Notes under the pieces: generated by a model
Told to the model about the DNA's origin: nothing
The model's input: the letters and a program-made list of their open reading frames with translations, nothing else
The model's database searches: none
Source: [Eubacterium] eligens ATCC 27750
GTDB lineage: Bacteria; Bacillota; Clostridia; Lachnospirales; Lachnospiraceae
DNA length: 64,000 nucleotides
Assembly: GCF_000146185.1 (NCBI RefSeq)
Contig: NC_012778.1
Coordinates: 875,001-939,000 of the forward strand
Direction of reading: 5' to 3'
Program-made: the position numbers and the translations under genes
Part shown: positions 1-64,000 of the stretch, in pieces
Layout: every line of letters starts with the position of its first letter
Position numbering within the stretch: the stretch's first letter is position 1

Positions 1-2541
<2,541 letters not shown>

Positions 2542-2656
2542 GAGAAAAGGTTAAGACGGTTTGGATAGAACAAAGAGAGTTATTCTTAAGAGTAATCGGA
2601 TGAAAGAATTTTAATGTGCAGTTTTGAAAGAGCAATATGAAATATAATGTATACAG

Positions 2657-2681
2657 GCAGGTCGCATGACCTGCTTTTTTT
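2657..2681 (+). terminator. Intrinsic terminator of the rRNA operon
   Basis: A perfect 7-bp stem (GCAGGTC / GACCTGC) with a 4-nt loop is followed by seven T. It lies about 115 nt after the 23S end. The interval 2542-2656 contains nothing resembling a 5S rRNA or a tRNA. Confidence 0.9.
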
Positions 2682-2706
2682 GTGTGTTTTCATACTAAAT
2701 GTGGGT

Positions 2707-2735
2707 TTGAAAAGAGTAATAATGGGTGCTACAAT
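2707..2735 (+). promoter_or_regulatory. Sigma-A promoter for the zinc-ribbon/TPM operon
   Basis: TTGAAA (2707-2712), a 17-bp spacer and TACAAT (2730-2735), located 46 bp before the start codon at 2782. Confidence 0.7.
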
Positions 2736-2781
2736 TAGCATAACTTTGAATTAAGTTATTACATATGAGGGGAGAGAATGA

Positions 2782-4446
2782 ATGTATCAGTGTCCTAATT
2801 GTGGCGGACGGTTAATTTTCGATATATCGTCACAGTCGATGTTATGTGAGCATTGTAATACACATTATAATCCATATAATCTTGGAGAAGGAAATTCGGC
2901 TGAAGAAAGTAAAGAGTATGATGTTACGGTATTCAAGTGTCCGCAGTGTGGCGGTGAAATTATGAGTACAGATAACACGATTGCTGATTTCTGCAGCTTC
3001 TGTGGAGCAGCTACAGTGCTGGAAAGCAGAATTTCCAAAGAACTCCGTCCGGGATATATTATTCCGTTCAGCAAAACCAAGCAGGATTGTAAGAATCAAT
3101 ATAAGAAGATGATGAAGCGTGCATGGTTTGCACCTAAGGAATTAAAAGATGAAAAATATATTGATGGTTTCAGGGGAATCTATATGCCGTACTGGGCTTA
3201 TCATGTATCGCAGAAAGGTCCTGTTGTATTAAGAGGAGAGAAAAGCAAAAGACGGGGAGATTACATTTATACGGACCATTTTGATATTAACGGTGATATG
3301 GACTGTCAGTATAAGGGAATATCGTTTGATGCGTCATCTTCATTTGATGATAATATAAGTGAGGCGATTGCACCGTATGATGTTAAGAATATGGCGGGAT
3401 TTACGCCGGCATTTCTTAGCGGATTTTATGCTGATACGGCAGATGTAGGGTGTGATGTTTATATGAATGATGCAATTGATATGGCTGGTGAAGAGACATA
3501 TGATTATGTATCCAATAATATCCCGCTCGGAGGGGTATCACTTCATGAAACAGAAAGTACTATTAAATCAAAATGTAATGCGGTAATCGAGTCTGTTGAC
3601 AGGACATTGTATCCAGTATGGTTTCTGTCGTATAGGAACAGGGACAGAGTTGCATATGCAACGGTCAATGGTCAGACTGGAAAAGTATCGGCAGATTTAC
3701 CGGTATCAGTTGGCAGATATTTTGCTGGGTCAGCACTTCTGGCTGTTCCGATATTCATATTACTTAATATGTTCTTTACATTAAGACCGAAGGTAACACT
3801 TAATGTTGCAGCTGTAATAGCACTGATTACAATTATATTGTATGTGTTTGAACTGGGAAAAATTAAGAGACGGGACCAGAAGCTTGATGACAGAGGCTCA
3901 TGGGAAGAATCAAAGCTTTCCAGCCGCAGATATAAAGCCGGAACAGATAATGATAATCTGGCAAAACAGATGGCTGATGGCAGAAATAATGCAAGGATTA
4001 ACAGAGTAAGTAAGAAAGAAAAAAATAAAATGACACCATTGTTAAAGGCTGTTGTTATATTTGCAATATGCATGGTTGGAATTCCTAATTTTATGTTTGC
4101 TTTTTCTTTATTTAGTGCAGTATTTTCAGTGGGGTCTTCTTTTTTTGTCAGTGCGGCATGCTTTGCTATAGGCGTTATTATTACGCTTAGTAATTGCAAG
4201 ACATATAAAGAAGTATCAGGAGGAAAAAATGTGCCGGGGAGTGTAGGTGCACTTGTAGCATTGGCTGTTTCAACACTGATTCTGCTTATTAATCCGGTAT
4301 CTGACCTTTTTTATTATGGTGCAGTTATATTTGTGCTTGCTTCGCTGATGTTTACACTTGTTGAGCTTATTAAGTACTACAATGTGCTTGCAACAAGAAG
4401 ACTGCCACAGTTTGATAATTACAAGGGAGGTAATGATAATGCGTAG
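2782..4446 (+). CDS. Zinc-ribbon multi-pass membrane protein, function unknown
   Basis: Protein of 554 residues. The N-terminus has two treble-clef/zinc-ribbon-like cysteine clusters: CPNCGG at residues 4-9 with CEHC near 22-25, and CPQCGG near 53 with CSFCG near 71. A central soluble domain of about 230 residues follows. Hydrophobic segments lie near residues 312-333, 337-357, 417-470 and 486-530, so about six membrane helices are likely. The start follows a GAGGGGAGAG ribosome-binding site. It overlaps the next gene by 8 bp, so it is co-translated with the TPM-domain protein. Such pairs occur in Firmicutes, but I know no assigned function. Confidence 0.85.
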   Translation: MYQCPNCGGRLIFDISSQSMLCEHCNTHYNPYNLGEGNSAEESKEYDVTVFKCPQCGGEIMSTDNTIADFCSFCGAATVLESRISKELRPGYIIPFSKTKQDCKNQYKKMMKRAWFAPKELKDEKYIDGFRGIYMPYWAYHVSQKGPVVLRGEKSKRRGDYIYTDHFDINGDMDCQYKGISFDASSSFDDNISEAIAPYDVKNMAGFTPAFLSGFYADTADVGCDVYMNDAIDMAGEETYDYVSNNIPLGGVSLHETESTIKSKCNAVIESVDRTLYPVWFLSYRNRDRVAYATVNGQTGKVSADLPVSVGRYFAGSALLAVPIFILLNMFFTLRPKVTLNVAAVIALITIILYVFELGKIKRRDQKLDDRGSWEESKLSSRRYKAGTDNDNLAKQMADGRNNARINRVSKKEKNKMTPLLKAVVIFAICMVGIPNFMFAFSLFSAVFSVGSSFFVSAACFAIGVIITLSNCKTYKEVSGGKNVPGSVGALVALAVSTLILLINPVSDLFYYGAVIFVLASLMFTLVELIKYYNVLATRRLPQFDNYKGGNDNA

Positions 4447-5254
4447 AAAAATAACATTTTTACTGACCTTTCTTGTAGCAGTTCTAAGTATCGCATTGGC
4501 AGGAGTCAGAGTGTATGCTGATACAGGCTATGAGGTTGAAGATTATGCTAATCAGGATTTCTGCTATGTTAATCCAGATACAGGCTATGAAGCAGTGATT
4601 GTTGATGATGCATTTATTTTATCAGTTGCTGAGAAGAGCATGCTCCTTGAGAAGATGAAATTAATTACCACTTATGGTAATGTTATGTTTAACTCTATAA
4701 GCTATAACAGCACTTCGACAGAGAGTTATATTAAGTCTCTGTACAGAGAAAAATATGGCTCTGAGAGTGGAACGATATTCGTTATTGATATGGATAACAG
4801 AAATATATGGATACATAGCAATGGTGCTATTAACAGGACAATTAATAAGGCATATGCAGAAACAATTACTGACAATGTGTATACTTATGCATCTGATGCA
4901 GACTATTATATATGTGCGATGAAGGTGTATGAGCAGGAATATACGCTGCTTCAGGGAAGAAAGATTGCACAGCCAATGAAATATATAAGTAATGCATTGC
5001 TTGCGGTTGTTATTGCAGTTGTCATTAATTATATAATTGTGCGTGTGTACTCCTCAAAGAGGAAGGCATCAACAAAGAGCCTTATGAATGGATTGTTTGA
5101 GTACAGGGCATTTAATAATTGTAATGTTGTATTTACACATCAGACAAAAACATATTCTCCACGAGAATCAAGTTCTGGCGGTTCGTCAGGCGGTGGCGGC
5201 GGAGGCGGCTCATCCGGCGGTGGTGGAGGAAGTGGCGGCGGCCACAGCTTCTAA
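4439..5254 (+). CDS. TPM-domain (YgcG-like) exported membrane protein
   Basis: Protein of 271 residues. The ATG at 4439 was chosen because AGGGAGG ends 8 nt upstream; an in-frame ATG at 4433 is too close. A signal peptide (about residues 1-27, ending VYA) is followed by a TPM-like domain (about 40-180), one membrane helix (about 183-204), a basic cytoplasmic stretch and a tail made almost only of Gly and Ser ending GGGHSF. That order is typical of the YgcG/TPM family, which is found with membrane quality-control proteins; the biochemical role is unclear. It is translationally coupled to the zinc-ribbon protein upstream. Confidence 0.85.
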   Translation: MRRKITFLLTFLVAVLSIALAGVRVYADTGYEVEDYANQDFCYVNPDTGYEAVIVDDAFILSVAEKSMLLEKMKLITTYGNVMFNSISYNSTSTESYIKSLYREKYGSESGTIFVIDMDNRNIWIHSNGAINRTINKAYAETITDNVYTYASDADYYICAMKVYEQEYTLLQGRKIAQPMKYISNALLAVVIAVVINYIIVRVYSSKRKASTKSLMNGLFEYRAFNNCNVVFTHQTKTYSPRESSSGGSSGGGGGGGSSGGGGGSGGGHSF

Positions 5255-5287
5255 CAGGATGCGGACTCGAAACCAGCTTATATTTAT

Positions 5288-5330
5288 AAAAAGACAGAGA
5301 AACCTTTTTGCGTTTTCTCTGTCTTTTTTT
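5288..5330 (+). terminator. Intrinsic terminator after the TPM gene
   Basis: The stem AAAGACAGAGAAA / TTTTCTCTGTCTTT is followed by a T-run. It separates the TPM operon from the regulatory operon starting at 5382. Confidence 0.9.
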
Positions 5331-5381
5331 AGTAAAACAGTTTACAATACATTTATATCAAAATGTAGTGAGGAACTGATA

Positions 5382-6047
5382 ATGAACAGAATTCTGATTG
5401 TTGAAGACGATAAAGATATAAGCAGGGAGCTTAAGGAACTGCTGGAAAATTCAGGGTATGAGGCAGAGGTTCTGTCTAATTTTAAAAATGCATGTGACAG
5501 TATTATTGCTGAAGAGCCGGATCTTGTTCTGCTTGATATCAATATTCCGTATATGAATGGGGAAATGCTTTTGCAGCAGTTAAGGAGTAAATCAGATGTG
5601 CCGGTTATTATGGTTACAAGCAGGGATTCAGAGGCTGACGAGGTGCTTTCCATGAGTTATGGGGCAGACGATTATATAACAAAGCCGTATAATCCGACAA
5701 TACTTCTGTTAAGGATTAATGCGGTATTTAAGCGGCTTGGTGCGAAGTCAGATAATACAACAACTTACCGTGGAATGGAAATACTGCCACACAAGGGTGT
5801 AATTAAGTATAAGGATGACGAGATAACTCTTACTAAAAATGAAATGACAATATTCATGTATCTGTTATCACACAGGGAGCATATAGTTTCAAGAGATGAG
5901 CTTATGACTGAGCTGTGGAACAATGAGGAGTACCTTAATGACAATGCGCTTACTGTGAATATAAGCAGGTTAAGAGGCAGATTTAAAGATATTGGACTTG
6001 AAGATGTTATTGAGACAAGAAAGGGACAGGGATATATTCTTGTATGA
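5382..6047 (+). CDS. OmpR/PhoB-family response regulator, BceR-like
   Basis: Protein of 221 residues: a receiver domain (phospho-acceptor Asp52 in LLDINIPYMNG, Lys in TKPY near 100) and a C-terminal winged helix (about 125-221, ending RKGQGYIL). The frame stays open upstream, but the ATG at 5382 has a GAGGA ribosome-binding site and matches the family N-terminus MNRILIVEDD. It overlaps the kinase gene by 4 bp (ATGA). Its likely target is the TTACA-N4-TGTAA box at 17321-17334 upstream of the BceAB-like transporter, which matches the known BceR-type consensus. BceR is inferred from the partner kinase and the transporter. Confidence 0.9.
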   Translation: MNRILIVEDDKDISRELKELLENSGYEAEVLSNFKNACDSIIAEEPDLVLLDINIPYMNGEMLLQQLRSKSDVPVIMVTSRDSEADEVLSMSYGADDYITKPYNPTILLLRINAVFKRLGAKSDNTTTYRGMEILPHKGVIKYKDDEITLTKNEMTIFMYLLSHREHIVSRDELMTELWNNEEYLNDNALTVNISRLRGRFKDIGLEDVIETRKGQGYILV

Positions 6048-7102
6048 GGTTAGGAAAATATATTAAAGACAGACTGTATTCAGTGTGCATATTTGTGGCA
6101 ATGCTTATCATAAGCGTACTTATGATGGCGGCATTCAAGGTGTCTGTCCAGTTAATAATTGCAGAAATATTTATAATGATAATATGCTATATTGCAGTTG
6201 TGCTGGCAGATTATTACCACAGAAAGAAGTTCTATGACGAACTGGAGATTAACATAGCTGCACTTGAAGAAAAATATCTTATTACAGAGACACTTGTCAG
6301 GCCGGCTTTCTATGAAGGGCAGATTTTCTATGATTCTGTGAGTGACATAGACAGGTCGATGACGGAGAATGTTAAACGATACAGGCAGGGAATGGAGCAG
6401 TTCAAAGAGTATGTTGAAATGTGGATTCATGAGATAAAGCTTCCGATAGCCTCACTTACACTTATGCTTCATAATAACATGGATAAATGTGATAAAGAAT
6501 TTGCGGACAGGATGAATACGCAGATTCGCAGAATCAATAACTATATTGAGCAGATTCTTTATTATGTGAGAAGCGAAAATGCAGAAAAAGACTATATAAT
6601 TAACGATGCCAGACTGTCTAAGATTATAAGTAATGTAGCATTAAAGAATAAGTATGATCTGCTTGAAAATGATATCACATTTGAAGTGAGCAATGCAGAC
6701 AGGATTGTTCTTACAGATGCAAAGTGGATGGAATTCATGCTTAACCAGATAGTGAATAACAGCATAAAGTACAAGGATAAGACAAAGGCAGAGTCGTATA
6801 TAAAGATGTCGGCAGCAGAGGATAAAAAATGTGTTGTCCTTGAAATACTGGATAATGGAATTGGCATAAATGCGTCAGATTTGCCGAGAGTTTTTGACAA
6901 ATCATTTACAGGGGAGAATGGAAGAGAGTTCTCCAAGGCAACAGGAATGGGACTTTATATTGTAAAGAAGCTTTGTGACAAGTTAGGACATGCCATAACC
7001 ATTGAGTCGGTAAAGGGCGAATATACACGGGTGAAGATTACATTTTACAAGAATGATTTCTATAAGGAGATAACAGACAGCAATGAAAGTGGCAGTATGT
7101 GA
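6044..7102 (+). CDS. Intramembrane-sensing histidine kinase, BceS-like
   Basis: Protein of 352 residues with only two N-terminal membrane helices (about 12-32 and 36-56) and almost no extracytoplasmic loop, the hallmark of intramembrane-sensing kinases that read the state of a partner ABC transporter. The H-box WIHEIKLP carries His129. The N-box NQIVNNSIKYK and the G motifs DNGIGI and GMGLYIVKKL are intact. The 3' end overlaps the next gene by 20 bp, which places both two-component systems in one operon. The transporter it would normally listen to lies 10 kb downstream (17416-20236). Confidence 0.92.
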   Translation: MRLGKYIKDRLYSVCIFVAMLIISVLMMAAFKVSVQLIIAEIFIMIICYIAVVLADYYHRKKFYDELEINIAALEEKYLITETLVRPAFYEGQIFYDSVSDIDRSMTENVKRYRQGMEQFKEYVEMWIHEIKLPIASLTLMLHNNMDKCDKEFADRMNTQIRRINNYIEQILYYVRSENAEKDYIINDARLSKIISNVALKNKYDLLENDITFEVSNADRIVLTDAKWMEFMLNQIVNNSIKYKDKTKAESYIKMSAAEDKKCVVLEILDNGIGINASDLPRVFDKSFTGENGREFSKATGMGLYIVKKLCDKLGHAITIESVKGEYTRVKITFYKNDFYKEITDSNESGSM

Positions 7103-7793
7103 TGACAACAGAGAGTTCTGTGAGAAGGAACGGACGACTATAAAAGATGTATTTAAGCAGTATTTTCAGGGAGAAGATTGTCAGGTGGATATCTACAATG
7201 ACGGTCAGACAATTATTAGTAATTATTCAGACAATGCTTATGATATGGTATTTCTTGATCTTGAACTGGGCGATGAGAATGGATTTGATATTGCGGAACA
7301 GATAGTATTAATGAATAATGACGCAATTATAATATTTGTTACATCTCATGAGAATCTGGTTTATGAAGCATTCAGATTCAGACCGCTTGGGTATATAGTT
7401 AAAGACAGATTTGACCGTGAATTTACAAGAATGATGGTAAAGATAGTTGATAAACTGATAAAGATGAGGCAGGTAATAGAACTGGGTGGAGAGAAATTCT
7501 ATGTTGACAGGGTTGTTTCAATTGCAACGCAGAAAAGGAAGATATGTGTCAAAAGTCTTAAAGGAGAAATATTATTGGCAGATTCGTATAGTAAGCATGT
7601 TGCAGAGCTTGAAAAATATGGATTTGTGCAGTCAAGCAAGGGTGTGCTTATTAATATGAAATATATTAAGAGCATTGATGAAGATAACGATGTATTTGTG
7701 ATGTATAATAATGAGCGCGTTCCTATAAGCAGGCGCAGGAAGAAAGATGTCATAGAAGAATACAGAAAATTCATGTTTGATAATAACAGGTAG
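7083..7793 (+). CDS. LytTR-family response regulator (AgrA-like)
   Basis: Protein of 236 residues: a receiver domain with Asp59 (MVFLDLELG) and a C-terminal LytTR DNA-binding domain (about 135-236). LytTR regulators bind two short direct repeats about two helical turns apart, and exactly such repeats precede the four units of the exported-protein array at 9053, 9957, 11385 and 12309. The start lies inside the end of the BceS-like kinase gene, with AAGGAG upstream. It is very probably the activator of the array; that link is inference from site architecture and proximity. Confidence 0.93.
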   Translation: MKVAVCDDNREFCEKERTTIKDVFKQYFQGEDCQVDIYNDGQTIISNYSDNAYDMVFLDLELGDENGFDIAEQIVLMNNDAIIIFVTSHENLVYEAFRFRPLGYIVKDRFDREFTRMMVKIVDKLIKMRQVIELGGEKFYVDRVVSIATQKRKICVKSLKGEILLADSYSKHVAELEKYGFVQSSKGVLINMKYIKSIDEDNDVFVMYNNERVPISRRRKKDVIEEYRKFMFDNNR

Positions 7794-7802
7794 GAAACAG
7801 GT

Positions 7803-9050
7803 ATGATGGATATAATCAATATAGTGCTTACATGTGTATTCCTGTGTGTAATGAATACAGGTGTAATATTTATTATGGACAAGATAAGGAAGCTGACGGG
7901 AGATAATATAATACATGTGATTAAGATGGTTCTGTTAGTGGGTGCAGGGGCAGCAGTCTATATAATGACATATTATGGAATTAATCCATGGGTGATAATG
8001 GAACTAATGATTATCATTGCCATTCTGATTGTACAGTATATAGAACAGATAACAATTAAGGTAATACTGGAAATATCACTGATAAATTGTATCGGAATAG
8101 CCATATTATCTGCTAATCAGGCTGATATAATAGCAATATGTATAGTATATCTGGTTGTGGAATTATATATGTTTGTAGTCTATCTGTCTGCAGTAATTAT
8201 AAAATACAGGGAATTGGATAATCTGGAAATGATGTTCATACAGATATGCGTAAGTTCAGTGCTGGCGGGATTATTCTTTGGAACAGGCATATATGACACA
8301 TATAATTATGGGGTAGAGACCGCTGGAATATTAATTGTGACAGTTTTAACATTTGAAATAATCGGACATTGGATGCAGGACTTTTTTAACAGGACAGAGG
8401 AGATTAATAAAAGGATAGAATATGCTAACGAACAGTTTGAGGTTGAACGTGTCCAGAAAATGTATGAAGAAAGCAGAAAGTTAAGACACGACCTTAAGCA
8501 GTGCCTGACTTCTGCAATTGGTTATATGGATGACAACAATTATGATAAGGCAGAAGATTTCTTAAAGAATATTATGAGTGAGAAAATCAATTCATATGCT
8601 TATAGAAAATACTGTGATAATAGAACGCTCAACTATATTCTTAATGATAAGAATGATAAATGTGAAAAGCAGAATATAGCATTTACATGTATGGTACTTG
8701 GTCAGGTTGGACTGATTGATGATATAGATATGTGTATTCTTGCCGGAAATGTAATTGATAATGCCATTGAGGCAGCAGCAAAATGCAGTGATCCGTATGT
8801 CAATGTTGAGATAACAAGCAGAGGTGGAATATTTATGGATGTGGAAAATCCTGTTAAAGAAACATTTCTTAACAGAAAGAATCCGTTCCTGACTACTAAG
8901 CTTGATAAGAATAATCATGGAATTGGTACGAAGAGCATAAGGGATATTGTTGCCAAATATAATGGGGAAATCAGGTATGAGGAAAAGGAAGGAAAGGTAA
9001 CATGTCATATATTCCTTTCGACCAAATATGTTAAGAAAGATAAAGAATAA
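7803..9050 (+). CDS. GHKL-type sensor histidine kinase (AgrC-like)
   Basis: Protein of 415 residues. The N-terminal 200 residues are hydrophobic (about six helices), followed by a coiled-coil helix and the H-box SRKLRHDLKQ with His229. The C-terminal GHKL ATPase has the N-box GNVIDNAIEAA and the motif NHGIGTKSI. This is the layout of peptide-sensing kinases such as AgrC and ComD. No AgrB or AgrD-like gene is nearby, so the ligand is unknown; the small secreted proteins encoded just downstream are obvious candidates. It is partner to the LytTR regulator 9 bp upstream. Confidence 0.92.
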   Translation: MMDIINIVLTCVFLCVMNTGVIFIMDKIRKLTGDNIIHVIKMVLLVGAGAAVYIMTYYGINPWVIMELMIIIAILIVQYIEQITIKVILEISLINCIGIAILSANQADIIAICIVYLVVELYMFVVYLSAVIIKYRELDNLEMMFIQICVSSVLAGLFFGTGIYDTYNYGVETAGILIVTVLTFEIIGHWMQDFFNRTEEINKRIEYANEQFEVERVQKMYEESRKLRHDLKQCLTSAIGYMDDNNYDKAEDFLKNIMSEKINSYAYRKYCDNRTLNYILNDKNDKCEKQNIAFTCMVLGQVGLIDDIDMCILAGNVIDNAIEAAAKCSDPYVNVEITSRGGIFMDVENPVKETFLNRKNPFLTTKLDKNNHGIGTKSIRDIVAKYNGEIRYEEKEGKVTCHIFLSTKYVKKDKE

Positions 9051-9052
9051 TT

Positions 9053-9120
9053 ACCACTTGTGTCAAAAAACGACCGCTTGTGCATATGCTATTGAAAACA
9101 AGTGAATAGGGAATTACATT
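9053..9120 (+). promoter_or_regulatory. LytTR direct-repeat operator plus sigma-A promoter, copy 1
   Basis: ACCACTTGTG (9053-9062) and ACCGCTTGTG (9073-9082) are direct repeats with 20-bp periodicity. They are followed after 9 bp by TTGAAA (9092-9097), a 17-bp spacer and TACATT (9115-9120). The first repeat begins 3 bp after the kinase stop codon. Confidence 0.8.
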
Positions 9121-9153
9121 AAGACTGTACATTGATGGATGTACAGTCTTTTT
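9121..9153 (+). terminator. Terminator-like hairpin between the regulator operon and the first array gene
   Basis: A 12-bp perfect stem (AAGACTGTACAT / ATGTACAGTCTT) and a T-run. It starts right after the -10 box, so transcripts from the local promoter begin inside its 5' arm. It should act mainly on transcripts arriving from the kinase operon, insulating the array from them. Confidence 0.65.
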
Positions 9154-9169
9154 AGTATAAGGAGAAGAT

Positions 9170-9922
9170 ATGAAGAAGAAAATAAAGAGTGCAGTAATAA
9201 GTATAGTTGTTATAGCAGTATTATTATTGGCAATTCTAATTGGTGTTAAGAATGGTACACTAGATAAGCTGACAAAAGAAATGCCGACACTTGCAACAAA
9301 TCAGGCAGAGACAGAAAAGGCAACGGTAAATGCGAGAAATAATTCTACAGAAAGTAAACCTTATGATGGAATCGAGGTTGCTGAATATGGAGAAGAGTTT
9401 GTAATACGTAGAAAAATAGATGGCCGTAAGTACGACGAAAATGATAGAACTACATATAATATATATCATGTAAAAGTTAATGATTGCAAGATATCGAGAC
9501 AGTGTGATTTTGATATTAACAGGTTGGATTTTGGATTGGATAATAAGAAAAAAAGTTTGGATGAAAACAATAATTTTATATCAGATTTTTATTATGCAAC
9601 AGTAGAATTGGAGATAACAAAGGATATTGATGATAATGATGTGATGGATTATATGAATGTTTTTCAGACGACTTGGTCTATATTAAAATTGAATAGCGAT
9701 GGAACAACACAGTCATTTAAAACTAGTGCATGTGTTGGCTCTGATGCGGAAACTAATCAAATTGGAAAAACAAATTTTAGCTTTGAAAAAGGAGAAACAA
9801 GAACATTAACATTATATTATATATTGTCGGATGAAGAAGTCGAAAATGATAAACTTGTTATAAGTTTTAGCCTTAAAAATTCACCATTTATAGGTCCATT
9901 AGCAATCGTACATGAACCATAA
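9170..9922 (+). CDS. Membrane-anchored array protein A1, function unknown
   Basis: Protein of 250 residues. A short basic N-terminus is followed by one membrane helix (about 7-25) and no lipobox cysteine, then a polar linker and a predicted beta-rich extracytoplasmic domain (about 66-250). It is the first of four paralogues (also 10587, 11508, 12941). They share the N-terminal anchor, the central (R/E)xCDFDI..R(I/L)..GL motif, NNFISD(Y/F)YY, an FEKGET block and the C-terminal LAI(V/I)HEP. It resembles telokin-like Ig folds of the DUF4352 type, but that is only an impression. The unit is monocistronic with its own LytTR-type operator. An immunity or peptide-binding partner role is possible. 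Confidence 0.85.
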   Translation: MKKKIKSAVISIVVIAVLLLAILIGVKNGTLDKLTKEMPTLATNQAETEKATVNARNNSTESKPYDGIEVAEYGEEFVIRRKIDGRKYDENDRTTYNIYHVKVNDCKISRQCDFDINRLDFGLDNKKKSLDENNNFISDFYYATVELEITKDIDDNDVMDYMNVFQTTWSILKLNSDGTTQSFKTSACVGSDAETNQIGKTNFSFEKGETRTLTLYYILSDEEVENDKLVISFSLKNSPFIGPLAIVHEP

Positions 9923-9956
9923 GCAAATTAAATAAGTTTTTTAAAACAAGATAATT

Positions 9957-10024
9957 ACCACTTGTGCAAAAAAACGACCGCTTGTGCATGGGCTATTGAA
10001 ATTGATAAATATAAAAGATACATT
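9957..10024 (+). promoter_or_regulatory. LytTR direct-repeat operator plus sigma-A promoter, copy 2
   Basis: ACCACTTGTG (9957-9966) and ACCGCTTGTG (9977-9986), then 9 bp, TTGAAA (9996-10001), a 17-bp spacer and TACATT (10019-10024). The geometry is identical to copy 1, although the spacer sequence differs. Confidence 0.8.
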
Positions 10025-10075
10025 GAAGCAGACAGGTACTTATGTATCTGATTAAAATCTAAGGAGGATTTCTTT

Positions 10076-10507
10076 ATGGATTTAAAGAAACTAACAGGAA
10101 AGCTGACAACAATAGTTGCAGCAGGAGCAATGGTAATGTCAATTGGTGGTGGTGTAGTGTGGGCTAATAATTGCAAAGATGAGTATGCCCATATGTCATT
10201 TGATGAATCTGCGGGGGAGTATCTGGATTATACGTCTAGTAGATTGAAAGAAGATACATCATGTGGATATATCAAAGGTATAGAATCATCGAACGGATAT
10301 TCTTTTAATGCAACACTTGTTGGGGTGGATGAAACGGGATATTGTGAAGATTTTGAATTGATTGATTATGATGTTAATCCAGGAGATGAGATATGGATGT
10401 ATAACTATGTCAAAGAAAATGGATATAATTATGCTGCAGTAAAGTGTGAGAGTAATACAGGGGATGATTACTCAGTTGGATTTTTATGGAGTCCAGATAG
10501 TGTCTAA
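10076..10507 (+). CDS. Small secreted array protein B1 (DUF2712-like)
   Basis: Protein of 143 residues with a clear signal peptide (about 1-30, ending VVWA) and an acidic mature part of about 113 residues containing four cysteines. The C-terminal block has EIWMYNYVKENGY and ends WSPDSV. From memory this resembles the small secreted family DUF2712 and, more loosely, lactococcin-972-like bacteriocins; neither was checked. Nucleotides from the promoter through the signal peptide are almost identical to the second copy at 12428, while the mature regions differ. A strong AAGGAGGA ribosome-binding site precedes the start. It is followed by a hairpin and then the A2 gene. Candidate role: exported signal, bacteriocin or toxin. 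Confidence 0.85.
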   Translation: MDLKKLTGKLTTIVAAGAMVMSIGGGVVWANNCKDEYAHMSFDESAGEYLDYTSSRLKEDTSCGYIKGIESSNGYSFNATLVGVDETGYCEDFELIDYDVNPGDEIWMYNYVKENGYNYAAVKCESNTGDDYSVGFLWSPDSV

Positions 10508-10534
10508 AGTTTAATTAAATTATTTATTAGAAAG

Positions 10535-10570
10535 AAGATTGTATATCATAATATATATACAATCTTTTTT
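10535..10570 (+). terminator. Hairpin with T-tract between B1 and A2
   Basis: The 12-bp stem AAGATTGTATAT / ATATACAATCTT is followed by TTTTTT, 17 bp before the A2 start. A2 has no LytTR site of its own, so this looks like a partial terminator that sets the B:A expression ratio. Confidence 0.7.
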
Positions 10571-10586
10571 CTAAAAGGGAGCAGAT

Positions 10587-11357
10587 ATGAAGAAAAAAAT
10601 AAAGAGTGCAGTAATAAGTATAGCAGTTATAGCAGTATTATTATTGTCAATTCTAATAGGGGTTAAGAATGGTACGCTAGATAAGCTGACAAAAGAAATG
10701 CCGACACTTGAAACAAAACAGGAAGAGACAAAGAAGTCAGCAGAAAATGAGTCTCAAAAAAATGAAAGCAGTAACTCTGTGAGAATAAGAAATTCTAGCA
10801 GAAGAGATATAGCAAATGTTGGTCAGCAGTTTGAATTAAGAAATAATGACGTAAAATATACATATGATGAGAATAATCGAGAAACTTATAATGTATTTTA
10901 TATAACTGTTAAGAGCGTCAATATTTCTAGACAATGCGACTTTGATATTAATAGAATTGATTTCGGATTGAGTACAAAAAGAGATAGTATGGATAATAAT
11001 GATAATTTTATATCGGATTACTATTATATGACGGTTGAATTGGAAGTAACCAAGGATATTAATGACAATGAAATGTTTGCAGATGATTATAATAATTTAC
11101 AAACATTATGGACTAGTGTTAAGGTTAATAAGGACGGTACATATAATAAAATTAAGGATTATGAAAATGTAGGGTCAAGTTCAGACAATACTCATGGAAA
11201 TGTACATTTTGAAAAGGGTGAAACTAAAACAATAACATTATACTATCTTATAACAGATGAAGAATTTGAGAATGAAACATTAGCAATAGATTTTCATTAT
11301 TATGGGTCACCATGCAAAGGAACATTAGCAATCGTACATGAACCAGAAGAAAATTAA
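10587..11357 (+). CDS. Membrane-anchored array protein A2, function unknown
   Basis: Paralogue of A1, 256 residues. It has the same N-terminal membrane anchor (about 7-25), a variable polar linker rich in Ser, Asn and Glu (about 45-70) and the beta-rich outer domain. It lies directly downstream of the secreted protein B1 and must be transcribed with it through the hairpin at 10535-10570. It is closest by eye to A4, the copy occupying the same position in the second block (shared QQFELR, TLW, NTHGNVH and GSPCKGTLAI segments). Position behind a secreted small protein suggests a dedicated partner or immunity protein; this is inference. Confidence 0.85.
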   Translation: MKKKIKSAVISIAVIAVLLLSILIGVKNGTLDKLTKEMPTLETKQEETKKSAENESQKNESSNSVRIRNSSRRDIANVGQQFELRNNDVKYTYDENNRETYNVFYITVKSVNISRQCDFDINRIDFGLSTKRDSMDNNDNFISDYYYMTVELEVTKDINDNEMFADDYNNLQTLWTSVKVNKDGTYNKIKDYENVGSSSDNTHGNVHFEKGETKTITLYYLITDEEFENETLAIDFHYYGSPCKGTLAIVHEPEEN

Positions 11358-11384
11358 ATCAGCTAATCTTTTTAGTAAATAATT

Positions 11385-11452
11385 ACCACTTGTGTCAAAA
11401 AACGACCGCTTGTGCATATGTTCTTGAAAAGAAGTGAATAGGGAATTACATT
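11385..11452 (+). promoter_or_regulatory. LytTR direct-repeat operator plus sigma-A promoter, copy 3
   Basis: ACCACTTGTG (11385-11394) and ACCGCTTGTG (11405-11414), then 9 bp, TTGAAA (11424-11429), a 17-bp spacer and TACATT (11447-11452). It is nearly identical to copy 1. Confidence 0.8.
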
Positions 11453-11489
11453 AAGACTGTATGTTGATGAAATTCAATGTACAGTCTTT
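11453..11489 (+). terminator. Terminator-like hairpin at the start of unit 3
   Basis: Counterpart of the hairpin at 9121-9153. The arms AAGACTGTATGTTGA and TTCAATGTACAGTCTT pair with two G-U wobbles. The T-tract is broken (TTTC), so termination is probably weaker than in copy 1. Confidence 0.5.
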
Positions 11490-11507
11490 CTAGTATAAGG
11501 AGAAGAT

Positions 11508-12284
11508 ATGAACAAGAAAATAAAAAGTGCAGTAATAAGTATAGCAGTTATAGCAGTATTATTATTGGCAATTCTAATAGGGGTTAAGAATGGTACGCTA
11601 GATAAGTTGACGAAAGAAATGCCGACACTTGCAACAAGTCAGACAGAAACGGAGAAGTCAGCAGAAAACGAGTCTGAAAAAAATGAAAGCAGTAGCAACT
11701 CTGCTAGGGTAAGAAATTCTAGAAAAAGAGATATAGTAAATATAGGACAGGAGTTTGAATTAATAGATTGGGATATAAGGTATGGATATGATGAAAATAA
11801 TAGAGATACATATAATGTTTTCAATGTAACCGTAAAGTCAGTAGATATATCAAGAGAATGTGATTTTGATATAAAAAGGATTGATTATGGTTTGACAAAT
11901 AAAAAAGACAGCATGGATGATAATAATAATTTCATATCAGACTATTATTATGTAACTGTGAAATTAAATGTTAACAAAGATATTAATGATCATGATGTAC
12001 CGCCTGATGGAGAAATAAGTATGTTCCAGACAATGTGGTATATAGGAAAGATAGATAGCAATGGAACATTACAGCGTATCAGTAATAGCGGAGCTGTTGG
12101 TTCAGATGTACCGGATAAGCATGGAAATGTATATTTTGAAAAAGGGGAAACTAAAGCAATAACATTGTATTTTCTAATAACTGATGAAGAATTTGAAAAT
12201 GAAACATTAGCAATAGATTTTCATATTTATGGGTCACCGGATAAAGGAACATTAGCAATCGTACATGAACCAGAGACAAATTAG
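11508..12284 (+). CDS. Membrane-anchored array protein A3, function unknown
   Basis: Paralogue of A1, 258 residues, in the equivalent monocistronic position of the second block. The anchor helix and first 40 residues are nearly identical to A1; the linker contains a run of acidic residues and serines. The outer domain keeps the ECDFDI, NNFISDYYY, FEKGET and LAIVHEP motifs. Its C-terminal third looks intermediate between the A1 and A2/A4 types, which suggests recombination between copies. GGAGAAG lies 5 nt before the start. Confidence 0.85.
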   Translation: MNKKIKSAVISIAVIAVLLLAILIGVKNGTLDKLTKEMPTLATSQTETEKSAENESEKNESSSNSARVRNSRKRDIVNIGQEFELIDWDIRYGYDENNRDTYNVFNVTVKSVDISRECDFDIKRIDYGLTNKKDSMDDNNNFISDYYYVTVKLNVNKDINDHDVPPDGEISMFQTMWYIGKIDSNGTLQRISNSGAVGSDVPDKHGNVYFEKGETKAITLYFLITDEEFENETLAIDFHIYGSPDKGTLAIVHEPETN

Positions 12285-12308
12285 ATAGGGCATTTTCATG
12301 AAATATTT

Positions 12309-12376
12309 ACCACTTGTGTCAAAAAACGACCGCTTGTGCATGGACTATTGAAATTGATAAATATAAAAGATACATT
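12309..12376 (+). promoter_or_regulatory. LytTR direct-repeat operator plus sigma-A promoter, copy 4
   Basis: ACCACTTGTG (12309-12318) and ACCGCTTGTG (12329-12338), then 9 bp, TTGAAA (12348-12353), a 17-bp spacer and TACATT (12371-12376). From the second repeat to the signal-peptide codons it is almost identical to copy 2. Confidence 0.8.
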
Positions 12377-12427
12377 GAAGCAGACAGGTACTTATGTATC
12401 TGATTAAAATCTAAGGAGGATTTCTTT

Positions 12428-12862
12428 ATGGATTTAAAGAAACTAACAGGAAAGCTGACAACAATAGTTGCAGCAGGAGCAATGGTAATGTCAATTGGTG
12501 GTGGTGTAGTGTGGGCTAATAATTGCACAGATACTGAAGTTAGAATGTCATTTAATGAGGCAGAGGGAGAGTATCTACATTATACAAGTGGTAGAATGAA
12601 ACAAGATACATCTTGTGGATATATAAAAGGAGAATCTTCTTCTAATGGGTATTCATTTAATGCATCACTTGTTGGTTCTGATAGATATAGTAATTATTAT
12701 GAAGATTTTGATTTGATTGATTATGATGTTTTTCCAAGTGATGAGATATGGATGTACAATTATGTAAAAGAAAATGGATATAGTTATGCAGCTGTTAAAT
12801 GTGAGAGTAATACAGGAAGTGAGTATTCAGTAAAATTTTTATGGAGTCCAGATAGTGTATAA
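12428..12862 (+). CDS. Small secreted array protein B2 (DUF2712-like)
   Basis: Paralogue of B1, 144 residues. The signal peptide (about 1-30) matches B1 residue for residue, but the mature part has many replacements and three instead of four cysteines. The C-terminal motifs EIWMYNYVKENGY and WSPDSV are kept. The pattern of an unchanged promoter and export signal with a changed secreted part is what one expects of diversifying bacteriocins, toxins or signals. The DUF2712 assignment is from memory. The downstream hairpin and A4 repeat the B1-A2 arrangement. Confidence 0.85.
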   Translation: MDLKKLTGKLTTIVAAGAMVMSIGGGVVWANNCTDTEVRMSFNEAEGEYLHYTSGRMKQDTSCGYIKGESSSNGYSFNASLVGSDRYSNYYEDFDLIDYDVFPSDEIWMYNYVKENGYSYAAVKCESNTGSEYSVKFLWSPDSV

Positions 12863-12888
12863 AATCTGATTAAATTGTTTGTAAAAAA

Positions 12889-12921
12889 GAGATTGTATAT
12901 CAGATAATAATATACAATCTC
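12889..12921 (+). terminator. Hairpin between B2 and A4 (weak terminator)
   Basis: The stem GAGATTGTATAT / ATATACAATCTC corresponds to the hairpin at 10535-10570, but the following bases are TTGATT instead of a T-run. More read-through into A4 and the transporter genes is expected. Confidence 0.5.
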
Positions 12922-12940
12922 TTGATTAAAAAGGGAAAAA

Positions 12941-13711
12941 ATGAAGAAGAAAATAAAAAGTGCAGTAATTAGTATAGGCATTATATCAGTATTGTTGTTG
13001 TCAATTCTAATAGGTGTTAAGAATGGAACAATAGATAAGCTGACAAAAGAAATGCCGACACTTGAAACAAAACAGGAACAGACAAATATACAAAATGAAA
13101 ATCAAAACAATACAGGTAATGATTCTGCAAGAGAAGAAAACTTAAGTAAAAGAGATGTGGCGTATATAGGTCAGCAGTTTGAATTGAGGGATGATGATAT
13201 AAGATATAAATATGATGAAAATAATCGGAAAACATATAATGTATTTTATATATCTGTTAGAACCGTTAATATTTCCAGAGAATGTAATTTTGATGTGAAT
13301 AGAATAAGATTTGGACTAGACGATAAGAAAGATAGTATTGATGCAGATTATAATTTTATATCAGATTATTACTATGCAATGATAGAGTTAGAGGTTACTA
13401 AAGATATTAATGATAATGATATAATATTAGATAATGATAATGAATTCCATACATTATGGTATTCTGTAAAACTGAATGAAGATGGTACATATAATAAAAT
13501 TGAAAATTATGAAAATGTTGGGATAAGTTCAGACAATACTCATGGAAATGTTCATCTTGAAAAGGGTGAAACAAAAACAATAACATTATACTATCTTATA
13601 ACAGATGAAGAATTTGAGAATGAAATATTAGCAATAGATTTTTATATTGAGGGGTCACCATGCAAAGGAACATTAGCAATCATACATGAACCAGGAGGAG
13701 AAAATGAATAA
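12941..13711 (+). CDS. Membrane-anchored array protein A4, function unknown
   Basis: Paralogue of A1-A3, 256 residues, with the anchor helix near residues 7-25. It sits behind secreted protein B2, as A2 does behind B1. The linker is the most diverged of the four (Asn/Gln-rich). Its last codons overlap the start of the ABC permease gene by 8 bp (ATGAATAA), so it is translationally coupled to the transporter. This is the best sequence evidence that the array and the ABC transporter work together. Confidence 0.85.
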   Translation: MKKKIKSAVISIGIISVLLLSILIGVKNGTIDKLTKEMPTLETKQEQTNIQNENQNNTGNDSAREENLSKRDVAYIGQQFELRDDDIRYKYDENNRKTYNVFYISVRTVNISRECNFDVNRIRFGLDDKKDSIDADYNFISDYYYAMIELEVTKDINDNDIILDNDNEFHTLWYSVKLNEDGTYNKIENYENVGISSDNTHGNVHLEKGETKTITLYYLITDEEFENEILAIDFYIEGSPCKGTLAIIHEPGGENE

Positions 13712-14525
13712 ATTAATTAAAATAGAATTGGAAAGAGCATTTAAGAATAAGATGCTTATAATATCTGTAGTAATAGGATTAGTTATTGTTGGATTTAATA
13801 TATGGAACGAGATTATTCCTGCAAGAAAAACATTAGATAAACTGCTTGAGATGGGGAAATACAGCGGTATACAGCTTCCGGGACTGTATATGAAGTGGAT
13901 GGGAGTAAGACCGGGGTCTTATGTATTTCTTTATTACTTTATTATGCCGTTGTTGACAGCATTGCCATATTCTATAAGCATATTGATGGATGTGAAGAAG
14001 CATTATGTTAATAATATATTTACAAGAATTGATAAAAAGAAGTATTACAAAGCAAAGCTTTTTGCCCAGTTTATAGTAGGCGGTTTTGTGGCAAGCTTTC
14101 CGCTTGTTATATCATTTGTTGTGACAGCTATGATTTTGCCGGCTTTTAAGCCTGAATCGGTTAGTTCACAGTTTAATTTTTCAAAACTGTCAGTTTTTGG
14201 AGATTTATTTTTTAAAGCACCGTTTGCAATGGCTGTTATAGTATTTTTATTTGCATTTGTGGGATTTGGACTTATTAACTGTATTGCATACATATTTGCA
14301 GACCTTGTAAATAACAGGTTTATGGTCGCACTTACACCATTCATGATGTATTTCTTTTATTATATTGTTTGTTCATCTATTGGAAGAGACGGTCCTATGG
14401 AATATCTGACAGCATCAAAACTTCGTTATTCTGAACTGAAATTTATGATAATTGATATGGTGATGTTAATAGTGCTGATAACAGTATCGTATTTTGTACG
14501 AAGCAGAAGAAAGGATGCAATCTGA
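13704..14525 (+). CDS. ABC-2-type transporter permease subunit
   Basis: Protein of 273 residues. It begins MNKLIKIELERAFKNK, the amphipathic entry typical of ABC-2 permeases. Hydrophobic segments near residues 16-35, 75-95, 115-140, 170-200, 205-225 and 245-265 suggest about six helices. The ATG at 13704 is preferred over 13686 because AGGAGG lies 5-6 nt upstream and the gene then overlaps A4 by 8 bp. It is the first of three different permease-like genes served by the ATPase at 16653. Confidence 0.85.
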   Translation: MNKLIKIELERAFKNKMLIISVVIGLVIVGFNIWNEIIPARKTLDKLLEMGKYSGIQLPGLYMKWMGVRPGSYVFLYYFIMPLLTALPYSISILMDVKKHYVNNIFTRIDKKKYYKAKLFAQFIVGGFVASFPLVISFVVTAMILPAFKPESVSSQFNFSKLSVFGDLFFKAPFAMAVIVFLFAFVGFGLINCIAYIFADLVNNRFMVALTPFMMYFFYYIVCSSIGRDGPMEYLTASKLRYSELKFMIIDMVMLIVLITVSYFVRSRRKDAI

Positions 14526-14526
14526 T

Positions 14527-15075
14527 ATGAAGAAGAAAATATTAATAATAGCGTTAGTATGTATATTGGCGGGAGTGGCAGCGTTCTATATAGTTAAAGT
14601 CAATAAGATGTATCCACAGGGAAGTGTCACTGAATATGAGATTAATGAACAGGTTGAACTTAGCGGATATTCGGCTTGTGTTAACAGCTATAAGGTCATG
14701 TCAATTGATGATTTTATGAATGAGTATGGAATTGATAAACGAAAAGACAGAAGTGATACACAGGATGAAATATACGTTATGGTTGCGCAATGTACTTTAG
14801 ATATAACGGGAGAGATGAAAGGATTTCCTTATGCAGATATCAGACTGGCATCGGGAGCTTTCTCACAGGGAATATCTAATGATTATATAAGAGATATTAA
14901 CAAAGATGTTAATTTTTCTAAGTTTGAGCAGGGGACAAGCATTACTGTAGATGTACCTTTCCTTATCCACAGCATATCATTTCCTCACAGCATAAATGCT
15001 GATAAGCTGAACAAAGAAGAATGGCAGTTGTATTTCTCAGTAACTCCGGGTAAGTATGTGAGAATGGGTAAATAA
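14527..15075 (+). CDS. Membrane-anchored accessory protein of the ABC operon, unknown
   Basis: Protein of 182 residues. It has one N-terminal membrane helix (about 4-24) without a lipobox, then an outer domain beginning YEINEQVELSGY that is laid out like the A-array proteins (anchor, short linker, beta-rich domain). The similarity is weak and judged by eye only. It lies 1 bp after the first permease stop and 1 bp before the second permease start. Starts at 14515 or 14494 cannot be excluded. It may be a solute-binding or immunity component of the transporter. Confidence 0.75.
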   Translation: MKKKILIIALVCILAGVAAFYIVKVNKMYPQGSVTEYEINEQVELSGYSACVNSYKVMSIDDFMNEYGIDKRKDRSDTQDEIYVMVAQCTLDITGEMKGFPYADIRLASGAFSQGISNDYIRDINKDVNFSKFEQGTSITVDVPFLIHSISFPHSINADKLNKEEWQLYFSVTPGKYVRMGK

Positions 15076-15076
15076 T

Positions 15077-15841
15077 ATGTGGAATGAATTGAGAAGAAGA
15101 TATGTTAACAGGGAAATGTTGTTCTGGCTTGCGGGAGCAGTTATTTCACAGGAAGTTCTGCTTACGGTTTTCTTAAGAACTTTACAGAGAAATGTGTCGG
15201 GAACACCGTGTGTATTAGATGTATTGACCTGTATGTCACAGAATTATGTGTTTCCGCTGATGATGATTATAGCAGCTGTCTGTAATCAGAGAATGATGAA
15301 ATGCGACAGAGATCCAATGATAATTCTGAAATACAGTTCGAGAGCAGGAATATATCTGTGGCAGAGTATCTGTACGATAGTGTATTCGGCAGTGTTGTCA
15401 TTAATATATGAACTGGCTGCAATTGCATATGCATCAACTAAGTTTGATGTGTTTTTTAACTGGAACAGTTATTCAAGTTATAAATTAATGAATCTGGATG
15501 TATTGCCGGCAGGTGAGGTAACAAGCATACAGGTAATGTTTGTTTACTGGATATTAATGGCTTTGATGATTGCGATAACATGTTTTATAGGAATTATATT
15601 TGAAATAATATTTTCGTCAGATGTTATATCAGGTGTGGCTGTTATTATATTTGCAGGAGTAGATATATTTATACCGCTTACCTACCATAAGCTGATTATA
15701 TTCGGGGCTGCATGGTATAGTTCCGGAGAGTGCGCCAGAAAGCTTGGCATAGCTGCTTTAATTATGGCTGTTCTGATTATTGCAGGTCTTATTCTTCAAA
15801 GAAAGCGTGAGTATTATGAATATAAAAAAGAAGATGAGTAA
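15077..15841 (+). CDS. ABC transporter permease-like membrane protein
   Basis: Protein of 254 residues with about six hydrophobic segments and little charged sequence between them. It begins MWNELRRRYVNREMLFWLAG. It has no strong resemblance to a named family, but its position between the accessory protein, another permease and the ATPase argues for a transporter membrane subunit. The start follows the previous stop by 1 bp with only a weak ribosome-binding site, so translation is probably coupled. Confidence 0.75.
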   Translation: MWNELRRRYVNREMLFWLAGAVISQEVLLTVFLRTLQRNVSGTPCVLDVLTCMSQNYVFPLMMIIAAVCNQRMMKCDRDPMIILKYSSRAGIYLWQSICTIVYSAVLSLIYELAAIAYASTKFDVFFNWNSYSSYKLMNLDVLPAGEVTSIQVMFVYWILMALMIAITCFIGIIFEIIFSSDVISGVAVIIFAGVDIFIPLTYHKLIIFGAAWYSSGECARKLGIAALIMAVLIIAGLILQRKREYYEYKKEDE

Positions 15842-16649
15842 CAAAAGTATAAGAGGCGTTATATGGCATGATATTGCAAGAGGTTTCTATGCTGACAGAT
15901 TCAGATATTTAATCGCTGTTCTTATGCTTGCCGGAGTGCTGATAATATTAGGAAATCATGAATTCGGAATGATGGATACGATATTCTTTATTCAGGGCGG
16001 TTATGATCCTGTTCTTATTATTAAGGAGGGAAAGATTGTATTTCCTTTTGTATGGATGCTGATTCAGTTTCTTGTTCCATTCATGATATACAGTTATTGC
16101 AATGATGACTGTGAAGGCGTAGGAATTGATTTTCTTATGAAATGCAGAAGCAGAAGGTTGTGGTGGAACAGTAAATGTCTGTGGAACTGCCTGACTGTGC
16201 TTTCTGTATATGCAATTCAGTATGCAACAGCATTTGTATATGGATTATGCAATGGAAACCTGAGTATGAAGATTAATTATGAGCTTTTTGAAAAGATTAG
16301 TAATAAATCTGTTCCGGATAATGCGGCAAACGTGTGGATTATAGTGTATATGCTTGTAATGCCGGTTGTTGTTTCTTTGGTAACAGCACTGGTTCAGATG
16401 ACAATCTCCATGTTTACGAATCCGATGATTGGCATGCTCGCAGTTATGGCATGGAATGTTATGTCAGTATTTATAAACAATCCGCTTATGATAGGAAATA
16501 ATTCGATGGTGGTAAGAAGCAGTGTGTATAATGCACAGAGAATACAGGTATGGCAGTCAGCTGCGGTATGCATTGTTGTGTATATTGTCGTGTATGTGGT
16601 TGGAATGATTGGATTTAATAAAAAAGATATTCTTGTGAGGGAGGATTAA
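15816..16649 (+). CDS. ABC transporter permease-like membrane protein
   Basis: Protein of about 277 residues with roughly six hydrophobic segments and the opening RGVIWHDIARGFYADRFRYL typical of ABC-2 permease N-termini. The start at 15816 is uncertain: an ATG at 15834 overlaps the previous stop codon (ATGAGTAA) and would suit coupled translation. The gene ends at 16649, and GGGAGG at its end serves as the ribosome-binding site of the ATPase gene. Confidence 0.78.
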   Translation: MNIKKKMSNKSIRGVIWHDIARGFYADRFRYLIAVLMLAGVLIILGNHEFGMMDTIFFIQGGYDPVLIIKEGKIVFPFVWMLIQFLVPFMIYSYCNDDCEGVGIDFLMKCRSRRLWWNSKCLWNCLTVLSVYAIQYATAFVYGLCNGNLSMKINYELFEKISNKSVPDNAANVWIIVYMLVMPVVVSLVTALVQMTISMFTNPMIGMLAVMAWNVMSVFINNPLMIGNNSMVVRSSVYNAQRIQVWQSAAVCIVVYIVVYVVGMIGFNKKDILVRED

Positions 16650-16652
16650 AAC

Positions 16653-17291
16653 ATGTATATTAAAATAACAGATGTTAATAAAACGATTAAGAAAGCACCA
16701 ATATTAAGGGATATCAATCTGGAATTTACAGGTGGAAAAGTATATGGATTAAGAGGAAAGAATGGTTCAGGAAAGACTATGCTTATGCGTGCAATATGCG
16801 GGCTTATTACTCCGGATTCGGGAATAATTGATATTAATGGAAAGATACTTGGAAAAGATATCTCATTTCCGGAAAGTATAGGCGTGTTAATTGAGAATCC
16901 TGCATTTATAGGTAATTATACAGGATTTAAGAATCTTAAGGTGCTGGCATCTATTCAGAACAGAATTGGTGATGAACAGATAAGAAAGGCACTTGAAGAT
17001 ATCGGACTTGATCCGGATGACAAGAGAACTTACAGAAAGTATTCTCTGGGAATGAAGCAGAAGTTAGGAATTGCGGCAGCAGTTATGGAAAATCCTGATA
17101 TTATTATTCTTGACGAGCCGATTAATGCACTTGATGATGTCAGTGTTGAGAAGGTTCATGATATATTAGAAGAACAGAAGAAAAGAGGAGCGGTAATAAT
17201 TATTGCATGCCACGATAAGGAAGAACTTGACCAGCTATCTGATGAGATTATAGAGATATCAGATGGCAGAATTATCAATAAAACCTGTTAG
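16653..17291 (+). CDS. ABC transporter ATP-binding protein (BcrA/LanF-like)
   Basis: Protein of 212 residues. The Walker A motif is GKNGSGKTM (about 36-44), the signature YSLGMKQKLG, Walker B IIILDEPINALD, and a switch histidine lies in ACHDKEEL. The YSLGMKQ signature is typical of peptide-antibiotic resistance and immunity ATPases such as BcrA and LanF. As the only ATPase in the 13704-17291 operon it probably energises the three permeases, exporting or expelling the small array proteins or a related peptide. Substrate direction is inferred. Confidence 0.9.
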   Translation: MYIKITDVNKTIKKAPILRDINLEFTGGKVYGLRGKNGSGKTMLMRAICGLITPDSGIIDINGKILGKDISFPESIGVLIENPAFIGNYTGFKNLKVLASIQNRIGDEQIRKALEDIGLDPDDKRTYRKYSLGMKQKLGIAAAVMENPDIIILDEPINALDDVSVEKVHDILEEQKKRGAVIIIACHDKEELDQLSDEIIEISDGRIINKTC

Positions 17292-17320
17292 TAGTATCAT
17301 TACATAGTACTGGCGTAATG

Positions 17321-17334
17321 TTACAAAAATGTAA
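17321..17334 (+). promoter_or_regulatory. BceR-type operator upstream of the BceAB-like genes
   Basis: TTACA-AAAA-TGTAA, a perfect inverted repeat within ATGTTACAAAAATGTAATGT. It matches the TNACA-N4-TGTAA consensus described for BceR-like regulators, 81 bp before the ATPase start. The likely binder is the regulator encoded at 5382-6047. Confidence 0.7.
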
Positions 17335-17415
17335 TGTTCCGTAATATTGAACAAACGACACCGGATTAGTTAAGTGGTAAAACATAATTAATCTATATGA
17401 AAGGAATTAATTATT

Positions 17416-18183
17416 ATGGAAACAATACTTAAGATTGATAACATTGAAAAGTATTATGGAAACAAATCAAGTCTTACCAAAGCGATTGACAATATTTCGT
17501 TTGAGGTTGGAAAGGGAGAATTCGTTTCTATAATGGGAGCGAGCGGTTCAGGAAAGACGACGCTTCTTAACTGTATATCAACACTTGATAAGGTGACTAC
17601 AGGTAAGATATATGTCGGAGACAACGAAATTACACAGTTAAAGGGCAATAAGCTTAACAAGTTCAGAAGAGAGGAGTTAGGCTTTATCTTTCAGGACTTT
17701 AATCTTCTTGATACTTTAACAGCATTTGAAAATATTGCACTGGCGCTTTCTATACAGAATGTTCCGTCAAGGGAGATTGAATTAAGAGTAAGACAGACTG
17801 CAAGAGAGCTAGGTATTGAAGATGTATTAAACAAATATCCTTATCAGATGTCAGGCGGACAGAAGCAGAGGGTAGCAAGTGCAAGAGCCATTATTACGAA
17901 CCCAAAGCTTATTCTTGCTGATGAGCCGACAGGAGCGCTTGACTCAAGGTCATCAAGGATGTTACTTGAGAGCTTTAATTTTCTTAATACTGAGCTTTCG
18001 GCAACAATTCTTATGGTAACCCACGACGCATTTACTGCAAGCTACGCAGGCAGAGTGATATTTATCAAGGACGGTAAAATCTTCAATGAGATACGCAGAG
18101 GCGAATCTACAAGAAAAGAATTTTTTGATAAAATCATTGATGTTGTGACATTGTTAGGAGGCGACCTTAATAATGCTCTTTAA
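17416..18183 (+). CDS. Bce-type ABC transporter ATP-binding protein
   Basis: Protein of 255 residues, the usual length for BceA. The Walker A motif GASGSGKTT is near residues 40-48, with Q-loop FIFQDFNLLD, signature MSGGQKQRVA, Walker B LILADEPTGALD and switch MVTHD. It works with the large permease that follows, overlapping it by 11 bp. Such pairs sense and detoxify cell-wall-active peptide antibiotics and report flux to a BceS-type kinase (here 6044-7102). It has a separate transcript start downstream of the TTACA/TGTAA box. Confidence 0.93.
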   Translation: METILKIDNIEKYYGNKSSLTKAIDNISFEVGKGEFVSIMGASGSGKTTLLNCISTLDKVTTGKIYVGDNEITQLKGNKLNKFRREELGFIFQDFNLLDTLTAFENIALALSIQNVPSREIELRVRQTARELGIEDVLNKYPYQMSGGQKQRVASARAIITNPKLILADEPTGALDSRSSRMLLESFNFLNTELSATILMVTHDAFTASYAGRVIFIKDGKIFNEIRRGESTRKEFFDKIIDVVTLLGGDLNNAL

Positions 18184-20236
18184 GATATCTTTAAAGAACA
18201 TCAGGAAGAGTTTAAAGGATTATACCGTCTATTTCTTCACTCTTATTCTTGGTGTTGCAATATTTTATGTGTTTAATGCAATTGACAGCCAGAGCGTTAT
18301 GCTTGATGTAAGAGCAAATGTGATGGATATTATCAAGCTGATGAATGACATTCTTTCAGGAGTAAGCGTATTCGTATCGTGCATACTTGGATTTCTGATT
18401 ATATATGCAAGCCGTTTTCTTATTAAAAGACGTAATAAGGAGTTTGGCATATATCTTACACTTGGAATGAGCAAGAGAAAGATTTCAGTGATTCTTTTCT
18501 TTGAGACACTGCTTATTGGCATTGTTTCACTTGTGGCAGGGCTTGTTATTGGCACAATCCTTTCACAGTTTATGAGCGTGATTGTTGCTAATATGTTTGA
18601 TGCTGATATGACTAAGTTTAAATTCATATTCTCAATGAAGGCATGCGTCAAGACTTTAATATATTTTGCAATTATGTATGTGTTAGTTATGATATTTAAC
18701 ACATTCAGTATCAGCAGATGTAAGCTTATTGATCTTCTCAATGCAGGTAAGAAAACTGAGAAGGTTACCATGAAGAACCCGGTTGTCTGCACAATAGTAT
18801 TCGTCATAGGTGTTGGTATTCTTTCTTATGCATACTGGATGGTTACAAGGGGTGTTAAGTCAATAAATATCATTAATAAAATAGGTATTCCTATTGCACT
18901 TGGATGTGTTGCAACATTTTTAATATTCTGGTCAGTCTCAGGCTTTATGATAAGAATATTCACAAGTATTAAGAGTGTGTATTATAAAGGTGTGAACAGC
19001 TTTGTGTTAAGGCAGTTCTGCAGCAAGATTAACACTACTGTATTCTCGACAACTGTTATATGTATCATGCTTTTTATTACAATAAGCGTGCTTTCTGCAG
19101 CACTTTCAATGAAGGATTCGCTTTCAAAGGATCTGGACAGTATGTGTCCTGTTGATGTACAGCTTGCAAAATATTCATATGATGCGATGAGCGAGGCATA
19201 TGCCACATCACAGAATATGAATGAAAAAGACAGGGAAATGCTGGAAGATTCCAAATTAAGTATAATAGAAACGCTTAATAACAGTGGATTTGATGCACAG
19301 AAGTATTTTAAGGATGTTGTAGAATATAATATATACAACACCGGATTGACAGTTAAAGATACAATAGGGGATATTAATACAGATGATTATCAGTTTATGG
19401 CAGATACTATTATGCCGGTAATGACTATTGGCGATTATAATTCTGTTGCAAGACTGTATGGTAATAGTACGTATGAACTTAATGACGATGAATATATTAT
19501 AGTGGCAGATTATAAGAACATGGTTATGATAAGGAATCAGGCATTAAAGAAAGGAATTACATTATCTGTCAATGGAAAAGAGTATAAACCAAGATATAGT
19601 GAATGCATGGATGGTTTTGTACAGATTGGTGTTCAGAATATGAATGATGGGATTCTTGTTGTGCCTGATAATGCGGTAAAACCACAGCAGGTACGTAATA
19701 TGGGACTTAGTGCTGACTATAGGGCAGACACTAAGGAAGAAAGATATTTTATTGAAACACAGTTAGACAATTTAATGAAAAATATATCATTTAAGAAGAG
19801 CTTCATTAGCTGGAATTCCAGAATTGACCTGGCTGAAAGCAGTGTCGGGCTTGGAGCGTTAGTTACATTTATTGCCTTATATTTAGGAATTATATTCCTT
19901 ATAAGCAGTGCGGCAATTCTTGCTTTGAGAGAATTGTCAGACAGTGCAGACAATAAGGAACGATATGGAATGTTAAGGAAGCTTGGAGTAGATGAGAGAA
20001 TGATTGATATGGCGCTTTTTAAGCAGATTGGAATATTTTTTGCGTTTCCGCTGATTCTCGCACTTATTCATTCTGTGTTTGGAATTAAGTTTATTAACAT
20101 AATTCTTGCAACTATGGGAATGAGTTCAATGGCAGCGTCTATAGGGCTTACGCTCGCATTCGTTGCTGTTATTTATGGAGGATATTTCCTTATAACTTAT
20201 CTGTGCAGCAGAAGCATTATAAGACCTGTAAGATAA
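18173..20236 (+). CDS. Bce-type ABC transporter permease (FtsX-like)
   Basis: Protein of 687 residues, in the normal BceB range. Seven helices in the first half are followed by a large extracytoplasmic domain (about residues 313-557, between helices 7 and 8) and three C-terminal helices. That layout is diagnostic of peptide-antibiotic Bce-type permeases, in which the big loop contributes substrate specificity. It overlaps the ATPase gene. No clear terminator follows before the cheV promoter. The likely substrate is a lipid II-interacting peptide or a product of the nearby array; which one cannot be read from sequence. Confidence 0.92.
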   Translation: MLFKISLKNIRKSLKDYTVYFFTLILGVAIFYVFNAIDSQSVMLDVRANVMDIIKLMNDILSGVSVFVSCILGFLIIYASRFLIKRRNKEFGIYLTLGMSKRKISVILFFETLLIGIVSLVAGLVIGTILSQFMSVIVANMFDADMTKFKFIFSMKACVKTLIYFAIMYVLVMIFNTFSISRCKLIDLLNAGKKTEKVTMKNPVVCTIVFVIGVGILSYAYWMVTRGVKSINIINKIGIPIALGCVATFLIFWSVSGFMIRIFTSIKSVYYKGVNSFVLRQFCSKINTTVFSTTVICIMLFITISVLSAALSMKDSLSKDLDSMCPVDVQLAKYSYDAMSEAYATSQNMNEKDREMLEDSKLSIIETLNNSGFDAQKYFKDVVEYNIYNTGLTVKDTIGDINTDDYQFMADTIMPVMTIGDYNSVARLYGNSTYELNDDEYIIVADYKNMVMIRNQALKKGITLSVNGKEYKPRYSECMDGFVQIGVQNMNDGILVVPDNAVKPQQVRNMGLSADYRADTKEERYFIETQLDNLMKNISFKKSFISWNSRIDLAESSVGLGALVTFIALYLGIIFLISSAAILALRELSDSADNKERYGMLRKLGVDERMIDMALFKQIGIFFAFPLILALIHSVFGIKFINIILATMGMSSMAASIGLTLAFVAVIYGGYFLITYLCSRSIIRPVR

Positions 20237-20252
20237 GTTTTTCATTATTTCA

Positions 20253-20281
20253 TTGTTTTTTTAATATGTTTCTGTTATAAT
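20253..20281 (+). promoter_or_regulatory. Sigma-A promoter of cheV
   Basis: TTGTTT (20253-20258), a 17-bp spacer and TATAAT (20276-20281). The inverted repeat TGTTCAC / GTGAACA just downstream (about 20281-20308) overlaps the expected transcript start and could be an operator or a leader hairpin. Confidence 0.65.
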
Positions 20282-20324
20282 GTTCACATAGAAGTTGTTC
20301 GTGAACAACATGGAGGAATTTAAT

Positions 20325-21221
20325 ATGGAAACTAATATTTTGATAGAGAGTGGAACTAATGAGTTAGAGGTTCTTGAATTCACAATAGGGAATAATCATT
20401 ATGGTATTAATGTTGCCAAGATTAAAGAGATTGTGCCATATAGTCCGGTTACACCGGTTCCGAATGCACATCCTAGTGTAGAAGGAATATTCATGCCAAG
20501 AGATTTAATGATAACAGTTGTAGACCTTGCTAAGGTTATTAAAAGTGCTCCTTCAGGAGATATTTCGAAGGATATGTTTATTATAACTAATTTCAACAAA
20601 TTGAATGTCGCTTTTCATGTACATACAGTTGTTGGAATCCACAGAGTATCATGGGCTGATATTATTACTCCAGATACAACAATAAGTACTGCTGACAACG
20701 GAATTGCCACAGGAATTGTTAAGATTAACGGTCAGCTTATTATTATTCTTGACTTTGAGCGTATTGTATCAGATATAAGTCCGGAGACAGGTCTTAAGAC
20801 TTCTGATATTCTCAAGCTTGAAGGCAGACCAAGAAGTGAAGCACATATTGTCATAGCAGAGGATTCACCTCTTCTTATTAAGCTGATATCTGATTCACTT
20901 GTTAAATCAGGTTATGATAATCTTACATTATGTCATAATGGTCAGGAAGCATGGGATTTTATATCAGATGCCAAGGCAGGAAAAGTACCGCTTGATATAG
21001 ACTGTGTTATCACTGATCTGGAGATGCCGCTTATGGATGGCCACAGACTTACAAAGCTTATTAAGTCTGATGACAAGTTAAAGAATATTCCGGTTGTTAT
21101 ATTCTCATCACTTATTAATGAACAGATGAGAGCAAAGGGAGAATCACTTGGTGCAGATGTCCAGTTGTCAAAGCCGGAAATCGGACTGCTTGTATCAGAA
21201 ATAGATAAATTACTCAGATAA
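20325..21221 (+). CDS. cheV: Chemotaxis coupling protein CheV (CheW domain plus receiver)
   Basis: Protein of 298 residues: a CheW-like domain (about 10-165, LEFTIGNNHYGINVAKIKEIV) fused to a response-regulator receiver (about 177-298) with the acidic pair in IVIAEDS and the phospho-acceptor in CVITDLEMPLMDG. It couples chemoreceptors to CheA, with output adjusted by phosphorylation. GGAGG lies 8 nt before the ATG at 20325. It stands alone with its own promoter and terminator; no other chemotaxis gene is in the window. The gene implies a motile organism. Confidence 0.92.
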   Translation: METNILIESGTNELEVLEFTIGNNHYGINVAKIKEIVPYSPVTPVPNAHPSVEGIFMPRDLMITVVDLAKVIKSAPSGDISKDMFIITNFNKLNVAFHVHTVVGIHRVSWADIITPDTTISTADNGIATGIVKINGQLIIILDFERIVSDISPETGLKTSDILKLEGRPRSEAHIVIAEDSPLLIKLISDSLVKSGYDNLTLCHNGQEAWDFISDAKAGKVPLDIDCVITDLEMPLMDGHRLTKLIKSDDKLKNIPVVIFSSLINEQMRAKGESLGADVQLSKPEIGLLVSEIDKLLR

Positions 21222-21249
21222 TTTTCTTCATTTTACACTTCCTCTTATG

Positions 21250-21281
21250 GGACGCCGCCTGACATGGGGGCGTCCTTTTTT
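21250..21281 (+). terminator. Intrinsic terminator of cheV
   Basis: The GC-rich stem GGACGCC / GGCGTCC is followed by six T. The T-run abuts the palindromic element at 21278-21415. Confidence 0.85.
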
Positions 21282-21415
21282 GCGCGAGCAGCGATGAGAG
21301 AAGATATGGAAAGTTCACAGTTGTGCTTGCACAAACTGTGAACTTTATATAGATTCTCGAGGAGCGCCGCGACAATGCCAGAACATAGTTCTGGCATATC
21401 GTTGCTCGCGCAAAA
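21278..21415 (+). repeat. 138-bp palindromic element with 18-bp terminal inverted repeats
   Basis: The ends TTTTGCGCGAGCAGCGAT (21278-21295) and ATCGTTGCTCGCGCAAAA (21398-21415) are inverted copies with one mismatch. Inside are a long hairpin (21310-21345, AAAGTTCACAGTT arm) and a second (21376-21396, TGCCAGAAC-ATA-GTTCTGGCA). The whole can fold as a branched cruciform. It has no coding capacity and no evident target-site duplication. It may be a MITE-like or REP-like element, or a structured RNA. Confidence 0.7.
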
Positions 21416-21424
21416 CAGGTAGCG

Positions 21425-21453
21425 ATGACAACCCTCTCAAAAGATGTTATAAT
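21425..21453 (+). promoter_or_regulatory. Sigma-A promoter
   Basis: ATGACA (21425-21430), a 17-bp spacer and TATAAT (21448-21453), 27 bp before the start codon at 21480. Confidence 0.65.
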
Positions 21454-21479
21454 CATATGGTTATGAAATGGAGGTACTT

Positions 21480-21983
21480 ATGATTTATAATGATTTAATT
21501 GATGATATAAAGAGTGCTGATTATGTACTTTTTGGCTTGGGGAAAGAAATATATTCTTCTGATGATACAGAAATATATGACAATTTGAAAAAGCTGTTTG
21601 CATCTATGGAACATGTGAATTACTTTATTGTGTCTACTGATAAAGCTGGTACGATCAGGAATTGTGGACTTAATGAAAGAAGAATTGTCTGTCCGGTCAA
21701 TGAAAATAATGCTGAAGAAGAGGAGAAACAGTGGGATTTCTACAATAAATGGCTGTCATCCTCACTTGCAAAGAAGCTGGTTATTGTGGAACTGGGAGAA
21801 GATTTTTCTAACCCTAATGTTATAAGATGGCCATTTGAAAGAATTGTGATGATTAATCAGAAGGCTAAGATGTATCGTGTTCACAGTACATTTTACCAGA
21901 TTCCTAAGGAAATCGGGGACAGGGCATGTGCTTTTGAGATGAATGGAGCACAGTTTATAAAAGAACTTGTAAAATGTTGTTAA
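21480..21983 (+). CDS. Hypothetical cytoplasmic protein, possibly SIR2-like
   Basis: Protein of 167 residues without membrane or signal segments. The alternation of hydrophobic strands (YVLFGLG, VNYFIVSTD, KLVIVELG, IVMINQ) with helices suggests a Rossmann-like fold. The segment N(P)NVIRWPFERIVMINQ recalls the C-terminal part of sirtuin-like proteins, but the catalytic core is absent, so I would not assign deacetylase activity. The start at 21480 lies 5 nt after GGAGG. Confidence 0.75.
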   Translation: MIYNDLIDDIKSADYVLFGLGKEIYSSDDTEIYDNLKKLFASMEHVNYFIVSTDKAGTIRNCGLNERRIVCPVNENNAEEEEKQWDFYNKWLSSSLAKKLVIVELGEDFSNPNVIRWPFERIVMINQKAKMYRVHSTFYQIPKEIGDRACAFEMNGAQFIKELVKCC

Positions 21984-22038
21984 TAAGCAATGTTTATGTT
22001 AATATTTTAATGTATTTTGATTTCAGGAGGTGAGAATT

Positions 22039-23595
22039 TTGTCTGATAAGGAAGAAGATTATCTGGATAAATTGCTTGATTCGATTAATGAAAAGGAGCA
22101 GGCAGATTCTCAACAGGAAAAACCTAAAAGTGAATGGCAGCAGGAGATTAAGGAGAAAGATCCGGAAGAGATAGCCCGTCAGGTAAGGGAGAAAATAGAA
22201 TCAGAAAATGCTGGTGAAGAAGATACAGAGGAAAAAAAGGATGCTATGGCTGAAGAGGCGGTAGATAAGATGTTAGAGGATACACCGGTTGAAGAAGCAG
22301 CTGGAGCAACTATAACATCTGATGATGATATGGAATTGTCGGATAATGACATGAAAAGACTTATGAATATGAATCTTGATGATTTGATTGAAGATGTCAA
22401 GTCTGATACTGACAGCATTTCAATAGATGATTTGTTAAATCCTGATGAGGAACTTAAAAATGCGGAAGCAAAGGCACAGGCTCAGGCGTTGGAAGAAGCA
22501 CAGACTGAAAAAGGAAAAACAGATCTTAAAGAAAATAAAGAAACTGTTAAGGTTGATGAGAGTAAAATAAAGCCAGAAAAACCCAAAAAAGATAACTTTT
22601 TTAAGAAGATAAAGAAAGTGTTTTTTGATAGTCTTGAGGATGAGAGTTCTGATGATGATAATTCAGATAATGGCAATGATGGAAATATTTCACAACAGGA
22701 AAAGGTTACAGATAAGCAGGAAACTGGTGATGGAGAACCTAAGGATGAGAATGAACAGATAATAAAAGATGTATTCGGTAATAAGAATACACTCGATGAT
22801 TCAGAAGCACCTAAGAAAGGCTTTTTTGCAAGATTCAGGTATAGGCTCGCCCAGATGAAGGCAAAAAGAATAGAAGAGGAAAAAGCAGAAGAAGAGGCTG
22901 AAAGACTCGATGATGAAGAAAAACAGAAAAATAAAGAGTTAAAAAAGGCTGCAGCTATAGAAAAGAAAGAAAAGAAAAAGCAGGCGGCAGAGCAGAAGAA
23001 AGCAGCAAAGACTAAAAAAGAAAAGCAGCCTAAGCCTAAGAAAGAGAAGAAAACTAAAGAACCTCCAAAACCGGGGGATATTCTTAAAATTAAGCCAGTC
23101 TCATTAATTATGCTTGCTTTTTTTGTTGCTGGAGTTGTAGTGCTTGTCTGTGTGTTGAATTCGGCTTTATATTATAATACTAATTCTTCACAGGCTAAGA
23201 CATATTATAATAATGGTGAGTATGCCAAAGCTTATTCCAAGCTTAATGGAATGAAACTTAATTCTAATGATAAGACGCTGTATGAGCAGGCATCAACTAT
23301 AATGTATGTCAGAAGACAGTATGATTCTTATAATAATTATATGAGTCTTAATATGAAAACTGAAGCATTAAATGCATTGATTAAGGGAATAGACAGATAT
23401 AATACATATCGTTCATCAGCACAGGAACTTGGAATTGATGATAAGTTTAAGGCAGAATATCAGAATGTAATTGATGCTTTACAGAATACATTTAAGATAT
23501 CTGAAGCACAGGGAATATCACTGGCAGATATGTCAAACAGTGATTTTACTAACTATTACTTAAAAATAAAGGAATACGGAAAGGCAGTACAATGA
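22039..23595 (+). CDS. Highly charged single-pass membrane protein, function unknown
   Basis: Protein of 518 residues. The TTG at 22039 is 8 nt from AGGAGG; a GTG at 22030 lies inside that site and is rejected. The first 350 residues are acidic and then Lys/Glu-rich low-complexity sequence, predicted disordered with a charged helix. One membrane helix lies near 353-378. The outer C-terminal 140 residues are helical and TPR-like (YYNNGEYAKAYSKLNGMKL). It overlaps hisH by 4 bp although the functions seem unrelated. The layout resembles the protein at 54952-56478. Confidence 0.82.
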   Translation: MSDKEEDYLDKLLDSINEKEQADSQQEKPKSEWQQEIKEKDPEEIARQVREKIESENAGEEDTEEKKDAMAEEAVDKMLEDTPVEEAAGATITSDDDMELSDNDMKRLMNMNLDDLIEDVKSDTDSISIDDLLNPDEELKNAEAKAQAQALEEAQTEKGKTDLKENKETVKVDESKIKPEKPKKDNFFKKIKKVFFDSLEDESSDDDNSDNGNDGNISQQEKVTDKQETGDGEPKDENEQIIKDVFGNKNTLDDSEAPKKGFFARFRYRLAQMKAKRIEEEKAEEEAERLDDEEKQKNKELKKAAAIEKKEKKKQAAEQKKAAKTKKEKQPKPKKEKKTKEPPKPGDILKIKPVSLIMLAFFVAGVVVLVCVLNSALYYNTNSSQAKTYYNNGEYAKAYSKLNGMKLNSNDKTLYEQASTIMYVRRQYDSYNNYMSLNMKTEALNALIKGIDRYNTYRSSAQELGIDDKFKAEYQNVIDALQNTFKISEAQGISLADMSNSDFTNYYLKIKEYGKAVQ

Positions 23596-24197
23596 TAGCT
23601 ATTATTGACTATGACGCAGGTAACTTAAAGAGTGTTGAAAAGGCTCTGGTATCATTAGGAGAGGAAGTTTTAGTCTCAAGAGATTCAAGTGAAATCTTAC
23701 AGGCTGATAAGGTTATTCTTCCGGGAGTTGGTTCATTTGGTGATGCAATGAACAATCTTGATAAGTTCGGACTAGTTGATACTATTAAGAAGGTGACAGG
23801 TAATGGAACCCCATTCCTTGGAATATGTTTGGGATTACAGCTTTTATTTAAGGAAAGTGATGAGACTCCGGGGGCGGAGGGACTTGATATTCTTCCGGGA
23901 AAGATATTAAAGATTCCTGCTAAGGATGGTTTCAAGATTCCGCATATGGGATGGAATTCTCTTGATATTAAGCCTGAAGCGAGACTTTTTAAGGGACTTG
24001 AAGGTAATCCGTATGTGTATTTTGTACATTCTTATTATCTTAAGGCAGCAGATGAGGGGATTGTGGCAGCAACTACGGAGTATACTACACATATTCATGC
24101 TTCGGTTGAAAGCGGCAATGTGTTTGCATGCCAGTTCCATCCTGAAAAGAGCAGTGATGTCGGACTTAAGATATTAAAGAATTTTGCGTCATTATAA
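23592..24197 (+). CDS. hisH: Imidazole glycerol phosphate synthase, glutamine amidotransferase subunit
   Basis: Protein of 201 residues, the standard HisH length. It hydrolyses glutamine and passes ammonia to HisF for histidine and AICAR synthesis. The class-I amidotransferase triad is visible: nucleophile Cys79 in GICLGLQ, and His and Glu in QFHPEKSS. The oxyanion-strand motif LPGVGSFGDAM is present. The start overlaps the preceding gene (ATGA), and hisF follows after 19 bp. The remaining his genes are not in the window. Confidence 0.97.
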   Translation: MIAIIDYDAGNLKSVEKALVSLGEEVLVSRDSSEILQADKVILPGVGSFGDAMNNLDKFGLVDTIKKVTGNGTPFLGICLGLQLLFKESDETPGAEGLDILPGKILKIPAKDGFKIPHMGWNSLDIKPEARLFKGLEGNPYVYFVHSYYLKAADEGIVAATTEYTTHIHASVESGNVFACQFHPEKSSDVGLKILKNFASL

Positions 24198-24216
24198 TTG
24201 CTAAAAGGAGTTGCTG

Positions 24217-24975
24217 ATGTTTACTAAAAGAATTATACCATGCCTTGACTGCAAGGATGGAAGAGTTGTCAAAGGAACTAATTTTGTTGATTTAAGAGAT
24301 GCAGGGGATCCTGTAGAGGTTGCATCAATGTACGATAAATCAGGTGCAGACGAACTTGTATTTCTTGATATTACAGCTTCAAGTGATGGAAGAAACACAA
24401 CTGTTGATCTTGTAAGAAGAGTGGCAGAAAGAGTGTTTATTCCGTTTACTGTAGGCGGTGGAATACGAAGCACAGATGATTTTAAGGTACTTTTAAGAGA
24501 AGGTGCTGATAAGATATCAATTAATTCGGCAGCTATTATGAATCCACAGCTTATATCTGATGCAGCTGATAAGTTTGGAAGCCAGTGTGTTGTAGTTGCA
24601 ATTGACGCAAAGAGGAATAGTGATGGTCATTGGAGCATATATAAGAATGGCGGAAGAGTTGATATGCATATGGATGCTGTAGAATGGGCTATGAAGGCAG
24701 AAAAGCTCGGTGCAGGAGAGATTCTTCTTACAAGTATGGACTGTGACGGAACGAAAGCCGGATATGATATTGAGCTTACTAATACAATTGCGTCAAATGT
24801 ATCAATACCTGTAATTGCTTCAGGCGGTGCAGGCAGTAAAGAACATTTTCTTGATGCATTTACTAAGGGTAAAGCAGATGCAGCACTTGCAGCTTCACTA
24901 TTCCATTATAAGGAACTTGATATTATGGAGCTTAAGAAATACCTTGCAGATAATGGTATTCCTATGCGTATGTAG
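24217..24975 (+). CDS. hisF: Imidazole glycerol phosphate synthase, cyclase subunit
   Basis: Protein of 252 residues forming a (beta/alpha)8 barrel that makes imidazole glycerol phosphate and AICAR from PRFAR with ammonia from HisH. The catalytic Asp11 lies in [15 protein letters not shown] and the second catalytic Asp in VVAIDAKR (near 130). Phosphate-binding loops GGGIRS and SGGAGS are present. The ATG at 24217 is 6 nt from AAAAGGAG; the upstream in-frame TTG is not needed. Confidence 0.97.
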
Positions 24976-24987
24976 GAGGATATGGAT

Positions 24988-25662
24988 ATGTCAATGATAG
25001 ATAATGACTGGCTTCCTGCTATTAAGGAGGAATATTCCAAGCCATATTACAAGGAATTATTTACATTTGTTAAGAATGAATACAGCAAATATGTTGTATA
25101 TCCTCCGGCAGATGATATATTTAATGCGTTTCATTTTACACCGCTTAGTAAGGTTAAGGTACTGATACTTGGTCAGGATCCTTATCATAATGTACATCAG
25201 GCACATGGACTGTCTTTTTCAGTACTTCCGGGAGAGGAAGCACCGCCTTCACTTAAGAATATATATAAAGAACTGCATGATGACTGTGGATGTTATATTC
25301 CTAATAACGGATATCTTAAGAAATGGGCCGACCAGGGAGTGCTTCTGCTTAACACAGTGCTTACTGTAAGAGCACATCAGGCTAATTCACATCAGGGACA
25401 CGGCTGGGAGCAGTTTACGGATGCAGTTATTAATGCTGTCAATATGCAGGACAGACCTATTGTGTATATGCTGTGGGGTTCGCCTGCACAGAGAAAGGCA
25501 TCAATGCTTAATAATCCGAAACATCTTATTCTTAAAGCACCACATCCGAGTCCGTTATCTGCGTACAGAGGCTTTTTTGGCTGCAGACATTTCAGCCAGT
25601 GCAATGAATTTTTAAAGGCTAATGGGGTAGAACCGATTGACTGGCAGATTGAGAATATATAA
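24988..25662 (+). CDS. ung: Uracil-DNA glycosylase (family 1)
   Basis: Protein of 224 residues that removes uracil from DNA in base-excision repair. The catalytic water-activating loop GQDPYH gives Asp64, the same number as in E. coli. The DNA-intercalating motif HPSPLSAYRGFFGC is intact. The start at 24988 lies 8 nt after AGGAGG, which overlaps the hisF stop codon; the ATG at 24982 is too close. It is probably co-transcribed with hisF by proximity only. Confidence 0.97.
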   Translation: MSMIDNDWLPAIKEEYSKPYYKELFTFVKNEYSKYVVYPPADDIFNAFHFTPLSKVKVLILGQDPYHNVHQAHGLSFSVLPGEEAPPSLKNIYKELHDDCGCYIPNNGYLKKWADQGVLLLNTVLTVRAHQANSHQGHGWEQFTDAVINAVNMQDRPIVYMLWGSPAQRKASMLNNPKHLILKAPHPSPLSAYRGFFGCRHFSQCNEFLKANGVEPIDWQIENI

Positions 25663-25667
25663 TACAC

Positions 25668-25696
25668 TTGATTTTTTAACAAATATTATGTATTAT
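25668..25696 (+). promoter_or_regulatory. Sigma-A promoter of the COG2426 gene
   Basis: TTGATT (25668-25673), a 17-bp spacer and TATTAT (25691-25696), 37 bp before the start codon. Confidence 0.6.
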
Positions 25697-25732
25697 CAAT
25701 TCTGTTTATTATTAAATTAAATAGGAGATAGT

Positions 25733-26209
25733 ATGTTAAAAAAGTATTTGTATATTTTTCTTATTTCTATGGTTCCACTTATTGAGCTTAGAGGTGCAAT
25801 TCCTGTATCACAGGGATTCCAGTTACCATTGTTACAGTCATATATTGTGTGCGTAATAGGTAATATGCTTCCTGTACCGGTTATTTACCTTTTTGCAAGA
25901 AAGGTTCTTGAGTGGGGAAAGGATAAGAAATATATTGGAAAGTTCTTTACTTTCTGTATTGAAAAAGGACACAAGGGTGGAGAGAAGCTTAAGGAGAAGG
26001 CTGGAAGAGGTCTTTTTGTAGCATTATTACTTTTTGTTGGAATTCCGCTTCCGGGAACAGGTGCATGGACGGGAACACTTGCAGCAAGTTTTCTTGATAT
26101 GGGATTTAAGAAGAGTGTAATAGCAGTTTTGTTAGGAGTTTTACTTGCAGGAGTGATTATGGGAATCGCAAGTGCGGGAGTATTTACAGCAATTTTTAGT
26201 TTTGCATAA
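25733..26209 (+). CDS. Small multidrug-export-like membrane protein (COG2426)
   Basis: Protein of 158 residues with about four hydrophobic segments. The features PLIELRGAIPVSQG near the N-terminus and GIPLPGTGAWTGTLAAS in the second half are recognisable for COG2426 proteins, annotated as small multidrug export proteins on thin evidence. TAGGAGA lies 6 nt upstream of the start. It is monocistronic. Transport substrate unknown. Confidence 0.85.
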   Translation: MLKKYLYIFLISMVPLIELRGAIPVSQGFQLPLLQSYIVCVIGNMLPVPVIYLFARKVLEWGKDKKYIGKFFTFCIEKGHKGGEKLKEKAGRGLFVALLLFVGIPLPGTGAWTGTLAASFLDMGFKKSVIAVLLGVLLAGVIMGIASAGVFTAIFSFA

Positions 26210-26303
26210 GATTATTAATTAGCTTGAAATCCAGTATTTAAGCGCTTTTTTGAAGATTTTGAATGATTATTGTAAAAAATATTAAAAAAATTCAAAAAAG
26301 TGC

Positions 26304-26332
26304 TTGACGGATTACGATAATTGAGTTAAGAT
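26304..26332 (+). promoter_or_regulatory. Promoter of tRNA-Glu
   Basis: TTGACG (26304-26309), a 17-bp spacer and TAAGAT (26327-26332), 44 bp before the tRNA. Confidence 0.7.
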
Positions 26333-26376
26333 ATCTTTGTTGCTGCGGTACACAACTGCAAGACAACGAAAGCTAT

Positions 26377-26448
26377 GGCTTGTTGGTCAAGAGGCTAAGA
26401 CGCCGCCCTCTCACGGCGGAATCAGGGGTTCGATTCCCCTACAAGCTA
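26377..26448 (+). tRNA. tRNA-Glu (anticodon CTC)
   Basis: A 72-nt cloverleaf. The acceptor arms GGCTTGT / ACAAGCT close with a terminal G-U pair. The anticodon stem CCGCC / GGCGG has loop CTCTCAC, giving anticodon CTC (reads GAG). The T-arm is AGGGG-TTCGATT-CCCCT. The 3' CCA is not encoded. Confidence 0.95.
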
Positions 26449-26462
26449 CTATATGTGATACG

Positions 26463-26492
26463 GAAAGAGTGGGCAGAGATGTCCACTCTTTC
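26463..26492 (+). terminator. Hairpin after tRNA-Glu
   Basis: A 10-bp stem GAAAGAGTGG / CCACTCTTTC with no proper T-run after it. It may end or process the tRNA transcript, or lead into rimP 48 bp further on. Confidence 0.55.
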
Positions 26493-26539
26493 GTTCATAT
26501 ATAAGAAAACTGAATACTTTTAGAAAGGGTGAGTACTGC

Positions 26540-27010
26540 ATGGGAAAAAGAGAAAGCTATGAAGCTAAGACAACAGAACTTATACAGCCGGTTGTTGAAG
26601 CTAACGGCGTGGAACTTTTTGATGTTGACTACGTGAAAGAAGGCAGCGACTGGTATCTGCGTGTCTACATTGACAAAGAAGGCGGAGTTACTATTGATGA
26701 CTGCCAGAATGTGAGCAGAGCTTTCAATGAGATACTGGACAGGGAGAATTACATTGATGACCAGTATATATTTGAGGTAAGTTCTCCGGGTCTTACAAGA
26801 CCTCTTAAGAAAGAGAAGGATTATGAAAAGAGTATTGGCAGAATGATTGAGATTAAATTATTCAGTCCTGTTGATAAATCTAAGGAATATTCCGGGGTTC
26901 TTAAGGAATATGATAAAGATACGGTAACAATCAGTATTGATGATGTAACTAAAACATTTGACAGAAGTAATCTGGCTATGATCAGATGGGCATTTGTAGA
27001 TGAAGTATAA
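26540..27010 (+). CDS. rimP: Ribosome maturation factor RimP
   Basis: Protein of 156 residues needed for 30S subunit assembly. The N-terminal KH-like domain has the motif DWYLRVYIDKEGGVTIDDC, followed by VSSPGLTRPL and a C-terminal Sm-like barrel. It is the first gene of the conserved rimP-nusA-ylxR-ylxQ-infB operon, which matches the textbook Firmicutes order. Confidence 0.97.
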   Translation: MGKRESYEAKTTELIQPVVEANGVELFDVDYVKEGSDWYLRVYIDKEGGVTIDDCQNVSRAFNEILDRENYIDDQYIFEVSSPGLTRPLKKEKDYEKSIGRMIEIKLFSPVDKSKEYSGVLKEYDKDTVTISIDDVTKTFDRSNLAMIRWAFVDEV

Positions 27011-27036
27011 TATATTTTTGGAGGAAATTAAAAGCA

Positions 27037-28182
27037 ATGAATAAGGAATTAATTATGGCACTTGATGCTCTTGAGAAGGAGAATGGAATCGATAAAGAGA
27101 TTATGTTTGCAGCTATCGAGAAATCTCTTATGGATGAGTACAAGGCTGAGTTTGATAAGGCTGATAACGGTCGTGTTGAGTTAGACAGAAGAACAGGTGA
27201 TTTCCACATTTATTCTGACAGAACTGTTGTTGAGGAAGTTATTGTTCCAGAGAACAGAGAGAATAAGAAAGAAAAATATGTATCAGGTACTGATATTGCA
27301 TTAGAAGATGCCAGAAAGATTAAGCCTGACTGCCAGCTTGGTGATGTTATTACTGTTGAAGTAAAGTCTGAGGAGTTCTCAAGAAAGGCTGCCAAGAATG
27401 CTAAGAATACTATTGTGCAGACTATCAGAGAGCAGGAAAAGAATGCTCTTTATAATGAGTATCATTCTAAGGAGAAGGAACTTATTACAGGTATTGTGCA
27501 GAGAGTTGCTGACAATGGTGATCTTACAATTGATCTTGGAAGACTCCAGACAGTTCTTAAGGCTGATGACAAGTTCAAGGATAAGAAGTTTGTGCCAGGC
27601 GATAGAATTAAGTTATATGTTGTTGATGTAATTAACAGAGAAAAGGGTGGTCCTGTTGTAAGAGTTTCAAGAAAGTCACAGGAGCTTGTTAAGAAACTTT
27701 TTGAAGAAGAAGTTACAGAGATTAAAGATGGCGTTGTTGAAATCATGGGTATTGCAAGAGAAGCCGGCTCAAGAACTAAGATGGCAGTAAGAGCCAATGT
27801 TGCAAATGTAGATCCTGTAGGTGCATGTGTCGGTATTAACGGTGCAAGAGTTAAAGCTATTGTTAATGAACTTGGCAATGAGCAGATAGATATCATTGAG
27901 TGGGACAGCAATTCAGCACAGCTTATCGTTAACGCATTAAGCCCTGCAAAGGTTGTTTCAGCAGTAGCTGATGATGAAGAGAAGAAGGCTAAGATTGTTG
28001 TTTCTGAGCAGCAGCTTTCTTTAGCAATTGGTAAGCAGGGACAGAATGTAAGACTTGCTGCAAAGCTTACAGGATATGGAATTGATATTAAGAGCGAGGC
28101 TGAACCTGAAGAACATACAGAAGAAGAGAACTTAGAAGAAGAGTATGTTGAACCATCTGAATTAAGCCTTGATGAAGAATAA
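27037..28182 (+). CDS. nusA: Transcription termination/antitermination factor NusA
   Basis: Protein of 381 residues, the short Firmicutes form: an N-terminal RNA-polymerase-binding domain, an S1 domain (about 135-200) and two KH domains (GACVGINGARVKAIVNEL and LAIGKQGQNVRLAAKLTGY), with an acidic tail instead of the proteobacterial AR repeats. It tunes pausing and termination. GGAGGAA lies upstream, and it follows rimP by 26 bp. Confidence 0.97.
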   Translation: MNKELIMALDALEKENGIDKEIMFAAIEKSLMDEYKAEFDKADNGRVELDRRTGDFHIYSDRTVVEEVIVPENRENKKEKYVSGTDIALEDARKIKPDCQLGDVITVEVKSEEFSRKAAKNAKNTIVQTIREQEKNALYNEYHSKEKELITGIVQRVADNGDLTIDLGRLQTVLKADDKFKDKKFVPGDRIKLYVVDVINREKGGPVVRVSRKSQELVKKLFEEEVTEIKDGVVEIMGIAREAGSRTKMAVRANVANVDPVGACVGINGARVKAIVNELGNEQIDIIEWDSNSAQLIVNALSPAKVVSAVADDEEKKAKIVVSEQQLSLAIGKQGQNVRLAAKLTGYGIDIKSEAEPEEHTEEENLEEEYVEPSELSLDEE

Positions 28183-28201
28183 TTATTAGGAGTGATGCAT
28201 A

Positions 28202-28477
28202 GTGGCTACAGTAAAGAAGATTCCACAAAGACAGTGTATTGGCTGCGGTCAGATGAAGGATAAGAAGGACTTAATCCGTATTCTGAAGACACAGGATGAA
28301 TCAATTGTTATAGATGCTACAGGCAGGAAGAATGGCAGAGGGGCTTATATATGTGCGAATGAAGACTGCCTGTCTAAAGCATTTAAGAATAAGGGACTTG
28401 AAAGGTCATTTAAGATGGCAGTAGATTCTGCTGTCTATGATGAGTTAGCAAAGGAGCTGAATAATATTGGAAAATAA
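28202..28477 (+). CDS. rnpM: YlxR-family protein (RNase P modulator RnpM)
   Basis: Protein of 91 residues. The family motif IPQRQCIGCGQMKDKKDLIRI is followed by GRGAYICANEDC, matching the DUF448/YlxR fold. B. subtilis YlxR has been reported to bind the RNase P RNA (RnpM). The start is a GTG, 9 nt after AGGAG. It overlaps the next gene by 11 bp and sits in the standard nusA-infB operon. Confidence 0.93.
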   Translation: MATVKKIPQRQCIGCGQMKDKKDLIRILKTQDESIVIDATGRKNGRGAYICANEDCLSKAFKNKGLERSFKMAVDSAVYDELAKELNNIGK

Positions 28478-28784
28478 ACAGAAAATCCTTAATATGATTG
28501 GACTTGCGCAGAAAGCCGGAAAGGTTGCAAGCGGAGAGTTTTCAACAGAGAAGGCTGTTAAAACCGGAAAGGCATACACAGTTATTGTTGCAGATGATTC
28601 TTCAGATAATACTAAGAAAATGTTTACAAATATGTGTACTTATTACAAGGTTCCGATACATTTTTTTAGTGACAAGGTGAGTGTTGGCCACGCGATAGGA
28701 AAGGAATTCCGCGCATCACTGGCAGTCCTTGATGAAGGATTTGCAAAGACCATAGAAAAATATTTTGAACAGGGTTTAGAATAA
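28467..28784 (+). CDS. L7Ae-family ribosomal/RNA-binding protein YlxQ
   Basis: Protein of 105 residues of the L7Ae/L30e fold, which binds kink-turn RNA. It begins ENKQKILNMIGLAQKAGKVASGE and has the conserved VGHAIGKEFRASLAVLD segment. The start is a TTG overlapping the end of ylxR; AAAGGAG is upstream. It is the fourth gene of the nusA-infB operon. Confidence 0.93.
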   Translation: MENKQKILNMIGLAQKAGKVASGEFSTEKAVKTGKAYTVIVADDSSDNTKKMFTNMCTYYKVPIHFFSDKVSVGHAIGKEFRASLAVLDEGFAKTIEKYFEQGLE

Positions 28785-28815
28785 CAGCAGTGCTGTTATT
28801 TGGAAAAGAGGTTAA

Positions 28816-31635
28816 ATGGCAAATATGAGAGTACATGAATTGGCAAAAGAATTAAATATAACATCTAAGGATATTACTGATATGCTTAGCAACAGCGAGA
28901 AGACTTATAAGCCTGTAAGCGGACTTACAGATGCAGAAATTTCAAGTGTGAGAAAGAAGTTTGCTCCTGCACCTAAGGTTGAGAATAAGCCGGCAGCACA
29001 GCCAGCAAAACAGTCACAGCCTGTAAAGAATGATAACAGGGATAACAGACAGCAGAATCAGGCTCCAAAGCAGCCACAGCAGGGAACACAGAATAAGTCT
29101 GGCAATGCTGATGATAAGAAGCATATCTCACAGGTATATTTCCCACAGAACAGTTCAAGGGATAAGAATTCCAGAAGAGATAATAATAACAGAGACGGAC
29201 AGCGCGATAACAACGGCGGCTACAGAAATAATGACCGTAATAATGGCGGTTATAGAAACAACGACCGAGGCAATAACGGTTACAGAAATAATGACCGTAA
29301 TAATAACGGTGGTTATGGCAACCGTGATAACAACGGCGGCTACAGGAATAACGACCGTAATAACAATGGCGGCTACGGTAACCGTGATAATAATGGCGGT
29401 TACAGAAATAACGACCGTAATAATGGCGGCTATAGAAACAATGACCGCAACAACAATGGCGGTTATGGCAACCGTGATAATAATGGCGGTTACAGAAATA
29501 ATGACCGTAACAACAATGGTGGTTATGGTAATCGTGATAATAATGGCGGTTATAGAAACAATGACCGCAACAATAACGGCGGTTTCAGAAATGACAGAAA
29601 CGGACAGTCTGGAAATGGCGGCTTCAGAAAGGATAATGACCAGAACCGTGGAGGATTTAACGGAGGTCAGAGAAGAAATAATGACAGAAGAGATTCTGCA
29701 CCTAAGGAAGAGTTTGATTTTTCAGCTAAGCCAGATTCAAGAAGACATGATTCAAGAATAGACAGCAAGAAGAATGACAGAAAGAGAGATAATGAGGCTA
29801 AGGAAAATCTTAAGTTCGCTAACAGCAGATTTGATAAGAAGCCTATGACAAAGCCTGAGAAGAAGGAAAAGGAAGAAGAGACAATCAAGCAGCTTGTTCT
29901 TCCAGATACTCTTACTATCAAGGAACTTGCAGATAAGATGAAGGTAGCTCCTGCAGCACTTGTTAAGAAGCTGTTCTTACAGGGTAAGGTTGTTACTATT
30001 AACGAAGAGATAGATTACGATGCAGCAGAAGAGATTGCTCTTGAGTTCAACTGCATATGTGAGCATGAAGAGAAGGTTGATGTTATTGCAGAACTTCTTA
30101 AGGAAGATGAAGAACCAGAGGATAAGCTTGTTCCAAGACCACCAGTTGTCTGCGTTATGGGACACGTTGATCACGGTAAGACTTCATTGCTTGATGCAAT
30201 CAGAGAAACTCATGTGACAGCTAAGGAGTCAGGCGGAATCACACAGAAGATAGGTGCTTACCAGGTAAATGTAAATGGTAATCTTATTACATTCCTTGAT
30301 ACTCCGGGTCATGAAGCATTTACAGCTATGAGAATGCGTGGTGCTCAGGCTACAGATATTGCTATTCTTGTTGTAGCTGCAGATGATGGTGTAATGCCAC
30401 AGACAATTGAGGCTATTAACCATGCAAAGGCAGCAGGTGTTGAGATTATTGTTGCTGTCAATAAGATTGATAAGCCTAATGCTAATATCGAGAAGGTTAA
30501 GCAGGAGCTTACTGAGTATGGTCTTATTGCAGAAGACTGGGGCGGTTCTACTACATTTGTTCCAGTATCAGCACATACTAAGCAGGGTATTGATGAGCTT
30601 CTTGATATGATTCTTCTTACAGCAGAGGTTAATGAACTTAAGGCTAACCCTGACAGAAAGGCAAGAGGTATTGTTATTGAGGCTGAGCTTGATAAGGGAC
30701 GTGGTCCTGTAGCATCTATCCTTGTACAGAAGGGTACTCTTCATGTGGGAGATGCTGTATCAGCAGGTTCTTGCTATGGTAAGATAAGAGCCATGATTGA
30801 TGATAAGGGTAACAGAGTAAAGGTTGCCGGACCATCTACTCCGGTTGAGATTCTTGGTCTTAATGATGTTCCTAATGCAGGTGAAATCATTATGGCTGCA
30901 GATTCTGAGAAGGAAGCAAGAAGTATAGCAGAGACATTTATCAGCGAGGGAAGAAAGAAGCTTCTTGATGATACTAAGCATAAGGTATCTCTTGATGCAC
31001 TCTTTGAACAGATTCAGGCTGGTAATATGAAGGAACTTAATATTATCATCAAAGCTGATGTACAGGGTTCTGTTGAGGCTGTTAAGTCAAGTCTTGTAAG
31101 ACTTTCTAATGAAGAGGTTGTTGTTAAGGTAATTCATGGTGGTGTTGGTAATGTTAATGAATCCGATGTAGTACTTGCATCTGCTTCTAATGCTATCATC
31201 ATTGCATTTAACGTTAAGCCTGATAATCAGGCAAGAATTGTTGCAGAGAGAGAAAAGGTAGATTTAAGACTTTACAGCGTTATCTACAATGCTATTGAAG
31301 ATGTTGAGGCAGCCCTTAAGGGTATGCTTGAGCCTATCTATGAAGAAAAGATTATCGGTCATGCAAGAATCATGCAGATATTCAAGGCTTCAGGAGTTGG
31401 TAATATTGCCGGCTGTATCGTTGAAGAGGGAAGAATTACAAGAGATTCTGTTGTCCGTATAACAAGAGGAAGTGAGAAGGTTTATGAAGGACCTATCGCA
31501 TCTCTTAAGCACTTCAAGGATGAGGTTAAGGAAATCAAGGCAGGTACTGAGTGTGGTATGGTATTTGAAAAGTTCAATGATATCCAGCCAGAGGATATGA
31601 TTGAAGCACATATCATGGTTGAAGTGCCAAGATAG
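28816..31635 (+). CDS. infB: Translation initiation factor IF-2 with expanded disordered N-terminus
   Basis: Protein of 939 residues that places initiator tRNA on the ribosome. The short IF2-N helix (residues 1-50) is followed by about 270 residues of Gln/Asn/Gly/Arg-rich sequence, a charged linker, a second IF2-N module (about 360-410), the GTPase (G1 GHVDHGKT near 449, DTPGHE, NKIDKP) and the C-terminal domains. The GTPase core is normal. The N-terminal region contains tandem copies of a roughly 20-residue unit built on [20 protein letters not shown]; this is unusually repetitive for IF-2 and resembles RNA-binding, phase-separating low-complexity sequence. Confidence 0.97.
29203..29592 (+). 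repeat. In-frame tandem repeats encoding Asn/Gly/Tyr/Arg-rich region of IF-2
   Basis: About five copies of a 60-bp unit, plus shorter 27-33-bp variants, encode [14 protein letters not shown] segments. Synonymous differences between copies show the array is not brand new, but copy number could still change by slippage or recombination without breaking the frame. Confidence 0.85.
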
Positions 31636-31660
31636 GATTTAGTTTTTATTTGGAGAATAT

Positions 31661-32053
31661 ATGCGTAAAAATAGTGTAAAGAATACCCGTATTAACGGAG
31701 AGGTATTGAAAGAATTAAGTAATATAATCAGAAGTGAGATTAAAGACCCTAGAATCAACCCTATGACTTCGGTTGTAGCGGTTGAGGTCGCTCCTGACCT
31801 TAAGACATGTAAGGCATATATAAGTGTTCTTGGTGATGAAAAGTCACAGAAGGATACGATTACAGGTCTTAAGAGTGCAGAAGGATATATAAGAAGACAG
31901 CTTGCAAGAACTGTCAATTTAAGAAATACTCCTGAAATAAGATTCATTCTTGATCAGTCAATTGAGTATGGTATTAATATGTCTAAGCTTATTGATGAAG
32001 TTACAGAACATGATAATAAGATGCACGTTGAGGTTGAAGACGAGACAGAATAA
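31661..32053 (+). CDS. rbfA: Ribosome-binding factor A
   Basis: Protein of 130 residues with a KH-type fold, acting in 16S rRNA 5'-end maturation. Recognisable segments are VLKELSNIIRSEIKDPRI near the N-terminus, TCKAYISVLGDE, and RTVNLRNTPEIRFILDQSIEYG. It lies in its usual place after infB. Confidence 0.96.
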   Translation: MRKNSVKNTRINGEVLKELSNIIRSEIKDPRINPMTSVVAVEVAPDLKTCKAYISVLGDEKSQKDTITGLKSAEGYIRRQLARTVNLRNTPEIRFILDQSIEYGINMSKLIDEVTEHDNKMHVEVEDETE

Positions 32054-32064
32054 AGAGGTTAGTC

Positions 32065-33021
32065 ATGAATATTATTGAAGAAATCGGACATGCAAAGGTT
32101 ATAGGTATCACAGGACATATCCGTCCTGATGGTGACTGTGTTGGTTCAACATTAGGTTTATATAATTATATCAGGAAGAATCTTCCTGAGTGCGAGGTTA
32201 CTGTTTATCTTGAAAAGCCGTCAGATGAATTTAATTATTTATCTGGTATTAATGATATTAAGCATGAGGCTGAGGATAAGCATTTTGATTTATTCGTAGT
32301 ACTTGACTGCAGTTCAATGGATAGAATTGAACCATTTATGAGCTGCTTTGAAAATGCTGATAAGACTATCTGCATAGATCATCATATAAGCAATAATTCA
32401 TTTGCTGATGTTAATTATGTAGAGCCACAGTCAAGTTCGGCATGTGAAGTTCTCTATACAACATTTGACGAGGATAAGGTCGATAAAAATGTTGCAGAGT
32501 GCATATACACAGGAATAATCCATGATACAGGTGTGTTTAAGTACAGCTGTACATCAAGAAGGACAATGGATATAGCTGGAAAGATGATGGAGATGGGAAT
32601 TGATTATTCTGACATTATCGATAACAGCTTTTATAAGAAGAGTTATATCCAGAACCAGATTCTTGGAAGAGCTTTGCTTGAAAGTGTGTTGTTTTATGAT
32701 GGCAGATGTATATTTTCAAGTGTATCTATTGAAGAAATGAATTTCTATGGGGTCACTGGCAAAGAACTTGGTGGAATTATTGAGCAGTTACGCTTAACAG
32801 ACGGAGTTGAAGTGGCTATATTCCTTTATGAAACAGATAAGGACGAATACAAAGTAAGTCTTCGTTCAAAGAAAATGATTGATGTTGCAAGAATCGCCAC
32901 AGCATTTGGCGGTGGAGGACATGTGAGGGCAGCAGGATTCTCTGCTAAGGGCAATGTCCACAGTATCGTTAATAAGATTGGCGAAATGATTGAGCAGCAG
33001 TATAATGAGGATAATGCATGA
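32065..33021 (+). CDS. nrnA: DHH/DHHA1 phosphoesterase (NrnA-type oligoribonuclease)
   Basis: Protein of 318 residues. Metal-binding motifs of the DHH domain are ITGHIRPDGDCVGS, VVLDCSS and ICIDHHISN; the C-terminal DHHA1 domain ends with AFGGGGHVRAAGF. NrnA-type enzymes degrade short RNAs and pAp. It lies between rbfA and truB as in many Firmicutes and overlaps truB by 4 bp. Confidence 0.93.
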   Translation: MNIIEEIGHAKVIGITGHIRPDGDCVGSTLGLYNYIRKNLPECEVTVYLEKPSDEFNYLSGINDIKHEAEDKHFDLFVVLDCSSMDRIEPFMSCFENADKTICIDHHISNNSFADVNYVEPQSSSACEVLYTTFDEDKVDKNVAECIYTGIIHDTGVFKYSCTSRRTMDIAGKMMEMGIDYSDIIDNSFYKKSYIQNQILGRALLESVLFYDGRCIFSSVSIEEMNFYGVTGKELGGIIEQLRLTDGVEVAIFLYETDKDEYKVSLRSKKMIDVARIATAFGGGGHVRAAGFSAKGNVHSIVNKIGEMIEQQYNEDNA

Positions 33022-33929
33022 ATGGTGTTTTAAATGTATATAAGGAGCAGGGATTTACATCTCATGATGTAGTTGCAAAGCTTCGGGGAATACTTAAAAC
33101 TAAAAAAATTGGTCACACAGGCACACTTGACCCGGATGCGGTCGGGGTGCTTCCTGTGTGCATCGGTAAGGCTACAAAGCTGTGTGACCTTATAACTGAT
33201 TGGGGAAAGACTTATGAGGCTGTAATGCTTCTTGGCACAACGACAGATACTCTTGATATATCAGGGAAAATTGTTGCCCAGTCAGAGGTTAATGTGAGTG
33301 AAGTGGATGTCCTTAAAGTATGTAATGAATTCATAGGTGAGTATGAGCAGATACCGCCTATGTATTCAGCTTTAAAGTATAATGGACAGAAGCTTTATGA
33401 GCTTGCAAGAAAAGGTATTGAGATTGAAAGAAAACCAAGAACTGTCCATATTAATACATTAAGGGTGAATGATATCAATCTTTCGGATAAACAGAAAACA
33501 GTTACTATTACTGTTGACTGCTCGAAGGGGACTTATATCAGGTCATTATGTGATGATATAGGTAAGAAGCTTGGGTGTGGAGCATGTATGATGAAGCTTA
33601 CAAGAACGCGGGTAGGTGAATTCATGCTTGATGATACACTTACACTTAACCAGATATCGGCTCTTGTGTTAAAGGGTGAAATAGAAGACAGGATAACTGG
33701 CATAGATAAGATATTCAGTGATTATCAGGAGATAAAATTTGCAGAAGAATACAGCCGGTATCTTCACAATGGCAATAAGCTGTCAAGAGAACAGATACCT
33801 GCAGATGCTGCAATCAGTGATAATGAGAAATACAGAGTGTACGATTCTGATAAATGCTTTATCGGTGTATATGAATTTCGAGATGAAGTGCTTTATCCGG
33901 TTAAGATATTTTACGAAGACAACAAGTAA
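33018..33929 (+). CDS. truB: tRNA pseudouridine-55 synthase
   Basis: Protein of 303 residues that makes pseudouridine 55 in the tRNA T-loop. The catalytic Asp38 lies in GHTGTLDPDAVGVLPV. Other TruB motifs are QIPPMYSALKYNGQKLYELAR and CSKGTYIRSLCDDIG. It has an ATGA overlap with nrnA and is followed by ribF. Confidence 0.97.
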   Translation: MNGVLNVYKEQGFTSHDVVAKLRGILKTKKIGHTGTLDPDAVGVLPVCIGKATKLCDLITDWGKTYEAVMLLGTTTDTLDISGKIVAQSEVNVSEVDVLKVCNEFIGEYEQIPPMYSALKYNGQKLYELARKGIEIERKPRTVHINTLRVNDINLSDKQKTVTITVDCSKGTYIRSLCDDIGKKLGCGACMMKLTRTRVGEFMLDDTLTLNQISALVLKGEIEDRITGIDKIFSDYQEIKFAEEYSRYLHNGNKLSREQIPADAAISDNEKYRVYDSDKCFIGVYEFRDEVLYPVKIFYEDNK

Positions 33930-33945
33930 AGGGGCGTGATCATCT

Positions 33946-34872
33946 TTGGAATATATTCATGGAACAGATGATTTTCAATTAAATAAGGAAAGTGCAGTTA
34001 CATTAGGAAAATTCGATGGAATTCATACAGGACATCAGAAGCTTATTGAGATTGTAAGGCAGAAAGCAGATGAGGAGAATCTGCTTGCGGTTTTGTTTAC
34101 ATTTGACAGCCTGCCACTTTCAATATGTCCACAGAAGTATCAGCATTTTATATCTACAAGCAGTGAAAGACGCAGACTGTGTGAGAATTTTGGTATAGAT
34201 GTTGAGATTGAATATCCGTTTACGGAAGAATTCATGAATATGGAGCCTGAAGATTTTATATGCAGGATTCTTATTGATAAACTGCATGCAAAGTATGTTG
34301 TTGTAGGTACTGATTACCGTTTTGGAAAAGACAGGGCAGGTGATGCAGCAATGCTTGTGGAAGCAGGAGAAGAACTAGGATTTACAACTATTATTGTTGA
34401 AAAGGAAAAATATCAGGATAAGGAAATCAGCAGTACATATATAAGAGAAGAATTAAAGGTTGGCCATATGGAAACGGTAAATGTTCTTCTTAACAGACCG
34501 TTTAATGTTACAGGTGTGGTTTCGATAGGAAACCAGCTTGGACGGAAGCTTGATTTCCCTACTATTAACATATATCCGACGGAGTATAAGCTCCTGCCAC
34601 CTAATGGAGTATATGCTACCCAGACGACTATTGATGGTGAAAAATTCTACGGGGTTACTAACTTAGGAACTAAGCCTACAGTAAGTGATGCACCGGAGAT
34701 AAGTGTTGAGACGTTTCTTTTTGATTTTGACAAGGATGTGTATGGCAAGAAGGTTGATGTTGAATTTATACATTTTATAAGACCAGAGATGAAGTTTGAA
34801 GATGTAGAAGGGTTGAAGAGACAGATTGCGGCAGATTCGGATTTTGCAAGAAATATGTTTCTTATTGGATAA
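33946..34872 (+). CDS. ribF: Bifunctional riboflavin kinase/FAD synthetase
   Basis: Protein of 308 residues that converts riboflavin to FMN and then FAD. The N-terminal nucleotidyltransferase has GKFDGIHTGHQKLI and SSTYIREELKVG. The C-terminal flavokinase has GRKLDFPTINI and PPNGVYAT. The start is a TTG behind AAAGGGG. No FMN riboswitch is visible; the gene belongs to the truB operon. Confidence 0.96.
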   Translation: MEYIHGTDDFQLNKESAVTLGKFDGIHTGHQKLIEIVRQKADEENLLAVLFTFDSLPLSICPQKYQHFISTSSERRRLCENFGIDVEIEYPFTEEFMNMEPEDFICRILIDKLHAKYVVVGTDYRFGKDRAGDAAMLVEAGEELGFTTIIVEKEKYQDKEISSTYIREELKVGHMETVNVLLNRPFNVTGVVSIGNQLGRKLDFPTINIYPTEYKLLPPNGVYATQTTIDGEKFYGVTNLGTKPTVSDAPEISVETFLFDFDKDVYGKKVDVEFIHFIRPEMKFEDVEGLKRQIAADSDFARNMFLIG

Positions 34873-34879
34873 TTAATAC

Positions 34880-34908
34880 TTGCAAAGGTTTAATGCCTGT
34901 GTTACAAT
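34880..34908 (+). promoter_or_regulatory. Promoter of rpsO-pnp
   Basis: TTGCAA (34880-34885), a 17-bp spacer and TACAAT (34903-34908), directly after ribF. Confidence 0.75.
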
Positions 34909-34914
34909 AACCAA

Positions 34915-34993
34915 GTATGAGCCGTCACCCAGCTGTAGGACACTCCGACCTGAAGCTTAGTGGCAGGAGATTAATATTTAGGAGGATTTAGAC
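34915..34993 (+). promoter_or_regulatory. rpsO 5' leader, possible S15 autoregulatory RNA
   Basis: About 79 nt between the predicted transcript start and rpsO, more GC-rich than nearby spacers and ending in TAGGAGGA. In other bacteria S15 represses its own mRNA through a leader structure, so this is a reasonable candidate. I did not resolve a specific fold. Confidence 0.4.
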
Positions 34994-35260
34994 ATGATAT
35001 CTAAGGAAAAGAAAGCAGAAATCATTGCTACTTATGGAAGAAAGCCAGGAGACACAGGTTCTCCAGAAGTTCAGGTAGCTATCTTAACAGAAAGAATCGC
35101 TGAGTTAACAGAACATCTTAAGGTTAACCAGAAGGATCACCACTCAAGAAGAGGTCTTCTTAAGATGGTTGGTAAGAGAAGAGCTTTACTTGCATATCTT
35201 AAGGATACAGATATTGAATCTTACAGAAATCTTATTGAGCGTTTAGGCTTAAGAAAGTAA
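34994..35260 (+). CDS. rpsO: 30S ribosomal protein S15
   Basis: Protein of 88 residues, the exact family length. The signature is [24 protein letters not shown], then [22 protein letters not shown]. It binds the central domain of 16S rRNA early in 30S assembly. It has its own promoter and lies upstream of pnp, the classic rpsO-pnp pair. Confidence 0.98.
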
Positions 35261-35266
35261 TTAATC

Positions 35267-35291
35267 AGGGCGGAGTGTATAACTCCGCCCT
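35267..35291 (+). terminator. Hairpin between rpsO and pnp
   Basis: The 10-bp GC-rich stem AGGGCGGAGT / ACTCCGCCCT is followed by TATTG, not a T-run. It may be a partial terminator or RNase processing site, as known for rpsO-pnp transcripts elsewhere. Confidence 0.7.
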
Positions 35292-35421
35292 ATTGCATTG
35301 TTAATGGCAGAAGGGATACCCCGAGACCACTGAAATGTATATCATGGCGGTAGTTTATGGTGTATTTTTCAGTTGTTTCGGACCTTCTGTTAAATATATA
35401 TTTTTTATGGAAGGAGTTCAT

Positions 35422-37506
35422 ATGTTTAAACAGTATGAAATGGAACTCGCCGGAAGAACTTTAAGAGTTGATATCGGCAGAGTGTGTGCACAGGCTAACG
35501 GTGCTGCATTAATGCATTATGGTGATACTGTTGTTCTTTCAACAGCAACAGCATCTAAAGAACCAAGAGAAGGAATTGATTTCTTCCCATTAAGCGTTGA
35601 ATATGAAGAGAAGATGTATGCAGCAGGAAAGATTCCTGGTGGATTTAACAAGAGAGAAGGTAAGGCATCTGAGAATGCTATCCTTACATCAAGAGTTATC
35701 GACAGACCTATGAGACCATTATTCCCTAAGGACTATCGTAACGATGTTACTCTTAATAACATGGTTATGTCAGTTGATGAGAATTGCAGACCAGAATTAC
35801 TTGCTATGATTGGTTCTGCTATTGCAACATCTATTTCTGATATTCCATTTGACGGTCCATGTGCTACAACACAGATTGGTATGATTGATGGAGAATTCAT
35901 CGTTAACCCATCTCAGGCACAGTGGCAGGATGGAGATCTTCAGCTTACAGTTGCTTCAACTAAGCAGAAGGTTATTATGATTGAAGCAGGAGCTAATGAG
36001 ATTCCAGAAGATAAGATGATTGAGGCTATATATAAGGCTCATGATATCAACCAGACAATCATTGCATTTATTGATAAGATTGTTGCTGAGGTTGGCAAGG
36101 AAAAGCATTCTTATGTAAGCTGTGCTGTTCCTGCAGAGATGTTTGAGGCTATGAAGCAGGTTGTATCTCCAGAAGAGATGGAAGTTGCTGTATTCACAGA
36201 TGACAAGCAGACAAGAGAGAAGAATATTGATGCTGTAACTGAGAAAATGAAGGAAGCATTTGCAGATAATGAGGAATGGCTTGCAGTTCTTGGTGAAGCT
36301 GTTTACCAGTACCAGAAGAAGACTGTTCGTAAGATGATCTTAAAGGATCACAAGAGACCAGACGGAAGAGCCATTAACCAGATCAGACCACTTGCAGCTG
36401 AGGTTGATATCATTCCTAGAGTTCATGGTTCTGCAATGTTTACAAGAGGACAGACACAGATCTGTGATGTTGTTACTCTTGCACCTTTATCAGAGGCACA
36501 GAAGGTTGATGGTCTTGATGAGAATGTAACTACTAAGAGATACATACATCACTATAATTTCCCTTCATACTCTGTAGGTGAGACTAAGCCATCAAGAGGA
36601 CCAGGACGTCGTGAAATCGGACATGGAGCATTAGCAGAGAAGGCACTTGTTCCTGTACTTCCATCAGAGGAAGAGTTCCCATATGCAATCCGTGCCGTTT
36701 CTGAGACATTTGAATCTAATGGTTCTACATCAATGGCTTCAACATGTGCATCTTGTATGTCACTTATGGCAGCAGGTGTTCCTATTAAGAGAATGGTAGC
36801 CGGTATTTCATGTGGTCTTGTTACAGGTGAGACAGATGATGATTATATTGTACTTACTGATATCCAGGGACTTGAAGATTTCTTTGGAGATATGGATTTC
36901 AAGGTAACAGGTACAACAGAAGGTATTACAGCTATCCAGATGGATATTAAGATTCACGGTCTTACAAGACCAATCGTTGAAGAGGCTATAAGAAGAACAA
37001 GAGAAGCAAGACTTTTCATCATGGATACATGTATGAAGCCTGCTATTGCTGAGCCTAGAAAGACTGTTGGTGAGTATGCGCCTAAGATTATCCAGACATC
37101 TATTGATCCTGCTAAGATTGGCGAAGTAGTTGGACAGCGTGGTAAGACAATCAACGCAATCATTGATGAGTGCGGTGTCAAGATTGATATTACTGATGAT
37201 GGATTCGTTTCTGTATGTGGTGTTGAGCAGGCAGGAATGGATAAGGCTATGAAGTATATCAAGACTATTGTAGAAGACTTCGAAGAAGGCAAGATATATG
37301 AAGGTAAGGTTGTAAGCATTAAGGAATTCGGTGCCTTCGTAGAGTTTGCTCCTGGCAAGGAAGGAATGGTTCACATTTCTAAGATTTCTAATGAGAGAAT
37401 CAACCATGTTGAAGATGTTCTTACACTTGGCGATCATGTAAAGTGCAAGTGTATGGGTAAGGATAAGATGGGAAGAATCAGCTTCTCAATTAAGGATGCA
37501 ATGTAA
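35422..37506 (+). CDS. pnp: Polyribonucleotide nucleotidyltransferase (PNPase)
   Basis: Protein of 694 residues, a 3'-5' phosphorolytic exonuclease. It has two RNase PH-like domains (FPLSVEYEEKMYAAGKIPGGF in the first; GSAMFTRGQTQ and HYNFPSYSVGE in the second), then a KH domain (GEVVGQRGKTINAI) and an S1 domain (YEGKVVSIKEFGAFVEFAPGKEGMVHIS). The ATG at 35422 has AAGGAG 5 nt upstream; the open frame extends to 35335 but the extra residues are not family-like. Confidence 0.97.
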   Translation: MFKQYEMELAGRTLRVDIGRVCAQANGAALMHYGDTVVLSTATASKEPREGIDFFPLSVEYEEKMYAAGKIPGGFNKREGKASENAILTSRVIDRPMRPLFPKDYRNDVTLNNMVMSVDENCRPELLAMIGSAIATSISDIPFDGPCATTQIGMIDGEFIVNPSQAQWQDGDLQLTVASTKQKVIMIEAGANEIPEDKMIEAIYKAHDINQTIIAFIDKIVAEVGKEKHSYVSCAVPAEMFEAMKQVVSPEEMEVAVFTDDKQTREKNIDAVTEKMKEAFADNEEWLAVLGEAVYQYQKKTVRKMILKDHKRPDGRAINQIRPLAAEVDIIPRVHGSAMFTRGQTQICDVVTLAPLSEAQKVDGLDENVTTKRYIHHYNFPSYSVGETKPSRGPGRREIGHGALAEKALVPVLPSEEEFPYAIRAVSETFESNGSTSMASTCASCMSLMAAGVPIKRMVAGISCGLVTGETDDDYIVLTDIQGLEDFFGDMDFKVTGTTEGITAIQMDIKIHGLTRPIVEEAIRRTREARLFIMDTCMKPAIAEPRKTVGEYAPKIIQTSIDPAKIGEVVGQRGKTINAIIDECGVKIDITDDGFVSVCGVEQAGMDKAMKYIKTIVEDFEEGKIYEGKVVSIKEFGAFVEFAPGKEGMVHISKISNERINHVEDVLTLGDHVKCKCMGKDKMGRISFSIKDAM

Positions 37507-37547
37507 AAGCATGAGTTATATTTGGTTATAGAAAAGAGGATACGATT

Positions 37548-37967
37548 ATGGTAGATCAGAATTGTGCATATTGTGTAGAGGGTGACCTCGTAGCTAAGTT
37601 TGGTATTAAGATATGTGAGCTTGAGACATCTAAGGTATATCTGTTCAAGGAGCAGAGTCATCCTGGAAGATGTATCGTAGCACATAAGAAGCATGTTGGT
37701 GATATGAATGAGTTAACTGCAGAAGAGAGAGCTGCTTACTTTGAAGATGTTGCAAGAGTAGCAAGAGCTATCATGGCTGCTTTCCACCCAGATAAGGTTA
37801 ACTATGGTGCATATGGTGATACAGGTCATCACCTTCATTTCCATCTCTGCCCTAAGTATAAGGACGAGTTCGAATGGGGTGGAGTATTCCTTATGAACCC
37901 AGATAAGAAGTATCTTACAGATGCTGAATATGCAGAGATGATTGAGAAGATTAAAGCTAATATGTAA
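37548..37967 (+). CDS. HIT-family nucleotide-binding protein
   Basis: Protein of 139 residues. The histidine triad is in GHHLHFHLCPK near residues 89-99, and CAYCVEG near the N-terminus may bind zinc. HIT proteins hydrolyse or transfer nucleoside phosphates; the specific substrate is unknown. Its stop codon lies inside the left arm of the palindromic element 37964-38105. Confidence 0.9.
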   Translation: MVDQNCAYCVEGDLVAKFGIKICELETSKVYLFKEQSHPGRCIVAHKKHVGDMNELTAEERAAYFEDVARVARAIMAAFHPDKVNYGAYGDTGHHLHFHLCPKYKDEFEWGGVFLMNPDKKYLTDAEYAEMIEKIKANM

Positions 37968-38105
37968 CTGTTCAGAGCCAGGCAGAATTTCATAAATCAG
38001 ATTAGAAATGCTTGCATTTCTATATCTGGTTTTGAAATTCTATCTGGCGGATACGCCACACCTCCAAAATGCGAAGCATTTTGGAGGCTGGCTCTGAATA
38101 GTTAC
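37964..38105 (+). repeat. 142-bp palindromic element with 18-bp terminal inverted repeats
   Basis: The ends GTAACTGTTCAGAGCCAG (37964-37981) and CTGGCTCTGAATAGTTAC (38088-38105) are inverted copies with one mismatch. Nested inside are AGAATTTCA / TGAAATTCT enclosing a CAGAT...ATCTG hairpin, a small GGCG-GATA-CGCC hairpin, and CCTCCAAAATGC-GAA-GCATTTTGGAGG. The sequence differs from the element at 21278-21415, but the length and architecture are the same. No T-run follows, so it is not a simple terminator. Confidence 0.7.
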
Positions 38106-38132
38106 AACAATAATTTGAAATGAGGTATTTTT

Positions 38133-38876
38133 ATGTCAGGACATTCAAAATTTGCGAATATCGCGCATAAGAAGGCAGCCAATGATGCAGCTAAGGGTAA
38201 GATCTTTACAAGACTTGGTAAGGAGCTTATGATAGCTGTTAAAGAAGGCGGTCCGGATGTTAATAATAACAGTAAGTTAAGACAGGTTGTTGCTAAGTGT
38301 AAAGCAGCTAATATGCCTAATGATACAATTGACAGAGCTATTAAGAAGGCTGCAAGTAATGATATGTCTAACTACGAATCAGTTACATATGAAGGATATG
38401 GTCCTAACGGAACAGCTATTATCGTAGAGGCTCTTACTGATAACAGAAACAGAGCAGCTTCTAATATTCGTAGTGCATTCACTAAGGGTGGCGGTAATGT
38501 TGGTACTCCAGGCTGTGTATCATTCATGTTTGACAACAAGGGACAGATGATTGTAGACAAGGAAGAATATACCGGAGATGCTGATGAGCTTATGATGTTA
38601 GCTCTTGATGCTGGTGCAGATGACTTCAATGAAGAAGAGGATTGTTATGAAATCCTTACTTCACCAGAGGAGTTTGATGCTGTTAACCAGGCATTAGCTG
38701 ATGCCGGAGTAACATTTGCTTCAGCAGAGGTTACTATGATTCCACAGACAACAGTAGACCTTACATCTGAGGATGATATTAAGAAGATGAACAGAATCTT
38801 AGGACTCTTAGATGAAGATGATGATGTTCAGAATGTATATCATAACTGGAATGAACCAGAAGAAGATGAAGAATAA
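38133..38876 (+). CDS. YebC/PmpR-family protein (translation-stalling relief or regulator)
   Basis: Protein of 247 residues. The family opening is SGHSKFANIAHKKAANDAAKGKIFTRLGKEL, with EGYGPNGTAIIVEALTDNRNR in the middle and an acidic C-terminus. Family members were annotated as transcription regulators, and some have been linked to relief of ribosome stalling. Monocistronic, with a strong terminator after it. Confidence 0.95.
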   Translation: MSGHSKFANIAHKKAANDAAKGKIFTRLGKELMIAVKEGGPDVNNNSKLRQVVAKCKAANMPNDTIDRAIKKAASNDMSNYESVTYEGYGPNGTAIIVEALTDNRNRAASNIRSAFTKGGGNVGTPGCVSFMFDNKGQMIVDKEEYTGDADELMMLALDAGADDFNEEEDCYEILTSPEEFDAVNQALADAGVTFASAEVTMIPQTTVDLTSEDDIKKMNRILGLLDEDDDVQNVYHNWNEPEEDEE

Positions 38877-38884
38877 TTAATCAT

Positions 38885-38927
38885 AAAAAAGATTCTCATG
38901 CAAGTTTAGCATGAGAGTCTTTTTTTA
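38885..38927 (+). terminator. Intrinsic terminator of the yebC-family gene
   Basis: The stem AAAAAAGATTCTCATGC / GCATGAGAGTCTTTTTTT has one mismatch and a 7-nt loop. Confidence 0.9.
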
Positions 38928-38981
38928 TTGCTGTAAATGTGCTATTATTATTTTATTAATTGCGTGTAATGGAGAAAAACT

Positions 38982-39827
38982 ATGCTTTTACAGGAGATGC
39001 CAGCTGATAATAAAATAATTATAGAATTAAGTATTAAAGGGCAGAAGTTTGAATTTCCTTCTAAAGTTGTCAGTCAGGGAAATAACAGCATATTTATAGA
39101 ACCTATAAGAATCAACGGTAAAGTTTTAACTTTTAATTCATCAGAGAGTGTGGCTGTTAATATAGTAATGATAAGAGAAAATAAGTCTCCAATGGTGTGG
39201 AAGGGTGTTGGTGTTGCATGTGTGCATGAAAAGTCTGGCAGCTTTTATAAAATAACAGCGAGTGGGGAAGGCTTTGAAATTAACAGAAGAGGAGCGTTCA
39301 GGCTTTTTGTTGGGATTTCAGGTGTTGCCCAGCTTGGAATTAATAGAAAGGCAGTTGATGTTATAGTTAAGGATGTCAGTGAGAATGGCTTTTCTTTTGT
39401 CAGTTCTGAAGATATGGAAAATGTTATTAATATGCCGGTAAGACTGGTTTTTAATGATTTTAATAAAAATTATAGTCTTATGGGAATAATTGTAAGGAAA
39501 GTAATTATTAATGAAACTAAGGTTCTTTATGGCTGTCAGCTCAGTGTTAATAATTCACAACTTGAACAGTATATAAACCAGAAGCAGCGTCAGATGCTTT
39601 CTATGAACAGAGATAATTCAGCATTTAAAAACAAAGAAATGCTTGAGAAAGCATTAAAAGAGCCTGAAAGAACTGATAACAAAGAGCAGCCCGAAGAGGA
39701 TGACAAAAATTATAAGAGCAAGTCAATTAAGAATGACGGAACATATAAAGACAGAGCAATTAATCGGGTTGGAAAGACGGAGAGAAGAGATATATTCAGA
39801 GAAGCAGTGAGCGGAAAGAAGGTTTAA
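38982..39827 (+). CDS. PilZ-domain protein, putative c-di-GMP effector (YcgR-like)
   Basis: Protein of 281 residues. An N-terminal beta-barrel domain (about 1-95, YcgR-N-like) precedes a PilZ domain whose c-di-GMP-binding motifs are visible: RRGAFR near residues 101-107 and DVSENG near 130. The C-terminal 75 residues are charged and probably disordered. Members of this family slow flagellar rotation when c-di-GMP is high. It lies 1 bp upstream of a YvyF-like gene, which suits a flagellar role. Confidence 0.85.
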   Translation: MLLQEMPADNKIIIELSIKGQKFEFPSKVVSQGNNSIFIEPIRINGKVLTFNSSESVAVNIVMIRENKSPMVWKGVGVACVHEKSGSFYKITASGEGFEINRRGAFRLFVGISGVAQLGINRKAVDVIVKDVSENGFSFVSSEDMENVINMPVRLVFNDFNKNYSLMGIIVRKVIINETKVLYGCQLSVNNSQLEQYINQKQRQMLSMNRDNSAFKNKEMLEKALKEPERTDNKEQPEEDDKNYKSKSIKNDGTYKDRAINRVGKTERRDIFREAVSGKKV

Positions 39828-39828
39828 T

Positions 39829-40344
39829 ATGGAATCATCATTAAGAGAAATAGAACAAAGAGAAAAAATGAAAAAAGAAAAAAGGCATATAGAAACAATG
39901 ATTAAGTATGAACGTGCAAAGATATGTCCAAAATGCGGAGAACTTATGAGATATGCATTTGGAGAGGTTTTTAAGTGTGATCATTGTGGCCAGGAAGAAC
40001 TTACATCATTTGGTAAGGTAAGAAAGTACATTGAAGAAAATGGACCTTCAAATGCATCTAATATTTCACGAGGAACCGGAGTCCCTGTATCAATTATCAA
40101 TAAGTATTTAAGAGAAGGAAGAATTGAGATTCCTGATGGCTCAGATAGTTATATAAAATGTGAGGACTGTGGTGCGGATATCAGATATGGAAGATATTGC
40201 CCGGCATGTGCAGCAAAGCATAATAAAGACCAGAATGTTGGTATATTTAATTCAGAGGCAGGAGAAGTGCCAAAGCATAAGAGAGATGCATATGGTAAGA
40301 TGCATACTCTTGATGTAATGGAAAAGACAAGGAATAAAAAGTAA
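39829..40344 (+). CDS. YvyF-like zinc-binding protein (flagellar regulon type)
   Basis: Protein of 171 residues. There are two zinc sites (Cys33/36/50/53 and Cys111/114/124/127) around a small helix-turn-helix-like segment (about 62-98, SNASNISRGTGVPVSIINKY). The order of zinc ribbon, HTH-like helix and C-terminal CxxC pair recalls the YvyF family found in flagellar operons. Co-transcribed with the PilZ gene. Assignment is by architecture only. Confidence 0.75.
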   Translation: MESSLREIEQREKMKKEKRHIETMIKYERAKICPKCGELMRYAFGEVFKCDHCGQEELTSFGKVRKYIEENGPSNASNISRGTGVPVSIINKYLREGRIEIPDGSDSYIKCEDCGADIRYGRYCPACAAKHNKDQNVGIFNSEAGEVPKHKRDAYGKMHTLDVMEKTRNKK

Positions 40345-40359
40345 TAAGAGATATAATAA

Positions 40360-40397
40360 AAAGCCGTTACCACAAATATTGTGGCAGCGGCTTTTAT
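40360..40397. terminator. Bidirectional terminator between the yvyF-like gene and uxaC
   Basis: AAAAGCCGTTACCAC / GTGGCAGCGGCTTTT can form with A- and T-rich flanks on both sides, serving the convergent genes. Confidence 0.85.
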
Positions 40398-40412
40398 CTT
40401 TTCGGGTACTAA

Positions 40413-41819
40413 TTAAAGATCAAATCCAAAGTATCTTACAGCGTTGTTGTATGAGATACCTTCAACAATCTTCTTTAATGCCTTCTCATCTGCTGGATAT
40501 TCACCATTCTCTACCCATCCACCGATAAGCTCGCACATGATTCTTCTGAAGTACTCATGTCTTGTGTATGAGAGGAAGCTTCTTGAATCTGTAAGCATTC
40601 CGATGAAGTTACCAAGAAGACTTAAGTTAGCAAGGCTTGTCATCTGGTTAGTCATACCAACCTTATGATCGTTGAACCACCAAGCTGAACCCTGCTGAAT
40701 CTTGCCAACAGCCTTAGAATCCTGGAAGCATCCGATAACTGTTCCGATAGCAGCGTTAACTGAAGGGTTAAGTGAGTAAATGATTGTCTTAGGAAGCTCA
40801 TCTGTAGCATTAAGTGCGTTAAGGAACTGAGCCATCTCAGCAGAGCAGTCATATGTGTTAATGCAGTCAAATCCAGTATCTGGACCTAACTGGTCATAAC
40901 GGAATCTGTTGTTATCACGTATTGTACCATAATGTATCTGCATTACCCAGTTACGCTTGTTGTATTCTTTACCTACAGATACCATGAATGCTGTCTTGAA
41001 CTTGTTCATCTCTTCTGTAGTGATAGCAGAACCTGAGAATCTCTTAGCAAAGATTGCTTCGATTTCTTCTTCTGTGTATGGCTTGTACATTACATACTCA
41101 AGAGCGTGATCAGATACTGAGCATCCCATAGAAGCAAAGAAATCCATACGGTTTTTAAGAGCATCTATTAATGAAGCAAATGAATTAACTTTAATTCCGC
41201 TTACATTAGATAATGTCTCAAGATAATCAAGATATTCAGGCTTTTCAATGTTCATAGCCTTGTCAGGTCTCCATGCAGGAAGTACCTGTACGTCAAATGT
41301 CTTATCATCCTTAAGAACCTGATGCCACTCAAGTGAGTCAACAGGATCATCTGTTGTACAGATTAATGTAACATTTGACTGCTTGATAAGGTTACGAACT
41401 GACATAGAATCTTCCTGAAGCTTTGCATTACAGAGATTCCATACTTCCTCAGCTGTGTCGCCGTTGAGAATACCGTTGTATCCGAAGTATCTCTGAAGTT
41501 CAAGGTGGCTCCAGTGATAAAGTGGGTTACCAATAGCCATCTCAAGAGTCTCAGCCCATTTCTGGAACTTCTCGCGGTCAGAAGCATCACCTGTGATGTA
41601 CTTCTCATCAACACCGTTAGTTCTCATCTGACGCCACTTGTAATGATCGCCACCAAGCCATACCTGTGTGATGTTCTCAAACTTTCTGTCTTCAGCGATT
41701 TCTCTAGGGTTGATATGGCAGTGATAGTCAAGTATTGGCATCTTAGCTGCATAATCGTGGAATAAATGCTGAGCTGTTGGAGTTGAAAGTAAAAAGTCTT
41801 TGTCCATGAACTGTTTCAT
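40413..41819 (-). CDS. uxaC: Glucuronate/galacturonate isomerase
   Basis: Protein of 468 residues of the amidohydrolase-like uronate isomerase family, which converts D-glucuronate to fructuronate and D-galacturonate to tagaturonate. Metal-binding His33 and His35 lie in LDYHCHINPREI. Characteristic segments are WLGGDHYKWRQMRTNGV and GSAWWFNDHKVGM. AGGAGG lies upstream of the ATG. It follows the LacI-type regulator by 21 bp on the same strand and feeds the uxaB-uxaA products across the divergent promoter region. Confidence 0.97.
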   Translation of the reverse strand: MKQFMDKDFLLSTPTAQHLFHDYAAKMPILDYHCHINPREIAEDRKFENITQVWLGGDHYKWRQMRTNGVDEKYITGDASDREKFQKWAETLEMAIGNPLYHWSHLELQRYFGYNGILNGDTAEEVWNLCNAKLQEDSMSVRNLIKQSNVTLICTTDDPVDSLEWHQVLKDDKTFDVQVLPAWRPDKAMNIEKPEYLDYLETLSNVSGIKVNSFASLIDALKNRMDFFASMGCSVSDHALEYVMYKPYTEEEIEAIFAKRFSGSAITTEEMNKFKTAFMVSVGKEYNKRNWVMQIHYGTIRDNNRFRYDQLGPDTGFDCINTYDCSAEMAQFLNALNATDELPKTIIYSLNPSVNAAIGTVIGCFQDSKAVGKIQQGSAWWFNDHKVGMTNQMTSLANLSLLGNFIGMLTDSRSFLSYTRHEYFRRIMCELIGGWVENGEYPADEKALKKIVEGISYNNAVRYFGFDL

Positions 41820-41840
41820 GATTCATAATCCTCCTGTGAA

Positions 41841-42851
41841 TTAAAATATTGTTGTGTTGCGTTTTATTATATCAGCGGCGATGATACTGTGATTATCAGC
41901 ATCTTCACCGGATAAAACCTTCATAAGCACGCTTACCGCGCATGAGGATAGTTCCTCAACCTTGCTGTCAATAGAGGTAAGCTCAGGTTCTGTACATAAT
42001 GAAAGAACAGAGTTATTATATCCAATAACCTCTAAATCCTCAGGAATTCTGGTTCCGTGGGTATGTGCAAACTTGACAGCACCGGCAGCGATAGAGTCAT
42101 CAGATGTCATAACGGCATCAAACTTCATACCTTTATCATACAGATATGTAAGATAATCTCTGGCATGAGATATGTTCTTGCCACACAGATGATGGAATTC
42201 ATCCGGGAGAGTAATACCGGCTTCATTAATTGCTTTAAGATAGCCGCGGTACTTATTCATGCCACTGTATGAAGTACTAGTATATAAGTAAACTATATTA
42301 CGATGTGAATTATTTATCAAGAGTTTTGTTGCATTGTATACAGCTTCTTCATCATTGCACATTACTGAATAAATGTTGTCAGCGTCCAGATAGCCGTTGA
42401 CCAGAACTATAGGAACATCTTTAGCTGCATTAATAATGTAGTCGTTGTTATGTTCACTGGTATTTTCTACAAACTGTGAACCGGCAAGAATAATTCCGTC
42501 AACTCTTTTACTTAAAAGAAGTTCGAGATAATTCTTCTTATTATTGTAATCTTTACCGGTGCAGCAAAGAATAGAATCGTAGTTGTATTTACGAAGCTCC
42601 TGTTCAAGGTAGTAAACAGCGTTGGCAAGGTATATATCAGATGAATCTATGCACATAATGCCAATTGTCTTCATAGTATTAAGACCTAATCCTCTTGCAA
42701 ATACATTAGGAGTGTAGTCTAATTCTTTCATTGCATTAATAACCTTGTCTCTTGTCTTCTCGGAAACTTTGGCGTTGCCGTTAAGTACTCTTGAGACAGT
42801 TGCTATGGACACACCAGCTTTTTTAGAAACATCATATATATTAATATTCAT
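41841..42851 (-). CDS. LacI-family transcriptional regulator of uronate genes
   Basis: Protein of 336 residues. The helix-turn-helix NIYDVSKKAGVSIATVSRVLNG is at the N-terminus, followed by the hinge and a periplasmic-binding-protein-like sensor domain. The start at 42851 is chosen because GAGGT is 5-6 nt upstream; an alternative ATG lies at 42863. Palindromic operators at 42917 and 43045 flank the divergent promoters, so it probably represses itself with uxaC and also uxaB-uxaA. The inducer is likely a uronate or pathway intermediate (inference). Confidence 0.92.
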   Translation of the reverse strand: MNINIYDVSKKAGVSIATVSRVLNGNAKVSEKTRDKVINAMKELDYTPNVFARGLGLNTMKTIGIMCIDSSDIYLANAVYYLEQELRKYNYDSILCCTGKDYNNKKNYLELLLSKRVDGIILAGSQFVENTSEHNNDYIINAAKDVPIVLVNGYLDADNIYSVMCNDEEAVYNATKLLINNSHRNIVYLYTSTSYSGMNKYRGYLKAINEAGITLPDEFHHLCGKNISHARDYLTYLYDKGMKFDAVMTSDDSIAAGAVKFAHTHGTRIPEDLEVIGYNNSVLSLCTEPELTSIDSKVEELSSCAVSVLMKVLSGEDADNHSIIAADIIKRNTTIF

Positions 42852-42916
42852 GTGCGACCTCATCTCTTGACGATTGTAAATGTAACGCTTAACTGAAATT
42901 GATAAAAAATAAATAA

Positions 42917-42932
42917 ATGTAAGCGCTTACAT
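42917..42932. promoter_or_regulatory. LacI-family operator O1
   Basis: Perfect 16-bp palindrome ATGTAAGCGCTTACAT with the central CG typical of LacI-family sites, 65 bp upstream of the regulator start on the minus strand. Confidence 0.8.
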
Positions 42933-43011
42933 ATTGATAAATGAATTATACAATGGTATTATTATAAAAACAAGTGTAATGTAAGAATTTTTTAAAAAGC
43001 AGAAAAATGTA

Positions 43012-43040
43012 TTGACTTAGAGCATTTTTAAGTATATTTT
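43012..43040 (+). promoter_or_regulatory. Promoter of uxaB-uxaA
   Basis: TTGACT (43012-43017), a 17-bp spacer and TATTTT (43035-43040). The predicted transcript start falls inside operator O2. Confidence 0.7.
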
Positions 43041-43044
43041 ATTT

Positions 43045-43060
43045 ATGAAAGCGCTTACAT
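43045..43060. promoter_or_regulatory. LacI-family operator O2
   Basis: ATGAAAGCGCTTACAT, one half-site base away from the perfect palindrome O1. It overlaps the uxaB transcript start and lies 128 bp from O1 centre to centre. Confidence 0.8.
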
Positions 43061-43147
43061 GCACTTATTTACATACCATTTACTGGTTAATAATTAGGGA
43101 CCGTTATCGTAAAACGGATTATTCCCAATGAAAAAAGGAGATTTAAG

Positions 43148-44650
43148 ATGCAGAGATTAAACAAGAGTATTACACATGCAGTTGACAGACCTGTTAAGGT
43201 TATGCAGTTCGGTGAGGGTAACTTCCTTAGAGCATTCGTTGATTATATCTTCGATGTAACTAATGAGAAGACAGATTTCAACGGTGGTGTTGTTATCGTT
43301 AAGCCTATCGAGTTCGGTACACTTGAGAGATTCCATGATCAGGAATGCCAGTACACACTTCAGTTAAGAGGTTTTGTTGATGGAGAGCCTAAGGAAATCA
43401 CACGTCAGATTACATCAGTAGTAGATGCAGTTGCAGCTATTGAGGATTATGACAAGTACATTGAGTATGGTACAAGCGAGACTCTTAGATTCATCGTTTC
43501 TAATACAACAGAGGCTGGTATCGTATTTGACGAGACAGATAACGATCCTAATGCACGTCCTCCTAAGACATACCCAGGAAAGCTTACACAGCTCCTTTAC
43601 AAGAGATATCAGAAGTTCAACGGAGCAGCTGATAAGGGACTTATCTTACTTCCATGTGAGCTTATCGCTGATAATGGTATTGAATTAAAGAAGTGCATCA
43701 TGAAGTTTATCGAGCTTTGGGGACTTGAAGATGGATTCAAGGATTGGGTTAACAATTACTGCTCATTCTGCCCAACACTCGTAGATAGAATTGTTCCAGG
43801 ATATCCAAGAGAAGACGCAGCTAAGCTTTGCGAGGAATGGGGATATGAGGATCAGCTTATCGACAGAGCTGAAGTATTCGGTCTCTGGGTTGTAGAGAGT
43901 GATTCTAACCTTCCACTTGAGCAGCTTGAGAAGGAACTTCCATTTAAGGAAGCTGGACTTAATGTAGTATTTACTAATGATCATCACCCATACAAGGAAA
44001 GAAAGGTTAGAATCCTTAACGGATCTCATACATCATTTGTATTAGCTTCATTCCTTGCTGGTAACGATAATGTAGAGAATTCTATGAAGGATCCTGTAAT
44101 CAGAAAGTACATGGAAGAGACACTTTACAACGAAGTTATTCCTACACTTTCACTTTCTAAGGAAGATTGCGAAGAGTTCGCTAAGGCTGTTATCGACAGA
44201 TTCCTTAACCCATTCGTAGATCATAGATTATTAAGCATTTCACTTAACTCAGTATCTAAGTGGGAAGCTAGATGTTTACCTTCATTCTTAGGATATGTTA
44301 AGAAGTTTAACAAGCTTCCTAAGTACCTTACATTCTCTATCGCAGCACTTATGAGCTTCTATACATCACAGACAGAAGCTGAGTTCAACGGCGGTATTGT
44401 ATTAAAGGGTAACAGAAACGGTGAAGAGTACAATATTACAGATGATAAGGCTGTTCTTGATTTCTTCAGAGATAATTCAGGAAAGTCTGCTAAGGAATTC
44501 ACACATGCTTACTTAAGCAATACTAAGTTCTTCGGTGGCGAGGATCTTTCTAAGGTTCTTAACCTTGAAGAAGTTATTACTGAGTACATCACAGATATCA
44601 GAGAAAGAGGTATGAGAGCAGTTGTTAATGATTTAGCTCTTGACGACTAA
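43148..44650 (+). CDS. uxaB: Tagaturonate reductase (altronate oxidoreductase)
   Basis: Protein of 500 residues of the mannitol dehydrogenase family, which reduces tagaturonate to altronate with NADH. The N-terminal nucleotide-binding region contains VMQFGEGNFLRAFVDYI, and the catalytic region contains KERKVRILNGSHTS. It has a good AAAGGAG ribosome-binding site and is followed by uxaA after 90 bp. Expression is set by the operator-overlapped promoter at 43012-43040. Confidence 0.96.
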   Translation: MQRLNKSITHAVDRPVKVMQFGEGNFLRAFVDYIFDVTNEKTDFNGGVVIVKPIEFGTLERFHDQECQYTLQLRGFVDGEPKEITRQITSVVDAVAAIEDYDKYIEYGTSETLRFIVSNTTEAGIVFDETDNDPNARPPKTYPGKLTQLLYKRYQKFNGAADKGLILLPCELIADNGIELKKCIMKFIELWGLEDGFKDWVNNYCSFCPTLVDRIVPGYPREDAAKLCEEWGYEDQLIDRAEVFGLWVVESDSNLPLEQLEKELPFKEAGLNVVFTNDHHPYKERKVRILNGSHTSFVLASFLAGNDNVENSMKDPVIRKYMEETLYNEVIPTLSLSKEDCEEFAKAVIDRFLNPFVDHRLLSISLNSVSKWEARCLPSFLGYVKKFNKLPKYLTFSIAALMSFYTSQTEAEFNGGIVLKGNRNGEEYNITDDKAVLDFFRDNSGKSAKEFTHAYLSNTKFFGGEDLSKVLNLEEVITEYITDIRERGMRAVVNDLALDD

Positions 44651-44740
44651 TTAACAGGCCCTTTGAGTGATTACAGAGCGGATGTTTTTATATTCATCCG
44701 CTCTTATTTAATATAATAATTAGAATTACAAGGAGAATAT

Positions 44741-46228
44741 ATGCAGGATTTTATTAAGATTAATAAAGATGATAATGTTGCTGTAGCATTAAAGCCTATT
44801 GCTAAAGGCACAACTCTTAATGTTGCAGGAATTGATGTGACAACTGTAGAAGATATTCCACAGGGACACAAGTTTGTAATTAAGGCTATCAAGAATGGTG
44901 ATCCGGTTATCAAATATGGTTTCAGAATTGGATTTGCACAGGCTGATATTCCGGTTGGAGCATGGGTTCATACTCATAACTTAAAGACTGGTCTTGGCGA
45001 ATTACTTGAATATACTTATGAACCAGAGGGACATAAGGATGTTGAGCCTACTGAGCCAGCTTATTTCGATGGATATATGAGAGAGAACGGCAAGGTTGGT
45101 GTCCGTAACGAAGTATGGATTGTTCCTACAGTTGGATGCGTTAACTCAATTGCAAGAGCAATTGAAGCAACAGCAAGAGCTAACAAGCCAGAAGGAGTAG
45201 ATGAAGTAGTTGCATTTACTCATCCATATGGATGTTCACAGACAACAGAAGATCAGGAGAATACAAGAAAGATTCTTGCTGATTTAATTAATCATCCTAA
45301 TGCAGGTGCAGTTCTTGTACTTGGTCTTGGATGTGAGAACAGCCGTATTGAAGTTCTTAAGGATTATATCGGAGAGGTTAATCCAGACAGAGTTAAGTTC
45401 CTTCAGGTTCAGGATGTTGAGAACGAGCAGGAAGAAGCAGAGAAGCTTATGAACGAGCTTATGGCTTATGCTGCTACATTTAAGCGTGAAAAGGTTAATG
45501 CAAAGGAACTTATCATTGGTATGAAGTGTGGTGGTTCTGATGGATTATCAGGTATCACAGCTAATCCAACAGTTGGTCTTTTCTCAGATATGCTTGTATC
45601 TAAGGGTGGTACAACTATCCTTACAGAAGTTCCAGAGATGTTCGGTGCTGAGACAATTCTTATGAACAGATGTGCTAACAAGGAACTCTTCGAGAAGACA
45701 GTTCACCTTATTAATGACTTTAAGGAATACTTCATTAAGAATGGTCAGGAGATTTACGAGAATCCATCTCCAGGAAACAAGGATGGTGGTATCACAACTC
45801 TTGAGGACAAGTCTTTAGGATGTACACAGAAGTCAGGAAGCTCATTAGTAAAGGGTGTTCTTGCATATGCAGAGCCAGTTAATACTAAGGGGCTTAATCT
45901 TCTCAGCGCACCTGGTAACGACCTTGTTGCTGCAACAGCTTGTGCAGCTTCAGGTGCACAGATGGTTCTTTTCACAACTGGACGTGGAACACCATTTGCA
46001 TCACCGGTTCCTACAGTTAAGATTGCAACTAATTCAAGACTTGCAGGAAATAAGGGCAACTGGATTGACTTCAATGCAGGAAGAATTGTTACAGATGATC
46101 TTCCACTTGAAGATGCAGCTAAGGAACTTTTCCAGCTTGTATTAGATGTTGCTTCTGGTAAGAAGGTTAAGGCTGAGATAGCAGGATTCCATGATCTTGC
46201 AATCTTTAAGCAGGGTGTAACTTTATAA
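44741..46228 (+). CDS. uxaA: Altronate dehydratase
   Basis: Protein of 495 residues that dehydrates altronate to 2-keto-3-deoxygluconate. An N-terminal SAF domain (about 10-95) is followed by the UxaA/GarD catalytic domain with HPYGCSQTTEDQENTRKIL and GMKCGGSDGLSGITANPT. Conserved cysteines probably ligate iron. The product is the substrate of the kinase encoded at 49065-50177. A terminator follows. Confidence 0.97.
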   Translation: MQDFIKINKDDNVAVALKPIAKGTTLNVAGIDVTTVEDIPQGHKFVIKAIKNGDPVIKYGFRIGFAQADIPVGAWVHTHNLKTGLGELLEYTYEPEGHKDVEPTEPAYFDGYMRENGKVGVRNEVWIVPTVGCVNSIARAIEATARANKPEGVDEVVAFTHPYGCSQTTEDQENTRKILADLINHPNAGAVLVLGLGCENSRIEVLKDYIGEVNPDRVKFLQVQDVENEQEEAEKLMNELMAYAATFKREKVNAKELIIGMKCGGSDGLSGITANPTVGLFSDMLVSKGGTTILTEVPEMFGAETILMNRCANKELFEKTVHLINDFKEYFIKNGQEIYENPSPGNKDGGITTLEDKSLGCTQKSGSSLVKGVLAYAEPVNTKGLNLLSAPGNDLVAATACAASGAQMVLFTTGRGTPFASPVPTVKIATNSRLAGNKGNWIDFNAGRIVTDDLPLEDAAKELFQLVLDVASGKKVKAEIAGFHDLAIFKQGVTL

Positions 46229-46304
46229 TTGCTTGCTATAATGATATTTTTCTAAGATGTCGGTTATAGTTTTATAGAAGAATTTTAATAATTGGGGGTT
46301 TATA

Positions 46305-46351
46305 AAAGCCTGCCAAATGTATCATAAAGATGCTTTTGGCAGGCTTTTTTG
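46305..46351 (+). terminator. Intrinsic terminator of uxaB-uxaA
   Basis: AAAAGCCTGCCAAA and TTTTGGCAGGCTTTTTT form a long stem around a 16-nt loop. Confidence 0.9.
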
Positions 46352-46376
46352 TAAATCTTTTTTTGCAATGTGGCAC

Positions 46377-46408
46377 TTGACAAAAAAATATCGGGGGGGG
46401 GGTAGAAT
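46377..46408 (+). promoter_or_regulatory. Promoter with a ten-G tract in the spacer (candidate phase-variable)
   Basis: TTGACA (46377-46382) and TAGAAT (46403-46408) are separated by 20 bp, of which the last ten (46393-46402) are all G. Seven G would give the ideal 17-bp spacer. Slippage in the tract would change promoter strength of the downstream surface-protein gene at 46465. Confidence 0.7.
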
Positions 46409-46464
46409 AAAAAGGGAATTCATTAAACATGAAATTCTTAAATTACATTTAAAGGAGAAAAAAT

Positions 46465-47868
46465 ATGAGGATGATTAAGAAATTGATGGGCTGCATAGAA
46501 GCAATTGCAGCGACAGCAATAGTTGTAACAACATTGTTTAGTGGTGTAACTGGGGGATTAAGTGTTAATGCAGCAGAGGTGACAGATAAGCCAGCTTATT
46601 ATTTTGAAGATGACGATACCATGAATAAAAATGGTGTCAAATATGTTATGGATAAGGAAGATTCGGCTGCGTTTAAAGAGTATTTTGGATATTTTGATGA
46701 TGATGACAGCCGACAGATGAATATTTTTCATGAGGATACCACAGTTAGGATTGATGCAGATAAGTCGGCATATTCGATTGATGATATTCTTAATGTTTAT
46801 GTTGATGCTTATCAATTAAGCAGAGACGAGTCTGGTAAGCTTGTTTTCAGTATGAAGGGAAGAAGTGCACGCGGAGAACGGAATGTATTTATGCTTTCAA
46901 AAATGGGATTTGATCCACAAAATATGTTAATTAAATGGGAAAAAACAGGGGATAAAAAAGGCATATATGTATTTGATAAAATGACTTTTTCTGGTGCATA
47001 TAATAGTAAAAGTCCAGATGGGAAATTTCAGACTGAGAGTTTAAAAGAGTCGAGTTATACAGAAAAAGAGACAGTTGATATTGATTTTCTTAAAGTAACC
47101 ATTAAATATAAGGATTCAGAGGATAAAGAATGTTATGTCGGTGCAATTATGATGCCTGACTATATGACAGACAAGACAGTTCTTCATTTAACTAAAGCTT
47201 CAGATGAGAAGTCTGATGATGTGACAGATAATACATATACATTTGATGCAGCAGACAAGGACACACAGGTGGTTGATAGTGAAATGTTTGCAAGCATCTT
47301 AAAGGAAAATGAGACTAAGGATGTTGTAATTAAATCTAATAATAATGTTACATTTACATTTGCAAAGGGAACAATGAAGAGTGTTGAAGGAAAGAATGAG
47401 TATGATTTCTCAACAATAATTAATGAGACTTATGCAGATACAATGCCATCATATGTAACAAAAGATAATTTTGTGGCACAGGTGAAGTTTAATTATTCAG
47501 GACAACTGCCAGCAACAGCAAGTATCCGCATACCAGTTGGAACAAATTATGCAGGGACTACACTTTATTACTCACTTATGAATGATGATGGTACATTTGC
47601 AGGAACACAGGCAGTTGTGGTAGATGAAGAAGGCTATATGACAGTAAAGCAGGTTCATTGCTCAGAGTATGTCATAACTAAAGAAGCTCCTTCACTCAAA
47701 GATACAGAAGTTACATCACCTGTTGAAGATACAGAAGTTTCTTCAGCAGAGACTGTAGAAACACCTCAGACTTCTGATGGATATAAAGTATATGTATATG
47801 CGTCATGTATTATAATGATACTGGCTGGAGTTGTTATATGCAGAGAGGTTAAAAGAACTAATGCTTAA
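46465..47868 (+). CDS. Secreted cell-surface protein with sortase-like C-terminus, function unknown
   Basis: Protein of 467 residues. A signal peptide (about 1-37, ending SVNA) is followed by an extracytoplasmic region of about 390 residues rich in Asp, Lys and Thr with no domain I can name. The C-terminal part is a Thr/Glu/Val linker, then TPQTSDG, a membrane helix and a basic tail (REVKR), which is the layout of sortase substrates with a degenerate LPxTG motif. Expression is predicted to depend on the poly-G promoter. It overlaps the next gene by 8 bp. Confidence 0.82.
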   Translation: MRMIKKLMGCIEAIAATAIVVTTLFSGVTGGLSVNAAEVTDKPAYYFEDDDTMNKNGVKYVMDKEDSAAFKEYFGYFDDDDSRQMNIFHEDTTVRIDADKSAYSIDDILNVYVDAYQLSRDESGKLVFSMKGRSARGERNVFMLSKMGFDPQNMLIKWEKTGDKKGIYVFDKMTFSGAYNSKSPDGKFQTESLKESSYTEKETVDIDFLKVTIKYKDSEDKECYVGAIMMPDYMTDKTVLHLTKASDEKSDDVTDNTYTFDAADKDTQVVDSEMFASILKENETKDVVIKSNNNVTFTFAKGTMKSVEGKNEYDFSTIINETYADTMPSYVTKDNFVAQVKFNYSGQLPATASIRIPVGTNYAGTTLYYSLMNDDGTFAGTQAVVVDEEGYMTVKQVHCSEYVITKEAPSLKDTEVTSPVEDTEVSSAETVETPQTSDGYKVYVYASCIIMILAGVVICREVKRTNA

Positions 47869-48898
47869 GAACAAAAAAGTATGTATTAGTGTCATAAGTG
47901 CCTTTATAATTATTATAGTAGTTGTTATAGCAATAGTTGTAAATAATACACTGATTAATAAGGATAGACATAATGATAAAGATGTGGTGAGCAATAGCCC
48001 GAGCCAGAGCGTTGCGGCAATATCTGATAATAAGAAAATTACCGAAACATTGCCGGATGAAAATGCTTCATCTGAAGAAACAAATTTTACAGAAATGTCA
48101 GAAACATCAGAAATGTCGGATGAGTCTGAAACCGTTGAATTGGAGACTGATAATAATCAGAATGAAGATGCAGGTGGTAACAGTGTAAACAATGATAATT
48201 ACACATATGTTTCAGAAGCTACAAATAATAGTTACTATAATAACAATAATTCCAGCAACAAGGAAACAACACAGAATCATATAGTGTATAATGATGATGG
48301 TACACTTAACATAAGAGAAAGTTATTGGGAAAATTATAAAGGCTTTCATGAGTTTCGTGATGCAATAAGTACAAGTCCGGAGTTTTCACAATTGTTAAAT
48401 AAAGCAGCCCAATTAGGTATTCCTGTCAGCAAGTGGTCATTAACTTTTGCAAATTACAGGGATGTTTACCCAGGCAATCCAAAAGATATATGGTACTTTA
48501 TTTATTATGAGAAAATGGATTATTTCTATAGATTTGAATATGATGGAAATAATTTCTACTTTACTAAACAGGGATTTATGAATCATGGCAGAGTGGGCGG
48601 TTATGTCCCAGAAGAATTTGAAAATAATATTGTATACAGAGAAGATGGAACATTAAATCTTCAGGAAAGTTACTGGCATTATGAAGATAGCGATGATTTA
48701 TACCGAAGCATAACGAGTACACCTGAGTTTAAACAGGCCATAAATGGATACAGAAGTGTTACAATTCGCTATTCAAATACTGATGGAAAGATTACAGCAA
48801 AACTGCAGCAGTGGATAGTAGGTTATCCGGATGGAAGTGAATATCATTTTCTGTTTGATGGAACAAAATATTGCAGAATGCCTATTTGGAGTGACTGA
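47861..48898 (+). CDS. Single-pass membrane protein with duplicated outer module, unknown
   Basis: Protein of 345 residues starting at the ATG inside the previous gene's end (ATGCTTAA). One membrane helix (about 7-28) is followed by a Ser/Thr/Glu/Asn-rich linker to about residue 140 and two related modules. Each begins IVY..DGTLN..ESYW, at about 145 and 258, and includes an acidic/aromatic ..STPEF.Q segment. No known family recognised. Co-transcription with the surface protein puts it under the same poly-G promoter. Confidence 0.8.
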   Translation: MLKNKKVCISVISAFIIIIVVVIAIVVNNTLINKDRHNDKDVVSNSPSQSVAAISDNKKITETLPDENASSEETNFTEMSETSEMSDESETVELETDNNQNEDAGGNSVNNDNYTYVSEATNNSYYNNNNSSNKETTQNHIVYNDDGTLNIRESYWENYKGFHEFRDAISTSPEFSQLLNKAAQLGIPVSKWSLTFANYRDVYPGNPKDIWYFIYYEKMDYFYRFEYDGNNFYFTKQGFMNHGRVGGYVPEEFENNIVYREDGTLNLQESYWHYEDSDDLYRSITSTPEFKQAINGYRSVTIRYSNTDGKITAKLQQWIVGYPDGSEYHFLFDGTKYCRMPIWSD

Positions 48899-48929
48899 TA
48901 TATCTGTGGTAAATGAAAATAATTAAATA

Positions 48930-48982
48930 AAAACAGGCAGTATTGGAATTCTGAAATTGAAATTTCAATGCTGTCTGTTTTT
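48930..48982 (+). terminator. Intrinsic terminator of the surface-protein pair
   Basis: A long imperfect stem from AAACAGGCAGTATTG to CAATGCTGTCTGTTTTT, with an inner AATT-rich helix and a T-run. Confidence 0.8.
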
Positions 48983-48995
48983 ATTGCAAATGTAC

Positions 48996-49029
48996 AAAAG
49001 AAAAAGGGCGGTGCTGTATGGCACCGCCC
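48996..49029 (-). terminator. Intrinsic terminator of kdgK
   Basis: Read on the minus strand, GGGCGGTGC / GCACCGCCC is followed by TTTTTCTTTT. Confidence 0.9.
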
Positions 49030-49064
49030 ATCTTGGATGAATCTTAAATTAATGAATCAGATGA

Positions 49065-50177
49065 TTATCTCTGAACTCTTGCGCCAGCACCACCAACGAT
49101 ACCTTCAACTTCCTTAAGAGAAGCCATTGTTGTATCACCAGGAGTTGTCATAGCTAATGCACCGTGAGCTGCACCATAGTTAACAGCCTTCTCAGCATCT
49201 TCAAATGTCATAAGACCATATACAAGACCTGAAGCGAATGAATCACCGCCACCAACTCTATCCATGATCTCAAGACCATCATACTGAGCAGCCTTGTAGA
49301 TTTCTCCATCAGCCCAGCAGATTGCTGACCAGTCATTAACTGTAGCTGTCTTAACCTGACGAAGTGTTGTAGCAACAGCCTTGAAGTTAGGGTATGTAGC
49401 AGCAGCTTCGTTGATCATCTTCTTGTAACCATCAAGGTTAAGAGTCTTAAGGTTCTCATCGTTACCTTCGATTTCGAAACCAAGGCAAGCTGTGAAGTCT
49501 TCTTCGTTACCAATCATAACGTCAACATACTTAGCAACTTCCTTATTAACTTCCTGAGCCTTAGCTAAACCACCGATAGCTTCCCACATAGATGGTCTGT
49601 AGTTAAGATCGTAAGATACGATTGTACCGTACTTCTTAGCTGCCTTACAAGCTGCAATAACAGTCTCGCAAGCCTGCTCAGAAAGAGCAGCATAGATACC
49701 GCCTGTATGTAACCAACGAACACCTAAACCACCATCGCTCTTGTTCTTGAAGATGTAATCGAAATCGAAATCTTCTGGAGTAGCCTGTGAAATAGCTGTG
49801 TTAGCTCTATCAGAGCATCCCTTAGCACCACGGATACCAAATCCTCTCTCTGTGAAGTTGAGACCATTTCTGCAAAGACGACCGATACCATCTGTCTTCT
49901 TCCAGCAGATAAGTGATGTATCAACGCCACCCTGTTCGATGAAATCCTTCATAAGAAGACCTACTTCGTTATCAGCAAATGATGTGATAACAGCAGTTCT
50001 CATACCGAAGCACTTGTGAAGTCCACGGATAACATTGTATTCTCCGCCGCCTTCCCATGCTCTAAAGCTTCTTGCTGTACGGATTCTTCCTTCACCTGGA
50101 TCAAGACGAAGCATAACTTCACCTAATGATACAGCGTCAAATGTACACTCTTCAGCTGGTCTTAAATTTAATTTCAT
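49065..50177 (-). CDS. kdgK: PfkB-family 2-keto-3-deoxygluconate kinase
   Basis: Protein of 370 residues. The N-terminal motif SLGEVMLRLDPGEGRI and the C-terminal ATP/anion-hole motif DRVGGGDSFASGLVYGL mark the PfkB ribokinase superfamily. It phosphorylates KDG, the product of UxaA, to KDPG. Proximity to uxaCBA supports the substrate. GGAGG precedes the start on the minus strand. No KDPG aldolase gene is in the window. A nucleoside or fructose kinase role is the main alternative. Confidence 0.85.
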   Translation of the reverse strand: MKLNLRPAEECTFDAVSLGEVMLRLDPGEGRIRTARSFRAWEGGGEYNVIRGLHKCFGMRTAVITSFADNEVGLLMKDFIEQGGVDTSLICWKKTDGIGRLCRNGLNFTERGFGIRGAKGCSDRANTAISQATPEDFDFDYIFKNKSDGGLGVRWLHTGGIYAALSEQACETVIAACKAAKKYGTIVSYDLNYRPSMWEAIGGLAKAQEVNKEVAKYVDVMIGNEEDFTACLGFEIEGNDENLKTLNLDGYKKMINEAAATYPNFKAVATTLRQVKTATVNDWSAICWADGEIYKAAQYDGLEIMDRVGGGDSFASGLVYGLMTFEDAEKAVNYGAAHGALAMTTPGDTTMASLKEVEGIVGGAGARVQR

Positions 50178-50300
50178 TTTTTAGATACCTCCAAAATATT
50201 TTATTGCTACAATATTTTACCATAATAATCCGATTAATTCCATCATTTTTGCCTAAACTTTTATATGTTTTGAAAGGAATATGATAAATTACAACTTTAT

Positions 50301-50330
50301 TTGACAAAAGAATATAGTGATTTTTATAAT
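50301..50330 (+). promoter_or_regulatory. Orphan consensus promoter facing tRNA-Gly antisense
   Basis: TTGACA (50301-50306), an 18-bp spacer and TATAAT (50325-50330) on the plus strand. No plus-strand gene follows until 50818. The predicted transcript would run antisense into the tRNA-Gly terminator and gene. Confidence 0.5.
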
Positions 50331-50388
50331 TGAATTGAATATTGTTATTGCAAATAAGGTTTGTCTTCAAAGAAAATTAAGGACAAGC

Positions 50389-50420
50389 AAAAAGGAAGCC
50401 AGATAAATACTGACTTCCTT
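50389..50420 (-). terminator. Intrinsic terminator of tRNA-Gly
   Basis: On the minus strand AAGGAAGTCAG / CTGGCTTCCTT (one mismatch) is followed by TTTTT, 12 bp after the tRNA. Confidence 0.75.
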
Positions 50421-50432
50421 ACAAAATAAAAG

Positions 50433-50504
<72 letters not shown>

Positions 50505-50549
50505 ATATGTAATGTTCCTTGAATGGAATTTCTCGCGAACACAAGTGAC

Positions 50550-50578
50550 ATAATACACATAAAAAATGAATCTGTCAA
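50550..50578 (-). promoter_or_regulatory. Promoter of tRNA-Gly
   Basis: Read on the minus strand: TTGACA (50578-50573), a 17-bp spacer and TATTAT (50555-50550). Confidence 0.8.
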
Positions 50579-50817
50579 GCAAAAAATTTAAAAATGTAAC
50601 TGAAATTAAGAAATTATTTAATTGAATAAGGATAAAACCCAGGTGTACAATTTGTATATTTCCAAAAAAAAATAGAAAATATTGTATATTGTATTGAAAA
50701 AATCCACTACTGGTTGTAAAATTTATAAAGAATGTTTCGATATAATATAATAGATATTAGTTTGTACATTTTAAAGACAACTTTATTTTAATGGAATATT
50801 AAAAGTGAGGGATATAT
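50579..50817. other. AT-rich spacer upstream of the Big_2 protein gene
   Basis: Very AT-rich with no open frame. Two overlapping TATAAT boxes occur at 50741-50751 but no well-spaced -35, so the promoter of the 50818 gene is probably here but may need an activator. No riboswitch or RNA gene recognised. Confidence 0.4.
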
Positions 50818-53800
50818 ATGAAGAATATAAGGAAAATAAAGCAGATTACAATGCGTCTGAAATTACAATGGAAGATTGCCATAGCGGTACTTATTGCAGG
50901 AGTTGCGTGTGGAGGTGTATTTATTTTTGCTAATGCTGATTCAAGTGTTTCACTTAGTCTGACACCTGCACGGTCGAGTGTTGCGCAGGGACAGACATCA
51001 ACGGTGATTCATGCTAATCTTTCAGGAACAGATGATGAGTATTATGATGCCAGTAATCCATCAAATAATGGAATAGCAAGTCCTGTCAGACTTGAGTGGT
51101 CAATATCTGATGAGGATTATGATGTCGTAAAGTTTTTGAATCCAAGCTCAGGTGGAGATACATACTTACAGAATATATCTGGTACAACTAATCCTACTGT
51201 ATACGGTAACAGAGCTGGTGCGGCAACAATAACTGCTGCATATCATTCTAAAAAATTTTCAGAGTCAGGCGCGGTTGTATATGATAATGTTCTTGCAACA
51301 TCGACTGCAGCAGTATATGTTCCTATCAATGTTAATGTTGTAAGGGAAAGAGGAAACCAGACACTTCAGGAAGCTGACTTGATGAAAGAGGGAGATCTTA
51401 TTACAATCACAGCAAATACATGTGAGAGTAATAAGCTTTTTATCGAAACATCTAATGATTCAAGTGGAGAGGTTAAATCTGATGGTGTTGTTGAAATGTA
51501 TTATCGCGATTCATCAAAGGTTGTGCTTAAAGTGATAGGAGGCGGTTCAACAACTATTACAGCAAGAACATCAGATGGAAGTGGAATTAATGCGCTTACA
51601 TATACATTTACAGTAAGATCTGAAGTTAAGTTTAAAGAAAATATTACTAATGCACAAGGACATTTTATAACACATTTACAGAGTAATCCTTCAGCTAAAT
51701 ACATGGTTTTATCTGATAAAGATTATGAAACATTTTCATATGAAGAACTACCATCAAATGTTGTATATCCTGAAAAGTCAAATGTTGTATACAGAACAGC
51801 AGATACCAATATTGTAACAGTAGCTGCCGGTACAGTTTGTGGTGTTCATGCAGGGGTGACTACTGTAAGTGCAGGACTTACAACATTAGATGTGGGTGGT
51901 AATGAGTCATGGTTCACTAAAGATGCAGTGAATATTGTAGTTCCATTTAAGAAAATGGGAAATGAAGTAAGCAATATGAATGTTGGAGACCAGTTACAGT
52001 TATCAACATCTGCCATTGCGTCAGAAGTTACATGGTCAACATCTGATAATACAGTTCTTCAGGTGGATTCATCAACAGGTCTTGTTAAGGCTGTTGGGGC
52101 AGGAACAGCAACTATATATGCAACAAGAGTGCAGGATGAATTATATACAGTTTATGGACTTCCTTATCAGCTTGTTTATAAAATAACAGTAATTGATGGA
52201 TTTGGATTAAGTACAGTTTCTACTACTGTTAATATAGGAAGTACTATTGATATAACAGCACTGGTGACTAATAATCCAACAAAGGAACAGATAACATATA
52301 CAGTTACTAATCAGCCTGATGCAGCTGGAGTTGTTCCTACATATGATTTAATTGAAGTATCACAGTCTGATGATGGAAGAATATTTACTGTTAAAGGAGT
52401 AGCTGCCGGTATAGTTCATCTTAAGGTATCGCAGAATATTAACGGTGTTATTAAATCGGAAACATGTGTTATATATGTAACAACTCCTGTAGGAGAAGTG
52501 ACTATTAATCCATCGTCACTTACAATTGACAGAGGAAGTACAGGAACAGTCCAGTTATTGTTTAATCCATCAGGACCTACTAATTCGAATGTTTTGTGGT
52601 CATCTTCAGATACAAGTGTTGCAACAGTAGAGGGTGACAGCTTTACAGCAACTATTAAGGGTGTTTCTGGTGGAACTACTACAATTACAGTAATAACAGA
52701 AGATGGTCTTAAAGTTGCTACATGTGACGTATATGTAAGGGAGCCGGTTACAGGAGTTGTTCTTAATGCAACAACTGTAGAATCAGCAATGGCAATCGGA
52801 CAGTATCAGCTTGTTGCTACTGTATTGCCATCTGGTAATGGCGTTAACAGGAATGTTACATGGTCATCATCTAATGAATCTGTCTGCAAGGTTGATGAAA
52901 ATGGACTTGTAACATATGTTGCACCAGGATATTGTACAGTTGTCTGCAAGACAGAGGATGGTGCTTTTCTTGCTACATGTAATTTTATTATAAGTATTCC
53001 AGTTGAGACAATCAAACTTGATTATACAGATGAGATAATGTCAAAGGGAGACAGATTAAGAATAACAGCAGAAGTTCTTCCTCTTACAGCGACTAACAGA
53101 ACAGTAAGCTGGGAATCGTCTAATACAAATGTTTGTATTGTAGATTCTAATGGACTTGTGGAAGCTGTTGGAACAGGTAGTGCAACAATTCTTTGCAAGT
53201 CTTTAGATGGTGGTGTAACTGCCATGTGTAATATATATGTTAAACAGCCTGTTACATCTATCGTCCTTAATACAACAGATATTACAGTAAGAAAAGGACA
53301 GGTATTCTGGCTTAATGCAACATGTCTGCCAGAGAATGCTGATAATAAGATAGTTTCATGGGAAAGCCGTGATAAAGAAGTCTGTACAGTGGAAAGTGAT
53401 GGAAAGGTAACTGCTACAGGAGCAGGTACGACATCTATAATATGTACGAATGTAGATACAGGACTTACAGCATATTGTGTTGTTACAGTTACACAGCCGG
53501 TTACAGGCATTAAACTTAATTCTGATTATCAGGAGTTATGGGTTGGAGCAAAATATGCTATTATTCCATCTATAGAACCAATAGATGCTGAGAATAAGAA
53601 TGTTACATATTTTTCAAGTGATACATCAGTTGCAACGGTAGATGAATATGGTGTTGTAACAGCATTAAAGGGAGGCAGTTGTGTTATTGAGGTTACAACA
53701 GAGGAATGTCACCTAACAGCAGCATGTACGATTGTAGTAAAAGAATATGTTTCAAGCATTACGCTTAGTGAAACAGATAAATTTATGAATGTTGGTGCAA

Positions 53801-54720
53801 CAGGAAAACTTATTGCAACGGTTGGTACAGAAACAGCAACTAACAGGAATGTTATATGGTCATCTTCAGACAACAGTATATGTTATGTTGATTCAGAGGG
53901 TAATCTGAGTGCAGAATCAGTGGGCAATGCTGTTATATCAGCAACTGCAGCAGATGGTAGCGGTGTTACAGCAACATGTATTGTTAAAGTTGTTAATCCT
54001 GTAACTGGAATTGAAATAGTACCAAGTACAGTAAGATTACTTGTTGGAGATTCAAAGAAAGTTACAGCAAATGTTTATCCTGAGAATGCAACAATTAAAG
54101 ATGTCACATGGACTTCATCAAATGAGTCAATTGCTACAGTTGATGAGGATGGTGAGATATTTGCGTTGAGTACAGGAAAGGTTAAGATAACAGCAACATC
54201 ACAGGATGGTAATAATATAAAAGGCATATGCTGGGTTTATGTTACGCCGGTAGTTAATATATCTTCTTTAAGAATTAATTCAAAAGATATATATATGCTT
54301 ACAGGCAGATCAAGAAAATTATCAGTAATAGTAAGACCTACTGTTAATACTGATTCTTATCAATGGTATTCATCTGATACAGGTATAGTTACTGTAGATG
54401 ACAATGGTGTTATTACAACAGTTGGTCCAGGAACAGCAGATGTTTTTGTTATAAGTGATGGTGCAGGTGTAGAATCAACATGTACAGTTCATTCGCTTGC
54501 AATTAGCAGATCAAATATTACTCTTGAGCAGTATGACAGATATACTCTTGATGTCATTGGAACGACAAGCAAAATAACATGGCGAAGCAGTAATCCGAGA
54601 GTGTGTACAGTTTCATCATCTGGTGAGGTTATAGGAAGAAAGGCTGGAACGGCGACAATAACTGCAGTTGTAAATGATAAGACTTTTAGCTGTGTTGTAA
54701 GGGTAACAAGCATTAGATAA
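50818..54720 (+). CDS. Large secreted Ig-like (Big_2) repeat surface protein
   Basis: Protein of 1300 residues. A membrane or signal segment (about 20-41, ending FANA) is followed by irregular beta-rich sequence and then at least eight consecutive modules of about 80 residues with the Big_2 pattern: V..I.L....L..G....L.A...P..A..K.V.WSSSD.SVATVD..G.V.A...G.A.IT. Modules often start PVT(G/S)I. No LPxTG signal, LysM or SLH domain is visible at the C-terminus (ends VVRVTSIR), so anchoring would be by the N-terminal helix if it is uncleaved. Likely an adhesin or surface-structure protein. A terminator follows. Confidence 0.88.
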   Translation: MKNIRKIKQITMRLKLQWKIAIAVLIAGVACGGVFIFANADSSVSLSLTPARSSVAQGQTSTVIHANLSGTDDEYYDASNPSNNGIASPVRLEWSISDEDYDVVKFLNPSSGGDTYLQNISGTTNPTVYGNRAGAATITAAYHSKKFSESGAVVYDNVLATSTAAVYVPINVNVVRERGNQTLQEADLMKEGDLITITANTCESNKLFIETSNDSSGEVKSDGVVEMYYRDSSKVVLKVIGGGSTTITARTSDGSGINALTYTFTVRSEVKFKENITNAQGHFITHLQSNPSAKYMVLSDKDYETFSYEELPSNVVYPEKSNVVYRTADTNIVTVAAGTVCGVHAGVTTVSAGLTTLDVGGNESWFTKDAVNIVVPFKKMGNEVSNMNVGDQLQLSTSAIASEVTWSTSDNTVLQVDSSTGLVKAVGAGTATIYATRVQDELYTVYGLPYQLVYKITVIDGFGLSTVSTTVNIGSTIDITALVTNNPTKEQITYTVTNQPDAAGVVPTYDLIEVSQSDDGRIFTVKGVAAGIVHLKVSQNINGVIKSETCVIYVTTPVGEVTINPSSLTIDRGSTGTVQLLFNPSGPTNSNVLWSSSDTSVATVEGDSFTATIKGVSGGTTTITVITEDGLKVATCDVYVREPVTGVVLNATTVESAMAIGQYQLVATVLPSGNGVNRNVTWSSSNESVCKVDENGLVTYVAPGYCTVVCKTEDGAFLATCNFIISIPVETIKLDYTDEIMSKGDRLRITAEVLPLTATNRTVSWESSNTNVCIVDSNGLVEAVGTGSATILCKSLDGGVTAMCNIYVKQPVTSIVLNTTDITVRKGQVFWLNATCLPENADNKIVSWESRDKEVCTVESDGKVTATGAGTTSIICTNVDTGLTAYCVVTVTQPVTGIKLNSDYQELWVGAKYAIIPSIEPIDAENKNVTYFSSDTSVATVDEYGVVTALKGGSCVIEVTTEECHLTAACTIVVKEYVSSITLSETDKFMNVGATGKLIATVGTETATNRNVIWSSSDNSICYVDSEGNLSAESVGNAVISATAADGSGVTATCIVKVVNPVTGIEIVPSTVRLLVGDSKKVTANVYPENATIKDVTWTSSNESIATVDEDGEIFALSTGKVKITATSQDGNNIKGICWVYVTPVVNISSLRINSKDIYMLTGRSRKLSVIVRPTVNTDSYQWYSSDTGIVTVDDNGVITTVGPGTADVFVISDGAGVESTCTVHSLAISRSNITLEQYDRYTLDVIGTTSKITWRSSNPRVCTVSSSGEVIGRKAGTATITAVVNDKTFSCVVRVTSIR

Positions 54721-54735
54721 TTAAATAAAGACATG

Positions 54736-54768
54736 AAAAAAGGAGATGCGGTCAAACATCTCCTTTTT
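54736..54768 (+). terminator. Intrinsic terminator of the Big_2 gene
   Basis: The stem AAAAAGGAGATG / CATCTCCTTTTT with an 8-nt loop. Confidence 0.9.
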
Positions 54769-54951
54769 AAAATATGAGGGGGAGATAGAAAGAATTCTCT
54801 TTGCTATCTGATATATAATATATACATTAAATGTGAGCAAAGTGTGTATATTTGGTTAAACAAAAATAAAAATCATAAAAATCTATTTTATTGATTAAAA
54901 TGTCTTAATATGTTAATATCAAAATGTTATTTAATTGTATGGAGGTCTACA

Positions 54952-56478
54952 ATGTCAGACGATTTTAATAAAGACACAAGTTTAGAAGATGAAATTGCAA
55001 AGTCATTACAAAAAATGGCTGAAGAAGAAACTACAGTTGCCAAAGCATTTGTAGGAACTGAAAATGGTGTTGTTGAAAAAAAACAGAATGTTAATGATAT
55101 AGATTATGGGAAGACACAGGTTGTTCCAACAATTCCTAAGGAATTGTTAAAAGATGATGAATATGAAGAAAATCCGTTATTAGAGGATGATGATTATTCA
55201 GAAACAGAAGAGGACAAAATACCAGAAGCTGATGGAAATATTTCAGCAAAGAAGAAAAACGATAAAAAGAAAAAAATAATAATTGTTTCAGTTGCAGCAA
55301 CAGTGGCTGTTATAGCAATTATTACAATTATTATTGTTGTATCTGCATCTAAGAAGAAAAAACAGTCATATGATTATTATTATAATCAGGGAATGAAGTT
55401 ATATGAAGAAGGTAATTATGGAGATGCAGCGGGGATGCTCAGCAAGGCATCCAAAGATGCTAAAGGAAAGAAAAATCTTGATCTTAAATACACACTGTTT
55501 AAATGTTATGAGAGTTCAGGCAATGAGAATGATGCAGTTGATGTGTTAAAGGACATTCTTTCTTATGATGAAAATTATAAAGATGCTGTTAAATCATTGG
55601 CACAGATATATTATAAGAAAGAGGATGGCGATAATTTAACTAAACTTATAAGAAAATATGAAGATGGTTCCTGTAAAGATGTTGTTAAAGAATATATTGT
55701 AAATGAGCCTGTACCATCAAAGGCAGCTGGTTCATATGATGATAATATTGAACTTAAATTTACATGTGATACAGGGGCAGTTGTTTATTACACAACTGAT
55801 GGTTCAGAGCCAGGTAAAAAGAGTGATTTATATGATGGTTCTGCGATAGAAATACAGAATGGAACAACCAAAATAAAAGCTGTTGCGATTAATTCTATAG
55901 GTGTGAGCAGTAATGTTGTCGAATTAGAATATGTTATTGAGTATGGAGCACCGGCAGCACCAGATGTTACACCTGTATCCGGTAAGTATTCAGAAGGCGA
56001 AAAAGTAGTGATTAATAATATACCAGATAAATGCAAGGCGTATTATACAATAGATGGTTCAACACCTACAGCAGCATCAACAGAGTATACAGGGGAGTTC
56101 ACAATGCCATCAGGTAATACAGTTGTATCATTTATTATAGTTAATGAACACAATCAGAGCAGTCCAGTTGTAAAACGTAATTATAATGTTGAGGTTAAGA
56201 ATAAATATACATTCAGTCAGGCAGAAAGCCAGCTTAAGAATACACTGATAGCAAAAAAAGTGTTAAAATCAGAAAATATTGCAGCAGATGGTTCAAAAGC
56301 TAATTTTGTATATGAAACTAAGGCGACAGTTTCTGATAAGGAAATGTATATTATCAGGTATGATGTAATAAAGGGTGGTTCTACAACAACTGCAGGCTTA
56401 TATGGCGTTGATACATCAAGCGGTAAGGTGTATACTGTTACAGGTACAGAAGGCAGTTATTCTGCCAAAGAATACTAA
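54952..56478 (+). CDS. Membrane protein with TPR-like and chitobiase-C-like modules
   Basis: Protein of 508 residues. The ATG at 54952 is 6 nt from GGAGG. An acidic cytoplasmic part (1-100), a KKNDKKKK stop-transfer and a helix (about 109-131) are followed by a TPR-like region (YYYNQGMKLYEEGNYGDAAGMLSKA). Two modules carry the VYYTTDGSEP / AYYTIDGSTP motif of the chitobiase/hexosaminidase C-terminal (CHB_HEX_C) Ig-like fold. It lacks enzymatic motifs, so it is probably a surface or cell-wall-binding scaffold. It shares overall layout with the protein at 22039-23595. Confidence 0.83.
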   Translation: MSDDFNKDTSLEDEIAKSLQKMAEEETTVAKAFVGTENGVVEKKQNVNDIDYGKTQVVPTIPKELLKDDEYEENPLLEDDDYSETEEDKIPEADGNISAKKKNDKKKKIIIVSVAATVAVIAIITIIIVVSASKKKKQSYDYYYNQGMKLYEEGNYGDAAGMLSKASKDAKGKKNLDLKYTLFKCYESSGNENDAVDVLKDILSYDENYKDAVKSLAQIYYKKEDGDNLTKLIRKYEDGSCKDVVKEYIVNEPVPSKAAGSYDDNIELKFTCDTGAVVYYTTDGSEPGKKSDLYDGSAIEIQNGTTKIKAVAINSIGVSSNVVELEYVIEYGAPAAPDVTPVSGKYSEGEKVVINNIPDKCKAYYTIDGSTPTAASTEYTGEFTMPSGNTVVSFIIVNEHNQSSPVVKRNYNVEVKNKYTFSQAESQLKNTLIAKKVLKSENIAADGSKANFVYETKATVSDKEMYIIRYDVIKGGSTTTAGLYGVDTSSGKVYTVTGTEGSYSAKEY

Positions 56479-56533
56479 AGGTTGATTGTGCGTAATGCAC
56501 TTCATAATATTACTTTTTGAAAGGAGAATTGTA

Positions 56534-57412
56534 ATGTATAAAATTCTTAAGGCTGAGAAGTTAGCAGAGAAGATCTTCCTTATGGATGTTGAAGCTCCTA
56601 GAGTTGCTAAACATTGTGAACCTGGCCAGTTCGTTATTGTAAAGATGGATGATTTGGGCGAAAGAATTCCACTTACTATTTGTGATTATGACAGAGAAGC
56701 AGGAACTATAACAATAGTTGTTCAGATAGTTGGAGCGTCTACTGAGAAGATGTCACATCTTAAAGCAGGAGATGCATTTGAAGATTTTGTTGGACCTCTT
56801 GGATGTCCATCAGAGCTTATCAGCAAGGATATTGAACAACTCAAAAAGATGAATATTGTATTCATTGCAGGAGGTCTTGGAACAGCACCTGTATATCCAC
56901 AGGTTAAATGGATGCATGAGCATGGTGTAGATGTTGATGTTATCGTTGGTGCTAAGAATAAGGAACTTATAATCTTAGAGGAAGAGATGAAGGCCGTTGC
57001 TGGTAATCTTTACATAACAACTGATGATGGAAGCTATGTAAGAAAAGGTATGGGTACAGATGTGCTTAAGGATCTTGTTGCAGAAGGAAAACATTATGAT
57101 TTATGTGTAGCAATCGGACCTATGATTATGATGAAATTCGTCTGTCTTCTTACTAAGGAACTTGGAATTCCTACAATTGTCAGCATGAATCCGATTATGG
57201 TTGATGGAACTGGTATGTGTGGTGCATGTCGTCTTAAGGTTGGCGATGAGATTAAGTTTGCATGTGTTGACGGACCTGAGTTTGACGGTCATCTTGTAGA
57301 CTTTGACCAGGCTATGAAGAGAAGTGCTATGTACAGAACTGAAGAGGGAAGAGCAATGCTCAAGCTTCAGGAAGGCGATACACATCACGGCGGTTGTGGA
57401 CAGTGTAATTAG
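56534..57412 (+). CDS. NfnA-like FAD/NAD-binding subunit of ferredoxin-NADP oxidoreductase
   Basis: Protein of 292 residues. A ferredoxin-reductase FAD domain (ERIPLTI) and an NAD domain (FIAGGLGTAPVYPQV) are followed by a [2Fe-2S] site with cysteines in DGTGMCGACRLK and FACVDGPEFDGH, around residues 225-245. It forms a pair with the next gene. In clostridia this pair is the electron-bifurcating NADH-dependent ferredoxin:NADP+ oxidoreductase NfnAB; the same proteins are often annotated sulfide dehydrogenase or glutamate synthase small chain. AAAGGAG precedes the ATG at 56534. Confidence 0.88.
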   Translation: MYKILKAEKLAEKIFLMDVEAPRVAKHCEPGQFVIVKMDDLGERIPLTICDYDREAGTITIVVQIVGASTEKMSHLKAGDAFEDFVGPLGCPSELISKDIEQLKKMNIVFIAGGLGTAPVYPQVKWMHEHGVDVDVIVGAKNKELIILEEEMKAVAGNLYITTDDGSYVRKGMGTDVLKDLVAEGKHYDLCVAIGPMIMMKFVCLLTKELGIPTIVSMNPIMVDGTGMCGACRLKVGDEIKFACVDGPEFDGHLVDFDQAMKRSAMYRTEEGRAMLKLQEGDTHHGGCGQCN

Positions 57413-57429
57413 AAAGGATGGGTTTCAAA

Positions 57430-58815
57430 ATGGACGTAATGAAGAAAGTGCCAGTCAGAGAGCAGGCTCCTGACGTAAGAAATAAGAATTTTGATGAAGT
57501 ATGTCTTGGATATAACAAGGAAGAAGCTATGGAAGAGGCAACAAGATGCCTTAACTGTAAGAATGCAAGATGTGTTCAGGGCTGTCCTGTATCTATCGAT
57601 ATCCCAGCATTTATTCATCAGGTAAAAGAAGGAAATATTGAGGAAGCATATAAGATTATTGGTAAGTCAAGTGCACTTCCTGCTGTATGTGGCCGTGTAT
57701 GTCCACAGGAGACACAGTGTGAAGGTCAGTGTATCAGAGGAATCAAGGGTGAATCAGTATCAATTGGTAAGCTTGAAAGATTTGTTGCTGACTGGGCAAG
57801 AGAGAATAATGTTGAGCCAGAGAAGCCAACAGAGAAGAAAGGCAAGAAAGTTGCTGTTATCGGTTCAGGTCCTTCAGGACTTACATGTGCCGGAGACCTT
57901 GCAAAAATGGGATATGACGTAACTATATTCGAGGCTTTACATGAGGCTGGTGGTGTATTAGTATATGGTATTCCTGAATTCCGTCTTCCTAAGTCAACAG
58001 TAGTTGCCCACGAAGTTGAGAATGTTAAGAAGTTAGGCGTTAAGATTGAGACTAACGTTGTTATTGGTAAGTCAATGACAATTGACCAGTTACTTGAAGA
58101 TGAAGGCTTTGATGCAGTATTCATAGGTTCTGGTGCAGGTCTTCCAAGATTCATGGGTATTCCGGGCGAGAATGCTAACGAAGTATTCTCAGCTAATGAG
58201 TACCTTACAAGAAGTAATCTTATGAAAGCTTTCAAGGATGAGTATGATACTCCAATAGCAAGATTTAAGAAGGTTGCTATCGTTGGTGGTGGTAATGTTG
58301 CTATGGATGCTGCAAGAACAGCATTAAGACTTGGAGCAGAAACTCATATCGTATACAGAAGAAGTGAGGAGGAGCTTCCAGCAAGAGCTGAGGAAGTACA
58401 TCACGCTAAGGAAGAAGGAATTATATTTGACCTTCTTACTAATCCGACAGAGATTCTTACAGATGACAAGGGTAATGTTACAGGTATGAAGTGTATTAAG
58501 ATGGAACTTGGTGAACCTGATGCTTCAGGAAGAAGAAAGCCTGTAGAGATTCCTGGTTCAGAGTTTGTTATGGAATTAGATGCAGTTATCATGTCACTTG
58601 GTACTTCACCTAACCCACTTATATCTTCAACAACTAAGGGACTTGACATCAACAAGAGAAAATGTATAGTAGCAGAAGAAGAAACTGGTAAAACATCTAA
58701 GGAAGGTGTATATGCCGGTGGAGATGCTGTTACAGGTGCAGCTACAGTTATTCTTGCCATGGGAGCAGGAAAAGCTGGAGCTAAGGGAATTGATGAATTC
58801 CTTTCTAACAACTAA
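57430..58815 (+). CDS. NfnB-like NADPH oxidoreductase subunit (GltD-like)
   Basis: Protein of about 461 residues. N-terminal iron-sulfur cysteines are in CLNCKNARCVQGCP and CGRVCPQETQCEGQC (two [4Fe-4S] clusters). The FAD motif is VIGSGPSGLTCAGDLA and the NADP motif AIVGGGNVAMDAARTALRLGA. Length and partner fit NfnB better than GltD, because no glutamate synthase large subunit is present. The start is uncertain between 57418 and 57430. Confidence 0.88.
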   Translation: MDVMKKVPVREQAPDVRNKNFDEVCLGYNKEEAMEEATRCLNCKNARCVQGCPVSIDIPAFIHQVKEGNIEEAYKIIGKSSALPAVCGRVCPQETQCEGQCIRGIKGESVSIGKLERFVADWARENNVEPEKPTEKKGKKVAVIGSGPSGLTCAGDLAKMGYDVTIFEALHEAGGVLVYGIPEFRLPKSTVVAHEVENVKKLGVKIETNVVIGKSMTIDQLLEDEGFDAVFIGSGAGLPRFMGIPGENANEVFSANEYLTRSNLMKAFKDEYDTPIARFKKVAIVGGGNVAMDAARTALRLGAETHIVYRRSEEELPARAEEVHHAKEEGIIFDLLTNPTEILTDDKGNVTGMKCIKMELGEPDASGRRKPVEIPGSEFVMELDAVIMSLGTSPNPLISSTTKGLDINKRKCIVAEEETGKTSKEGVYAGGDAVTGAATVILAMGAGKAGAKGIDEFLSNN

Positions 58816-58827
58816 TCAGAATATAGT

Positions 58828-58865
58828 AAACCCGCTGTGTCTGTTAATTACACAGCGGGTTTTAT
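58828..58865. terminator. Bidirectional terminator after nfnB-like gene
   Basis: AAACCCGCTGTGT / ACACAGCGGGTTTTATT around a 9-nt loop. It also serves the convergent gene at 58878-59420. Confidence 0.85.
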
Positions 58866-58877
58866 TGATTATAAGAA

Positions 58878-59420
58878 TTAATTAAACATTTTTTCAACGA
58901 ACTGTTCTGAAAAATTTTCGGCTTCTTCATCTGAGAGTTCAGTAAATTGTACGGTTAACTGTTCTTTAACATAAGCTGTACGGTTAAAATATTTCATTTC
59001 TTCCTGAATATCTCCAGTGTAAGAATTCTCAATATCTTCTTTAGTTATGTTGTCTTCCAGCCAGTTAAGTACATCGGCGGCTTTCTTATCCTCAGTTTCA
59101 GCCTTGGCTTTAATTTTGTTAGAGTATTTCAAAGACCAGACACCGATTGCAATGAATCCGATAAATAACAGACCAAGTACAATGTTAATAAATATGAATG
59201 ATGGAGAATCTTTAGTTACTATCTTGATTATACCGGCATCATTAAGAATCATAAGGATAATGCCAATGCCTCCGCATATAAAGAATGTTATTGCTGAAGA
59301 TAAGTTATCCTTGTACTTGTCAGTGTTGCTTTCATACAGGTTTCCACCTGTAAGAAGAGAGTTATTCCCGTTATTATCCTGAATGTTGTCATTAGTTATG
59401 TCAGTTGCGTTTTCAGACAT
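58878..59420 (-). CDS. Hypothetical two-helix membrane protein
   Basis: Protein of 180 residues. An Asn/Asp-rich N-terminus (about 1-38) is followed by two membrane helices (about 43-60 and 75-97) and a charged, helical cytoplasmic C-terminus containing DVLNWLEDNITKEDIEN and ending in an acidic helix. No family recognised. It is transcribed alone against both neighbours. Confidence 0.75.
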   Translation of the reverse strand: MSENATDITNDNIQDNNGNNSLLTGGNLYESNTDKYKDNLSSAITFFICGGIGIILMILNDAGIIKIVTKDSPSFIFINIVLGLLFIGFIAIGVWSLKYSNKIKAKAETEDKKAADVLNWLEDNITKEDIENSYTGDIQEEMKYFNRTAYVKEQLTVQFTELSDEEAENFSEQFVEKMFN

Positions 59421-59570
59421 AATGTTCCTCCTTGTTATAGAACTTAACCATAAGTCCTTTATTGTTCAGATATTATAAAATAAAATTGTGAAAAAATAAA
59501 GAACATCTGGATTAATGTGGTAAAATACGAAAGAATGATATTACAGATTAGTAAGATTAAGGAGATTGAT

Positions 59571-60215
59571 ATGAAAACACTTATAGTGACAGGGGGAAGT
59601 CTTGATATAAGCTGGGCAAAGGATTTTGTCAGGACAATAAATGCGGAATACATAATTGCAGCTGACAGTGGCCTTAAATATATTGATAAACTCGGACTTG
59701 TGCCGGATATGATACTGGGGGATTATGATTCAGTAGAAGATGGACTGCTTGATAAGTATAAAAGTATAGATATTAAGACTTATCCTAAAGAAAAGGATTA
59801 TACAGATACGCATATTGCTATTATAAATGCGTTGAAAGCCGGAGCGTCAGTCATATATATACTTGGGGCGACAGGTACAAGGATGGATCACACATTTACC
59901 AATATATGCAATATGAAGGCTGCACTTGACAGTGATGTGCCATGTTTTATATGTGACAGTCACAATAAAATATATCTTATAAATGACAAGATGGGAGAAG
60001 TAAAAGTATCAAAAAAAGGACAGTATGGTGATTATGTATCATTTGTTCCACTATCTGAAGAAACAATTATAAGCCTTGCAGGATTTAAATATGTGCTTGA
60101 TGATTATATACTTCATCAGGGCTTAAGCATATGCCAGAGTAATGAAATTAAAGAAAATGAGGCGGTTATAAATATAAAAAAAGGATTTGTGATTGTATTT
60201 GAAACAAAGGACTAA
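59571..60215 (+). CDS. thiN: Thiamine diphosphokinase
   Basis: Protein of 214 residues that makes thiamine diphosphate from thiamine and ATP. Motifs are AADSGLKYIDKLGLVPDMILGDYDSV at the N-terminus, KDYTDTHIAI, and LGATGTRMDHTFTNI. The ATG at 59571 has AAGGAG 6 nt upstream. No TPP riboswitch is seen in the short leader. Confidence 0.94.
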   Translation: MKTLIVTGGSLDISWAKDFVRTINAEYIIAADSGLKYIDKLGLVPDMILGDYDSVEDGLLDKYKSIDIKTYPKEKDYTDTHIAIINALKAGASVIYILGATGTRMDHTFTNICNMKAALDSDVPCFICDSHNKIYLINDKMGEVKVSKKGQYGDYVSFVPLSEETIISLAGFKYVLDDYILHQGLSICQSNEIKENEAVINIKKGFVIVFETKD

Positions 60216-60299
60216 AAATGCTTGTAATTATTGGCAGATTGTAATAAAATTAACAAAGAGTTGCGCAATAGCAACGTAAAAAACAAGGGAGGTCTCGTA

Positions 60300-61745
60300 A
60301 TGAGTAATACAACACAGGCATTATCAAGGATTGAAGCAATACTTGATGATAGCAGCTTTGTTGAAATCGGTGCTGGTGTGACTGCCAGATCTACAGATTT
60401 TAACATTCAGGAAAAGAAGGCTCCATCCGATGGTGTTATTACAGGATACGGAGTTATTAATGGTAATCTTGTGTATGTATACAGCCAGGATGCAACTGTT
60501 CTTAATGGTTCTATCGGTGAGATGCATGCTAAGAAGATTTCAGCACTTTATGATTATGCTATGAAGATGGGAGCTCCTGTGATAGGTCTTATTGACTGCG
60601 CAGGTTTAAGACTTCAGGAAGCAACAGATGCTCTTGAAGGTTTCGGTACAATTTATAAGAAGATGTCTATTGCATCAGGTGTTATTCCACAGATTACAGC
60701 AGTTTATGGTAACTGTGGCGGTGGACTTGCAATTCTTTCTTCATTATCTGATTTTACATTTATGGAAGATAGCAAGGCCAAGCTTTTTGTTAACAGCCCT
60801 AATGCATTAGATGGTAATAATGAATCAAAGCTTGACTCAGCGTCAGCTAAGTTCCAGGCAGAAGCAGGAGTTGTTGATTTTACAGGAGATGAGGAGACTA
60901 TTGCTAATGGTGTAAGACAGTTAGTTTCTATGCTTCCTGCTAACAACGAAGAGGATGCTGCAGTTTCTGCAACAACAGATGATCTTAACAGAGCATGCCC
61001 GGATATGGCAGCAGAGATTGCTGATCCTGCATTAGCTCTTTCAGATATTGCTGATGATAATGTATTTGTTGAAGTTAAGGCTTCATATGCTAAAGAAATG
61101 GTTACAGGATTTATTCAGGTAGATGGAATTACTATTGGTGCTGTAGCTAACAGAACAGCTCTTTATGATGAAGAGGGCGAAGTGGCTGAGAAGTTTGAAC
61201 CGGTTCTTACAGTTAAGGGTGCTTACAAGGCAGAGAATTTTGTTAATTTCTGTAATGCATTTGAAATTCCTGTACTTACACTTACTAATGTTAAGGGATT
61301 CGAAGCTACAGTGGCAGCTGAGAAGGGAATTGCAATTGCAAGTGCCAAGCTTACATATGCATTTGCTAACGCAGATGTACCTAAGGTTAATGTTATTACA
61401 GGTGAGGCTTATGGAAGCGCATATGTTTCTATGAATTCTAAGTCTTTAGGTGCAGACCTTGTCTACGCATGGCCAACAGCTTCTATCGGAATGATGGATT
61501 CACAGCTTGCAGCAAAGATTATGTATGCTGATGAGATAGCAGCCGCTTCTGATGTGGCAGCAACTGTTTCAGAGAAAGCAGCTGAATATGCTAAGTTACA
61601 GTCAAGTGTTGAGTCAGCAGCAGCAAGAGGATATGTTGATGCTGTTATTGACCCGGAGAATACAAGACAGTATGTAGCCGCTGCATTTGAAATGTTATTT
61701 TCAAAGAGAGAGGTTCGTCCTGATAAGAAGCATGGAACAGTTTAA
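60300..61745 (+). CDS. Biotin-dependent decarboxylase, carboxyltransferase subunit
   Basis: Protein of 481 residues of the acyl-CoA carboxyltransferase (MmdA/PccB-like) family, with crotonase-like halves marked by GYGVINGNLVYVYSQDATVLNGSIGEMHAKKI, YGNCGGGLAIL and, in the second half, TGEAYGSAYVSM. With the genes that follow it forms a Na+-pumping decarboxylase in which carboxybiotin made here is decarboxylated by the beta subunit. The substrate could be methylmalonyl-CoA or another acyl-CoA; sequence alone does not decide. The start at 60300 follows GGGAGG. Confidence 0.88.
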   Translation: MSNTTQALSRIEAILDDSSFVEIGAGVTARSTDFNIQEKKAPSDGVITGYGVINGNLVYVYSQDATVLNGSIGEMHAKKISALYDYAMKMGAPVIGLIDCAGLRLQEATDALEGFGTIYKKMSIASGVIPQITAVYGNCGGGLAILSSLSDFTFMEDSKAKLFVNSPNALDGNNESKLDSASAKFQAEAGVVDFTGDEETIANGVRQLVSMLPANNEEDAAVSATTDDLNRACPDMAAEIADPALALSDIADDNVFVEVKASYAKEMVTGFIQVDGITIGAVANRTALYDEEGEVAEKFEPVLTVKGAYKAENFVNFCNAFEIPVLTLTNVKGFEATVAAEKGIAIASAKLTYAFANADVPKVNVITGEAYGSAYVSMNSKSLGADLVYAWPTASIGMMDSQLAAKIMYADEIAAASDVAATVSEKAAEYAKLQSSVESAAARGYVDAVIDPENTRQYVAAAFEMLFSKREVRPDKKHGTV

Positions 61746-61760
61746 TTAAGAGGTGACAAT

Positions 61761-62615
61761 ATGAAGAAGACTAATTTGAAAAGATTCTTATTGTTATTCT
61801 GCATGTTAGCCTGCGTATTCAGTATGACAGCCTGTGGTAATGCACAGATTGATACTAATACAGCTAAAGAATCCATTAAAGATAACGAGGTTGCTTATGT
61901 TGAGAATTACCTCAAGGACTGGGCAAAGGATATGATTCTTTACCTTGACAGCAATCAGGGTGAAGCAGGAACAGATGCTCTTATTGCAGATGCAGAAGCA
62001 GGAAGAACCCTTAATGATGTTAACAGTAAGATGTATATTGTTAACCAGCAGGGAATGAATGTTAAAACAATAGGATTATACAATAGCTGGAACAGCACTA
62101 AAGATGAACTTGGTGAACTCAAAGAGTCTGTTGATGTTAACAACATTAATGTAAAGGTCAGTGATGAAACAAGTGAATTATGTACTATTTCAGTTAAACT
62201 TAAATTCGAAAAGAGAGTATGTACATTCGAATTCGTAATCAATACAGATTACACACTTGAAAGTGGAGCTATTAATCCATCATACACAACAGGTGAGAAG
62301 ATGGGTAAGGCCGGAATGAATACACTTATTGGTATGGGAACTGTATTTGTAGTTCTTATATTCATTTCATTCATTATTTCTCTGTTCAAGTATATAAGCG
62401 TATATGAGAACAGAAAGAAAGAACAGAAAGAAGACACAGCTTCTGTTGGTGTTGATAATGCTATAGCACAGATTGTTTCTAATGAAGAAGAAAATGTTGA
62501 GGACGATCTTGAACTTATTGCAGTTATTACTGCAGCAATTGCAGCATCAGAAGGAACATCTACGGATGGTCTTGTTGTCCGCTCAATTAGAAAGGTTAAT
62601 AATAGGAGGAAATAA
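61761..62615 (+). CDS. OadG-like gamma subunit with lipoprotein-like N-terminal domain
   Basis: Protein of 284 residues. The lipobox MTAC gives Cys25 after a hydrophobic signal. An outer domain of about 165 residues is followed by a single membrane helix (about 190-215, LIGMGTVFVVLIFISFIISLF) and a charged cytoplasmic tail, matching OadG-type gamma subunits, which anchor the carboxyltransferase to the beta subunit. Ordinary gamma subunits are about 80-140 residues, so the extra outer domain is unusual. It is 15 bp after the transferase gene and 2 bp before the carrier gene. Confidence 0.85.
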   Translation: MKKTNLKRFLLLFCMLACVFSMTACGNAQIDTNTAKESIKDNEVAYVENYLKDWAKDMILYLDSNQGEAGTDALIADAEAGRTLNDVNSKMYIVNQQGMNVKTIGLYNSWNSTKDELGELKESVDVNNINVKVSDETSELCTISVKLKFEKRVCTFEFVINTDYTLESGAINPSYTTGEKMGKAGMNTLIGMGTVFVVLIFISFIISLFKYISVYENRKKEQKEDTASVGVDNAIAQIVSNEEENVEDDLELIAVITAAIAASEGTSTDGLVVRSIRKVNNRRK

Positions 62616-62617
62616 TC

Positions 62618-62983
62618 ATGAAGAACTATACAATTACAGTTAATGGTAACGTATATGATGTTACTGTAGAAGAAGGAACAGGCAGTGCAGCTCCAGCAGC
62701 TAAGGCAGCCGCTCCTAAAGCAGCTCCAAAGGCTGCACCTAAGGCAGCAGCACCAGCAGGTGCTCAGGGAGCAGTTAAAGTTAACGCTCCAATGCCAGGA
62801 AAGATTCTTAAGGTTAATGCAACAGCAGGTGCTGCTGTAAAGAAGGGCGATGTATTGGTTGTCCTTGAAGCTATGAAGATGGAGAATGAAATCTGTGCTC
62901 CTCAGGATGGCACAATTGCAACTGTTGAGTGTGCAGCTGGTGATTCTGTAGAGTCAGGTAAGGTATTAGTTTCATTAAATTAA
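62618..62983 (+). CDS. Biotin carboxyl carrier protein of the decarboxylase
   Basis: Protein of 121 residues. The biotinyl domain has the acceptor Lys87 in LEAMKMENE and the mirror motif PMPGKILKV. An Ala/Pro/Lys linker (about 23-50) precedes it. It carries CO2 between the transferase and beta subunits. GGAGGAA is directly upstream. Confidence 0.95.
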   Translation: MKNYTITVNGNVYDVTVEEGTGSAAPAAKAAAPKAAPKAAPKAAAPAGAQGAVKVNAPMPGKILKVNATAGAAVKKGDVLVVLEAMKMENEICAPQDGTIATVECAAGDSVESGKVLVSLN

Positions 62984-63021
62984 TTATGATACTGATATAA
63001 AGTGACTTACGGAGGTATAAG

Positions 63022-64000
63022 ATGAGTTATATTATAACAACTTTAGGAAACCTCGTTCACCAGAGTGCATTCTTCGGACTTACATGGGGTAATTACCTTA
63101 TGGTTCTGGTTGCGTTTGTTTTCCTTTATCTTGCAATTAAAAAAGGATATGAACCTCTGCTCTTAGTACCTATTTCTTTTGGTATGCTTCTTGTAAACCT
63201 TTATCCTGACATTATGTTAGCAATAGAGGATTCAAGTAACGGTGTAGGTGGTTTGTTACATTATTTCTATTTACTTGATGAATGGAGTATTTTACCATCA
63301 CTTATTTTCTTAGGTGTTGGTGCCATGACTGATTTTGGTCCATTGATTGCTAACCCGGCAAGTTTCCTGCTTGGTGCAGCAGCACAGTTTGGTATCTTTG
63401 CAGCATATCTTATGGCTATTCTTATGGGATTCCCAGATAAGGCAGCAGCAGCTATATCAATTATTGGTGGTGCAGATGGTCCTACTTCAATATTCCTTGC
63501 AGGTAAGCTTGGTCAGACTAAATATATGGGACCTATTGCAGTAGCAGCATATTCATATATGTCACTGGTTCCTATTATCCAGCCACCAATTATGAAGCTT
63601 TTAACAACTAAGAAGGAAAGAGAAGTTAAGATGGAACAGTTAAGACCTGTTTCTAAGCTTGAGAAGATTCTTTTCCCTATAGTAGTTACTGTAGTAGTAG
63701 TACTTATTCTTCCTACAACAGCACCACTTGTTGGTATGCTCATGTTAGGTAACCTTTTCAAGGAAAGTGGAGTTGTTAAGCAGCTTGCAGAGACAGCTTC
63801 TAATGCACTTATGTACATAGTTGTTATTATCCTTGGAACATCAGTTGGTGCTACAACAAGTGCAGAAGCATTTCTTAACCTTGATACATTAAAGATTGTT
63901 GCATTAGGACTTATTGCATTCGCATTTGGTACTGCAGCAGGTGTGTTATTTGGTAAGATTATGTGTCTTGTTACACATGGTAAGGTTAATCCGCTTATTG
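63022..64000 (+). CDS. Na+-translocating decarboxylase beta subunit (partial, runs off the end)
   Basis: At least 326 residues, C-terminus outside the window. It is multi-spanning and hydrophobic. Conserved beta-subunit segments are LIFLGVGAMTDFGPLIANP, GGADGPTSIFLAGKL and the YSYMSLVPIIQPPIMKLLT motif, in which Asp, Ser and Tyr residues handle Na+ and carboxybiotin. CGGAGG lies upstream of the ATG at 63022. It completes the alpha-gamma-carrier-beta set. Confidence 0.92.
   Translation, partial: MSYIITTLGNLVHQSAFFGLTWGNYLMVLVAFVFLYLAIKKGYEPLLLVPISFGMLLVNLYPDIMLAIEDSSNGVGGLLHYFYLLDEWSILPSLIFLGVGAMTDFGPLIANPASFLLGAAAQFGIFAAYLMAILMGFPDKAAAAISIIGGADGPTSIFLAGKLGQTKYMGPIAVAAYSYMSLVPIIQPPIMKLLTTKKEREVKMEQLRPVSKLEKILFPIVVTVVVVLILPTTAPLVGMLMLGNLFKESGVVKQLAETASNALMYIVVIILGTSVGATTSAEAFLNLDTLKIVALGLIAFAFGTAAGVLFGKIMCLVTHGKVNPLI

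Follow-up and report, generated by a model that had tools for sequence, protein, structure and literature searches.

A candidate agr-type cassette of DUF2712-family and membrane-anchored proteins within a Bce operon of [Eubacterium] eligens

Gene content of the locus

The window is a 64,000-nucleotide stretch of the [Eubacterium] eligens ATCC 27750 genome. On its plus strand, a BceRS-like pair is followed by a LytTR/GHKL pair, an array of A and B genes, a five-gene ABC operon and BceAB. This order had been read from the sequence in the original prediction and was confirmed, as were the domain layout (by Pfam), the duplication (four A and two B genes), the gene overlaps (bceR/bceS, bceS/LytTR, A4/P1 and BceA/BceB) and the operators, which are tandem ACCRCTTGT repeats 5' of A1, B1, A3 and B2. 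The features are the following.

5382..6047, +, BceR-like OmpR-family response regulator (Pfam Response_reg and Trans_reg_C); host operon, outside the cassette
6044..7102, +, BceS-like sensor kinase (Pfam HATPase_c, HisKA); its C-terminal tail enters the cassette
7083..7793, +, LytTR response regulator (Pfam Response_reg and LytTR); first cassette gene
7803..9050, +, GHKL histidine kinase, AgrC-like (Pfam GHKL; hydropathy)
9053..9081, +, LytTR-type tandem operator 5' of A1 (pattern scan)
9121..9150, +, hairpin 5' of A1 (z -5.75; terminator-like)
9170..9922, +, A1, membrane-anchored protein (hydropathy; fold via likeness to the A3 model)
9957..9985, +, LytTR-type tandem operator 5' of B1 (pattern scan)
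10076..10507, +, B1, secreted DUF2712-family protein, candidate effector (PF10916 score; likeness to B2)
10527..10574, +, hairpin between B1 and A2 (z -6.20)
10587..11357, +, A2, membrane-anchored protein (hydropathy)
11385..11413, +, LytTR-type tandem operator 5' of A3 (pattern scan)
11453..11488, +, hairpin 5' of A3 (z -4.87)
11508..12284, +, A3, membrane-anchored protein (structure modelled)
12309..12337, +, LytTR-type tandem operator 5' of B2 (pattern scan)
12428..12862, +, B2, secreted DUF2712-family protein (structure modelled; homologues with PF10916)
12887..12923, +, hairpin between B2 and A4 (z -5.23)
12941..13711, +, A4, membrane-anchored protein (hydropathy)
13686..17291, +, ABC genes, whole block (three permeases, L1, one ATPase)
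13686..14525, +, P1, ABC permease; near-constant partner of B
14527..15075, +, L1, small anchored protein, DUF4352/DUF5028-like (loose profile; profile match to A)
15077..15841, +, P2, ABC permease (four hydrophobic stretches)
15813..16649, +, P3, ABC permease; in most B stretches
16653..17291, +, ABC ATPase (ABCx), last cassette gene (TIGR03740 the best NCBIfam match, below cut-off)
17321..17334, +, BceR-type box TTACA-N4-TGTAA 5' of bceA (scan)
17416..18183, +, BceA-like ATPase, host operon (Pfam ABC_tran; 89% to L048)
18173..20236, +, BceB-like FtsX permease, host operon (Pfam FtsX; 70% to L048)

The B proteins had a signal-peptide-like start by simple hydropathy and were 81% alike, and the exported product has about 110 residues beyond the signal peptide. 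The scores for PF10916 (DUF2712) were 18.3 bits for B1 and 18.1 bits for B2, under the Pfam cut-off of 22, which was exceeded in a relative (L024, 24.2 bits). The homologues of B2 (P0001 to P0041) are labelled PF10916 in precomputed annotation, and the near-identical P0001 is labelled PF10916.15. The C-terminal W-S-P-D-S was conserved among the B proteins, and the model of B2 was all-beta, with block pLDDT values of 82 to 96 from residue 31 onward. The word DUF2712 was found in no paper of the open-licence library searched, and the same library yielded no paper on a locus of this composition, in line with the original prediction, whose author knew of no such described system.

Each A protein had one N-terminal hydrophobic stretch by simple hydropathy. 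The fold of the A3 model matched a DUF4352-type Ig-like exported domain, but Pfam gave no DUF4352 match in the four A proteins of the window at E values up to 1, and the best DUF4352 score among the relatives' anchored proteins that were scanned was 20.3 bits (L031; cut-off, 25.9). The ABC operon consists of three permeases, one ATPase and the anchored non-permease protein L1, which had DUF4352/DUF5028 family matches in relatives. For the cassette ATPase, the best NCBIfam match was TIGR03740, a lantibiotic-protection ATPase, at 166.3 bits versus a cut-off of 309.75. ABC_tran was found in two proteins of the locus and FtsX as two stretches in BceB, and the BceS-like kinase had HATPase_c, its HisKA domain scoring 25.8 bits versus the Pfam cut-off of 26.9.

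Composition of the cassette in relatives

Of 43 stretches examined, 42 contained B (L035 did not). In these 42 stretches, taken from one genome per species and partly from drafts whose contig ends depress the counts, P3 was present in 39, P1 in 38, L1 in 37 (with a loose profile), ABCx in 36 and P2 in 25. The frequency of P1 bears out the earlier claim that the ABC operon goes with the A/B array. The five genes of this operon form a core component of the system, and the array is an independent cassette that comprises B, A, the three permeases, L1 as the second anchored protein and the ABC ATPase.

Among the regulators, LytTR was present in 19 of the 42 stretches, GHKL in 18 and AgrB in 8. BceA/BceB was present in three: the window, the orthologous L023, and L114, in which about 4 kb with other genes separates B from an intact bce operon. 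The search for co-occurrence that had been suggested thus upheld the LytTR/GHKL pair, which is of the agr type and often accompanies the array, but not the Bce genes. Within the genus, 10 of 16 stretches, two of which are orthologous, had LytTR near B, versus 4.4% expected per 16 kb, giving a P value of 1.8e-10 if the stretches are assumed to be independent.

In 22 congeneric genomes (surveyed with a LytTR list of 150 of 156 matches), P1 was located within 8 kb of B at 25 of 26 B places, whereas 16 of 38 P1 places had no detected B. Seven B places of the genus are additional to the 43 stretches, and P1 was present in all five of them that were examined (L133 to L137). Eleven of the 16 P1 places without detected B were examined (L122 to L132). 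In six of these, the gap from the kinase to the next cassette gene was about 210 bases or less, which is too short for B. LytTR and GHKL were kept in seven and a detected ATPase in eight. B is rarely found without P1 but P1 is often found without B, an asymmetry expected of effector and protection genes. The anchored-protein and B genes are amplified also in L101 and L133.

agr-type regulators and the Bce host operon

A GHKL kinase and a LytTR regulator, the combination taken to mark an agr-type pair, were both found at the window locus by Pfam, and the kinase has six N-terminal hydrophobic stretches by hydropathy. Exact matches to the operator, ACCRCTTGT-N11-ACCRCTTGT, were found four times in the 2.83-Mb genome when a spacer of 9 to 13 bases was allowed (starts at 9053, 9957, 11385 and 12309), all within the array, and the pattern read backwards had no match in this genome. 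The LytTR protein presumably binds these four putative operators, through which the AgrC/AgrA-like pair would turn on the A and B units. A hairpin immediately precedes each of the four A genes, and these hairpins may set the B to A ratio.

The GHKL kinase, the LytTR regulator and the tandem direct-repeat operators of the window resemble those of the agr operon (AgrB, AgrD, AgrC, AgrA), and the cassettes of some relatives contain agrB and agrD. An AgrD-like gene was located directly 5' of B in seven of the eight AgrB-bearing stretches (L022 among them). Of six AgrD-like peptides tested, five passed TIGR04223 and one scored 17.7 versus 19 bits. Neither agrB nor agrD was found at the window locus, and three AgrB are encoded elsewhere in the genome. 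Unlike in agr, the pair in the window probably controls secreted and anchored proteins encoded in a local array.

With BceR, BceS, BceA, BceB, an FtsX permease and a BceR-type box, the window resembles the Bce peptide-antibiotic module, but the operon is interrupted by the cassette, unlike the usual module. The OmpR-type regulator, membrane kinase, ATPase and FtsX permease were all found, and their order is broken by the cassette alone. In four congeneric genomes, BceR-BceS-BceA-BceB is contiguous and the array is absent. The array is located between bceS and the BceR-type box of bceA both in the window and in two relatives, and such an interrupted operon was present in 3 of 22 genus genomes. 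The BceR-type box has the consensus TNACA-N4-TGTNA and is located 5' of bceA. The window version of this box was also found in L048, L049 and L051 by a scan without mismatch and in L050 by eye. The likeness to L048, whose bce operon is contiguous, was 77% for the BceR-like regulator and 64% for the BceS-like kinase. The C-terminal tail of BceS reads ...YKEITDSNESGSM in the window versus ...YKEIV in L048, the DNA of the latter being read by eye.

That the cassette was inserted into a Bce operon is shown by the contiguity of the bce genes in four relatives and by the BceR-type box that is still in place. The split Bce module described originally stands as far as the bce genes are interrupted by the array, but the split is an insertion, and a Bce operon into which an agr-type cassette has been inserted is a better description of the locus than a Bce unit with an array. 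Bce is a neighbour of the array and not a conserved part of it. The Bce unit has its own BceR-type box and probably acts as an ordinary sensor of peptide antibiotics, which this lineage may have recruited for additional protection.

Possible function of the cassette

The reading to which we give an even chance is that of an agr-derived, LytTR-controlled secreted effector cassette with self-protection by anchored proteins and an ABC transporter, inserted in a Bce operon. An independent, probably agr-derived cassette has been inserted between bceS and the bceAB promoter in one Lachnospira lineage. The B proteins would be Sec-exported beta-sandwich proteins that act outside the cell and are presumably antibacterial, harming competitors. 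The membrane-anchored Ig-like A proteins and the three-permease ABC transporter with L1 would protect the producer, analogous to LanI and LanFEG in lantibiotic producers.

Lantibiotic self-protection consists of the LanI lipoprotein and the LanFEG ABC transporter under a two-component system. The cassette likewise has an anchored extracellular protein and a small-permease ABC transporter whose ATPase is closest to TIGR03740, and its genes adjoin an exported-product gene and a two-component system, as at lantibiotic loci. Unlike in LanFEG, its ATPase misses the TIGR03740 cut-off, there are three permeases, and the anchored proteins are of two kinds. Unlike in lantibiotic systems, the regulators are of the AgrC/AgrA type and the product is an exported protein; no lanthionine-forming enzyme was found by Pfam among the 20 proteins between 2782 and 21221. 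Lactococcin 972-type bacteriocins are Sec-exported unmodified proteins with an ABC transporter alongside that has one large membrane protein. B is similarly Sec-exported with an ABC transporter alongside, but the cassette has three small permeases instead of one large membrane protein, and PF09683 (lactococcin 972) had no match in B1 or B2 at E values up to 1.

More tentatively, and with rather less than even confidence, DUF2712 proteins may constitute a new class of Lachnospiraceae antibacterials that are unmodified, Sec-exported and of beta-sandwich fold, with Ig-like anchored-protein/ABC self-protection and often agr-type control, carried by a mobile, amplifiable cassette whose B-less copies would be immunity-only. 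Should B prove antibacterial, gut commensals would have a further class of protein bacteriocins, one that would go unnamed by rules based on the known bacteriocin families. DUF2712, a family of unknown function, in any case gains a genomic setting, with a transporter that recurs, an anchored partner protein and, in part, regulators of the agr type.

The P1 places without detected B, many of which keep LytTR, GHKL and the ATPase, are also consistent with a cassette for resistance only, in which LytTR/GHKL, A and the ABC transporter detoxify foreign peptides and B is a helper protein (for binding or as a decoy) and no weapon. The resemblance of the cassette ATPase to a protection ATPase and the position of the window set in a resistance operon fit this as well. 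We consider it unlikely, however, since agrB and agrD accompany B in some stretches and suggest a self-produced signal, for which a module solely for detoxification would have no use, and since B is duplicated and has its own operator. It is more doubtful still that B is a non-toxic protein (matrix, adhesin or carbohydrate-binding), with A as its surface partner and the ABC transporter as an assembly or export machine: the signal-peptide-like start of B should make ABC export needless, many transporter sets lack a detected B, and the cassette ATPase best matches a protection transporter. The original proposal that the array and Bce are one system, with the Bce unit detecting or removing the array product, agrees with their position and strand and has a possible precedent in the Bce-like module of Lactococcus lactis that protects against the bacteriocin Lcn972 (PMC7438565), but it is very improbable because BceA/BceB was near B in so few stretches (3/42, two orthologous), the bce operons of four relatives are contiguous and array-free, and bceAB retains its own BceR-type box.

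The same-strand contiguity and gene overlaps, tempting to misread as those of a single unit, here reflect one module inserted into another.

Gene content and recurrence of the cassette

The window genome consists of three contigs (2,831,389 bases in all), and its main one, of 2,144,190 bases, contains the window. The genes and domains of the original prediction were found where it had placed them, and that observation is sound. By hydropathy, the anchored Ig-like proteins A1 to A4 each have a single N-terminal hydrophobic stretch, and the DUF2712 (PF10916) proteins B1 and B2 begin like signal peptides. The ABC operon has the order P1-L1-P2-P3-ATPase, in which L1 is a small anchored protein and not a permease. 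The protein encoded at 4436-5254 is a TPM-domain membrane protein; its glycine/serine-rich tail matches the Pfam YxzE-like putative bacteriocin weakly (26.5 bits; cut-off, 40), probably because of its composition.

The cassette, from the LytTR gene to the ATPase gene, stands by itself as a unit. With an alignment of B as query, it was detected in 11 of the 22 genomes of the genus, 25 of the 298 of the family and 2 of the 398 of the phylum (the window genome and G188). Neighbors were counted from 6.5 kb before B to 9 kb after it in 42 B-bearing stretches. P3 was present in 39, P1 in 38, L1 in 37, the cassette ATPase in 36 and P2 in 25, followed by LytTR (19), GHKL (18), AgrB (8) and BceR, BceS, BceA and BceB (3 each). 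In three of the four stretches lacking P1 (L033, L093 and L114), the contig runs out within 0.9 kb past B; the fourth, L112, ends 1.1 kb downstream, after an opposite-strand gene. LytTR occurred near B in 10 of 16 genus stretches, against 4.4% expected from the genus background, with the window and L023 being orthologous among the 16 and this background only approximate for all 42. By a simple rule, 34 of the 42 stretches have an anchored-type protein (140 to 320 residues, N-terminal membrane stretch or lipobox, no further membrane stretch) near B. Another B cassette of the window genome (L090, G000:C1:642001-661900) has agrD directly 5' of B, and agrB, LytTR and GHKL past the ATPase. At L099 (G681:C47), several P1-like copies surround two B genes.

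Insertion into the Bce operon

A BceB relative (E <= 1e-30) was found in 10 of the 22 genus genomes, and all of these ten but G021 were compared for Bce contiguity. Genes for close relatives of BceR, BceS, BceA and BceB lie side by side in G008, G012, G013 and G018 (L048 to L051), with identities to the window proteins of 77, 64, 89 and 70%, respectively, in the closest set; G014 and G016 have more distant contiguous sets. Three genomes have the LytTR-to-ATPase block between bceS and bceA: that of the window, G011 (L023) and G017 (L035 and L055), the last across two contigs. The window bceS has a short new tail overlapping the LytTR gene. A TTACA-N4-TGTAA box, by family precedent the probable binding site of BceR, lies 12 bases from the bceS stop codon in L048 but 5' of bceA, past the block, in the window. 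The insertion point of the block was thus between bceS and the promoter of bceA, and bceAB has retained its own box. The supposed split Bce module is thus the host of an insertion, given the contiguous sets in four close relatives. The original prediction, which joined array and Bce unit in one peptide-linked system, was half right: the DUF2712 cassette is the object to study, and its Bce neighbor is not. A report on Lactococcus lactis describes protection by a Bce-like module against Lcn972 and bacitracin (PMC7438565), so by analogy Bce could have been co-opted at the window locus. In L114 (G443:C34), other genes occupy the roughly 4 kb between a B gene and an intact BceRSAB operon.

Operators and the agr-type link

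The genome has four copies of the tandem repeat ACCRCTTGT-N11-ACCRCTTGT (20 bp from one start to the next), all of them within the array; its reversed control had no match. L023 has two such repeats. In L029, whose regulatory pair is the nearest to that of the window among the non-orthologous genus stretches compared (LytTR, 35%; GHKL, 31%), ACAGTTTGT/ACAGTTTAT stands 5' of B with the spacing of the window repeat and is close to the AgrA consensus. A promoter-like TTGAAA-N17-TACATT follows the operators of A1 and B1 and is readable by eye before A3 and B2. Around their starts, B1 and B2 share 98% identity over 230 bases, and B1, B2 and the L023 B do not differ in codons 1-32, whereas the mature parts differ (dS 0.56-0.71, codons 33-100). 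This indicates that promoter, operator and signal peptide were kept alike while the mature parts diverged. The hairpin 5' of each A gene folds better than any of its 200 shuffled versions (z between -4.87 and -6.20) and may serve as a processing site or partial terminator. By eye, several A homologues from public protein sets (alignment of P0052, P0082, P0101 and others) appear to be mosaics of A1 to A4, which suggests recombination between copies; assembly chimeras are the alternative.

Of the eight agrB-bearing stretches among the 42, seven, including L022, have an AgrD-like ORF immediately 5' of B, which in L022 overlaps B in a different frame; none was found in L111. A pattern scan of 39 other stretches gave three matches: those in L100 and L102 appear fortuitous, and L135 has a fragment of AgrB as well as an AgrD-like peptide. 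Five of six AgrD-like peptides compared with NCBIfam exceeded the TIGR04223 cut-off, and the sixth, that of L095, was slightly below it (17.7 against 19 bits). Neither agrB nor agrD was found at the window locus. Three AgrB genes lie elsewhere in the genome, two of them adjoining other B cassettes, indicating that the window LytTR/GHKL pair is probably an agr-type orphan, whose ligand would be a peptide made at a different locus or by a different cell, or some other molecule. A named L. eligens plasmid matches contig 2 of the window genome in its AgrD-like peptide and B region and carries a further AgrB gene away from B, beside its own agrD, kinase and LytTR gene. At L058:8873-9348 of the L. 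eligens megaplasmid (L022:9666-10141 on G000 contig 2), where agrD overlaps B in another frame, the B ORF lacks a signal peptide, which makes it a decayed copy or else a fusion through a frameshift.

Candidate effector and protection genes

In the 22 genus genomes, P1 lies within 8 kb of B at 25 of 26 B places; at the exception (G021:C248), the contig ends 0.6 kb downstream of B. B was not detected at 16 of 38 P1 places, three of them at contig ends (G017:C135, G021:C129 and G020:C107). Eleven others were fetched: LytTR and GHKL were present in seven and a detected ATPase in eight, and in six no more than about 210 bases separate the kinase from the next gene of the cassette, where B cannot fit. 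B is thus almost always with P1 and P1 often without B, as predicted for an effector with protection genes. If B were instead a dispensable aid to a detoxification pump, as the main rival explanation has it, the asymmetry would follow as well. Against the effector reading, dN/dS is below 1 in all comparisons, and B has no known killing activity. L123, one of the eleven B-less places, with no ATPase detected though its contig runs on, is at odds with kept protection.

The A/B amplification of the window has parallels. L101 (G601:C29), of another genus, has a separate one in the order A A A B A A B A, with 300-base repeats of 89-96% identity, and L133 has two B genes and four similar lipoprotein genes.

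Nearest in working to the cassette is lantibiotic LanI/LanFEG protection under a peptide-responsive two-component system, from which it differs in two defining respects: its ATPase scores below the TIGR03740 cut-off, and the proteins scanned include no lanthionine enzymes. B is not a member of lactococcin 972 by sequence. Cyclic-lactone-autoinducer clusters and lactococcin 972-like ones both appear in a 2026 survey of bacteriocins from rumen isolates (PMC13289728). DUF2712 was not found in the open-licence literature searched, nor was a description of the cassette among the papers listed there on bacteriocins with AgrD in Lachnospiraceae, LytTR/GHKL, DUF4352 or E. eligens, on AgrD with lantibiotic immunity or on Lachnospira autoinducers. 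The DUF2712 cassette is apparently undescribed so far, a recurrent system of testable function with a putative central activity.

The A fold matches YxkC in 9a4z (YxkC-DacA), whose title describes a model with DACA. This hints that A-type domains may contact cell-wall enzymes such as DacA.
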